Assembly (NCBI RefSeq): GCF_039555335.1
Contig: NC_092642.1
Location: 12,808,743 to 12,872,742 of the forward strand
Direction of reading: 5' to 3'
DNA: 64,000 nucleotides
DNA from: Amphiura filiformis
Taxonomy: Eukaryota; Echinodermata; Ophiuroidea; Amphilepidida; Amphiuridae
In this document: in pieces, positions 1-64,000 of the stretch
How the letters are laid out: every line of letters starts with the position of its first letter
How positions within the stretch are numbered: the stretch's first letter is position 1
Notes under the pieces: model-generated
Told to the model about the DNA's origin: nothing
The model's database searches: none
The model's input: the letters and a program-made list of their open reading frames with translations, nothing else
Position numbers and translations under genes: made by a program

Positions 1-75
1 CCATATGTATTTTGTCACGTTCTTTTTGGAGCAAAAGCGCTGTGTTATTTGTAGAGCGCTATTAGAAATGTGTTT

Positions 76-100
76 TAATAATAATAATAATAATAATAAT
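76..100. repeat. (TAA)n microsatellite
   Basis: About eight TAA units in a row. It directly abuts the ALDH exon-8 relic. Confidence 0.9.
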
Positions 101-103
101 GGA

Positions 104-268
104 CCTATGTTTCCAAATACGGATTGCCTATACCGTCTCTTAGCTCTTGCAATACTCTCCTTGACAAATTCGTCGAAATTTTCCTCTTGTACAAAATGTT
201 CTTGATGCAGCCAGGCAAACCTGTCAGAATGATTGAAGACCCCTTTATGGCTAACAGCGTTATCCACC
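104..268 (-). pseudogene. Relic of ALDH1A-type exon 8
   Basis: On the minus strand this stretch aligns along nearly its whole length with exon 8 of ALDH copy C (60,728-60,912), including a few bases of the intron upstream of that exon. It resembles copy C more than A or B, for example in the stretch rich in CTCTTAGCTCTTGCAA. Several small indels relative to C disrupt the frame, and no neighbouring ALDH exon is visible on either side. Because the flanking intron is kept, it is a broken DNA-level duplicate, not a processed retrocopy. It implies that at least one further C-like ALDH copy once lay at or beyond the left edge of the window. Confidence 0.85.
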
Positions 269-339
269 AGAATCAATATTTTATTATAATTATTAAGAAT
301 GCACAATATTCATTATTTCATTATCAATTGCTTCTATTC

Positions 340-1375
340 AAGATCGCATCAAAGTAAATTTCTATGCGCGCCTCAATTGTATGGACATGCACCGATGGCC
401 AAAATTACTGTTCAATACATTATTAAGTCTTGATTGTAATATCGATCACATTAGATTTAAATGGCTGTCTTCTGTCCGATCCGCTCTAAATAGCTCTAAA
501 TAAATGCGATCTAGGCCATCTTGGGTATGATTCCACGGCAAATCCACACTGGGCAAAAACGTGTTTTAAGGAAGCTAACAAACAAATGTACGAGTGCACT
601 TGGTATGATAACGCTAAAGCTAAATCTTCTCTTAATGACTATGTTTTGTATAAGAAAGAATTGAGACTGGAGAAGTATCTTTTGGAAAAAACTGATTTCC
701 GAGGAGCAAGTTTCAAATTTAAGGCACGGTCTAACACTCTACCCCTAAATGGTAGAATTCATTCCTGGAATGTAGGCATGGACGAAAATTGTCCCATGTG
801 CAAAAATGATAAAGAAGATATTCGCCATTTCCTCTTTACATGCACCGCCTTGAATGGTATTCGTTCGGAAGAATTCTCCGAGCTCGAGCGTACTCTTTCA
901 GAACAGAACTTAGAAATGTTCTGGCAAATCTTTATGGCGGGGGACTTAGACGTGAAACTGTGCCTTATGTTGGGAACCTCATGTGACCGTGAGAATGTAC
1001 AAGTCAACAATTGTTTTGATATGTTTTGTAAAAGTTACTTAAAACGTGCATGGTCCTTGAGATCCTCTGTCTTGAAAGATATTTAATGTCATGTCATACC
1101 AGTTTATAATATAATTGTATTTTTTTCATTATTCTATATTATGTTTTATTTTTCCTGCTAAGGACCCATTTCAAGTCAACTTGGGTTCAGACAGGCAATT
1201 TCTTTTCCTTTAATTTTTGTACCAAGGCCATTATTTTGCATGTAGGCCTATATTCAATTGTGTTATAATTTTGTTTATATATAATGTATATTTGTTGTTT
1301 TTGAACGCGCCGCTGGTTAGGCGTGTGCCACTGATACAAAAGTGTATGTTCCAATAAATAAATAAATAAATAAAT
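340..1375 (+). mobile_element. LINE fragment: ORF2 C-terminus and 3' tail
   Basis: An open frame at 586-1086 encodes the C-terminal part of a non-LTR retrotransposon ORF2. Visible features are a basic SFKFKARSNTLPLNGR segment and a zinc-knuckle-like CPMC...H....C motif (CPMCKNDKEDIRHFLFTC). Upstream, from about 360, the same protein continues in other frames (an RFKWLSSVRSAL-like stretch), so the copy is 5' truncated and frameshifted. The 3' UTR ends in AATAAA-type tandem units near 1,352-1,375, a common LINE tail. I cannot fix the clade from this fragment. Confidence 0.8.
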
Positions 1376-3031
1376 ATTATAAAGAAAGACTTGAGAACTG
1401 TAGATATGTAAGAGAACTTCTTAACAAACACAATAAGCCCATACCAGATGTTGATTGTCCCATACAGCTTGCCAATCAGTTTGGGGTGAATTCTTTGTTA
1501 ATAAGGTTGAAACCATTCGTAATGAGGTTGACAATATTGGCACATAATTTTGTAACAATGATAATGTATGTGATGTATTAGACAATACTCCCAATGTGAG
1601 TCATAACATACCCATGCTGAATCATTTCAATGGGGTTTCTATAAGCGACTTGTTGAATGTGTCGCTACAAGTCGTGTGCCTTAAACATGTTAAACGTGTT
1701 ACCTACTTGGTTTGTTAAACAACATTCCACTGAGCTACTTCCTGTTCTGGAAGAATTGTTAACATATGTCCCTGTCATCTGGATCTTTTCATCAGATCTC
1801 TGCAATGCCATCATAACACCTGTGTTGAAGAAACCTTCTCTCAATAAGAATGAGTTGAAACATTATAGGCCAGTTGCCAATCTGCCTTTTATTTCAAAAA
1901 TAATTAAAAAGTACGTTGCTAGCTGAGCCTAAGCAGTCTGCCTATAAGTCACAACATAGCACTGAAACTGCGCTTGCATGTGTTCACAACAATTTCTTGT
2001 GTGCTCTAGATAACCAGAAAGGTGTCTTTCCTATCATTTTAGATCTCAGTGTGGCATTTGATACCGTGTACTCTGAAATATTACTGCACAGATTAGATCA
2101 AGAATTTAGCGTTGCTGGTTGTATTCAAACTTGGTTCAGAACATACCTCGATAACAGATCTTTCCGTGTATTTGTTTCAGGGGTGTATTCAGACAACATC
2201 TCTCTCAAGTATGGCCTACCCCAGGGCTCAGTTATAGGTCCCTTAGGATTTGTTTTCTATACTCATGTTGTTGATCGTATACTTCGCCAACATAATCTGC
2301 AGTATCACATGTATTGACCCATGTATTCTTTTGCCATCTTTAAGCTCTCTCAGTGTGTCCAAGATATGAAATGGATGGTGCATAACAAATTGAAACTCAA
2401 CCTGACAGCTAGAGATCTTTGTTGTGTCTTCTCCCAATCATGTTAAACGCTTACAAGATCTCAGTATCCACCTTGATTATACTGTTATATCTGTATCGTC
2501 TACTGTGCGCAACCTGGGTGTCGCTTTTGACCAAAAACCTTGTCTCTGCATATCACTAGTTTGAGTCAATCCAATAATTGGCAAATTCGTTAATATTTAC
2601 TGGATTTGCAGATTCATAGAATGTGATACTTGTGCTAACATTGTTAGATATCTCAGCATCTCCCGTCTAGACTACTGGTATCAAAATGGAATAAAACAAA
2701 AAGATCCAAAACAAATGTGCCCGGCTGATTTACCAACAACCAAAATCTCGCCACATCACCCCTTTGCTCACTGACTTGCACTAGCTCCGTATTGAAGACC
2801 GCATCAAGTTCAAACTTCTCTTGTGTGTGTATAAGTCACTGAATGGACTCTGTGTCCCCAGTACATGAAAGACTGTCTGGTGGTGAAAACAAACCTCGTC
2901 TTGGGTCAGTAACCACCCGTTCTTGTCACAATTTGAACCTTGTAATGTAATGTAATGTAATGTAATGTAATGTAATGTAATGTAATGTAATGTAATGTAA
3001 TGTAATGTAATGTAATGTAATGTAATGTAAT
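1376..3031 (+). mobile_element. CR1-like LINE, reverse transcriptase relic
   Basis: Fragments in several frames give a CR1/Rex-type reverse transcriptase. An N-terminal part carries HYRPVANLPFISKI (1,657-1,926). The RT core (1,916-2,317) has QSAYKSQHSTETAL, LDLSVAFDTV and YGLPQGSVIGPLGFVFY. The frame breaks just before the expected YADD box. A further C-terminal piece with a TDLHWLRI-like sequence appears near 2,760-2,800. The start abuts the tail of the previous LINE and the 3' end runs into a (TGTAA)n tract. The copy is 5' truncated and inactive because of frameshifts and stops. Confidence 0.85.
2941..3031. repeat. (TGTAA)n microsatellite
   Basis: About 18 perfect TGTAA units at the 3' end of the CR1-like LINE. 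Short tandem 3' tails are typical of CR1/L2 elements, so this may be the element's own tail, later expanded. Confidence 0.95.
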
Positions 3032-3562
3032 GCATTAAAATTTAGGGAAGGATTCGGGGACAAGCATATTTTATTCTGGTTTTTTATAGACTATTATGAT
3101 TCCAAAGGCATATTTTGCTATTTTATGGGCCAGTGCGAACGAAGCGCGCGATGAGTGACTGATGTTTCTACACGTGCACCGGTCGTACCACCTGTGAGTG
3201 TGGATAAGCCCCATACAACATGTACAATGCAACACATGTTGGAATGTACACTATTGATGAGGTTTGAACACCACCCAGGCACATAAATGTGTTGATAAAT
3301 GGATCAAGTGGACTAAGTTTATATAGTCTAAGGACACGAAAGGCGTTTTTTGTAATGTAAACAAAAATATTACAAACAAAATAAATTGCAAGTCAGTAAA
3401 TAGTTTATTTATAAGACACATACGGTATTCCATTACACACTGGGCAAGGCCCAAACAAAGCAAACATTTAACGCATTTGGTTGCATTTAATGCCATTCCT
3501 TATGCAAGGAGATACAATACAATCTGTACAATCACATAAACATTTAAAAGTACAATTTGGTA
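3032..3562. other. Unassigned intergenic DNA
   Basis: AT-rich sequence between the CR1-like tail and the foldback element. I see no coding exon, RNA gene or repeat structure. Confidence 0.5.
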
Positions 3563-4445
3563 TACAGCCCGTCTCAAAAATAGTTGTGGAAGTGAAAAGC
3601 GCTCTTTATGGCAATTAGAATATACCGTTGTGACATGATGCTTACATCAACGTCAAGGGCGTAGTCTTAGCTCTCAAATGTCGTTTGTTCTGTTCAATTT
3701 GCTTGTTTTAATCTCGAGATATGTTTAGTTACCAACGAAAGGGTAAAATCACAATTGTGCCACTTTTACTAGGGAAGATCAAGAGGACTGTACATGTAAA
3801 TCAATGATAGCATCAAGTTTATCAAGAGTTCCTTCGTGAAATCAAAAGAATGCATCAATTATACAACAATAAAAATTGTTTTTACTGTTTTACTGTTTTA
3901 TCATGATGCAGGTATTATATGATTCTCTTTTTCCACTTAAAACAGATTAAAGGAGAAATATATATTTCCCATTCTGCTGTAAAATTAAATACATGTGCAT
4001 GTCAATGATTTTATCATTGTAAATACTGTTTTCTTTGTCACTCAAAACAGTTTAAAGACAAATACATATTGCAAACTTATAGGCTAATGAACGCGTATTA
4101 CTTGTTGGCAGAGAAATTAGACAAAATAATGCATGCGCGCTGATGTTGATGCGTCTTATGCACGAGCCCCGAAGGGGAAGTGCATTAGACGCATCAACAT
4201 CGGCTATTATTGATTTACATGTGCAGCCCTCTTCCCTAGTAGAAGTGGCAAAATTGTGATTTTACCCTTTCGTTGTTAACTAAACATATCTCGAGATTAA
4301 AACAAGCAAATTGAACAGAACAAACGGCATTTGAGTGCTAAGACTGCGCCTTTGACGTTGATGTAAACATCATGTGACAACGGTATTTTCTAATTGCCAT
4401 AGAGGGCGCTTTTCACTTGCACAATTTTGTTTGAGACAGGCTGTA
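3563..4445. mobile_element. Foldback MITE with ~245-bp arms
   Basis: Left arm 3,563-3,808 and right arm about 4,205-4,445 are inverted copies of each other with few mismatches. The ends read TACAGCC(C/T)GTCTCAAA and are flanked by TA (3,561-3,562 and 4,446-4,447), the target-site pattern of Tc1/mariner elements. There is no transposase frame, so it is non-autonomous. The central loop holds a second hairpin repeat at 4,078-4,205. Confidence 0.85.
4078..4205. repeat. Hairpin repeat, family AGGTTAAT/GCGTCTAATGCAC
   Basis: Shares its sequence with repeats at 7,299-7,700 and 59,592-59,960. The core is an inverted repeat of GATGTTGATGCGTCT around a GAGCCCCGAAGGGG centre. This copy is truncated and sits in the loop of the surrounding foldback element. 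Confidence 0.75.
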
Positions 4446-5257
4446 TAAATCGTCCACAGACATTTTACAAGCTTCCGTTGCTTTATTTTAAGTCATTCTT
4501 AGAGCATGAATGTAGAAATGATTTTAAATAAAAACACAATCATTTGTTATTCTAAGACTTTGCGTTGTTCTTTAGGCACCCCTATAGACCCCCACACTTT
4601 AATGTGTCACGCCTAATGATTTTGAAAATCACGGTACCTTTGTTTAGGAATATAACATGCATTTGAGTTCAAATTGAGGACATGATACCCTACTCCAAGA
4701 GGGGGGGGGTGATGGCCCGGGGTGATGGCCACTGAAGTGATATACAAGCTGTATTAATGATTGTTCTCGACACGTAAGTTATTTTGAAGAAAATATTAAA
4801 AATATAAACTATATTTCATTACGAATGTAAATTATACTGCTTAAAAAGTATTTAATTGTCCTTTGAACGAAGGAAGACTCTTTTAATGGCGCTTTCTCTG
4901 GTGATTACGCCACAAAGTACGGTTTCACCAAAACAACTTTACAATGTCAGAAAATGGAAGGAAAATGCAAAAAGTTCGTCATCATTTTTTCGGTAAAATA
5001 ATTTTGACAAATTGAGAATTTCTAATGATGTCCCTCATATGCTCATATTTTAAAAAAACTGGTATTAATGATTAATTAAACCAAATAATATGGAGGTTTC
5101 CAGCTTCCAAAAGTATGCTAATCGGAAGGTTCAACGAATCAAAATATGATTCTGGTATGTAACTAAGTTGTGGAGATTACGTGAGCATGTACAGCAGTGC
5201 TCTTTGTTTGTTAAGTTTTTTGGCTTAAGCCGACCTCAGTAGCAGGATTAAATGTAT
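4446..5257. other. 3' flank of ALDH copy A
   Basis: No exon is seen. From about 4,870 upward the sequence is recognisably homologous to the 3' flank of copy B (42,500-43,420), showing that the A/B duplication unit extends past the genes. It includes the GGAGATTACGTGAGCATGTA segment shared by both. Confidence 0.7.
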
Positions 5258-5263
5258 TTTATT
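5258..5263 (-). terminator. Candidate poly(A) signal, ALDH copy A
   Basis: AATAAA on the minus strand, about 115 bases 3' of the stop codon. It is conserved at the matching place in copy B (43,422-43,427). A second AATAAA lies at 5,286-5,291 in A only. No transcript end is visible from sequence alone. Confidence 0.5.
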
Positions 5264-5378
5264 CTGAAGTTCATCGAAATAACACTTTATTTTACAACCT
5301 TAAATATGAAGGTGTCCCAAAATTATGAAACCAAATCAGGACTTCAGCCAACTTCAATAGGACGTTGTTTTGCTCTGT

Positions 5379-8300
5379 CTAAGAATTCTTCTCTGGAATT
5401 TTAACGATAACCTATAGAAATGGGAAAAAGCAAAACATGTATTTTAATGTATGGGTATAGCAATTGAAATAAAATATATCGAATACCACCAGAATGCAAC
5501 AATTCGTTGTTCCTATAGTACTTGTAAAGAGGAGGTGCAATAATTATGAAATGGGGCGGTTAAAATTTCAAAACAGAGTGCCAAGAATTTGCTTGCCCCC
5601 TCTCAGCCTGCCAAAAATTACCGCCCATTGGGTTGCCAAAAATTCTTGCCGCACCGTCCCCGTCTCCATTTGACCCTCCACTAATGGCACATAATTATTG
5701 TACAGCCCCTTTTATACGAGATTAAGCCTTTGTGATGCAGGTTAAGATTAAGAAATCAGCTATTTTCAAAAGGAGTTCAAATCAAACTTTAGGTATCTTG
5801 ATAGATGTCATTTAAAACCTCAGTATCTGTCTTGTATATTTTAATATGATCTGAATGGAACTCAAGTGTGCTATGCCAGATTACTTTGTGAAGTACAAGA
5901 TGTTACTTACGGTTTTGATCTCTAGGTACTCCATAAGGCCTTCCATTCCGCTGTAAATACAACAAATGATAATCAGTAACAGTAACACATGGGTTGAGTT
6001 TTAGTGTCTTTACTAGTAATTCGTGTCTGACTTTGGTGTGACGAAATCATTAAAACGAAATTACAAACATCACCAATTACTAATAAAATAATGCTCAATA
6101 TCATCAAGAGTAGTCAACATAATACTATTTTATAATCAACTGGACTTACGATTGACAATAGGCGCATACGGTACATATTATCAAAGGTTGTCCCAAATCT
6201 TTGATCTTTGAATATATGTTATTCATTATTATTGGAAACATTTTATTGAATGTAATCATTATTCGTGTACTGGTATGTCGCTCGTTTATAGCGGCAAGAC
6301 TATGAAATGAATGCGGGATATATTATACATACTTTTCTCTTCCGACTCCAGACGTCTTGTAACCACCAAATGGTGTAAGAGACGATCCAACGAAGTAGGT
6401 GTTAACCCTGAAACGAAATAGAAATCACTGATATAACATTTTCTATTAACAAAACCTAGATTGTCGTCAATACATGTAAATGAGATGTTAATTGGACCTA
6501 AATATATAATTTTAGAGTAATTTTAGGCGAGGTACGAGAACGGGGCATATAAACCTCAAAACGCATAAACCTCTTTACCCTGAAGTATCAAACAGCTCAA
6601 TTTTTAAATACAATTGAGTCATACGAGGTTGTAGTCCTCTTGCTCTATGAAAAAGGTTGTTTATCCAGGACCAAGTACTAGTAATTACCCCCTTTTGGCC
6701 AATTTCACTCCCAGCTGGACAAGCCCACCCCAATGATAAACCACAGTAGACAAGCCAAAAGATAGAAAATTGTTATGTAATAATGGTATTATGGAATCTG
6801 TTGGCACACTTTTCACACCATGTTGATAGCTATATAATAGGGCTTCAACAGGGGATAATTGGAGGGATTATAGTTATTCATTTTTTGTAGAGCAACCAGA
6901 GTATACGAATGCTAATGAATGTTTATGTCACTGGAGCTCTGAGCTATCTGGGTGCAATTTCATGGAAACCAATGAAGATACGTCTTTTCTGTTAAGCCAT
7001 CGATAATTGAGGACACTTACCAAACAGTTCCTGCCTGTACGGTATTGGCAATACTGAATGCCTTATCAATATCTTTGGTAAACACAGCAGCTGCAAGACC
7101 GTAGGTCGTGTTGTTAGCTCGATCACGTACTTCTTCTAATGTCTTAAATTTGATGATCTGCTGCACTGGTCCAAATATCTGCATTGTCAAAGAAAGGAAT
7201 TATTACAATCTGTCTGTGGACTCTGCTGGTATATTTGACTTTGGTTCTTGAGTCTAATGAACTGGACTGTCTCAACCAAAAGTTATCTAGGACTACTTAC
7301 AGGTTAATAAATACGTATCACTTGTTGGGAGTGAAATTGTACAAAATAATGCACTCGTACTGAGATGTTGATACGAATGATACGTCTAATACACGAGCCC
7401 CGAAGAGGGGAGTGCATTAGACGCATCAAGTGCACAAGTGAAATTTCTTGAGCAACAAGTGATACGCATTTATTAACCTATTTTATACAAGAGGAAAAAA
7501 AATTCCACGATTTGTTCTATTTTTATAACAAAATTGTCACTAAAAGTGTTGGAAAATACAAGCAAATATAAATGCATCAACCCGCAAGAAATATAAACGC
7601 GTCGAAAGCACTGCGGGTAGTACGCGAAGTGCGCGTCCGTGCATATACGAGCGTATACACAATCAATGCATGGTTTGGATTTTTCTAACGCTTTAAAGGG
7701 AGTGTGAAATGTAAGTTTCATAATACAACGCGAACATACAGCACGGTTTGATGTTAAGAATGCCTTGAATACTTAATGCCCAATACTGATGGAGTATAAC
7801 AAGTTACAGAGCAAATGCTACGCTTTTAAGATGAGAAAACAGAACTGCATACCTCTTCTTTAGCAATTCTCATGTCGTCTGTCACATCAGAGAAAACTGT
7901 GGATTCAACAAAGTATCCCTTGTCACCAATACGCTTGCCGCCACATTCCAATTTGGCACCTTCCTTTTTACCACTCTCAATCATTTCAATGACTTTATCC
8001 AGACCGTCTTGATCAATCTATAAAAAGAAGTGAAAGCAAAATCTGAATTAGAGGCAATATATACATAATTAAGTTTGGTCCTCTAGCACCCTCGGCCACT
8101 CGCTTATATCGATAGCATATCAGTACCGGTAGAGATATCCATATTGCTTAATGTACAAATAAATAACACTAATCGGTAAAGGTAGCGTGCATGTCTTATT
8201 TGGGTACCACTTAATTATGCCTAAAAACTGTTTGATTGGTGTAACCCGACCGACCCTAAAAGTAGACCCGACACTAGACCTTTTTTTTCTCTTTCTTTTT

Positions 8301-11300
8301 TGCAAAAAAAAAAAAAAAAAAAAAAAAAATAAATAAATAAATGAATAAATAAAATCAATGAATAACTATATAAATTTAAAAAAGAACAAAAGTTCCAACA
8401 TGAACTTTATCAATGCAATTTACAGATTTAAAAGTAAATTTATGTTACGCCAATCAAACAATAACTCTTTTTAGGCCTAATCAAGCAAATCATGTAAAGG
8501 CCGATGCAAGTGGGGTTATAGCGCATTTTATTGCTTAGCGCCTCTTTTATTAATCTCACAACGTTTACCTGTGGACCTCCTTCTATTGTCTTATCAAACG
8601 GATCTCCGACAGTTCTTCTCTTTGCCCTTGCTACGCTTTTCTTAACAAAGTCGTCATAGATTTCCTCTTGAACAAATGTACGTGAGCCAGCGATGCAGAC
8701 TTGACCACAATGAAGGAACAAGGCTTGATGGCTCATCTCCACTGCATAGTCCACTGCACGTTAAAGGAAAACAAAAGAATTAGATTCATATGTATCAACA
8801 AAAATATATGTTATAGTAGGTCTATTCCAATGTATTGTAGTCAGCCGCATGGCTTGATCTTCATTCTCCCCAGTTAATACGAATTATATTATATTTTCAC
8901 AGCCATTAAATCGTCTTATCTTCTATGTTTGTCGCAATCTCTGCATACGGACGAATACCAAATTGTTATAAGCCGCCCCTAAATGCCTAATCATAAGCCG
9001 TGAAATACAATACGCGATTCACCGATCGCGGGTAGAAATGATAGAGATGATCATAAATGTCTTTGCAATGAAAACCCCCGAATGCTTAATATCTATGGAG
9101 TACTCAATATTGTTGCTCTCTAGGCAGTCATTAAAAAGTCGTCTGTATGAGGAGACCGTACTACGAAGATTGTGACCAATGTTATGTCTCTATGTCTCTC
9201 ACTATCACAGGCCTCGTTTCAGGAAGCCTTACGATTGATTTACCACACGTAAGTAACTATTGAATTAATCGTATTTGTGAAACGGGCGCCAGGCTTCAGT
9301 GGCCCTGAATACTGCATCACATATCTATATCCATGTGAGATCCAATTTTTATTTTTAATGTTATTTAGTCATAACTGATGACTGCGTAACCAAATGTGAC
9401 TAATTTATAAATTTCTGTGTCTTACAGTCACAATCAGCGAACACAACGTTGGGGCTTTTCCCACCCATCTCGAGAGCAACTCTCTTCAGGTTTGTTCTGC
9501 CAGCAGCCGCTTGAATAAGACGTCCGACCTAGATAAAAACAGTATAACAGAACAATTGACTAACTTTAACCACACTAAATTTTCTCTCATGGTATAATGG
9601 AAACGAGATAAAAGTAAATTCTGATAGATAGAGATGACGCGGAGATATATGAGGTTATCAGCCCAGATATTCCTGCGAATGCACTCACAACCCCATTTGC
9701 TAATCAAAAAAGGAATATAATTGTCCCACGTTTTTCCAACCTCGGACACATTATTCATGCATAAAGGACACTGTATAAATCACTCATATATATGTTATAT
9801 ATTTATAAGATGTAAGTTTACGGTGTTTAACGATACCTCAGTTGATCCAGTAAATGAGACAACATCAACATCCATGTGTTCACTGATAGCGGCACCAGCC
9901 GTGGGACCATAGCCAGGTACAATATTGACAACACCAGGTGGAAATCCAGCCTAAAATAGCAAAATGAAATCGGAAAAATCAATATAATGATGTTTGTTGT
10001 TCACGTAGTTTTGCTATGTAATATTTCATTCATAAATGCCATCTTTGTTGACGTATTTATAAGCGAGCATCGGTGCACGTCAGCAACGCTTTGAATATCA
10101 AGCGAAACTTTCGACACCAACCTCCTTGATCAGTGAAGCAATATAGAGTGCCGTCAGTGGTGTCTGCTCGGCAGGTTTGATGACTATTGTGTCCCCGCAC
10201 ACGAGGGCGTGGCACAGCTTGTTAACCAAGATGGGCGCTGGGAAATTCCATGGAATTATTGCACCAACAACACCAACTGGTTCATATCTCGTGTAGCAGA
10301 AGAAATCACCATCTGAGAAAAATGGACAAAAATCGTCAGTGGAGAAGTTGTTTGTATCATGATTATAGAGATTCAGAGAACTCACCGCTTTTCATACAGG
10401 CATCGTAATGCTAACCTCACCAGTATCAACTCGTGTTATTAAAGTATTGTGGTCAAGGGTAAACCCAGCCAGGGGTTGGGTTAGGGTTAGGGTGAAGGTC
10501 CTCCCACTTTAATACCACGAGGTCGACCCTTTGTTATAGAAGCTATATTGTTAGATCTTGTCCATTTTTCAAAGCAGTTCAGTGAATTTTAGGACAACGT
10601 TATTGTTATTGTTATTGGTTACGTAATGAGCAACTTGTCTATCAAACCTTTTGGTAATTTAGCCCGCCGTCTAAACTGCCACTTTCTCCAACATGTATGG
10701 TAACATATTCCGAAACTTCATTGAAAGCTTACCTATGGGAATGGTTTTGCCATGTATTTTATCGGCCCATCCAGCCAAAGAGCGCGCATCGTTACCGATT
10801 CCTCCAATAGTTCGAGTGGTAAGGTTGATAACCATTCCATTGTCAAGGGTTTCAAGTTCCTTATGAATCAAAGAAAATGCAAAACAATTTTGATCAGTGC
10901 GTTGCTTCTGTCTTAAAACAAACTTCTAATTTGCACTTTGAGTCCCTCAGAGGTTTCCATTTGTCACGTAATTTTCCCTTTAAATCCCCGAGGTTCCTAT
11001 TTGTCACGTAACTTTCCCTTTAAGTCCCCGAGGTTTCTATTTGTCACGTAATTCCCCCTTTGAGTCCCCCAGATATTTCTATTTGTCACGTAATTTACCC
11101 TTTGAGTCCCCAAGGTTTCTATTTGTCACGTAATTTTCCCTTTGAGTCACACGGAGGTTTCTATTTGTCACCGAGGTGACCAGATTGCCAAATAGCTAGA
11201 TGCATACATACCCAGATCCCGGGACCCAGATGGGTCAATGAGTTACATAAGATAACCTTATGTACAGCCGTGTATTTCCTATATAATTACATTACATGTA

Positions 11301-14300
11301 GTCCAGCGGCGTAGCCAGCAGGGGACAGGGGGGTGAGGGGGCAGAGTGACCCTGACAAAAAAAATGAAAGAGAAAAGTGATCCCTGACAAAAAACTGAAT
11401 GATAAAATGCCCCCTAAATCTTTGTCACGTAATGATTACGGAATATATCGAAATATGTATGGGTCTACATCGCGATGAAGGTTATAACAATTGTGATGTT
11501 TGCAGAATGCAAAATAGTTTACCAGCTGATGCGCTTTACGCGCATGATTCGCCGAGCGTGAGTAACGAACTTGGCAAAGTGGCGTTTTACTGTAAGAATT
11601 CAGTAACCCTGGTAACGTCGCTCTGTTGACAGGTTCAATATATCACAACGATATTATTTATGGCGTATTCCTGTTGGGTTATGTTAGACAGTTGTTCTGT
11701 TATCTTAAGCAATGTCATTTGTGGTGATATTAAACAGAAAACAACGGCCAAATATTATATTCCAACTTACTCTGATATATGCTGCGTCTCTGTCAATAAG
11801 ATCAGCCAATTTTAACAGCAAGCGCCCTCTTGCTGAAGCGTCCATTCGCCGCCATGTTGATCCAAGTTTGAAGGCTTCACGCGCTGCCTTGACAGCTAGA
11901 TCGATATCAGCCTTAGAAAAAAACACATTTAAAAAAAAAATTTTACATTTTAATTTCTTATATAGGCCTAAATATAAATGCAGAGTGTAGTTAAGTTATT
12001 CCCATCAAATGTTCAGGAGTCTATTTCAGAATGCCTTTAAACATCGTATCGTACTAGGGTGTCGTCATTCGTCAGACTCCCTATTCAGAAACATCCATGA
12101 AAACTGATGTTTTACATGCAAGACCACGATATAACCAGTACCATGAAGTACCACCCTCAAAATGAAAGAAAGAAAGAAAGAATGAAAGAATGAAAAAAGA
12201 ACAATTTGGATGATAACACAAGCCCACATAATGTGTGGGGCCAAAAACCAAAAGAGTATCGAACAAATTCATAAACTCGCTGAATGTAGATTTCATACTG
12301 CGAATTTGGACACCTCATTTGTTGCTCTGAGATCTGAGAACTCTATTTATTTTCTTGTAAAACGTTTCTTGTTTACTGGGATACTAGTATGCAAAATTGA
12401 GACTCCTTCAATATACATGTATAATGATTCAGGAGGTTTACGGAATAAATGCCAAGCATACACCACTTAAGATGACATTTATTCCATAACTTAGTTCCAG
12501 AAGCAAAATGTTGAAGGAATATCAATTTTGCGCAGTATTATGCCTACCTTGTCTCCCTCCTGCACGTCACATATCTTCTCACTGGTTGATGGATTCAAAG
12601 TGACAAATGTCTTGCCACTTACTGAGTTGACAAACTCATTGTTGATGAATGCCTAATGAATAAAAAACAAGATTAGCACAGGGTTAATGCTAGTGTAGTG
12701 CGTATACATTAAAATGGTTAAGTGTCAAGAGGTACGGTATTAGGCATGTATGCTAATTAACCACTCTTTTATTCATATTAACAGGAGTTGAGTAAGTTTT
12801 TTTGGCGCTAAAATTTGTGTACTCTTTTTCCGTGAGGCATATAGGCAAAATGCACTGGATAGTCTCAAGCGACCGACTTAGTGATAACCCGAGCTGCCAA
12901 CTGAAAAATAGTCCCTATTCTTGAACATGATAATTGTGTTAAAACCAGCAACCTCCATGCTTCATAGATATTAGATACATCTCTACCCAGTAATGTTTGC
13001 TTGTACGTTATTTTAATTATTGCCTTAATGACAAATTCATTTCAACAATATAGGTCTACATCTTGGGTTTGTTCAAACTGGGAGACCTATACATACAGAT
13101 TATCTCTATAGTCAAAATTCAAATTATATAAAGAATTTTATTCGTTTTAAGGGCTGGGGTATGAACGTTTGGACAGTATTTATTGTGGGACATTAGAGCA
13201 CATCAGACATATCGAATCGCATTCTGAATACGAAGAATGTCCTTCTGATATCAAATAATTTTGATTTTTTGAAATTCGCAATGTAATACACATTTTATGA
13301 CAAATCATTAAAATTGATATTTTGATATTTAACATTACTCGAAGTAAACTTTATAAATCTGATGATTTATACTTAAAGTGCATGTGGGTGGGATGAAAAG
13401 CCGACGATCAATTGAAAATTTTGACATTTCGTATTGAAGATATGGATTTGTTTTCCCAAAACACCAAAAAAAATTAGGTCTTTTTGGGAAAAAAATCCAT
13501 ATCTTGAATCTGAAAGGTCAAAATTTTCAATTGATCGTCAACTTTTCTACCCAGCTACATACACTTTAAGAATATATCATTAGATTTATAAAATTTACTT
13601 CGAGGACTGTTATATATCAAAAATTTGAAAAATATCAAATTTTTATAATTTGTCATACAATTTGTATTATATCGTGATTTTCAAAAAATGAAAATTATTT
13701 GATATCAGAAAGACATGCTTCGTATTCAGAATGCAATTCGATACGTCTGAGGTGCTCTCTTGTCCCATAAAAAATACTGTCGAAACGCCATAAACGCTCA
13801 TTCCAGTTCCCTTAATTCAATTGATGTATTGTGAAGGCATGCCAGGGAGTTGAAGTAAACCAAAAGTAGTTTTTGGCAAGATTCTTCCACACGGCTGCTC
13901 TATAGTCCGTATACCTTCTTCGAGTCGATCAGTAAAGTAAATTCAAATGTTGAGATTTTCTCAAAAAGTTAATTTTTACAGGATTGTTAGTTGGATTCCT
14001 TGCATCATTTCCTTTTTGAAAATGTACATTTTTATATACTTCTCATCATTACATTTAGAGATACAATAAAAAACAATATCTAAATTATTGACTCGAGAAA
14101 GGTATACAGACTATACCTGATTGATTAGTCGCGTAAACGCGATACAACGCACTTTGATTGACGAATGAGGTATCGATGTGATGATGACGGGATCCAATCA
14201 GAACCCCACATCGACGCCAAATCGGCAGACTGCTGAAGAACTTTGCTGAAAACTACAAAAAGCAAGCTTCATCCCAAAATCAACCCGATTCATTAGGGTC

Positions 14301-17300
14301 GCTTCCCAGTTTCCTGTTATATCCGACCGGTCCCGGATTTTATTTTATTGTTACTAGCACTTCCATTGCTTAGCCTTTATATCATTTGGTAAACAACTGT
14401 ATTGACCTTGCTCACCAATCAGTAAAGTCTATTGTAATTATATATGTGATTGACGGTAGCCAATGGCACTCCATGTTTAGAAAAAAGGCTAACATTTTCC
14501 AGACTGCCACTGTCTCAATACAAGATTAGATGGGCTAAATAAATAGTCCTTGTCATGTGGGGCAGCATTAAATAAAGGCATACAAACCTAGGTATGATAT
14601 ATTAGGAATTATTTCCTAGCCTCTTAACCACATGGTTACAAAACGAAATATAATACATTTTTCAACCCAAATATCTCAGCTCACGTCAATTTTCAGAACT
14701 AACGACCTACTACGAAAAGATCAGAGTAGGCCCCGAGTAGGCCTATCTACCAGGGTCTATGATCAGAGCGAGTACCGGTAAATCATGTAAATAGGATTAC
14801 ACAATATCCTCAAAATATATTATGTGGTCTCTCTACTATCACACCACTCCACATCAATTCTCCCAGTCACATTTCCCAATATGAAATTTAAAAAAAGTAA
14901 AATTAAATTTGGCAGAGGCGGGGTTCGAACTCACAGCGCACCACTTTGAATACACTATGAGCCTAGCGCCTTAGACCGCTCGGAGACCGCTCGGCCACTT
15001 GTCTTGTTGTTTTGCGTTTGAAACTTATTTAAACATATAATCGCAACTTCAACATAGGCCTACCACGTGACAAGCAAAGGCAGAAAACGTACCATATTTT
15101 GAAATTTTATTTGCCTAAAAACATTAATGTGTATTAAGGCTATATGCTCTTTTTGGTTGAAATTTTTGGTGGGAAATAATCCCGTCAAAACATTAAAGTA
15201 ATCTTTTCCCACAACTAGCACAACTAGATATCATAGTCAGGAAATTAATGATGCATCTGGTAGCTTAGATCATAACTTTCATTATACTTAGTTGCAATTA
15301 TCCCAGATAATTCTTGATTTGTTTTTACAGAGTCTTGAATTGTCGATGTTTTTGATCAAAAAACATCACTCGGTGTATTTTGAAACTCGAGGCATTAACT
15401 CTCCTCAAATTAGCCCCAAATCATAATTTATTATATGCACGTGTAGCAAACACCAATGGGAATAATTGGACGTTGATTGCGGAGCCTAAATTTGGTTTGA
15501 TTTTATTTCACAATAATTCTAAGGTGAGAATTTTGACCTGACATTTCCTTTTTGGATTTTCAATTTAAATTCATTGATATGTGATATTTTGAATAAATAA
15601 AGAGTATGCTTACCTTTCTGCAACACTTCCCGGTATCATTGAGCATCTGCTGATAGCCAACATTTTAGCTGAAAACAGTCCCTTCCTATCATTTTCGAAC
15701 AAAATATGGTTCAAAAGTACGTACACTGCGCGTATATTCTGGCACAGCGAGGTAATGAAGAGAGCTATTTACGGTGGGGTATCTATTGTAAGCTATTAGG
15801 GTAGGCCTATATAGTATATCTTCCCACAAGTGACAAGATGTGTCAAGCAGGTGCATACATAAGGGCGGTTTATTCAAACGGTAATGTCTGGATCATTGAG
15901 TATCGATTGCGCACGTATACACGGATGTGTGTGGTCCTCCCCAGGTTTTGACATGAATTACAAATGACGTCGTGAATGACCCAGCGTTTTCATTTTATTA
16001 TTACAAAATTAATCGTCGTTTATCACGAGTCCTAAGAGTCGTACCAGTTCAATTCATCAAAATTAATTTGTATTAAATGTAAAACAAACAGACAAGTAGA
16101 GTCATATGTCTTTCTATGACTGTATTCCTACCAAAATCTGATTTTCAATACACTAGAAACGTGTTGATATGTATATGGTCGAATCCAACCAAAAGTGTCC
16201 ACGGGCCAAAAATAAAAGTCCGAAATAAAAATGTCTCCGCAATTTTTTCCTTTTGCCCATTGATTGGTGACATATTGGCCTTATAGGAACCAAAAGTGCC
16301 ATTACTAATCTTGAAAAATAAATCCAGGACGTGTGATAGTAAATGTGATATCAAAACCCAATGTTACCTACGAATACCACTAGGATGCTTTCACTATCGC
16401 AATACTAATCAACCTAAAACAAATGGAATATTCCCATTAACGCTTTTTTTTCGTGTAATGTAGACCACAGGGTGTCAGGAAAATGCTAACTCAACCAGAA
16501 AATATTTGTTTTTATTTTTATAACGCGATCAATATGATCTTAGTCAATTTATGCTAGTTTATTTTTGAAAATGAAGTTTAGGTCAGTTTCTGTATTTTAT
16601 TTATCAAATGAGTATGAATCAAGTTACACATTGTATAAGAACGAGTATGATATATGTTTTCAAGAATATTAGGAATTATACGCATACACCTAACACTTTA
16701 TACAATGAAAAGGTGAAGAAACCCGGGTATTCGTAGGTAACATGAGCGATTTAACAATATCTATATTGAGTTTATAGGTTTAAATTTTGCTATTATGGTA
16801 ATGAATTAATAAAATGGTAGTTTTTAGATCCCTTTCAGATGGTACGTCCAAATGAATAAATGCTATTACCTTAGATCAAAATTTTTTGATGCTTTTAGCA
16901 AGATGTTGACCACTTCATTTTGATATACAAGTAGTTAATCAGCAATTTTACATAATAAATAATTGTTGAATGAATCCGTATATGCGTAATAATAGTGTCC
17001 TGGGGTACCGCTTAAAGTTTTGACAATTAATTTCCATTGGTAGGGACACTTCATTACACATGTCATGTATTATGCTGTATTCGTAAGTAACATTTCAGTA
17101 TTTGTAGGTAAGAATTAGACTTTTGGTGGAAATCGCAATCAAAACTTCATTTTATAAAGCACTTTGAATGTATTATTTTCTTTATGTGCGTTTATTGATA
17201 CTTTAGACCCTATCATGTATTAATAATTTCGGTTCACAACGGTTGAAAGAGGATTGAAGTAAGAAACAAAGGCACTAAAGTGACTTTAATTTGTAATTGC

Positions 17301-20300
17301 ACACAAATCGCTTAAAACCGTTATTGCAGACTTGTGAAGTCCATCTTGGAGTCAGTTACGTCTTGTGGCCTTTCGTTTGAGGGCAACTACAATTAGCTTT
17401 ATACCAGGGTCCATCAATGTGTTGTCTAGATCATGAGACAATGAGAACAGTCGTTTTTTCCATGGTATTCGTAGGTAACCTTAGCGAAAACGTCAAAAGT
17501 TACCTTCGAATAAATCAATTTGGACACAAATTACTAAGAAACCAGAAGGTCGGTAAACATTTAAAATGAAGCACACATGACAGTTGACAAATCCAAGTAT
17601 TTATCCCTTCTAATCTTCTTTGAATCAGATTTTTCTTTCAAATGAGCAGACCGTCGTCTATTTCAGTACATATTTTTCACCAATTAAGCCGTATTCAGTT
17701 TTGCATGGTGGGCATGTATGTGAATTCGCAACTTTCATTGACATATGATTTGATAGCAAACATACAGGCCTTCGTTATGTACCAATATGGGCATTGGCAT
17801 GAATGGCGGTGTTTCACAATACTGTCATGATGTCAAAGTGTATTCGTAGGTAACATTCGGTTACCGAAATTTACCTACGAATACTTGCTTTTATTGTTGA
17901 CATCTCAGAAATATTTAAACGCAGGTTATTGAAACTTGGTAGAAATAAAGAGTGTATTACCCTGCACCTATTGCTTAACTATTGTTTACTATTCTCTCAC
18001 TTTGTGGAAATGGCACAGCTTTTAACATGTATTCGGAGGTAATGCATATTTTTTACCAAACCTACCTTTGTGCCATTTAGAATTTCTGGCAGCTAAACAC
18101 AATAATAAAGATGTCCGAATGCAATGCATTTCAGTATTGGATATATCAAAGCTTGTATCAATTGCGCATTTATTAGTGATTTCCATTTTTTAAAGATATA
18201 TCTAGTGCTATGAAAAATTGTATTCGTAGGTAATGTAAAAAAATACCACTCAAAAATGATCACAAAAATTCATAATTATGTACAAATATGTGAAAAATTG
18301 AACAGGTAATCTTTGAATACACACCTTTCAGGAAATCAATTTAGATTCAATCCAATGACTTCTTTTCATAACTGATTTAGATGTTTTTAAAAATACTTTA
18401 AGAAATATTTTGAAAAAATGGGTAAAAATAGCATGTTTTGGGGTCTCTGTGTCTAAGTTTTTTCACAGAAGGGGTCTAATTATATATGGCGCGAAGCGTA
18501 TGATCAAGGCGAATAAACACAATACAAAAACGAATGCCAATTGATTAATACTTTTAAGTTATGGTCCTGAACATGCCGTGTACACTTTTCGTTGGATTCG
18601 ACCATATCTTTGTAAATCGCCGAATGTTAAGCACAGTCACCGTGGCACAATAGGCATCTTTAGTGGTGAAAACTTTAGTATTTTTTTATTCTTTTTACTA
18701 ATGCGCTGTGCCGTTTTTCAAACACGCCCCTGAATGAAATTGATGGGCAAGTAGCCAAGTACCCTTAATAGCACTCGATTTTTTTAGCTGCGGGTAGCAG
18801 CTCTATAAGTCACCATGTCTCTCCGTCTGTTAGTCTGTCTGTCCGTCCGTCCGTCCGTCCGTTAGTAACAAACGCTAAAAAATGCTGTTACGTCTACATT
18901 GTTTGTCGCATGGCTATGATACTTGGTGAGGGGGAGGGCCTATACCGGCCCCATACTGGAAAAGAGTTTCGTCCCGAAATTTGGGAAAATGAGGGGAAAT
19001 TGAGGGAAGTTAAGGAAATTGAAGAGAATTAAGGAAATTGGGATTTTTTTGAAGAGAATTAAGGAAATTGAATTTTTTTTCTTTTTTTCCGAATTTTTTT
19101 TTTGAAATTTTTTTTCCGAAATTTTTTTTTTCCAAATTTTTTTTTGACTTTTTTTTTTTTTCCGCAATTTTTTTTTCCAATTTTTTTTTTCCCCGACTTT
19201 TTTTATTATTTTTTTTTTTTGAAATTTTTTTTGAATTTTTTGTACACCAACACTGCAAAATTGAATTCCTTGTCCCGCAGCGACCGCTACGGATCCGACG
19301 GTACTTGTTTTACACACAGAAATCCGATAAATGGGCAGCTATACATGCACAATACATTATCGATTTGAACTCGCTGTGCTGCACCGGCTGCACGTGCTAT
19401 AATACTCCTATATACCGGGTATACCGGGGTTCAGTATAGAACCTGCCATTTTTCGTGCATATAGGCCTACGGTCTGGATTTTCGCAATTTATAGGACACG
19501 TAGTTTCTTCCAGATATTGGAGATTAGATTCCCATAAAGACGAAACAGTAATCTTTAGTCGGGACCTACGTAAAATTTACATACAATTTTTACCATCAAT
19601 TGAGTGTTAATTTTGACTAAATTCAGACAATATTTTGGCGTATACTTGAAATAAAATTCTCTGCCTCCTAAATCACATAAATTTTAGCACGATTGGGTAT
19701 CACGAATCGTTATATATGATGTGCAGTTAATATTCATATATTCTTTTATACATATAATGCTTCAGTTTTCCCTAGAATGTGCAATAAATTAGCAATAAAA
19801 GTTTTCTTATTTTAGCAGCACTCTAGAAACTCTGGCGTACGGCGAGTACTGCTGTACTCTACTATAGCTTAGCTTATACTGTAAAATAAGTTGAGTATTG
19901 CATCAATGCATTATGCAACTGCTCAATAAAATGAGCTATCCTACACGATGCTTTTTATTATATTTTTTTTTCTGATGCCTATTTCTTGACAATACGGTAT
20001 GGTAAATTGGGATAAATATGCCAATACGATACCGAGGTCTCACTTAACCCATCGCAAATATATGTATATTATAGTTTCATAGCTCAATGGTAGTGCGGAA
20101 GATGCTCGAGACCGACTTTGAACTTGTGACAACTTATACTTATTTAAAGATAGGATTGCCAAATATTTGAAGATCTTTGCTGATAACTTAATATGGACAA
20201 ATGGAGTGATAATAAAATTGATTTTATGATAAAAAGAATGCTTTACAAGGCTGATAGCAGAAAATAATAAATTATAATAATTTTATAATATTTCTTTAAT

Positions 20301-21277
20301 ATTTTCTGGTATAAATTATGATAGTTATGCCCAAATGCTCCAATATTAAGCATTTCTGTAAAATGGATTCTTTTAAGGGATCCAAAATGAGCGTTTATTG
20401 CTTTTCGACAGTATTTTTTGTGGGACATGAGAGCACCTCAGACCTATCGAATTGCATTCTGAATACGAAGCATGTCTTTCTGATATCAAATAATTTTCAT
20501 TTTTTTAAAATCACAATATAATTCAAATTTTATGACAAATTATAAAAATTTGATATTTTTCAAATTTTGATATATAACAGTCCTCGAAGTAAATTATATA
20601 AATCTAATGATATATTCTTAAAGTGTATGTAGCAGGGAGGAAAAGCCGACGGTCAATTGAAAATTTTGACCTTTCATATTGAAGATATGGATTTTTTCCC
20701 AAAAAGACCTAATTTTTGTTGGTGTTTTGGGGAAAAAATCCATATCTTCAATACGAAAGGTCAAAATTTTCAATTGATCGTCGGGTTTTCATCCCACCTA
20801 CATACACTTTAAGTATAAATCATCAGATTTATAAAGTTTACTTCAAGTACTGTTAAATATCAAAAATATAAATTTTAATGATTTGCCATAAAATGTGTAT
20901 CAAATTGCGAATTTCAAAAATCAAAATTATTTGATATCAGAATGACATTCTTCGTATTCACAATGCAATTCGATATGTCTGATGTGCTCTAATGTCCCAA
21001 AATAAATACTGTCCAAACGTTCATACCCCAGCCCTTAATGTAGTAATAATCTGAATAATATTCATATGTATTATGAATAAATTTACATCTACCCCAGCAG
21101 GTGTCCCACTTATACCCCACAGCTGCGTATAAAATAGGGTAAGTGGGACCGTTCAAATTTACAGGTCTGAAATTAATGTAGTACACGAACTACTAATATT
21201 TTTGTGTGGTTTCCCTCATACGTATCCAGATATTATTATTTCCTTACCTGTGTGTACTTGATTTCTGGTGCAGTCAT
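5379..21277 (-). CDS. ALDH1A: Aldehyde dehydrogenase, class 1 (retinal dehydrogenase type), copy A
   Basis: NAD(P)-dependent cytosolic aldehyde oxidation, plausibly retinal to retinoic acid. Thirteen coding exons, 5' to 3': 21248-21277, 12548-12652, 11771-11911, 10733-10859, 10122-10312, 9837-9950, 9426-9528, 8569-8753, 7853-8017, 7021-7178, 6333-6407, 5911-5950, 5379-5411. All junctions are GT-AG, phases join cleanly, and the product is 488 residues (human ALDH1A proteins are about 500). It begins [10 protein letters not shown] and ends [10 protein letters not shown]. Key residues: Asn157 in PWNFP, Lys180 in KPAEQTP, the FTGSTE cofactor motif (231-236), general base Glu256 in LEMGGKSP, nucleophile Cys290 in GQVC, Glu387 before IFGP, and PFGGYK near the C-terminus. 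These equal N169, K192, E268, C302 and E399 of mammalian enzymes with a constant offset of 12. The start codon was chosen because exon 1 joins exon 2 in phase and is conserved in copy B. Intron 1 is 8.6 kb and repeat-filled. It looks functional. Substrate preference (ALDH1A versus ALDH2-like) is inferred from the KIPxKNS tail. Confidence 0.93.
5535..5705. repeat. Short inverted-repeat element in intron 12 of copy A
   Basis: Bounded by CAATAATTATGA at the left and its inverse near ATAATTATTG at the right, with C/G-rich interior runs. The matching element lies in intron 12 of copy B (43,717-43,862), so the insertion predates the A/B duplication. Confidence 0.55.
7299..7700. repeat. Hairpin repeat, family AGGTTAAT/GCGTCTAATGCAC
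   Basis: Lies in intron 9 of copy A. 7,302-7,480 is an inverted repeat with ends AGGTTAATAAAT and ATTTATTAACCT around a CGAGCCCCGAAGAGGGGAG centre. The following ~220 bases are also shared with the copy at 59,592-59,960, so the repeat unit is longer than the hairpin. No protein frame. Confidence 0.75.
8306..8352. repeat. Poly(A) tract with TAAA units
   Basis: Pure A run followed by TAAA/TGAA units in intron 8 of copy A. The CGACCGACCC motif just before it also occurs in the 58.8-59.1 kb element, so this may be the tail of a related insertion. Confidence 0.7.
10937..11172. repeat. ~40-bp minisatellite in intron 3 of copy A
   Basis: About 5.7 tandem copies of a 40-42-base unit built on TTTGAGTCCCCGAGG plus TTTCTATTTGTCACGTAATT. 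Copy B has a single diverged unit at the same intronic position (about 48,826-48,865), so the array expanded in A after duplication. Confidence 0.9.
12153..12196. repeat. (GAAA)n/(GAAT)n microsatellite
   Basis: Imperfect purine-rich tetranucleotide tract in intron 2 of copy A. Confidence 0.8.
13151..13811. mobile_element. Fully palindromic TTAA-flanked MITE, copy 1
   Basis: 661-bp element that is one long inverted repeat: the left half pairs with the right half almost throughout and the centre is a hairpin around ATCCATATCTT. It is flanked by TTAA on both sides (13,147-13,150 and 13,812-13,815). Ends start GGGCTGGGGTATGAACG at the left, and the right end carries the inverted but diverged form. 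TTAA target use is typical of piggyBac-type transposases. It has no coding capacity. A second copy lies at 20,377-21,034 in the opposite orientation and a terminal fragment at 30,237. Both full copies sit in intron 1 of ALDH copy A. Confidence 0.88.
13901..14115. mobile_element. MITE with ~26-bp inverted ends
   Basis: Left end TATAGTCCGTATACCTTCTT is inverted at the right end as AAAGGTATACAGACTATA, with CGAGTC next to both. 215 bp, no frame, intron 1 of copy A. Confidence 0.65.
14911..15003 (-). tRNA. tRNA-like relic or SINE head
   Basis: On the minus strand an A-box-like TGGCCGAGCGG and a B-box GTTCGAACCCC stand at tRNA-like spacing, with GGCGCTAGGCTCATAG between. The CCGAGCGGTCT segment is duplicated and the acceptor stem does not pair cleanly, so I do not call a working tRNA. 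The D-arm is of Leu/Ser style. A related relic is at 34,262-34,345. Confidence 0.5.
15004..16362. other. Unassigned part of intron 1, copy A
   Basis: AT-rich intron sequence. No exon, RNA gene or clear repeat boundary was recognised. Confidence 0.5.
16363..18235. repeat. Region with recurring GTATTCGTAGGTAAC motif
   Basis: A 15-base motif GTATTCGTAGGTAAC, or a close variant, occurs about ten times in both orientations: 16,363-16,377 (-), 16,727-16,741 (+), 17,077-17,091 (+), 17,098-17,110 (+), 17,465-17,479 (+), 17,499-17,512 (-), 17,840-17,854 (+), 17,871-17,884 (-), 18,029-18,044 (+) and 18,220-18,235 (+). The sequence between occurrences does not obviously repeat. Spacing clusters near 355-375 and 190 bases. 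I do not recognise the element. Confidence 0.7.
18236..18780. other. Unassigned part of intron 1, copy A
   Basis: AT-rich sequence between the motif-rich region and the (TCCG)n repeat. I recognise no gene or repeat. Confidence 0.45.
18785..18975. repeat. Dispersed repeat with (TCCG)n core
   Basis: Starts GCTGCGGGTAGCAGCTCTATA and contains a GTCTGTCCGTCCGTCC tract at about 18,831-18,862. This combination is familiar to me as a dispersed non-coding repeat of marine invertebrate genomes, but I cannot name its family. Confidence 0.5.
18979..19245. repeat. Low-complexity T-rich degenerate repeat
   Basis: Two tandem GAAGAGAATTAAGGAAATTG units, then a long run of degenerate TTTTTTTCCGAAAT-type units. 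Lysine- and phenylalanine-rich frames here are artefacts of composition. Confidence 0.85.
19246..20372. other. Unassigned part of intron 1, copy A
   Basis: AT-rich intron DNA. An A-box-like TAGCTCAATGG at about 20,083 is too isolated to call a tRNA. Nothing else was recognised. Confidence 0.45.
20377..21034. mobile_element. Fully palindromic TTAA-flanked MITE, copy 2
   Basis: 658-bp near-perfect inverted repeat flanked by TTAA (20,373-20,376 and 21,035-21,038). It is the same family as 13,151-13,811 in inverted orientation, with its GGGCTGGGGTATGAACG end at the right. Its two arms differ from each other by only scattered bases. Non-coding. The two copies face each other within one intron. 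Confidence 0.88.
21248..21277 (-). CDS. ALDH1A: ALDH copy A, first coding exon
   Basis: Thirty bases encode [10 protein letters not shown], ending CAG before a GTAAGG donor. Sequence and upstream flank are conserved in copy B (51,696-51,725), which supports this start over any internal Met. It is separated from exon 2 by 8.6 kb. Confidence 0.85.
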
Positions 21278-21503
21278 GGTTTCCTGTTACTTGCAGAACC
21301 AATGCAGAATAGTACAATATAGAGGACCAAACTATACCAATGTGGTTAGCGTAAAGCACGAAATGCAAAAGAGAGCTGAGTCAGGTTGTTTGTGTGCTCC
21401 GATAGTTCTATTTACATATCGGTTCAAGTCCACGCAGTTTTGCTATATTGTACTATAATTATAGTACATTACGCGCCCGGGATTACGCGCCGTCAGCTGT
21501 GCC

Positions 21504-21510
21504 TATATAA
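21504..21510 (-). promoter_or_regulatory. Candidate TATA box, ALDH copy A
   Basis: TTATATA on the minus strand, about 230 bases upstream of the start codon. The upstream block (21,285-21,540) is homologous to that of copy B, which has a TATATAAT at the matching place. A start near 21,475 is inferred. No direct evidence of transcription. Confidence 0.35.
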
Positions 21511-21964
21511 ATGCAGACTACTGCATGCAGCGTGTATGTGTGCAATAAAATGTCACATGAATATCAGCTTTCATAGCAAACGACAGAATCCCGGGTCAAA
21601 AGATAAGGGGCTGTTCAATACTTATGAGCCCCGGTATAGCATTCATATCTACATACTAACAAAGTATGATGTTTTGCATAACTTTTATTTTGCATAAAGA
21701 AACACCGCGCGATGTGTGTTGTAAGGGTGCATTACCACCAAATTACTGTCCCTCATCATTTATTAGACATTAGGATAATCATCCCTGAAAACAGAAACAT
21801 ACAGTCATGCAGCGTACACTTAAAATGGCATTTCGTGATCCACAGCCTCATCCCCCCACTTTTTTCAAAAAAAGTTGAGATTTTTATATCACTGGCTACA
21901 TAATGTTTATGTACAAAATATTTCTTGCAGATTAATTCGTTTAGCAAAGATATCGCGAAATTTG

Positions 21965-21994
21965 AATTTCGTTCTGGTGCACCAGAACGAAATT
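21965..21994. repeat. 30-bp perfect palindrome
   Basis: AATTTCGTTCTGGTG followed immediately by its exact inverse. Its right edge overlaps the target duplication of the adjoining element. Confidence 0.95.
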
Positions 21995-21996
21995 AC

Positions 21997-22396
21997 CCCA
22001 GGGGGGTTTGGGGGCACATCAAAAATTTTTGGTGGGTATGCTCCCCCGGAATTTTGAGGTGGTGGGTCTTTGGGAGCTGACGGCGTACCGGTAAAAGGGG
22101 GTCTTTCGGAGCTGCGAACCGGTCTGTGAACAAGTAAAATGGGGTCTTTTGGAGCTGCGAAAAGTCAAAATCAAGGGCTTTCTTGACTTTTTTTGTTGAA
22201 AATCGCCTGAAAAAACAAGAAATATGAGGAATGAGCAATTTTTGGGTCTTTAAGAGCTGAAATTATCAAAATCAAGGGCCTTTCGGAGCTTTATTTTGGT
22301 CAAATATAGGGGGTCTTTCGGAGCTGCGAATCCAAAAAGGGGGGTCTTTCCGGGGAGCATACCCGTATGGTCATTTGTGTTGAGTGCCCCCCCGGG
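21997..22396. mobile_element. CCCGGGGG-ended non-autonomous element, 8-bp TSD, copy 1
   Basis: Starts CCCAGGGGGG and ends CCCCCCCGGG, flanked by direct repeats GAAATTAC (21,989-21,996 and 22,397-22,404). The interior holds several diverged units of GGGTCTTTCGGAGCTGCGAA. No protein frame. The 8-bp duplication fits hAT-like or P-like integration. The internal unit design is shared with the copies at 24,949, 40,024 and 52,047. A truncated relative lies at about 53,709-53,812. Confidence 0.8.
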
Positions 22397-22793
22397 GAAA
22401 TTACAACGTATTGTCTATGGAGCAGTGATACACATAATCATGCATAACTCGCAAACGCAAAATCGGAATCAACTGAAATTTTGGGAATATGCTTTTTCGT
22501 GGATATGTACTGAAAATGTCATAAAAAGAGGATGCTAGGATCACGAAATACTTCTTTAAGTGTGAAACATGCGTTATACTAGTCTCAGGTTTGACCAAGA
22601 ACACTAATTTATGCAGGATACCCACATGCAGCCTACGGTAGCTGTAAAAGACAGAAAACAGAAATGACAGAAATGACAGAAAAGACAGAAAAGTTTGGAG
22701 TTATGAATTAGAGAGTTGTCAGGAAGCTGTGGGAGTTAAAATGTTGGGAGTTAATGTTTAAAGGTGCATGTTCCATTAATTGATAGTTTGCTG

Positions 22794-22985
22794 GATTGCC
22801 ATCCTTGCCATCAAACTTGGTGGATGCGACTACCATCGGGTGCCGAAAATTGTCAAGGTCATGTCAAGGTCATCCCAGTATAGATTGCCATCAAACTTGG
22901 TGGATGCGACTACCATCAGGTGCCGATAATGGTAAAGGTCATCCGAGTATAGATTGTTGGATTGCCATTAAACTTGGTGAATGTG
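22794..22985. repeat. ~80-bp tandem repeat, ~2.5 copies
   Basis: Units of GATTGCCATCAAACTTGGTG plus a GGATGCGACTACCATC stretch and a GGTCAAGGTCAT-like end. A related single unit occurs near 53,872-53,920. Confidence 0.8.
22856..22872 (+). promoter_or_regulatory. DR5 nuclear-receptor element (AGGTCA n5 AGGTCA)
   Basis: AGGTCA at 22,856-22,861, spacer TGTCA, AGGTCA at 22,867-22,872. This is the exact consensus for a retinoic acid receptor response element of DR5 type. Each half is also a TCAAGGTCA extended half-site. It lies about 1.6 kb upstream of the copy A start codon, inside a transposon tandem repeat. It could be chance. Confidence 0.4.
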
Positions 22986-23599
22986 ACAAAATTTAGTTTC
23001 TGTAATTAAACACATTTTTGAGCTACAGGCACCTTAACAGTGCCACCCTTATTTTCAACTTCATGAATGCCTCCTTACCTGCCATGTCCGTGCACGGATT
23101 ACTTTCATCATTTCATGCACTCAGATAAACAGTGGCATGGCCAATGGGGGGGCATCAGGGGAAAAGGGCAGCTTTTCAGCCGGCCTAGACTTTTTTATTA
23201 AATTGTTTTCATCTAATTGTGGGTTAACTTGTGAACTTTGCTTATTTTTGGAATGGATATAGAGTCTTCAATTGTGTCTCCTGCTTTATCACAATTTGTT
23301 GTGCCATATAAATAGTAAAAGCTAATAAAATCTAATTGTGATGATTTGTGGGGATCAGCATCCACCCCTCTCCATGTACTCCACCACCACAAAGTTCTCG
23401 CCAACATCACATGCACATCAAATAAAGTAGCTTTAATATACTCACTGCGCCACTAAGAAACTCTAAAAATATGCAGGTATGCAAAACGAACCTGCTGTGT
23501 AGCAGTATGGTAGCAGCAGGTCCTGCAACTGGTCAAGGCTGTCTGGCTGTGTTACAGACCGTGTACCTATATTATCCATAGGGAGAGAAACTACTGGGA

Positions 23600-23715
23600 A
23601 CCACACACTCTCGGAAACACTCGCCGCCAGCCGCTTCGCGGCTGGCGGCTCGTACTCGCGGCTTCGCGGCTCGAATTAGCCGCTGCGCGGCTCATCGCGG
23701 CTTCGTCGCTAACCC
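23600..23715. repeat. GC-rich hairpin block
   Basis: Reiterated GCGGCT/AGCCGC units in otherwise AT-rich DNA. 23,623-23,649 forms a perfect 12-bp stem (GCCGCCAGCCGC) with a three-base loop. Located inside the MULE-like element. Confidence 0.75.
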
Positions 23716-24390
23716 CCCTTGATCGCGAGTCCGACACTATCTCGAGTCAGTCTTTGACAAAGACTAGCTAGAGCATAGACCATTTCAAACATGCTTTGAG
23801 GCACAGTCCAGACTTTTGTGACAGTGTTACATTTAAGGACCACATAGAGTGTATGGTCAAACTGATTCATTTCGACTCATTTGCATTCATTACTATCAAT
23901 AACTACTCTCTAATTCATAACTCCAAACTTTTCTGTCTTTTCTGTCATTTCTGTCATTTCTGTTTTCTGTCTTTTACAGCTACCGTGCAGCCTACGCCTA
24001 TACGGTAGGTCTGACCAAACACGGAGAAGCTGAAGGTCACTCTGTTATTTATCTTCTACCTGACCAGCATGCAAATCCCTCAGAATTTAGACAACCGCAG
24101 GTCAAGGCCGTGTATGCCCTATGTGTTGTTCGGTATCGGCCGCTTTAGGGGCAGAATGGATCCATACGGTGACTGTTCTAATATTCACTACTTTCAAAGA
24201 ATAATTTATATTATATGTAGCCTAATACTTTAGGATTGTGGAGACAGATACAGATACATGCATTGCAAGTCCGCTATATTTTGCCTTTTAAAATATAAGT
24301 TACCAATCATTGTGACATGCGCCCTTATTCACAAACACGAACTGCATGGGGTTTCCCAGCAAAACTTGTATTTTTTCATAGTGACCGTAA

Positions 24391-24464
24391 AGTATGATAT
24401 TTTGCATATGCAAAATTACATACTTTCCAAAAGTATGTAGTTTTGCATATGCAAAATATCATAT
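24391..24464. repeat. ~35-bp-arm hairpin with paired TTTTGCATATGCAAAA
   Basis: Two copies of the palindrome TTTTGCATATGCAAAA sit inside a larger inverted repeat centred on ACTTTCCAAAAGT. ATGCAAA is a POU/octamer-like core. A regulatory role is only possible, not shown. Confidence 0.7.
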
Positions 24465-24600
24465 TTTGCAAAGGTATGTGGTTTTGCACGCAGCACCGGG
24501 GAGGGTAAAATTGGTATAAAAAGCCGGAGCGGGGGAGGGGCGTAATCAATTTTGGCACACATTTACGGGGCACCTTTTAAATAACACGCTCTAAAATGCA

Positions 24601-24877
24601 CCGTTCACAAACACTTGTTAGGGGGCCCTGATACAAAAGGAGGGGGGGGGGCTTAATTTTTTACCCTTCAAAGGTGGGGGGGCTGAAAAATGACCACACA
24701 TTTAGTCCTGGCAAAATTGAGTTTATATGCTTTTCTATGGCTTTGACCCATAATTTTCATGTCAAAAAAAGGGGGAGGGGCTGCAATTTATGAGATCTGT
24801 AAAGGGGGCGGGGGCGAACAATTTTCGCGATGAATTTTTTTTTGCATCAGGCCCCCCTAACAAGTGTTTGTAAACGG
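24601..24877. mobile_element. MITE, family CCGTTCACAAACACTTGTTAG
   Basis: Starts CCGTTCACAAACACTTGTTA and ends with the inverse (TAACAAGTGTTTGTAAACGG). The interior is rich in G runs. 277 bp, non-coding. The same ends bound the composite at 37,835-38,678. Confidence 0.85.
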
Positions 24878-24948
24878 TCCCTAATGCACTATTGCCTGCT
24901 CACAGTATACGGGCTACGCTCGCACTCGCATAAATCTCTATCTAGACC

Positions 24949-25289
24949 CGGGGGGGGACTCACATAAATGGTCTGAAAAGGGGGTGTTTTTTAGGCAAGG
25001 CAAGTTACGCGAGTGACGCATTTAGGGTCTAAAAACACTGATTTTCAAGAATAAGGGTAGTTTTCTGAAACTGAACAACTTGTACAGGGTACCTTTTCAA
25101 GTCCAATTATTTAGGATACATTTTTTCATTTTTACTTGCCAAAAAACTCATTAGGGGGTCAATTTTATGTTAAATTACCTTATTAAGGGCCTAAATTTGC
25201 TGGTAGTGTAAAACTCGTTTAGGGGGTGTTTAAAGAAAATTTGGTCACGATGATGCGCATCATAATCATACTTGAGTGGCCCCCTGGGG
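24949..25289. mobile_element. CCCGGGGG-ended non-autonomous element, 8-bp TSD, copy 2
   Basis: 341 bp between exact 8-bp direct repeats TCTAGACC (24,941-24,948 and 25,290-25,297). Starts CGGGGGGGACTCACATAAAT and ends GAGTGGCCCCCTGGGG. The interior repeats TTAGGGTCTAAA/TTAGGGGGTC-like units. Related in design to the copy at 21,997. Non-coding. Confidence 0.75.
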
Positions 25290-25439
25290 TCTAGACCGGT
25301 ATACACATTGGGAACCAATTTGGCATGTGCAAAGGGAGGGGCAAATATTTTGTGGCTTGCCGACATGGGGGGCGGGGGTCACTTTTGGCAAGCAATTTGA
25401 ACATTTTGCCGGGGGGGGGGGGCTCGTCATTTTTTTACA

Positions 25440-26105
25440 TCGAGATGTAGTGTTTGCCTGTTGCGACGAATACAGCCATGTTTGATTGGAATTCTCATTT
25501 ATAATCAATTTTTTATATATGCTTTTTTCGTGGATATGTACTGAAAAATGTCATAAAAAGAGGATGCTAGGATCACGAAATACTCCTTTATTTGGCTTGT
25601 CATTATTTTTAATTACCTACAGCTGCATGAAAGTACACACTAGGATCACTAATGTCATTAGGTTTATGGTATTATGTTCAACCAATGCCAATCAGAATGC
25701 AAAAACGAATACAAACTCTGCAAAAATGCATAAAATTAATATCTGTAAAATTTAATAATAATAATAAAAAAAGTTTTGATTTACTTAGATGGGTAGGTTT
25801 TATTTAAAATGTCATTCCATTTAATTGAATTATCATGTTTGACAACTCGATAAAAGTACACAGAACCTAGTGTCCCTACCATCTCTTAACGCGTCGCACA
25901 GTAGCGTAAAATTCTCAAAATGTGATAAGATTTCTGCAACTTAAGTGTATAAGTTGTCGGCAAATTGTATAAAAAAAGCTGCGTACAAATTTCATTACAA
26001 AAGATTAAACACACTCTTCATGAACTAAATGTCTATATGCTCAACTTAAAACACTATAAGATGTTCTGTCGACAAACAGGGTGTTTTTTGTCTACAAGCA
26101 ATATA
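25440..26105. other. Unassigned intergenic DNA
   Basis: Contains a TTTTTCGTGGATATGTACTG stretch also present near 22,490, so part of it is a dispersed repeat. No gene was recognised. Confidence 0.45.
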
Positions 26106-27198
26106 CAGACGGAGTCACAAAAAGTGCAATTGTGCAAAGAATCAATCTTTATTTTATAACCAGATTTTTTTAAGGTTTTAAAACGTTAGGTGCATGGTAT
26201 ATTCATTAGTGACCTTGTGTCAAAAAACAAAATAATTAAAACTGACAGTTATGTATTTTTGACACATTTTACAGCGATACCCAATTTTAATGCTTGTCCA
26301 CGAGACATATAAATTTTGAATGCCAGCACACTCTTTGTAAGGTAGATTTGGAACAACTACCATTTTCTTAACCTCATTGGCAGCACATAATCTGTGTTGG
26401 CACTGAAGTAGCACCCAAAGTTTTATTTTCCCAGGTCTTGTATAAGTAGAGGAAACATTACTTTGTTGTTATTTTCACATTTACCCTTTCAAATGTGCGA
26501 GGCAAGGAATGCGCGCAATTTGAAGTGGTGTGAATTACAAAATATCCAGTATAAGTTGGATACATTGCAGGGAATTGGAAAAATTGGAGTTTGAGTTGGG
26601 CGAAGTAGGCAGGACTAAAGTAATATGTGATGCGATCAAGCAAAATGAAAATATTGATTTTGAGATATAAATCAATAATAGTATTCAACTTCCTTTGTAT
26701 TTTATTGTTCTGATCAACACTAAAATGGTCATATCTCTGGAACCATAAGTCCAATTATCATGATTATTATGGGGGACTCAGCAAAATAAAGCTCCGAGAA
26801 TGGCGCATATAATGCGATTTAAAACAGATTTTTGATTTTGATCGCCATCAGACTCATTTTGCTTGATCGCATCACATCAGAAAGTTAGTTTGAACCGAAA
26901 AAAGGAACTGAGCAAAAATCAACCTTGATTTAAAGGCAGTTTCAGATCTGGTGTCTTTATTGCGCATTGTGTGCTCCCGTTCAAAATACATGGTGCCTCG
27001 TGGACAAAAAGTAAAATAGGGTATCGCAGTAAAAGGACTCATAAAAATTAAACGGTAGCTGCGATTCACTTCCATTTTTCACAAAAGGTGAATATTGAGT
27101 GTGGCATTTATAAAAAGTTTCAATAATAGGACAGTTCAACTTGGTTCTTACGTGAATATTGATTCGTTGATCTAATACACTTCTTTGTACTCACCCTG
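26106..27198. mobile_element. Long inverted-repeat element, family CAGGGTGAGT...AAAGTGCAAT
   Basis: Left end has GTCACAAAAAGTGCAAT and the right end inverts to CAGGGTGAGTACAAAGAAGTG. Matching halves share GATACCCAATT-like and TTTGTCCACGAG blocks. The related element at 36,754-37,635 has cleaner ends. It has no intact frame and is an old non-autonomous DNA transposon, probably Tc1/mariner-like by its CAGGGTG ends. Confidence 0.65.
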
Positions 27199-27590
27199 CA
27201 TATGCATTTGATACCCAAATGATTTGATGTACTCATCATTAAGTGTATATATGCAACATTACACTATTTCCCCCCACAAATTAAGATGTTTAACGGTCTG
27301 AAAAAGAAGACGCACAGGGCAATTCTGCACAATTTCTGTTCGGTATATGGAGCTGCCCCATGCATGTTGCGGATTTTCTCGTCCAGAGGCTTTCCCCCAC
27401 AAATGACCGAAAAATTGGGAGGAAAGGGCGTTGCTAGAGACGTTGTGAGGCAATATTATTTGGTTGATTTCCGCCAATTGAATATTTGACTGATCAGCAA
27501 TGCGTTACATAATCTATTTCCCCTCCCGCCTATAGCGTCTGTAAACGTTGTTTGATGGTGTGTGTGTGTGGGGGGGTGGTCATTTGGTAT
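27199..27590. other. Unassigned intergenic DNA
   Basis: Short open frames only. A (GT)n/G-run patch lies at about 27,555-27,577. No gene recognised. Confidence 0.4.
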
Positions 27591-28500
27591 AAGTAAATGA
27601 AAAAAGGATAATAGCTCCCGGTAATAGCTCTATAAACATGATATGAGTGAAAGGGCAATGAACCAAAGCAAAGGACACTACGAGTACAACATTGGACACA
27701 ATCAAAGCGCAGAAAGATGGTGGAAGGACAAAAGCAAAAATCCGACAATCATTCAAAAAATGAATAGGTAAGGTTGAATTTGAAAGGACAATGAACCTAA
27801 TTATAGGACATGAAAAGGACAGGAAGGTGCAATAATGTTGTGACTGGCGCTAAACCTGTACGCAAACAAGAGGAAAATGAGCTAAACAAAGGGACAGATG
27901 CAGCTGAGTCATTCGTAAATGCTCGTAAATGCTCTTAGCCCCCCCCCCCCATGTGGTTTGATTGTTCTGCTCCGACCGACCATATGGAAAATCCCTTTAA
28001 AACAAGGACAGAAGATGAACACAACTGATGACGCTGAATCGTTCGTGAGAGCTTATCTAAAATCCGTTCAGACCTAAAAAGGGGTCTGTCTGTGAAAGAA
28101 GTAAGAGAAATCGGGGTCAATACCACACAAACCCGTTACAAACTTTGGAGTGAAACACAACCTAAACTGTAATTACAAAATTTAATTCAAAATAGACTAA
28201 TAGTTCTACGTTAAACGCCCAAGATATAGCCAGTTGGGTATCTTTCATTGTACCTCATTATTTCGGCTTAAAATTGACCGAAGGCCTTACGAATATTATT
28301 TCATCATTTTTGGTAAAGAATAACATTAACAAAATTTGACGGGAATCGCACATTATGATGTTAAACTTGACACACTTAATTATTAAAAGGACATTGCTTT
28401 GTATATATTCAAAAACCAATAGCAGGTTGAAAGGACGGTGAACCACTTTCTACCTGATGATGAACCAAATTAAATAAAGGACATAAATAAAGGACTGTAG
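27590..28500. repeat. Dispersed AAAGGACA-motif region
   Basis: The motif AAAGGACA, or GGACA with variable flanks, recurs many times without fixed spacing and resumes at 30,090-30,135 after the solo LTR. The LTR has therefore inserted into this region. Confidence 0.55.
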
Positions 28501-28504
28501 TGCC

Positions 28505-28770
28505 TCTAATGCTAATAACCAAGCAAACACAAAACGTTTTCGACATCATTCGCAAAAGGTTCTAAAAGGTTGTCAGAAAATGTCGGGTTATATAAAGGGT
28601 ATATTAAGGGTATAAAACGTTTTCATAACATTAAAAACATTTTTTGAAAACATACTGCATGCAAATATTTTAACATAATGTTATTTAAGTGTTGACAAAA
28701 TACTTGGCAAAAATGTTTGTAAAAATAGTTTACAATAAACATTTTCAAAACATTTTAAAAATGCAATAGT
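28505..28770. repeat. Dispersed repeat with GCAAACACAAAACGTTTT end
   Basis: Begins AAGCAAACACAAAACGTTTTC and is rich in AACATTTT/AAAATGTT. Related pieces are at 50,525-50,745 (opposite strand) and 62,975-63,060. Non-coding. Superfamily unknown to me. Confidence 0.6.
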
Positions 28771-28926
28771 GTTCACTCTAAAAGATATTTTCAAAGAAAA
28801 CCCTTTTCCTAAGAATACGCTGTCATGCAGAAGTGAGTTTTCTTTACAAGATTCTTAATTATTTATCATACTCCTACCAACATGAGGTCTACTCTAGAGA
28901 AAATGAAGAACGATATTAGGGCCTAT

Positions 28927-30085
28927 TGTGATGTGCCCTGAGTAATTTACAAAAATGTAATTTGATGATTTATCTTTGTTTACAAAGTTACATGAGTGAT
29001 GACATTTTGGGGAATTCCCCTCTCAAATTGAGCAAAACGAGCTGAATCATATCTAATTTGGAATATTTGGAAACGCCCTGAAAATGATGTAATGGGATTT
29101 CCCCTCAGGAAGTGATGTAATGGGATTTCCCCTCAGGAAGTGATGTCATGTGAAAGGTTAATATTATAATTAAGACTTTGGAATTCCCCAGATTGAGCAT
29201 AATGTGAAGGCAGTAAATGGCCCAGAATAGAATGGGGTTTTTCCCAAGCTTGGTATATAATAAGAAAATGTAAACAATGATTCACAGTTGATAGTGTTGA
29301 TCTGGGCTATGCTTACAGTCCAATTCCTTCAAAGAAAGGAAATTGCAAGCCAGAAATATTTTATGTAGTCAAAGTACTACTATTTACCAGTGTTGTCGGA
29401 GAAGATCTAGAATACGTCAAAGAACGTTATTCTTCCAAGAAAGGAAATATATTCTTCTGTCGACTTGCTGAAGTCTGGTATTTTGATTCAACGCAACTGT
29501 CAAAATAAGTGGGGACAACTGCATCGCAGTCCTGCTTCCTGAAGATATTGTGTGAAAGGTGGAAATAGCACCAAGTCTGGAGAAAGCAGCGCAAGGAGTT
29601 AAATTGGGAGAACTGCGCAAGGAGTTTAGCATAGGAGAACGGCGCAAGGAGTTTAGCATAGGAGGACGGCGCAAGGAGTTTAGTATAGGAGAATTGCGCA
29701 AGGAGTTGTAAACGTGATTGGAGAACACCATTTTCGTGTAAGGATTTTATACGCAAGGAGTTATCAATGCAAGTGTACAAAGGACTTCGCTGATTGTCGC
29801 AGGACAAGTGAATAGGGATATATTACATCAGTCGTCCAGAACATTACAAGAACTTTATGATCACCAAGAAGAAGAATGCTGGCTAAGTTCAAAATAGATA
29901 AAGAGTGATTATATTTGATTAATGTATATGTGCATTTGTAGTCATTATATTGTACCAAACGAAACTTGCTTTCAATTAAAGACTTAGATTTTGTTAGCTT
30001 AATTAAACAGTGTATTTGTGTTGTGCATTCGTGTGAGTTCGGGTAAAAGGTGATTTTGGCCTTGAGTCAAGTACGACTCGTAACA
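28927..30085. mobile_element. Solo LTR (retrotransposon fossil)
   Basis: 1,159-bp unit beginning TGTGATG and ending CGTAACA, flanked by the 4-bp direct repeat CTAT (28,923-28,926 and 30,086-30,089). A poly(A)-signal-like AATTAAA lies near the right end. It holds no coding part and looks like a single LTR left by recombination. Two internal tandem patches are visible: GGAAGTGATGTAATGGGATT units at about 29,095-29,155 and a roughly 27-base CGCAAGGAGTTTAG unit at about 29,590-29,715. A related truncated LTR piece is at 55,486-56,060. The family is not determined. The target duplication is still exact, so the insertion is probably not very old. Confidence 0.7.
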
Positions 30086-30236
30086 CTATATATAGACAAA
30101 GGACATTGAACTCAACCTGTAAAAGGACATCCACTCAGTGTTGCTATTCCGGGCTGTCATTCTCGTTCGTAGCATATCCTGGGAAAAATTCATTCAAGCG
30201 AAATAATAAAACCCAACACTGTTTTAAGCATGTTAA

Positions 30237-30294
30237 GGGCTCGGATAGCGTCGTTTACACAGTATTTTAGTGGGACCTGAGAGCACATCAGACA
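30237..30294. mobile_element. Terminal fragment of the TTAA-flanked palindromic MITE
   Basis: Begins after TTAA with GGGCTCGG and continues GAGAGCACATCAGACA, matching one end of the 13,151 and 20,377 elements. The rest is missing. Confidence 0.7.
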
Positions 30295-31215
30295 CACTGA
30301 AATCCAAACTGGAGTCAGGGTGACTCTGAAAGCAGAGTCCAGCCACTTTGCAACTCTATGTCTAAAATGACTCCATATTGGGAGTCATTTGATTCCCTTA
30401 ACTCCACGGAAGAGTCACCGTTGATGACTCTACACAGGACTCATTTGACTCCCAATATGGAGTCATTTTAGACATATAGAGGCGCGTAGTGGCTGGACCA
30501 TGGACGAAAGAGATAACAGACCGCGTAAAACCAGTCAAAGTCTCAGCATCACCCGATAATGAGAGCCAATTGTTCCTTGAAATGCGACAGGCATAACTGT
30601 CACCTACTTACCGCGTATTTGTATCGCGTTATCGCGAAGGCACGCAACGCTCTATTGCGTATACGCGAAGGCACGCAACGCTGGCGTGATTGTTAGACAC
30701 GGTACGATCGAACAATCGGCCCTCATGAATATGCGAGAATTCATAGCATACAATGCACGGCAACTTTGACTGGTTGTACGCGGTCTGTTATCTCTTTCGT
30801 CCGGTCCATGGGCTAGAGTAACCCAGACTCCATTTATAGAGCCACCCTGACTCCATTACAGGGTCACTCCGACAGTTCGAAAATAGCATAACATAATGAT
30901 ACACATAGATGTACATCAAGATAAAAATTCAAAGTATATAGCTACCGGAATAGGAGACTTTTTTAGGCGATCGTCAGACGACAGGATGAAGAAATTTAGG
31001 CTGAACCACCTTCCCTTAGGAATGGTGTCAACAGCCAGACTATTCCAAAGTCAGACTCTCTTGAAGAGTCATAAATTTCTTGACTCCGTCGACGGCTCTG
31101 AATGTAGAGTCAATTGACTTTACGGGTAGAGTTACTGACTCTCGAATGATAGTCAGGTGACTCCTTTTGAGAGTCAGTGCTAGTTTACTCCACTTTGAGA
31201 GCCTCTTGACTCCAT
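30295..31215. repeat. GAGTC/GACTC-rich inverted-repeat cluster
   Basis: GAGTC or GACTC, often as GAGTCA/TGACTC, occurs dozens of times in about 900 bases. Larger inverted pairs include 30,328-30,390 with 30,443-30,502 (sharing AAATGACTCC plus TTAGACATA). A second element is nested at 30,498-30,811. Not coding. Confidence 0.75.
30498..30811. mobile_element. MITE with ~45-bp TIRs nested in the GAGTC cluster
   Basis: Left end CCATGGACGAAAGAGATAAC continues CAGACCGCG. The right end is the inverse, reading TCTGTTATCTCTTTCGTCC. 314 bp, non-coding. The surrounding sequence has no such motif, so this is an insertion. Confidence 0.8.
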
Positions 31216-31689
31216 TCTGGCTATCAGCTGATCAGTGTATGGTGCGGTATGCGGTAACCGCTCTAGTTTTTAAAAGTATAATTTTTTTAAATATTCCACA
31301 AACATATTATATACTAAAATTCTTCCGTTGCGTTATTTTAAGTCATTCTTACCACATGAATGAAAAAAGATTTTCAAATTCGTTTAAATACTTTGTTTGT
31401 CCGTGGACACACGTAAAAGACAATAATATATTATATTTATATATATTTAATTTGCTGTCACATCATTTTCTTACACGAAATTTCATACGAAAGATATTCA
31501 ATTTATTTATTCTCTGAAAACAAACTTTTTTCTATAACTTTTTTACTTAAAAAATGTGAAAAAGCGATATAGGGGCCTATGGTTTCTCATTTGAAAACCT
31601 GTTTCCAAATAATTAATACTTAGAACTCAAAATAATAATACACTTTGAAACTTGTATGTCCTTCCAGTCCCAAAATTAAATTTTTGTAT

Positions 31690-31990
31690 TATAAACATAG
31701 ATGTGTTCGACTTTGTATTTTTACATTTAACCATGTCTCTATCTCCTTCCATTTTTTATGGCATTCCCAGGACATGTGATCAATTGTTTCTTTAGTTTGA
31801 CATAAATGACACTTTTCGTTCTCTTTCAGATTATAGCTATAAATAACTATTACTTGGAATAATTCGATGAAGGATTTTATATTGAAAATATCGCATTCTT
31901 TCTTCAGTGGTAATTTGAAAGATTACCCAGTTGATTAAACAAACGATCATAATAATTCTGATTTACTGGTTTTGTGGATTGTGACATGTT
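31690..31990 (-). mobile_element. L1/Tx1-like LINE fragment (ORF2 C-terminus)
   Basis: Minus-strand frames give TEERMRYFQYKILHRII and, in another frame, CHLCQTKETIDHMSWECHK. That is the YFQYRILHR...C..C...H...C pattern near the end of L1/Tx1-type ORF2 proteins. Frameshifted relic, possibly of the same lineage as 38,690-39,540. Confidence 0.7.
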
Positions 31991-32210
31991 AAATTGTTTA
32001 GATACTCTCCCGACGACATGTCTTCCGCACCCCCTATAACCGCAGAAATGTTAAATTGTAATGATACTACAAATGGAAAACGTATCAAACCTAACTATCA
32101 CTAAAATATAAACCCTTTAATCAATAATAGTCATAATTGCAGGAACCTGGAACCCTCATTTATTACAAAAATAAATAAAGAAAAATATTCTTATTTTGCG
32201 GTATATTACA

Positions 32211-32930
32211 CAGTAAAATTCCATTGAGAAAAGTGGTGGCGCTGTTTAATGAGGCTCATTATGACGTCATTACCCTGTTGCTATCAAAAAGTTGTCATGA
32301 TCGACTTGCAGTTATCCCGACTGCACTGCTGGTCATCATCAACAATGTTTGATACAAACGCTATCGGTTGTTATTATTATCTCGGTGTTGTTTCTTTCGG
32401 CCGTCCAGATTTCGGGCGATTGTCCATTGAGCCATGAATCTCCCTTTTTCTCAAACTATATCGAACAGATTCGTCAATATTCAATAATCTTGCAATTTCA
32501 TGGTTAGATATTCCTTCACTATGATATGCTTTTATCATTCCCTTCTGGTGATCGGTAATTTGTGGCATTTTGAGCCTGATCTGATGTTAAAACTGAACAC
32601 TTTTGGAAGTCGAAATTAAACTATAATGCGCTCTAGATAGGAAATCCCTGTAGTGGGGCTGCATGATATTATATAATGGAAGTTATCTCTTTTGGATCGT
32701 GGCAAATAGCATAATCGCATAACAATTACTAATCCGTTGTAATCGGGGGATACATTTATTCCTCTAGTATCACAATTCATAACCTTGATCATTTGTTATG
32801 CATCACATGTTTTAAAAAAGAGTTCAAATACCCCGGGCGTCATCTGTTGTAATGGTGGTCATCAAACACTGACGTCATAATTAGCTAATTAAGCACAGCG
32901 CCGCCACTTTTCCTATGGGGATTTTGTATA
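32211..32930 (-). mobile_element. Tc1-like transposon, deleted copy
   Basis: Inverted ends carry AAAAGTGG(T/C)GGCGCTGT at 32,229-32,249 and its inverse at 32,895-32,912, with further shared bases to about 60. Inside, the minus-strand frame 32,377-32,568 encodes a 63-residue transposase N-terminus: a helix-turn-helix (HQKGMIKAYHSEGISNHEIA) followed by SVRYSLRK and NRPKSGRPKETTPR, the Tc1 DNA-binding domain and linker. The catalytic DDE part is absent. About 720 bp in total. Confidence 0.8.
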
Positions 32931-34080
32931 GGTTTTCGTGAGTTCCTAAGAAAGTTTGTTTCGTTATTTTCCAGCAATGTTTTGATGTTGAAAAGTTGAT
33001 TAAAACTGATTGCCTTCTATGTGACCTTCGAACAGCATATGGAAAGGTTTCTATACAAAAACGATTCTTTTATAAACCATCATGCGCACAGTTTCCACCT
33101 CGATACACCTGAGCACACATTTTCGTCCCAAGAACTTCCAAGCAAAGAACAACAAGCAGCGAATGTCTCCACCACAGTATTTGATTACACTACACGGTTG
33201 AGTGCATAGCAATGTAAGAGCTGTGAAGCTTCTAGCTAAAAAATGGGCCTCTTTGATTGGTTTTTGTCGAAACCTCAAGTGTTCCCTTCATCCAATCAGA
33301 ATTTTTATATCAAACGAAAGCTAACACTTCCCCTAAAACACTTTTAGTCACTAGGTCTCAAGATAACACAATTCAATGTTATAGCAAGGCGAATGTGGAA
33401 AATCAGTTGAAAACTATCTACCCAAGCACATTTTTTGACCTAAATGTAGGTTTTAAAAGTCAAAACCTCAAGAGTTCCTTACAATATTTTTCCAAGCACA
33501 CTTATACTGCCCATATACTAGAGTCACTAGAATGAGCAATGGCCAATTCTCTTTAAATTGCAAATCTTGTGCAAAAAATTTTTCGTCTGTTTTGTCATAC
33601 GGTTGTAAATTCAATGAACTATGACTTTTAAGGTTAGCCGAAAGGTTTTTCATGCGCTTGATTTCAGAGGGCGTAAGTTCATAACAGAAACAGCCATGCA
33701 GAAAATGAACAAGCGTACCGGGAGGTATAAGCCTACTTTAATAATTATAATAGAATATCGATCCACGGTCAAGACATGAAACTTGGCTCAGCTCGTACCC
33801 GGGAGCTCGTGATGCCGGGGGGGACAAGCCGTTTTCGGCAATTTTCATGAGGATTTTATGCCCGCCCCATGAAGATACGCCACCGTCTAGAAAATGTGTT
33901 GATATTAAATTTATAGAGCCTTGATATCTTTGATGAAATAAATAAATAACATCAACAACAACATCACAATGCAATTATTTGTAAATCGAATTTGGGAATA
34001 TTCAACAAGATAGCCTTAGCAGGCCTACAAATTTTGAATTATATAAAGTGAAAAACAATCAATCACTGTAGTCAGCGAAT
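32931..34080. other. Unassigned intergenic DNA
   Basis: No gene recognised. Small frames on both strands lack any family signature. Confidence 0.4.
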
Positions 34081-34137
34081 CAATCAAATATACAAAAACT
34101 ATAAAAGAAAGGAGCAAGAAAGAATAAAGAAATAGTG

Positions 34138-34256
34138 AATAAAAAAGAAAGAAAGAAAGAAAGAGAGAAAGAAAAGAAAAAGAAATGAAAAAAGAAAAGG
34201 AGAATGAAAAGAGGGAAGAACAGAAGTAAAAATGAGAAAAGAGGAAAAAAACGAAA
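34138..34256. repeat. Purine-rich (GAAA)n tract
   Basis: Imperfect AAAG/GAAA tract directly next to the tRNA-like relic. This arrangement could be the 3' tail of a SINE read on the minus strand. Confidence 0.7.
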
Positions 34257-34261
34257 TTTCA

Positions 34262-34345
34262 GCCACACGGGGACTCGAACCCACAAAATTTAATCATAAT
34301 AGATTCAAAGTCTAACGCTCTATCCGCTCGGCCACACATCAGCTT
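34262..34345 (-). tRNA. tRNA-like relic or SINE head (Leu/Ser-type arms)
   Basis: The minus strand reads TGGCCGAGCGGATAGAGCG (A box), a TTAGACTTTGAATCTA anticodon-like hairpin, a long variable region, and GGGTTCGAGTCCCCG (B box). Acceptor-stem halves pair poorly, so it is probably a pseudo-tRNA or SINE, not a working gene. Confidence 0.5.
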
Positions 34346-34373
34346 ACGCAATTGATTGTCCTCGAAGGGGATA

Positions 34374-35702
34374 GGGTGTATCAAAATTAAGTATACAGTT
34401 TGAAAAATGCGGCTACATTAAAAAGTACGAGGTCTGTGGTCAAAATGTTCTAGTTGATAACATAATCAACATCTTGTCCTCCTGTAGCTGAAAAATCACT
34501 GGCGTGTGACCAATAATAAGGATTTGGTGGTTACTTTTGTGAACCGAGTACAAAAAGCAGTTGCGCGAAGTCAATAAAAATCAAAACAACATACAAATCA
34601 CAAAAAAGTCTCACCACTTTCTTTACTGTTTACAGTTATTGACAGTTTTAGTCTTGGTCTTCCATATGCCCACAATTTTTCTGTATGCAGATTTCGGCTA
34701 TTCTCAACATGGCGTTCACACCATGTCTAATGAGAGGTCTGTCCTGCCAGAGAATGTCAACTTGTGCAATTATGCGTCTCTGAAGTACATCAAGGTCTGC
34801 AGGAGGACTTGGGAAAAAATTAAATGCAAACTCTGCTTCATCGCCAATGATGAAATCTTCCAGGAAACGTAGGGGATGGGCAAGAAGCCACTGACAGAAC
34901 ACAGTGCGACGTTGGTGATCTGCTTGCTGAAGTTGATGTCTCCTTATCGTCTGATAGGGATGAAATTGCAAGTCAATGATATTCTGTTAAAGGTTGCAAG
35001 GATGTTATTCCAAGTCCATTTCGACGGCAGCTAATTTGACCTCCTGCTTGCCCCGCCTGCAGAGTGTTACGGACTGCTAGGATATTAGCAGCAGATCTTC
35101 CAATTCGGGGGCGACCATAATGTTCTCTGTTCAGATTACGACTCGTTCCAGTTATTTTTGTAAATAGCGCCTGGGGGACGTGCATTTGGGTACTGCTGAC
35201 GGAATCTCCGAAGTACTTCTGCTGGACAATGGGTGCGATGGTACACTGCAACAAGGAAGGCCCTTTGCTCTGGCGTGTAGGCCTACTGTGGAGTATCCAT
35301 TTTAATGTTGCTATTCTCTTGTCAAGTAAAACCTAGCATATGTAAGGAGATAGTTGCCCGGATTTACGTCAAATGTCACATGTTATGTAATGCACACATG
35401 CACAGGATTGGAACCCTAACAATGAGGACAAATGATCTGTACACCTGCATGTTTCTCTTGGCTGCACAACAATAACATGCACCGGGCATTTAAACCCAAT
35501 TGACTTCGCACAACTGCTTTTTGTACTCGGCTCACAAAAGTAGCCACCAAATCCTTATTAATGGTCACACGCCAGTGATTTTTCAGCTGTAGGAGGACAA
35601 GATGTTGATTAAGTTATCCACTTGAGAAATTTGACCAAAGACATCATACTTTTTAATCAGGCGGCATTTTTCAAACTGTATACTTAATTTTGATACACCC
35701 TG
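34374..35702 (-). mobile_element. Mariner/IS630-like transposon, DUF4817-type transposase relic
   Basis: Inverted ends of about 210 bp with termini GGGTGTATCAAAATTAAG are flanked by TA. Minus-strand frames 34,973-35,254 and 34,648-34,971, plus a YTPEQRAFL stretch around 35,255-35,300, follow the order of a family I know from invertebrates: a DUF4817-like N-terminal HTH, NREHYGRPRIGRSAANI, SCRRNGLGIT, FHPYQTIRRHQLQ, then FCQWLL and the first catalytic Asp in IIGDEAEF. The catalytic C-terminal half is missing and there are stops between parts. 1.33 kb. Confidence 0.8.
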
Positions 35703-36378
35703 TATAATTATAATTTGACGCAATGACGTGATTACAATTGCGTCCGCATAATGGCTCTTAGAATAAACACGCATGTCGGCGCTGAAATTTTGGACGAACC
35801 CGATGGAGAAAAACCTCGTTTTTTGCCAAACTAGCTTCAATTTGAAGTGAAAATGAAATGGAATGGCAATTGGCAGAATGTTGAGAAATAATGTAGGTAT
35901 TCAGATGTCTAAAATAACGTCCCGTACTCAAGATATCGATAATTTCACAAACCAGCTTTTTCTCAAGCAAATTCTCCAAAATTTTCCCCAAAAACGGGCT
36001 TTTAAAATTTAATCGGTACTGTATTTGGTTCTTCCCCATGGCATCATTATTTCTTTGATCGATTTGTAGTACAATACGAAAAAGAAGAAAACAATCACTC
36101 GGCGTGGATTTATACGGAGCGCACATTTGAAAAAACGTCATGGAACGTGTTTTTGCTCTTGTGAACATGGTGCGTAAAATGCTTTAAACGCAGGATTTTC
36201 AAATTTATTCTAAAAATTTGTATATAACACACACAAAAATGTTAAGCTACGTCCAATGCACCAACATTTCACTCGCTGCGATATTTGATTACTGAGAAAC
36301 CTCTGTTTTAGAGAACAACTTTATACGTCTTTTATACGTTTTTTATACGTTTCTTCGTGTAACCTTAAAACAGAGCGC
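35703..36378. other. Unassigned intergenic DNA
   Basis: A 136-codon minus-strand frame at 35,758-36,168 has no recognisable domain and biased composition. I do not call it a gene. Confidence 0.4.
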
Positions 36379-36675
36379 TTACAAATTGATATGGATTTTT
36401 GGATAACGGGTGTTGTTCATTCTTTTCACATGACCAAAATATTTGAGTTTTTTGGTCATGATAGTTGTAGTAAGTTCTTTGTAGTAACGTAGCCGCTCCC
36501 GGATGCTAGTGTTTCGGATTCTGTCTCTTCGTGTGACTCCTAATATTTTCCTCAAGCACGCCATTTCAAACACTAGCAGTCTCTGTTCATCTGATTTCTT
36601 GAGTGTCAATGTTTCGGCATTATGTGATGATAGATAGGACCAGTACTCTGTATAATTCAAATGAACCTTTATCAT
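36379..36675 (-). mobile_element. RTE-like LINE, ORF2 C-terminal fragment
   Basis: The 98-codon frame contains SHNAETLTLKKSDEQRLLVF, then CLRKILGVTRRDRIRN and KKLKYFGHVKRM. This is the AETWTLKK...RRILG..RRDRIRN...YFGHV.RM signature after the RT domain of RTE-type (and related) non-LTR elements. Truncated at both ends. Confidence 0.85.
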
Positions 36676-36753
36676 CTAATATATCTTTAATCTTTGCCAT
36701 CCTTGGTCTTGTACAAAAGACTTGTTTACATCTTTTGAAAACAACTTATTACA

Positions 36754-37635
36754 CAGGGTGAGTAAAAAAAAAAGTGCAATAGAGCAAAGAATTGATATTT
36801 ATGTAAGAACCATTTTGAACTTTCCAATTATTGAAAATTTCTTTAAATGCCACACTCAATAGTCACCTGTTGTGAAAAACTGAAGTCAATCACATCTACC
36901 GTTTAATTTTTATGAGTCCTTTTGCTACGATACCCAATTTCATTATTTGTCCACGAGGTACCATGTATTTTGAATGAGAGCACACAATGCACGATAAAGG
37001 CACCAGCTCTGAAACTGACTTTAACTTAAATAAGGTTGATTTTTGCGTTATTTTAATTTCTTTTTTCTGTTCAAACAAACTTTTTAACATTACTTTAAGT
37101 CCTTATACCCCACTCGACTCCAACTCCAGTTTTTTAAATCCCAATATGTCCAACTTACTGGATATTTTATAATTCACTCCACTTCAATTTGCGCGCATTT
37201 CATTTCGACATTTGTAAAAATCCGCCTGCAAATGTGTATGTTTTTAAATAAACATCTTTAAAGTAAAGGTAAAATGAATATAACAACAAATAATGTTTCT
37301 TTTCCTTAAACAAGAGCAAGGACAATAACAATTTGGGTGCTCCATTATATTTCAATGCTAATGAGGTTAAGAAAATAGCAGTTGTTCCAAATCTACCTTA
37401 CACATAGTGGGCTGACTTTCAAATTTTAGATGTTTCTTGGACAAACATTAGAATTGGGTATCGATATAAAATGTGTTATAAAAACAAAACGGTAAATGCT
37501 AATTCCTTGGTTTTGTTACACAAGGTCACTAATGGATATATCATTTATAAAATGTTTAAAAACCTATAAGGTTCAAATCGGTTCTTAAATAAAAATGGAT
37601 TCTTTTCTCTATTGCACTTTTTTTGACTCACCCTG
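36754..37635. mobile_element. Long inverted-repeat element, family CAGGGTGAGT...AAAGTGCAAT
   Basis: 882 bp with inverted ends CAGGGTGAGT(A/C)AAAAAAA plus GTGCAATAGAG. Both halves continue with the same blocks (GAATTGATATTTATGTAAG, GATACCCAATT, TTTGTCCACGAG), giving a nearly whole-element palindrome with diverged arms. Same family as 26,106-27,198. Non-coding. Confidence 0.78.
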
Positions 37636-37834
37636 TAATAAGTTAGTGGCATCTGAAAAACATCTTTCAATTTGATTGTTTCTTTGTTATCACATTCTTC
37701 AAAACTTTGCCACCTTAAAATGACTTCTTTTATGTGCAGGAATAACAGAAGCATCAACATTACATTGTAACAGGAACTCCAGACCTCCCATTTTATTAAA
37801 GAAATAATTTGGGACATCTTTCCATGGTGTATAA

Positions 37835-38678
37835 GGGCCCGTTCACAAACACTTGTTAACACATGAAAACTAATATGAGATACTGTATTAGGATCACATA
37901 TTAAGTATCATGTGAGTATACTCTTGTACTCCAGAAGACAGGATCACATATTAAATATTTGACACCATAGAATATAAAAACTAGTAATTTGATAAGTTAA
38001 AATAAGATTTTTAACGGAATAAATCTAAATAATATGATTATGCAGTTTATTCCGTTAAATATTTACCCATAATTTCCCTCATTCTTCAGGCCCTGCCCTC
38101 TATCGGGTGCTAATTTAAAGTTTAAGCTTGATTGCTATTGTTTCTTTGTAAGCCTGCGGCGCAACCTTGAACAATATTGTCTCTTTGTAAGCCTGCGGTG
38201 CAACCTTGAACAATATTGTCCTTGAGATAACGCCCCGTAGCCACCCACAGCCAGCCCCATACCTCATTTCAATTTTTAACATACCCATATCCTGCTTTTT
38301 ATATTCCATAGTGTCGCACATTTAATATGTGATCCTGTCTTCTGAGTACAAGAGTATACTCTCACATGATACTTAATATGTGATCCTAATACAGTATCTC
38401 ATATTAGTTTTCATGTTCTCCTACCCACTATGGGTGTTAAGGGAGTGATGCAAAAAAAAATTATCGCAAACATTTTTCGGGGCCCCCCTTTACAGACCTC
38501 AAACATTTCAGGCCCCCGCTTTTGACATGAAAATTATGGGTCAACCCCATAGAAGAGCATATAAACTCAATTTTCCCAGGAAAAATTGTGGTCATTTTTT
38601 TCAGGACCCCCCTTAGTAGGGTCAAATTTTTTTTTTTTTTGCATCAGCCCCCCTAACAAGTGTTTGTGAACGGTCCCT
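37835..38678. mobile_element. Composite: CCGTTCACAAACAC MITE split by another foldback element
   Basis: The outer ends match the MITE at 24,601-24,877 (left at about 37,839-37,858, right at about 38,430-38,673). A different element (37,861-38,416) sits just inside the left end. Confidence 0.78.
37861..38416. mobile_element. Foldback element with ~95-bp arms, nested
   Basis: Arms 37,861-37,955 and 38,321-38,416 are inverted copies starting ACATGAAAACTAATATGAGA and containing a twice-repeated GGATCACATATTAA. The interior has a tandem duplication of TTTGTAAGCCTGCGG (about 38,140-38,220). Confidence 0.82.
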
Positions 38679-38689
38679 AACCTTCACTC

Positions 38690-39540
38690 AAAATCTTTTT
38701 ATCCACATTATCTTTAATGCTTTGTATGGATTGTATTGAATACATTCACCATCTCTAATCCTCCGTTTTCTTTTGGTGCAAAAACAGAACGTTTGATTTT
38801 TCTTTTCTTTCCATAAGAAGTTATACAGTATCTTCTGAACATCAGAAATACATTTCCATTTACACAATCTGTGGACATTAAATAAGTACCTCTAAGTGTT
38901 AGATCTCTTTTTCTCCCAATATCTAATTTGTCCTTTAATTTCGTGAGACTTGGTTGAATATTATACTCATTACATTTTTAACTATCATAACCAACAAATA
39001 AGACCAATATTTTAACAGGTTCCTTAGTTAGTTTAATGCCATAAACATAAACAGTACAGTTTGTAAGATTTTCTATCTTCATCAATCCTGTTTTCTCCAA
39101 ATTTATCTTCAAGTCAGACAACTTTCCAAACTTATCTATTTCTCTTACAAGATTCTCCACAGATTTTGAATCGGATAAAAAAAAGGTTGCATCGTCTGCA
39201 AAAAGAGCACTAAAGCTCCACCCAACTTGAGAGTTCTTTGGCATTAATATCCTTACATAAAGCCAACATTTCTATCACATACACGAATAATGCTGTTGAT
39301 AACGGGCATCCTTGACGAACACCTCGTGTTAGATCAAACCAACCAGTAGAAAACCGCTGATTTATTACACAACTTTTAATATTTGAATAAAAACATTTTA
39401 CCCATGAAAGTAGGTTTGGACCAAATTTTTTTCAAGGTTGCCATAAGAAAACTCCATTCAACGGAATCAAAAGCTTTCTCCAAATCGGCAGAAAGCAACA
39501 TACCAGGAATGTGGTTGTCATTTGTATATTGCAGCATATG
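38690..39540 (-). mobile_element. L1/Tx1-like LINE, reverse transcriptase fragment
   Basis: Minus-strand frames show LLSADLEKAFDSVEWSFL (RT block with the first Asp), a break, then FSALFADDATFFLSDSKS (the ADD box) and LKINLEKTGLMKI at 38,978-39,244, and a later KRDLTLRGTYL-like stretch near 38,880-38,920. The order and style fit L1/Tx1 ORF2. Several frameshifts and stops. Inactive. Confidence 0.82.
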
Positions 39541-40015
39541 ATTACCTATAGGCCTACTGTAATACTTAGTAGTACACTTTAATAATTGCCTGTGTACCTA
39601 AAAACCACTTTGGCACGTAATTATTACCTTTATTTCAGAATATAACAGGTATATGAGTTAAGATTGAGGTCATGGTGTCCTTCTCCCTAGACTATGCCAT
39701 AGTCGATTTTAGTTCGGCTATTTTCAAAACAATTAAAATATATTTGATTTCGAATGTATATTTAAATACATGAACTATTATACTGGATCCCTTTTCCACC
39801 AAAATTCACCTTGATCATGGGCCAAAATATCAACATTTTTGCACGCTACATGACTTGACAAAAGGTCAAGTCGTCTGAGTTTCTGATGGCAGACTGGAAA
39901 TAATAATGATAATAATAATAAACCAATATTTCTACAACGCAATTGCGATTTACAACTAAATAAAAATTCCTTTAAAAAAGGAATGGTGCGCCCAATGGGA
40001 GCTTTGACGTGATGT
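39541..40015. other. Unassigned intergenic DNA
   Basis: Includes a TAATAATAATAA run near 39,900-39,922. No gene recognised. Confidence 0.4.
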
Positions 40016-40023
40016 GCTGAAAT

Positions 40024-40397
40024 TCGGGGGGGCTCTCACTTTGAGGTGACGCGTATGTAGGGAGACACCCCTTTTCACCATCGCTGTCAACCAAAGACCT
40101 CATTACCAGCACGTGCTCTGTCGCCCAAAGACAGAGCCCATCTGAACAGCAACGAGTCGTCCATCACTGATTTTCACCCAAAGACCCCATTAAAATATTC
40201 TCACCCAATGCCCATGCAAACGGTCCCTCTCTCACCCAATGACCCCATATTTTGTACACTGATTTTGCTCTTACAGAATGCCAAAAGTCATGCTCTCAGG
40301 CTTGCAACGACCTTATATTTTGCTATCACCGTGTGCCCCTTTAATACTGGCCAGCCCTACACCTGTATCCATTTCATATTGAAGTGCCACCCCCCGG
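40024..40397. mobile_element. CCCGGGGG-ended non-autonomous element, 8-bp TSD, copy 3
   Basis: 374 bp between exact direct repeats GCTGAAAT (40,016-40,023 and 40,398-40,405). Ends TCGGGGGGGCTCTCAC and GTGCCACCCCCCGG. On the minus strand it carries repeated GGGGTCATTGGGTGAGAG / GGTCTTTGGGTGAAA units, as in the 52,047 copy. Confidence 0.82.
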
Positions 40398-40959
40398 GCT
40401 GAAATGTAACCGTTTGGATACAGTTTTTTTCTTTAAAACAATCATGTAACATTAGCATAGTAAGCAAAGAAAGATTAGGAAAAGTAAAGCAAACTCGTAC
40501 TGCATGGGACGAAAGAGGGTTCAGTTAGGAAATCATGTTGTGGTGGTTGTTGGAGCAGAATTATTTTATTTAAAATATAGGTTTGTTAAGGATTGTTTTC
40601 CAAGTGGACATATTATGATAAATATAACTGTCGGTTGTAATACCTGACAATATTGCATTCCTGGTTATTGATTTAACGGAAAGTCGCCGCGGTTTTAAGA
40701 GCATTTGAACTTGTTTAACATGCTTAAGCGACACAAAAGTCACGGTGTATTGGGTGTTTTATTAACCCAATTAGTTTGTATTTCAAACAAAGATGACAAG
40801 CCTATACGGGATTTTAATGATTTTGGTAAAGGTAACTGTTTTAAATAACATGTCGCTCTTCACCTGGATCATAGGTCTACTCTGCGATCGTAATAGCGCC
40901 ATCTCTCTATCAGGTTCTAAGAGGCGGTAATCTGGTTTAAGCAATAGAAAGGTCTCAAC

Positions 40960-42005
40960 AACAACAAAGCAGCTTTTATATAGCGCCATAACATGAGCAA
41001 AACACGACCTCGGCGCTTTACATTAAAAATATCTTAAACTACACATCTTACATTACTAATTTAAACAAATAAACAAAGCAGCATGAAACATGGGGGAAGA
41101 AATTAGTCCAGGAATAAATGAGTTTTTGTTTGGCTCTTGAAATTAGCAACTGTGATAGAGTTTCTGATGACATTTGGTAAAGTGTTCCATAACATTGGGG
41201 CGGCATTTGTGAAAGCGCGATCCCCTTGAGTAGTGAAAGTTCTGTTGACAACAAGGCGAGGTTGGTCGTGCCCGGAACGCAGGTTGACAGACGGAATGTA
41301 AATGTGAAGGAGTTCAGTGAGGTAAATGGGGGCTTGATTGTGCAGGCACTTGTAAGCAAGCAGAAGGGTCTTAAAGATGATTCTCTGTTTGACTGGCAAC
41401 CAGTGCAGCTCTTGAATCAGAGGAGCAAGTGTTCTCACGTCTGCTTGCCCGGAAAATGAGACGTGCAGAGCGGTTCTGGATCTTTTGAAGCTTCTGTATG
41501 TCTTTGGCTGTGATGTTAATAAGCAGAGAGTTGCAGTAGTCCAATCTGGATGTTATTAGTGCTCGGACTGCTTGCTCGCAAGTGTCTTTGTCAATGAAAC
41601 GACGGATTCTGTTGATATTGCGGAGATGATAGTTAGTGGAGCTAGATATGGAAGCAACCTGAGCAGTCATTGACATGTCAGACTCAAACTTGACACCAAG
41701 GTTCTTAATGACAGTTGAAGGGATGATGGTGGTGTTATCCAAATTCAAAGTGACAGTAGAAAGGTATTTCAGGTTGTGTTTTGAAGCTAACACCATGAAC
41801 TCTGTTTTACTTTCGTTTAGCTGCAGCTTGTTAGTGCTCATCCATGTCTTAAGTTCTGCAATACAAGCCTGAGCTTAAAAGCTGCAACAGCAGCATCACC
41901 CGGAATTTTAGGGTCAAATTCAATATAAAGTTGCACATCATCCGCGTAAAGGTGGTAATTGATGTTATAACGGCGGATGATTGCTCCCATTGGAGCAATC
42001 ATCTC
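40960..42005 (-). mobile_element. CR1-like LINE, 3' half of ORF2 and 3' UTR
   Basis: The minus strand starts near 42,000 with IRRYNINYHLYADDVQLY (RT catalytic YADD box). It continues in 41,371-41,841 with STNKLQLNESKTEFMVL and ITSRLDYCNSLL, and in 41,103-41,438 with LIQELHWLPVKQRI and FKSQTKTHLF, the standard CR1/Rex order. At least two frameshifts and a 5' truncation. A 3' UTR runs to about 40,960. Confidence 0.88.
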
Positions 42006-42600
42006 GGTTTATTTGGTGTTTGTATGAGTCCATTAATTTTGTATTTCAAACAAAGAATATACGTAAGTACAAGATTTCATCCCGTGAATATTTGTAAACA
42101 ATAATAAAAACAAATCCAAGCAAATTGTGGTTTTATTTCTAAGTTGGGTATATTAAGCAAAACAATTGCGAAGTAAATCTAGCAAGAGTGAAATTAGAAG
42201 CGTTTTACAAAGTCAAGCCAAATAAGTGGCCCAGCCGTAGCTGGCGCCCTAAAAAGTAAATGCGCACACATAAAAATACAATATGAAATTTATTCATGCA
42301 ACATCTTAAAATTACAAGATTGATGACACTGGCTATTAGCAACTAAACCTTAAAAGTAATCTAAAAACAAACAAAAGATTGCAGCAATGATGTTTAAAAC
42401 AAATACCAAACATGTACAAATGCCAAACATTTACAAATGTCACCCAGTTGTACCCTTTCGAGCGAAAATGCAGCTTATAGTAGCCGATGTCAACATGGGG
42501 TTACAAGTAAAAATATTTTCGCATCATTGGACTAATGGAAAGAAAAATGCGAAATGTTCGTCACTATTTTGTCGGCAAAAATATTTTGACAAATTTTGAC
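42006..42600. other. Intergenic DNA 3' of ALDH copy B
   Basis: No gene. The last ~100 bases are homologous to the 3' flank of copy A (about 4,930-5,020). Confidence 0.5.
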
Positions 42601-43143
42601 CGTACACCACGAATGAGCGGTAAAGTCTGCTCCCGGTCAATTTTGTTTTATTTCGTGTTTAGAAAATATATATGATAAGCTATAAAATGGTATATACGAG
42701 TATATCATTTGACTTCAACCGATATCCAGAAGCGGGGTTATGGTTTGTTGAACTCTGCTCCTTCAACAAAAAATGGTACCTTTTTACGGTTCTCTTTTTC
42801 CACATTGCTGGCAATAAATATCAAACAGTCATAATTGGCGGTCATTTCAAATAATCCCCAAGTCAACGAGGTTCAGGAATGTCATTTCATTGTTAATTGT
42901 TGGCTATACATACCTAGACAAAATACAATGCTTTGTAACCTACCACTTGAACAGGATTTAGCAAGCAACGACTAGAGCTATTTAAGAATTCTATAGATAT
43001 AGGTAGAAGCTTATTATCCTTTTCAGCAATAGGATTATTGAGTGTTTGACTGGCGCTATCAAAATGAGATACATGTCGCACCAAATTGAGGTACCTATTT
43101 ATACGACCTACATGCCGACTTTACGGCTCATTCGTGGTGTACG
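42601..43143. mobile_element. MITE, family CGTACACCACGAATGAGC
   Basis: Ends CGTACACCACGAATGAGC and its inverse GCTCATTCGTGGTGTACG, each followed inward by GTAAAGTC. 543 bp, non-coding. The flanks align with continuous sequence in the 3' flank of copy A (about 5,015), so the insertion came after the A/B duplication. A relative lies at 54,611-55,036. Confidence 0.85.
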
Positions 43144-43421
43144 GCCATAATTGAAAATTTCTAATGCCGTCAATTATATGCCCATATTTAGAAAACATGT
43201 ATTTTAATATTAAAATAATTAAATAGGTTAAACCAAATATGGAGGTGTCCAAAAGTATGCTTTATAGTCATATAAAAAGGTTCAATGAATCAGAATACGA
43301 TCCTGGTATCAACACTTATGTTACTAAGTTGAGGAGATTACGTGAGCATGTACAGTAGTGCTCTTCTAGTTGTTTTATATTCTTTGGTTTAAACCAACCT
43401 CAGTCGCAGGGTTAAATGTAT

Positions 43422-43427
43422 TTTATT
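43422..43427 (-). terminator. Candidate poly(A) signal, ALDH copy B
   Basis: AATAAA on the minus strand, about 100 bases 3' of the stop, in the same context as 5,258-5,263 in copy A. Confidence 0.5.
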
Positions 43428-43528
43428 CTGAACTATCGGAATAACAATTATTGTTGTATTTAATTACAACCTTGAAGCTACCAAATCAGGACCTCAGCCA
43501 ACTTCCAAAGGACGTTGTTATGCTCTGT

Positions 43529-46500
43529 CTAAGAATTCTTCTCTGGAATTTTAACGATAACCTATAGAAATGGAAAGAAGCAAAACATGTATATATTTTA
43601 ATGTTTGGGTATAGCAAACTAAATTGAAATAAAATAAATCAAATACCACCAGACTACAATAATTTGTTTTTCCTATTCTACTAATAAACAGATGTTAATT
43701 TTTGTCGCGTCTAAGTGGCTGTTCAATAATTATGAGACCGGAGGAGGGGAATCAAATTTCAAAACGGCGTGCCAAAAATATTTATTGCTTTCCCCACTTT
43801 TGGCTTGCCAAAAAAAACTCTTTCCCCCCTCCCCCATATGGCTCATAATTATTGCCCTTGTTAAACGAGATTAAGCCTAGATGATGCAGGTTAAGTTTAA
43901 TAAATCAGCTATTTTCCCAAAGAGCTCAAATCAAATTTTAGGTATCTTGATACATGAAATAAAGTTATTTATTTTACCATATAAACCTTATTATCTATAT
44001 ATCTATAATATCTATTATTTAAATATGATGTGAATGGAACTCAAGTGTGCTATGCCAGAGGACAATGTTTGAAGTAATAGAAATGTCGATGTTACTTACG
44101 GTTTTGATCTCTAGGTACTCCATAAGGCCTTCCATTCCGCTGTAAATACAACAAATGACAATCAGTAACACATGAGTTGAGATTTAGGGCGAGTTTCTCG
44201 ACAGAAGTCTTAATAAGTCTTAGTCTTGAGGCTACTAAGCCTAGCCGTTAACTCTAGCCGGATTCCTTAAACGCAAATTCAACCTAGTCTTAGTGGCCTT
44301 GCAGGCTTAACGCTTGAAAACCGTGTCCATTTATACCAGATGTGCATATGCTGTTGTCCTTCTTATTATCCGTCTTATTATCACAATGTTACCAACGCAA
44401 ATCTGACTTTGGTGTGATGGAGCCATTGAAACTGAACTACAAATACGTATCGGCAGCTACTATTAAAATAAAATATCGTTAAGAAAAGCAGTATTCTCTG
44501 CATATTTTAACATCAACTGGACTTACGGTTCACAATACGGCACATTATCAAAAGTTTTTCCACAGCCTTGATCGTTTGAATATAATGTTATTTGAATCAT
44601 TTTATTGCCTGTAATCATGATTCGTATATTGGTATGTCACTCGTTTGTAGCGACAAGACTATGAAATGAATGCGGGGTATTTATACTATACATACTTTTC
44701 TCTTCCGACTCCAGACATCTTGTAACCACCAAATGGTGTAAGAGCTGATACAACGAAATACGTGTTAACCCTGAAACGATATGGAAATATTACATTTTCA
44801 ATTAACAACAATCTAGATTGTCGTCAATACATACATTTAAATAAGATGATCTAAATAAATATTTTTAGAGTAATTTGAGGCGAGGTACGACGGGGCATAT
44901 TAAACCTCTTTACCCTGAAGTATCAAAATATAGCTCAATTTTAGCATAGAATTTAGTCATTACGTATGGTCTTTTTTTTATAGCTTGTATTGCTGATTTC
45001 TATGAATACACAGCGGCTAATGGGTGCTATGTGTTTATGTCACTGGAGCTCTGAGCTATCTGGGTGCAATTGGTAATTTCATGGAAACCAATGAAGATAT
45101 GTCTTTTTTCCGTTAAGTCATCGACCATCATGACCATTGAGCACACTTACCAAACAGTTCCTGCCTGTACGGTATTGGCAATACTCAATGCCTTATCAAT
45201 ATCTTTAGTAAACACAGCAGCTGCAAGACCGTAGGTCGTGTTGTTAGCTCGATCAATTACTTCATCTAATGTCTTAAATTTGATGATCTGCTGCACTGGT
45301 CCAAATATCTGCATTGTCAAAGAAAGGAGATATTACAATCTGTCTATGGACTCTGCTTGTAATGAAATGGACTGTCTCAATCGAATGTAATTTAGGACTA
45401 TATGTGAATAACCTAACATAGAATATAGTTTGTTGTTACAAATGTCTTGAAAACGTCTGCTGCCTTTTAAAGTTGAGAATACAGAACTGCATATATACCT
45501 CTTCTTTAGCAACTCTCATGTCGTCTGTCACATCAGAGAAAACTGTTGATTCAACAAAATATCCCTTGTCACCAATACGCTTGCCGCCACATTCCAATTT
45601 GGCTCCTTCCTTTTTACCACTCTCAATCAATTCAATGACTTTATCCAGACCGTCTTGGTCAATCTATAAAAAAAAAGTGATTCTGAATTAGAGGCAATTA
45701 TAATACACAATTTAGTTTGGTCCTCTAGCACCATCGGCCACTCGCTTATATCGAGATACCCATATTGCTTTATATACAATTCTATTACCCCCACGACCCA
45801 TTATTCAAAATCGCGCACTGTGATTTGTTGAAACGCGTCACGTGACAGACCATTAATTAGCGATAAAGTGTCAAGGGCAACGAACTTTATGTTCTTCTAT
45901 CATCACAGCGCACAGCAGAGCGCACAGCACACCTGCTTATGTAGGGAGAATGGAATGTCAGGGGTGTGTTATTGTATGTACATACCTGCTTATGGGGGAG
46001 AATGGAATGTTAGGTTGTGTTATCATGTAGGCTACATACGCTTTGGCTACGCTTATGCGCTCCACCTTGAGGTAAACAACTTGAAATATTTGGGCAAACA
46101 TTTTTATATTTTCTCTTTAAATCACACTATTTTGTGGTAAATAGAATAGAAATAAAGGGTGCAGCATTATCCTTTACACGCAAATAATGTGTCCTCGGCA
46201 GTAAAAACGTTTAAATAATGGGTTCGGCTGCGCCTCACCCATTATTTACGTTTTACTGCCTCGGACACATTATTTTCGTGTAAAGGATTATGCTGCACCC
46301 TTTATTTCTTAAATAAAAAACACTAATCGGTAAAAGTTAATACAGTTTCCCCTTTGGTACCGATAGAACAGTGTCAGCGGACCGTTAACAGCGTTACAGG
46401 GCTAAAACAAATGTTATCCCTAGCAAATCATGTAAAGGCCGATGCAAGTGGGGTTATAGCGCCTATTGACTGGATACCTAGCACCTCTTTTATTAATCGC

Positions 46501-49500
46501 ACAACCCTTACCTGTGGACCCCCTTCTATTGTCTTATTAAATGGATCTCCAACAGTTCTTTTCTTTGCCCTTGCTACGCTTTTCTTAACAAAGTCGTCAT
46601 AGATTTCCTCTTGAACAAATGTACGTGAGCCAGCGATGCAGACTTGACCACAATGGAGGAATACGGCTTGATGGCTCATCTCCACGGCATAGTCCACTGC
46701 ACGTTAAAGGAAAACAAAAGTATTACATTCATTTTCATCAAAAAAAAATATAATGTTATACCTATTATAGTAGTCTTATTCCAATGTATGAGCCTCATGG
46801 CTTGATCTTCATTCTCCCAGATAATACGAATAGTTAAGGGTGTCAAAATCGGTATTTTGTAATTACCAGGGTTTTTACCGTCTATTATACGATGAAAAGG
46901 TAGTATAATTTCGCAGCCATTAAATCGTCTTATCTTCAATGTTTGTCGCAATCTCTGCATACGGACGAATATCAAAATTACTATAAAACCGCCCCTATAT
47001 CATAAGTCGTGAAATGCAATACGCGATTAACCGATCGCGGGTAGACATGATGTAAAAATGGCTTCGCACTGAAAACCCCGAATGCTGAATATCTATGTAG
47101 AAATTTATATTGTTGCTCTCTAGGCTGCCATTAAAAAGTAGTCTGTATGAGGAGACCGTACCACGAAGATTATGATCAACGGTATCATGGTTATGTCTCA
47201 ATTTCTCTCACTACCACAGGTCCCGTTTCAGGAAACATTACGATTACGATTTGTAATTTTCAAGGTTATTTAGTCACACCTGATGACTCTGTAACGTGAC
47301 TAATTTATAACTTTCTGTGTCTTACAGTCACAATCAGCGAACACAACGTTGGGGCTTTTCCCACCCATCTCTAGAGCAACTCGCTTCAGGTTTGTTCTGC
47401 CAGCAGCCGCTTGAATAAGTCTTCCGACCTAGAAAACAACAGTATAACAGAACAATTGACTAACTTTAAGAACACTGTTTTCTCTCATGGTATAATGGAA
47501 ACGAGATAAAAGTAAATTCTGATAGATAGAGATGACGTGGAGATATAAGAGGCTACCAGCCCGGATATTCCTGCGAATGGACTCACAACCCCATTTGCTA
47601 ATCAAAATAGGAATATATTTGTCCCACGTTTTACCAACCTCGGACACATTATTCATGCATAAAGGACACTGCATAAATCACCCATATATATATATATATT
47701 TATGAGATGTACGTTTACGGTGTTTAACGATACCTCTGTTGATCCAGTAAATGAGACAACATCAACATCCATGTGTTCACTGATAGCGGCACCAGCCGTG
47801 GGACCATAGCCAGGTACAATATTGACAACACCAGGTGGAAATCCAGCCTAAAATTGCAAAATGGAATTAGAAAAATCAAATCACGATGTTTGTTGTTCAT
47901 GTAGTTTTGTAATGTTATATTTCATTCATAATGACGTCTTTTTAAGTGAGCATGGGTGTACGCCAGCACCGCTTTTAATATTGTTTAAGCAAAACTTTCG
48001 ACACCAACCTCCTTGATCAGTGAAGCAATATAGAGTGCCGTCAGTGGTGTCTGCTCGGCAGGTTTAATGACTATCGTGTTCCCGCACACGAGGGCGTGGC
48101 ACAGCTTCTTAGCCAAGTTTTGGGCCGGGAAATTCCATGGAATTATTGCACCAACAACACCGACTGGTTCATATCTCGTGTAGCAGAAGTAATCACCATA
48201 TGAGAAAAATGTACAGAAATCGTCAGTGAAGAAGTTGTTCATATAGGCATCGTAATGCTACCCTCACCAGTATAAACTCGTGTTATTAACATCAAGAACC
48301 ACTTTGCCAAAAGTATTGTATTTGCAATATTGTGGTCAAGGGTAACCCCAGGCCCCAGCCAGGGGTTAGGGGAAGGTTTTCCTATACTTAAATACCAAGA
48401 GGTCCACCTTTTGATACAGATCTTGTCCATCTTTGAATTTTAGGGCTGCGTTTAAGGATATATTATATTAATTTAAGTTTATTCCTTTCATAATTATTAT
48501 TTCTTAAGAGGTGGTAGAATAGCTTGTTGTTTTCATAATGAGCAACTTGTCTATCAAACTTTATGCTAATTTAGCCCGCCGTCTACACTGCCACTTTCTC
48601 CAACATATTCCGAAACTTTATTGAAAGCTTACCTATGGGAATGGTTTTGCCATGTATTTTATCAGCCCATCCGGCCATAGAGCGCACATCGTTACCAATT
48701 GCTCCAATAACTTGAGTGCTAAGGTTGATAACCATTCCATTGTCGAGAGTTTCAAGTTCCTTATGAATCAAAGAAAAAGCAAACCAATGGTGATCAATAC
48801 GTTGCCTCTGTCTTAAAACAAACTTTCCCTTTGAGTCCCTCCTGAGGTTCCTATCTGACAGTACTAAATAAATAGAGGCGCTACTTCGATCGCAAAAGTG
48901 AGGAAAGTGTGAGCTCAGGACCATGCGCAGATATGCGCTGACAAATAGTGATTCTCGTATAAATAAAGCAGACGACGCCGCAATTGAAAACTTTCCCACC
49001 TATGAGGGGGGCACATCCCTCCTCAGACACCCCCTAAGTAACAATGACTAATGACTAATAGGCCTAATGGTCATTATGTCCCCCACTTTCTAAAACGGAT
49101 TTTTCGCCCATGCTTTTGACTGTAAGAAATTGTAACGTCGCTCTACCGTAGGCCTATATCATTTATGGCGTGTTCCTGTTGGGTTATGTTAGACACTGTA
49201 TAGTTGATCTGGTGTCCTACGCGATGTCATTTGTAGTGACATTGAGCAAGAGCCAACGACCAAATATATATTTTTAACTTACTCTGATGTATACTGCGTC
49301 TCTGTCAAGAAGGTCAGCTAATTTTAACAGCAAGCGCCCTCTTGCCGAAGCGTCCATTCGCCGCCATGTTGATCCAAGTTTGAAGGCCTCACGCGCTGCC
49401 TTGACAGCTAATTCGATATCAGCCTAAGAAAAAGAATTTCAGAAAATATAAAAGAATTTTCAGAAAATATTTTATATTATAATTTCTTTTGTATACATGC

Positions 49501-51725
49501 AGAAATATTTCTTAGTTATTACCAGCAAATGTTCAGGAGTCCATTTTAGAAAGCTTTTAACCATCGATCGTATTGTAAGTAACCCACAGTGTCGACAGCC
49601 TCTAAATAAACATTTTTTCCCTGCAATGAATCATGTTCTAATACTCCGTTGGGCGTTGGTGAGCGACGGGCGATTGGTATTTCACCAATAAGTTATAGCT
49701 TGCTTTTCCGAACGCAAGCAAAGAAGTCATATCTGATTGGCTAGAAACCGATCGCTAGATCGCTCAGTGATGTAAGTACAAACTCGATATCAGATGTAGA
49801 GATGTATTGAATTCCATTTAAATCAATATTCTATTATTGACGCAGATAAAGAAAGTTGTATAGTGTCTCACAATGGTGCATTGTATTATAGACTTGTGAT
49901 TTAATATTCAATATAGCACGTGGATCTGAGCTGAATGCAGTAAAATATATATGTTTAAAGAAAAATAGAGAGAGAAATAGTATTGACCAAGAAGAACTAA
50001 GACACCTCGTCAGAGGCAAGCAACGTCACATCACAGAACAGTGATGGTGGACAGTGGACACACTAAGAATAAGGATAGACTGACAAAACTACACTTGACT
50101 TCATGAGAGTGTAAAGAATTAATCCATGAAAACAAGAGTAGCACGAGATTAAAATAACAGGTCTCCCGCTCATCGGTTAATGAAGGGCCGTCGGTAGATG
50201 GAAGGCATCTTTTTTTTTTTTGCTCTTCGCTTTTTCAAACCATCGATTCAGAAATCCTGGCTACGCCAATGATTATAAGTGCGATGTGAATTGTATCCAA
50301 ACAAACAAAATGTCACCTGATCAGGTTGGTTTTTAGCCGTTTCCAAGAAATACATCAGAGCCAACAACATCGGCTGATGACGAGGAAGTTCCTTGAAAGC
50401 GCTCCCAGTAAGCGAAAATAAACAAGTGGTGTTGAAGTTTAATTTAATTTACTTTCAAACATCAAACAAAATAAATAAACAAACGAGTATTGGTTTTGGT
50501 CAACCCGTTATAATATTTAAATGTCGAGTTACATAAATATCACGAAAACAATTTTAAAAACGTTTTCTATGAAAAAAAACCCCCCAACCACAGCAAAATT
50601 TTAGAATTGCTGTCAAAATGTTGGCAAACATTTTTGCAAAATATTTTGTCAAAACTAAATAATTTTCTTAAATGTTTCATAAATGTTATTAAAACGTTAC
50701 CCTTTATATATCTCGACGTTTTCTGGATGTTTTTTGGATACTAGTAGGCCTATGCAAAATTGAGACTCCTTCAATTTACACGTATTCAGGAGGTTTACGG
50801 AATAAATGCCATGCATACAAAACTAAGATGACATTTATTCCATAACTTAGCTTCAGGAGCATAGCATGTTGATGTTGAATGAATTTCAATTTTGGCCTAT
50901 TATGTCTACCTTGTCTCCCTCTTGCACGTCACATATCTTCTCACTGGTTGATGGATTCAAAGTGACAAATGTCTTGCCACTTACTGAGTTGACAAACTCA
51001 TTGTTGATGAATACCTAATGGATTAAAAACAAGATTAGCACAGGGTTAATGAAAGGTTAATGGTAGTGTAGTAGGCCTACATAATACTGTGAATACAGTC
51101 ATATCAAACGTTTTCAAGATGATACTTATTTTGGAGAAACTAAGCATAGGCCTATAAAACGCACAAGCATTGCTCAACAACTAGGCTACTTACTTATTTA
51201 TGAGCCTTATTTAAATGCATCATATCAAAGGCGAGTGGTGACTGGCGTATTGCATGATAAAAAAAGTAAAAGAGGCAATCCTGTACATTTTTCAACCCAA
51301 ATAGGGCATAGGGCCTATAGGCCTATCTCAGCTCAAGTCAATTTTTAGAACTGACAACCAGGTAGGCCTACGAACAGATCAGAGCGGGGATCAGAGTAGG
51401 CCTACCAGTGTCTATGATCAGTAGGCCTACTGGTAAATCATTTAAATAGGATGGCCTATGGATTCATCCTCACTAGTTGTATAAAAATGTTACACAAAAA
51501 CCTCAAAATAAATTATGTGGCCTCTCAATGCTACTATGGTGATACAACGCAATGGCCGCCAGTTCCAGCACAACTCGGAGCCCCGAGCACGTGAAAATGT
51601 AGGCCCCCTACCTTTTGATATATTTTGCAATTAAAATATTCAATTTTTTTTTTCTGATTTCCCTCGTACGTCTCCAGATATTATTATTTCCCTACCTGTG
51701 TGTACTTGACTTCGGGTGCAGTCAT
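43529..51725 (-). CDS. ALDH1A: Aldehyde dehydrogenase, class 1 (retinal dehydrogenase type), copy B
   Basis: Close tandem paralogue of copy A with identical exon lengths. Exons 5' to 3': 51696-51725, 50910-51014, 49283-49423, 48633-48759, 48009-48199, 47734-47847, 47326-47428, 46512-46696, 45499-45663, 45151-45308, 44696-44770, 44100-44139, 43529-43561. All frames are open over 488 codons. The product begins [10 protein letters not shown] and ends [10 protein letters not shown]. It keeps Asn157, Lys180, Glu256 and Cys290. Differences from A cluster in exon 4 ([17 protein letters not shown]), exon 5 after PWNFP ([17 protein letters not shown]) and exon 11 ([19 protein letters not shown]). All splice sites are canonical except the acceptor before exon 5, which reads AT (48,200-48,201) where A and C have AG. 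Without it, correct splicing of exon 5 is doubtful, so B may be a young pseudogene or carry a sequencing or allelic error. Intron 1 is only 0.68 kb. Confidence 0.85.
43717..43862. repeat. Short inverted-repeat element in intron 12 of copy B
   Basis: Left GGCTGTTCAATAATTATGAG and right inverse GGCTCATAATTATTGCCC around C/G runs. Counterpart of 5,535-5,705 in copy A. Confidence 0.6.
46149..46309. mobile_element. 161-bp palindromic MITE in intron 8 of copy B
   Basis: Ends GAAATAAAGGGTGCAGCATT and its inverse. The arms pair almost to the centre (CGTTTAAATAATGGGTTCGG). Absent from the matching intron of copy A. Confidence 0.82.
48009..48199 (-). CDS. ALDH1A: ALDH copy B exon 5, acceptor site altered
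   Basis: 191 bases, frame open, encoding [14 protein letters not shown] through KPAEQTP. The preceding intron ends ...TTTTTCTCAT instead of ...CTCAG. The next AG downstream, inside the exon, would give the wrong phase. Confidence 0.8.
50165..50280. repeat. Dispersed repeat ending CCTGGCTACGCCA
   Basis: GGCCGTCGGTAGATGGAAGGC, a T run, GCTCTTCGCTTTTTCAAACC and ATCCTGGCTACGCCAATG occur in the same order at 53,255-53,640, where the middle is longer. Non-coding family, unknown class. This copy lies in intron 2 of ALDH copy B. Confidence 0.6.
50525..50745. repeat. Dispersed repeat, AAAACGTTTT family
   Basis: Reverse-oriented relative of 28,505-28,770 with AAAACGTT near both ends and many ATGTTT/AAACAT blocks. 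Lies in intron 2 of copy B. Confidence 0.5.
51696..51725 (-). CDS. ALDH1A: ALDH copy B, first coding exon
   Basis: Encodes [10 protein letters not shown] and ends CAG before a GTAGGG donor. Exon and upstream flank match copy A. Confidence 0.85.
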
Positions 51726-51930
51726 ATTTTTCTGTTACTTGCAGAACCAATGCAGAATAGTAGGCTCTACAATTTTTAGGAGGGCCAAAGTATACCAATG
51801 TGATTAGAGTAAGCACGAAATGGAAAAGAGAGCTGAGTCAGGTTTGTTTCTGTGCTTCGATTTCACAGATCGGTTCATGTTGTTTTATTGTACATTACGC
51901 GCTGTAACGCGTGAGCTGTAGCTATTGCTA

Positions 51931-51939
51931 TATTATATA
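51931..51939 (-). promoter_or_regulatory. Candidate TATA and CCAAT boxes, ALDH copy B
   Basis: TATATAAT on the minus strand about 210 bases upstream of the start codon, with ATTGG (inverse CCAAT) directly upstream at 51,942-51,946. The TATA position is shared with copy A. Confidence 0.35.
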
Positions 51940-52046
51940 GGCCAATGTACTACATACAATGTGTGCGTGCATGTACATTCATCATGTTCATAACAAATGA
52001 CAGAATCCCGGTTCAAAAGGTAAGGGACTGTTCAATAATTATGAGC

Positions 52047-52549
52047 CCCGGGGGCACTTCAATTTGAAATGGATATAGGTGTAGGGCTGGCACTTTCGCA
52101 CTAAGGGGCATTCGGTGAGAGCAAAAGGTAAAAAATATGGGGTCATTGGGTGAGAGCATGATTTTTGGCATTCGGTGAGAGCAAAATGTAAAAAATATGG
52201 GGTCATTGGGTGAGAACATGACCTTTTTTTTAACGGAATCTTTGGGTGAGAGCCGAAACAGCAGGACAGAAACCTCGAAAATCGAATTTCTAGTTCTAAA
52301 TGGCTTCAAATTTCTTTGTTTTTTCAAAATAAGTGACAAAATCAGTGATAAATGAAAGTTGCAGTTAAAATTGAACAAGTAAGGGTCTTTGGGTGACAGA
52401 TCAAATGAAAAAATAGGGGGTCTTTGGGTGACAGAGCATATGTTCGTAAAAAAATATGGGGTCTTTGGGTGACAGCGACGCTGAAAAAGGGGGTCTTAAC
52501 AGCCCTACATACGCGTCACCTCCAAAGTTGGAGTGCCCCCCCCCCCGGG
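52047..52549. mobile_element. CCCGGGGG-ended non-autonomous element, 8-bp TSD, copy 4
   Basis: 503 bp between exact direct repeats TTATGAGC (52,039-52,046 and 52,550-52,557). Starts CCCGGGGGCACTTCAATTTG and ends GGAGTGCCCCCCCCCCCGGG. The interior is several units of GGGGTC(A/T)TTGGGTGA(G/C)AG. Frames here are by-products. Confidence 0.85.
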
Positions 52550-52557
52550 TTATGAGC

Positions 52558-53254
52558 CCTGGTAGACTGTAGGGCAAGGGTGGAATATGTCTCTACTTTT
52601 TAAGTTCCGTGGTCCACACTTAGGGAGGAAGTTATACTTTGCCAGCATATAGCTTGAGGTGTGTACTCAAAATTGCAAGTTGTTGCCCCACGCAAAAAGT
52701 TGCTCCTTACGAAGATATAGGGCGAAAACAAAGAATTGCATAAAAGTAACGTATACTTGGTGCATCCCCCTTGAAATTGCACTATTTGACATTGAAATGG
52801 AATGAAACTGCTGAGATATGTTTGCCATCATATTTTCTTTGCAAATCAATATTTTAACAACCAAAATAACGGTTACTTCAGATGTAGATGAAAAAGTACC
52901 GCTCAGTTGATGTTTTTCATCAAAATGGCCACTTTTCAAGAAACAAATGCACAATTTGCAATTGTACATGTTCTCTATGCTTCTATAAACATCTCTCTCT
53001 GGTTTCTGAATAATTTTTACATTATCAGGATTGCTGTCATCACCCTGCTACCCTTTATGAAACTAATTTAAACTAAAAACTGATGGAAGAAACAAATTTG
53101 GCTTCCCGTAGAAACTTATGGATAAGAGTATGAGTATGGGTATGGGTTTGAGAAATAAAAAAATATTATTAATCATGATGAACACATTCAGTTGAAATCA
53201 AATTATTGCAAGTGTTCAATAAATAGTCATAAAAAGCTACCTTAAAGGTTCGTG
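52558..53254. other. Unassigned intergenic DNA
   Basis: No gene or clear repeat boundary seen. Confidence 0.4.
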
Positions 53255-53645
53255 TAATGGCGCACAAGCGCCCGCTCGTCATGGCCGTCGATCGGTTCAT
53301 AAGGCCGTCGGTAGACGGAAGGCGGTGGTGAAAAAAAATGGGTTAACAATAGACTATTTTTTACCCAAGGTGACAGAAAAAGGGGAGAATTGTAAAAAAA
53401 ATTAATGAAAAATTGTGAATGAAATTGAATTTTACATAGCAATTTTGTGTTTTTTGTCGGTACCGCCTAATATCCTTTTTTTTTTCTTTTTTTTTTTTTT
53501 TTTTTTTTGCTCTTCACTTTTTCAAACCATGCAAAAAACATTTGGGTCAACAAATCACAACTTCCGCCGGCAAAAAGTTTTTCCGTCGGTACATTTACAA
53601 GTTGTGCCCCCTCGCTTCTAAAATCCTGGCTACGCCACTGGGCTG
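53255..53645. repeat. Dispersed repeat ending CCTGGCTACGCCA
   Basis: Longer relative of 50,165-50,280, with AAGGCCGTCGGTAGACGGAA at the left, a long poly(T) run (53,476-53,508) and ATCCTGGCTACGCCACTG at the right. Confidence 0.6.
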
Positions 53646-53708
53646 TAGGACTACACAAACGTGTGTAGTCCTATATTTGAATGCATAATCTTTGAATAAG
53701 AGTGAAAC

Positions 53709-53812
53709 CCCGGGGTGGCACTTAACACAAATGATCATACGGTTATGTTTCCCCGGAAAGACCCCTTTTTTGGAATTCGCAGCTCCGAAAGACCCGCCCT
53801 AATTTTTGGGCA
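53709..53812. mobile_element. Truncated relative of the CCCGGGGG element
   Basis: CCCCGGGGTGGCACTTAACAC, then CCGGAAAGACCCC and GCAGCTCCGAAAGACCC: the minus-strand form of one end of the 21,997-22,396 element. No second end is visible. Confidence 0.6.
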
Positions 53813-54610
53813 TAAAACTTGGTAGGCTATACAGTCCAGTCACCATTTAGAGCCAAATTGTCGTATGGGCATTAAACTTGGTGGGTACAGTCACCATCAG
53901 CCAGGTAATCGCGACAGCTGAGAACAGCCAAATACGAGTGACCGCTTAGTTACTATTATTACTACTTAAATTATTATCATTCAATCATTGTTATTAATAG
54001 GCCCCTAATTAAAAAAAGAAGGGAAAGACAAAGATTTATCAGTTATACATTATTATTATTGGTATATAGTGCATTGTGATGTCTAAGAAAAGTATAAGAT
54101 AAATCATCCCAATCATTTTATAATTATTCAACTAATGTGGCTTTCAAGGGGGATTTTGACGAAAATGGTCAAGAATGGGCTAATAAGTACAAAAAAGACA
54201 TGAATATCTTAAATATCACGGTTGAAATACAGAGATTACCATGAAAACTGGGTGGGCGTACACAACTAAATAATCGTCCCATTGAAATACATGTGAAAAT
54301 ACAAGGAAGTAAGTTTGTGTTTCTACCCCATGTAAAAATATTTTTATTATTTTGATCGAACCAACAAAGATTGAATTTTTATTTGAATTTGATTTTTTGG
54401 AACAAGTTAAGACAAACTTTTAAGCTCTAGATACAAACCCCTGAACAGCGCCATTTTAGTAGACACTCGCGCCTACTTACCAGTTCAGGCCATGATATTG
54501 TTACAAGAGCATATCACCCCAAATGCGGCAGGATTTAGTGTAGTGCACCCTGGGTCAGAATCGAAATACTTCAGGGTAGTCCAAATTAACCCGGATTTCT
54601 TTTTATTATA
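53813..54610. other. Unassigned intergenic DNA
   Basis: Includes one diverged unit (about 53,872-53,920) of the tandem repeat seen at 22,794-22,985. No gene recognised. Confidence 0.4.
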
Positions 54611-55036
54611 TGTGCCTGGACACATCGAATAAGCCGTAAAGTCCCCCTCTGGTCATTTTTACCTTTTTACATATTTGCAAAGAGCATGTTTCAGGGATTA
54701 AAATGACGCCTCAATGAACTTCTTTATGACAATCAGAAGCGAAGTTATGACTTGTTATAGGTTGTCATGAATCAAAACGCGAAACCGAGAAAAATGCGTT
54801 CAAAGTTAGGGAAGCAAAATGACCATTCATCAGATGGGCCTCAGAAAATGTACATTATTTCATATTTCCACTTATTTCTTTAAAATAAAACTTTGTATGT
54901 GTTTAGAAGAAAGCTTAAACATTTCAAATCTGCAAAAATCTCAACTTCGCCAAAATACGAGATTTGCATATATTTTCACTTGTAGCTCGAAATGAAGTTT
55001 GCCGAGTTTACGGCTCATTCGCCGCGTCCAGCCACA
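54611..55036. mobile_element. MITE, family related to CGTACACCACGAATGAGC
   Basis: Left GGACACATCGAATAAGCCGT and right inverse from ACGGCTCATTCGCCGCGTCC, both with AAAGTC or AAACTC inward. About 426 bp, more diverged than the 42,601 copy. Confidence 0.75.
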
Positions 55037-55485
55037 TATGTAGAAACACGACAGTGTATTTAAAACTGCAAGAAAATGCCACATTGATGTAATCATACAC
55101 TTCAAAAATGTAAATCAATTAATTATTAAACTTGTTTTCCTAAAAGCTTAAAGTCCGAGCATGCCAATGGTTGCCACTTATTGGTTTTTACCCAACCGAT
55201 AACACTGCAACTTAGTATATAGTTAATATGATACCTCCCACATCCACTTTTGTAGGGGTAATAGAATAATGTTAACCAACAATGCAGGTCAACACACTTT
55301 GCAATATCCATCCACCCCTACCAAGCTCCTCTACAACATTCAGTATGTTATAAAGATGCTGTAGTTATAATTTTTATGCCCTGTATCAAGTCAATATCAC
55401 GGTGTTTTAGCTGATTGCCCTGTTGAACAAATCATCAATACCTCTATGCACATCAACGTCTGTGCACCATTTCTGTATATAAATG

Positions 55486-56060
55486 TAAGTGTACAATGGC
55501 CTTCGCTGAACAGTGATTTTCGCAGGATAAGTGAACAAGGATTTATACATCAGCCAGCCAGAACATTGTTCCAGAACACTATACCGTAAAAAGTGGATAG
55601 TTAGCATAATGTGCTTACTATCGAGCGCTTTTGAAAACATGAAATTTTACCAATGTCCGGTGCTCTACCAACTGATCTAATGGGGTTGAGACACACATTT
55701 TCAGGTTAACTTGTTCGTATATAACTATGTGCATCGATGATTTGCTCAAAAACCTTTACACTTTTGTGGATGGGGCACTCCCGGCACTTCATGTCTGCAT
55801 GTTTTAAAAGCGCTCGATATTAAGCACATATGCTAACTATCGAGTTTTTACGGTAACCATCAGGAAGAAGAAGACTGCTAGTTAAGTACTAATTAATCAA
55901 AATTGTGATTGTGGGATTATAATGTATGTGCATTTATTATTCATGTATCAATCATATTTTCTTTTAATTAAAGACTTAGATTTTGTTAACTTAATCAGAC
56001 AGTGTATTGTTGTTGTGCATTTCGTGTGAAAACGGATAAAGGTGATTACGTTTCGTAACA
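55486..56060. mobile_element. LTR fragment (fossil), interrupted by a MITE
   Basis: Matches the right ~320 bases of the solo LTR at 28,927-30,085, including the AATTAAAGACTTAGATTTTG stretch and an end near CGTAACA. Its left part is missing. A 274-bp MITE (55,582-55,855) lies inside. No coding part. It is older or more decayed than the solo LTR. Confidence 0.65.
55582..55855. mobile_element. MITE, ends TACCGTAAAAA
   Basis: Inverted ends of about 58 bases: TACCGTAAAAAGTGGATAGT...GCGCTTTTGAAAACATG at the left and the inverse at the right. The centre holds a tRNA-like stretch on the minus strand (GATCAGTTGGTAGAGCACCG). It lies within the LTR fragment. Probably a TA-target element. Confidence 0.82.
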
Positions 56061-56639
56061 AAATGTGACTGATGAGAAATATCCGTCCGTCATTTCATAA
56101 ATCGGATCGTTTTCGTTCTGATCTATTGTATTTGGTGTATCAAAATGGTCTGCCAAAATTGCTCACTCCACCTTGCCATAAAATCGTTGCCCTCTTTTTC
56201 GTTTTGTCATCACCATCTTTATTTACTTAATGACTGAAAACTCAATCTGTTTCACTCTGTATACATAGAAGCAAGCATTGCACCCTATATAAAGTATATA
56301 TTGTTTTCTGTCACAAGCTCTGTTTGATTTTTTGGTTCTTAGATTGAGAAATTATCCCTAAAAAGTAGTAGGCACTCCTATATAATCTATATAAATCTAT
56401 AGTACATACTGACTGCTGGGTTATTGTAAACTCTGTTCTTTATGCTTTCCAACAATGTATACTTATACATGGCTGTAACTGGTGCATAATAATGGTTTAC
56501 CATTCATCTTAAAATTGATGTTTTTGAATGGAAATGTCACGAATGAGTGTCCTAACTTGTTACACATGATCATATTTGAACGATTTTTGTACTGAATTTT
56601 TGAAAACGGTTCCATAGTGAGGTTATTTGATATATCCGT
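56061..56639. other. 3' flank of ALDH copy C
   Basis: No exon or repeat recognised. Confidence 0.4.

Positions 56640-64000
<7,361 letters not shown>

Follow-up and report, generated by a model that had tools for sequence, protein, structure and literature searches.

Four short elements with 8-bp target-site duplications are probably non-autonomous cut-and-paste transposons of at least three sequence families

Four short elements in a 64-kb window (the whole stretch of DNA that was analysed, 64,000 nucleotides) are best explained as non-autonomous, MITE-like, cut-and-paste DNA transposons inserted with an 8-bp stagger, a reading to which a probability of about 0.86 is given; this figure includes neither an assignment to the hAT superfamily nor a role for the repeated units in the interiors. 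It is supported by the border duplications, the tip pattern, the inverted ends of E1 and E4, the orientations of E3 and E4 and a probable empty site. The case for transposition comprises four insertions only, E1 to E4. For annotation, they are useful as additional non-autonomous transposons in a genome of animal type.

E1 (21997..22396, + strand, 400 bp) lies between two copies of GAAATTAC (5′ copy 21989..21996, 3′ copy 22397..22404) and E2 (24949..25289, + strand, 341 bp) between two copies of TCTAGACC (5′ copy 24941..24948, 3′ copy 25290..25297). E3 (40024..40397, − strand, 374 bp), a member of the E4 family in the orientation opposite to E4, is bordered by GCTGAAAT (5′ copy 40016..40023, 3′ copy 40398..40405), and E4 itself (52047..52549, + strand, 503 bp) by TTATGAGC (5′ copy 52039..52046, 3′ copy 52550..52557). 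These target-site duplications, which are listed without strand, are exact, constant in length and varied in sequence in 4/4 elements of the 64-kb window. The original prediction had given these four coordinates with perfect, mutually different 8-bp direct repeats and was right in all four cases; its further claim of transposition is well supported by the distinct exact duplications, the common tips and one probable empty site. A fifth feature, F5 (53708..53795, − strand, tip at 53708), is a truncated copy of the E1-type right end. It has no partner end and no duplication in the window, and was rejected as a complete copy on these grounds. Other repeats occur close by: a perfect 30-bp palindrome at 21965-21994 terminates within the 5′ duplication of E1, and a 74-bp repeat (96%) is found downstream of E1 (22487-22558) and of E2 (25517-25590).

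The G-run and C-run ends that had been noticed from the letters are real. The tips of E1 read CCCAGGGGGG..GGGGGCAC and CCCGGGGGGGCACTCAA, and the ends of E4 read CCCGGGGGCACTTCAA and CCCGGGGGGGGGGGCACTCCAA; the first five bases of the eight tips are CCCAG, CCCGG, CGGGG, CCCCA, TCGGG, CCGGG, CCCGG and CCCGG. For the comparison of ends, F5 contributes a ninth. The window contains six matches to a pattern of at least four G, zero to three bases of any kind, CACT, zero to two bases of any kind and AA, and every match is an element end (6/9 ends); the three ends without it are, in window orientation, those on the left of E1, E2 and E3. Inverted similarity between the two ends of an element was compared with 500 mononucleotide shuffles, of which none reached the observed value for E1 or E4, 23 for E3 and 94 for E2. 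When the outer 14 bases are removed, the corresponding numbers are 0 for E1, 67 for E4, 159 for E2 and 262 for E3, and by this second comparison E1 alone has a firmly established inverted repeat further in than the tip. There, a second inverted block, GGGTATGCTCCCC(C)GGAA, is present at 22034-22051 and 22347-22364, and the inverted ends extend over at most about 50 bp. In E2, only the tips are inverted by eye, the whole-end match not rising above the shuffles. Short palindromes near the tip give a weak hint of a quasi-palindrome like that of Hermes: they are reached by 15 of 500 shuffles at the right end of E4, 66 at its left end, 208 and 222 at the left and right ends of E3, 3 and 50 at those of E1, 439 and 4 at those of E2 and 260 in F5, and the palindromes at the left end of E1 and the right end of E2 sit elsewhere than those at the other ends.

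The single family proposed in the original prediction is not borne out, and the elements fall into three or more sequence families, whose tips are alike. E3 and E4 are 77% identical over 174 and 123 columns, in opposite orientations. Outside itself, E1 matches F5 only (53709-53795, 88.5% over 87 columns), and E2 has no match elsewhere in the window at a threshold E of 0.01, resembling E1, E3 and E4 in its tips only. Related copies within the 64 kb are thus the pairs E3/E4 and E1/F5, with none for E2. In a collection of viral contigs, one single-unit pattern matched once, in a phage-like contig and within a gene, and another had no match; two patterns made of an end or of an end plus a unit also had no match there. 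A two-unit pattern matched one viral stretch and six stretches of a collection of genome contigs: the three that were read are repetitive stretches of bacterial or viral contigs and lack the ends, and the four from Streptomyces and Microbacterium were dismissed by title alone. None of these eight loci was taken as a relative. The scanned collections consist of viruses and prokaryotes, and the blank therefore says little about distribution in animals. In the open-access literature that was searched, no account of E1 to E4 was found; the strings CCCGGGGG, GGGGGCAC and GTGCCCCC combined with transposon words had no match, and five unit strings gave no transposon title among the matches listed. 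A repeat library may already contain the elements, and the Repbase 'DNA8' naming, used for unclassified DNA transposons with 8-bp duplications, would be the natural bin for them.

The stretch preceding E4 offers a probable view of its target before insertion. The sequence at 51647-52051 is paralogous to 21199-21634, and TTATGAGC occurs once in this diverged paralogue (21199-21636), at 21622..21629 (listed without strand), aligned with the E4 target and without an element. Beyond the 8-mer of the paralogue, 6/7 bases are those of the right flank of E4, after which the homology stops, and the next five bases, CCCGG, are the first five bases of E4. This short match on the right, together with the CCCGG shared with the start of the element, is the reason why the empty site is inconclusive; 21622-21629 is nevertheless its probable position, and the alignment suggests that E4 inserted after the segmental duplication. 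No comparable paralogue was found in the window for the flanks of E1, E2 and E3.

Other duplicated and repeated sequences lie in the window. Segmental duplicates with aldehyde dehydrogenase exons on the − strand extend over about 5000-12700, 43150-51050 and 59100-63860, the Pfam Aldedh family being matched by the frames at 8440-8760 and 60220-60699. Inverted repeats of 85 bp, 98.8% alike (22635-22719 and 23902-23986), bound a 1.35-kb stretch that has, by eye, GCAGCCTACG as a direct repeat on both sides, or GCAGCCT if ACGG is taken as the start of the end. This stretch (22635-23986) is read as another terminal-inverted-repeat element. Another short G-rich family is represented by two copies in opposite orientations (24600-24884 and 38435-38680, 77%), whose ends resemble TTAGGGACCGTTTACAAACACTTGTTAGGGGGCC and for which no clean duplication was seen by eye. 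A 670-bp element is present in two copies (13147-13815 and 20373-21038, 93.6%), each nearly one inverted repeat. There are also self-inverted stretches at 62016-62505 (about 490 bp, 76%) and 46148-46309 (about 160 bp, 87%), and perfect simple arrays of TTTC (58478-58681, 51 copies) and TGTAA (2941-3032, 18.4 copies).

Repeated 16-bp units are found in the interior of three elements. The reiterated GGGTCTTT-type units that had been predicted are present in E1, E3 and E4 and absent from E2, the interior of which contains loose G-run repeats without such units. The pattern GGGTCTTTSGGWGMYRGY, with at most three mismatches, occurs at 15 places in the 64 kb (four in E1, three in E3, seven in E4 and one in F5), for an expectation of 0.38 obtained from 100 shuffles. 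A score matrix finds seven units in E1, five in E3, seven in E4 and none in E2 at a score of at least 9, and 18 matches in the whole window at a score of at least 12, one of them outside the elements (47079, − strand); because the matrix was built from these units, the counts are not independent and the identity between units is partly selected. The one-sidedness of the units is independent of the construction of the matrix: at a score of at least 9, all units of an element face one way (7/7 in E1, 5/5 in E3 and 7/7 in E4) and none is found on the opposite strand, those of E3 being on the − strand and those of E4 on the + strand. Mean pairwise identity, with the selection just mentioned, is 0.83 in E1, 0.79 for four of the five units of E3 and 0.86 in E4, compared with 0.32, 0.31 and 0.40 in the 16 bp before the units and 0.30, 0.21 and 0.33 in the 16 bp after them, which is near chance.

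The form of the units varies with the family and with their place in the element. E1 has seven units of the type GGGTCTTTCGGAGCTG, the last one weak, which mostly end in CGGAGCTG or a near variant, and the units of E3 and E4 end in GGGTGA(G/C)A. In both E3 and E4, left units are mostly CATT..GAGA and right units CTTT..GA(A/C)A; in E4, these correspond to GGGTCATTGGGTGAGAG for most of the left units and GGGTCTTTGGGTGACAG for the right ones. Two units depart from this: that of E4 at 52236 is mixed, and one of E3 is deviant. In E4, a repeat search brings the number of unit-like copies to eight by adding one at 52168. The first units lie about 59-68 bp from the left tip, and the spacing between units is irregular (27-147 bp). 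Overall, the units look like conserved motif islands, family-specific in form, rather than plain tandem copies.

A set of direct repeats lying by chance beside G and C runs, with no transposition at all, is one alternative, given that runs of at least five bases number 42 for G and 39 for C in the window. Pairs made of a G run of at least five followed, 60-8000 bp away, by a C run of at least five number 217 in the window. When an 8-mer is sought that is common to both 16-bp stretches outside the runs, it is found in 4/217 pairs, which are exactly E1 to E4; this loose criterion also picks out 4/1414 control pairs, whose runs are far apart or wrongly ordered. When the 8-mer must lie 0-4 bp from the run, 3/217 pairs are retained, E2 failing because its repeat lies five bases beyond the C run; the controls give 1/1421 far or wrong-order pairs, 0/189 swapped-run pairs and 113/200,000 random draws, in which draws past the window end count as misses. 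As a set, the duplications exceed chance, and with the common tips, the kinship of E3 and E4 and the probable empty site also standing against it, coincidence is extremely improbable. Nor is it at all likely, though slightly less remote, that E3 and E4 encode a small protein in their long antisense stop-free frames. These stretches cover 112/124 codons in E3 and 149/167 in E4, lengths reached by 44/500 and 5/500 first-order Markov sequences, respectively, and a single BLASTP comparison of the two frames gives 41% over 51 residues (E 6e-05). However, the two frames coincide in register in 102/320 aligned DNA columns, roughly a third of them, and do not do so in the final block of 90 columns. 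The GGGTCTTT units are stop-free in every antisense frame, a property ignored by the null model, the GGGTCATT unit has a stop in one antisense frame, and the longest antisense frame of E1 is ordinary (214/500). The coding scan, in which all 28 stop-to-stop frames of at least 100 aa were compared with Pfam at curated cut-offs, gave no match above cut-off for the E3 and E4 frames, and register, stop-free units and Pfam led to rejection of the coding role. Among the same 28 frames, none has a transposase domain; the families above cut-off are aldehyde dehydrogenase (two frames), RVT_1 (one) and zf-RVT (one). The presence of aldehyde dehydrogenase exons together with pieces of non-LTR retroelements suggests that the host is an animal. 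At 34648-35332, where a Tc-type transposase had been suspected by eye, Pfam gives no match.

Two alternatives concern what the elements are rather than whether they moved. One holds that the units are irrelevant to movement and are decayed tandem duplications within ordinary MITEs. It is a credible minority view: duplication does occur, as E4 holds a real 60-bp tandem duplication (96%), and E2 has border duplications without such units. In the published sections cited here, some Ds1 elements move without the Ac hexamers, at least three of which are present in 17/331 Ds1 (PMC3260210), and the Hermes authors consider that auxiliary binding inside the ends is unlikely to support transposition in cells (PMC10368747). 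Irregular spacing and near-chance flanks (0.21-0.40) around units that are 79-86% alike speak against decayed duplications, as do the left and right variants common to E3 and E4, bar the mixed E4 unit. The other alternative keeps the same kind of element and replaces the hAT enzyme by a transposase of the P superfamily, of Zisupton (KDZ) or of another non-hAT group making duplications of about 8 bp. The duplication length fits hAT, the P superfamily (7-8 bp) and Zisupton alike. P superfamily elements have a THAP-type transposase and Zisupton a KDZ transposase, PF18758. The rule for hAT inverted repeats is that position 2 is A and position 5 is G; among the eight tips, 0/8 have this A and 7/8 this G. 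The Ac duplication consensus is nTnnnnAn. That of Buster is given as nnnTAnnn in the cited part of PMC3517528, and 0/4 duplications fit either consensus in full, four being too few to decide. In the same direction, the sources compared report 8-bp duplications for Zisupton (PMC12730594) and 7-8 bp duplications for Galileo of the P superfamily (PMC4168063), and ATTAC is common to the E1 duplication, GAAATTAC, and the Galileo consensus, GTATTAC; the duplications of E2, E3 and E4 are unlike this consensus. A non-hAT enzyme is a possibility to be kept in view, at something less than even odds.

If the elements are non-autonomous cut-and-paste transposons, as preferred here, a transposase supplied by an element outside the window would recognise the ends, excise the element and join it to a target whose two strands are cut 8 bp apart, and the 8-bp duplication would arise on repair; we infer the enzymatic steps, and the duplications are observed. 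The outer tips, CCC-GGGGG-CAC, would be the sites of cleavage and joining. On the model of Ac and Hermes, the 16-bp units and the inner inverted block of E1 are putative additional transposase-binding sites, which would raise affinity and allow the left end to be distinguished from the right. The moving enzyme is most likely of hAT type, at about even odds: length, duplication and layout fit, and the rule of A at position 2 and the duplication consensuses do not. That the elements work like hAT MITEs is more secure than that they belong to them. It is unlikely that the CCC-GGGGG-CAC ends define a separate transposon group, in which the transposase would read a polar array of same-facing 16-bp units, the direction of the array would distinguish the ends, and the transposase would have changed together with the unit type as the E1 and E3/E4 families diverged. 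If the unit arrays are transposase-binding sites, the elements would form a natural series for testing how subterminal arrays set end polarity, because E1 has a unit type other than that of E3/E4, and the left and right halves of E3 and E4 largely differ in unit type as well.

Comparison with known systems, limited to the parts of the literature cited, places the elements among familiar forms. An 8-bp stagger is described for Hermes (PMC10368747) and Ac (PMC3260210), and maize Ds1 (<500 bp) and Drosophila Mar (610 bp) are likewise short, noncoding elements with 8-bp duplications and inverted tips (PMC3260210, PMC3517528, PMC10368747); the Mar tips read CAG(G/A)GGTAGGC, compared with CCC-GGGG here. 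Zisupton resembles E1 to E4 in the length of its duplication, and relatives of Zisupton are reported in lancelets and other animals (PMC9297572). Galileo resembles E1 to E4 in its duplications and differs in its inverted repeats, which are long and internally repetitive (PMC3573991, PMC4168063), whereas the elements described here have inverted ends of no more than about 50 bp, in E1, and repeat units that are not inverted. Repeated subterminal motifs are also found in Ac, in some Ds and in Hermes, where they have mostly one orientation per end (PMC3260210, PMC10368747). In Ac, the repeated hexamers bind the transposase (PMC3260210), and in Hermes, which needs about 220 bp of each end and has a quasi-palindrome directly inside its left tip, repeated motifs are read by BED fingers (PMC10368747). 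The argument in the original prediction that a tandem interior is unusual for hAT MITEs is therefore weak, although the share of Ds1 with three or more Ac hexamers is small. Compared with hAT elements, the differences are a long unit (16 bp), copies that all face the same way within an element, and four duplications that fit neither hAT consensus. E1 to E4 are ordinary in kind, with a polar unit array in E1, E3 and E4.
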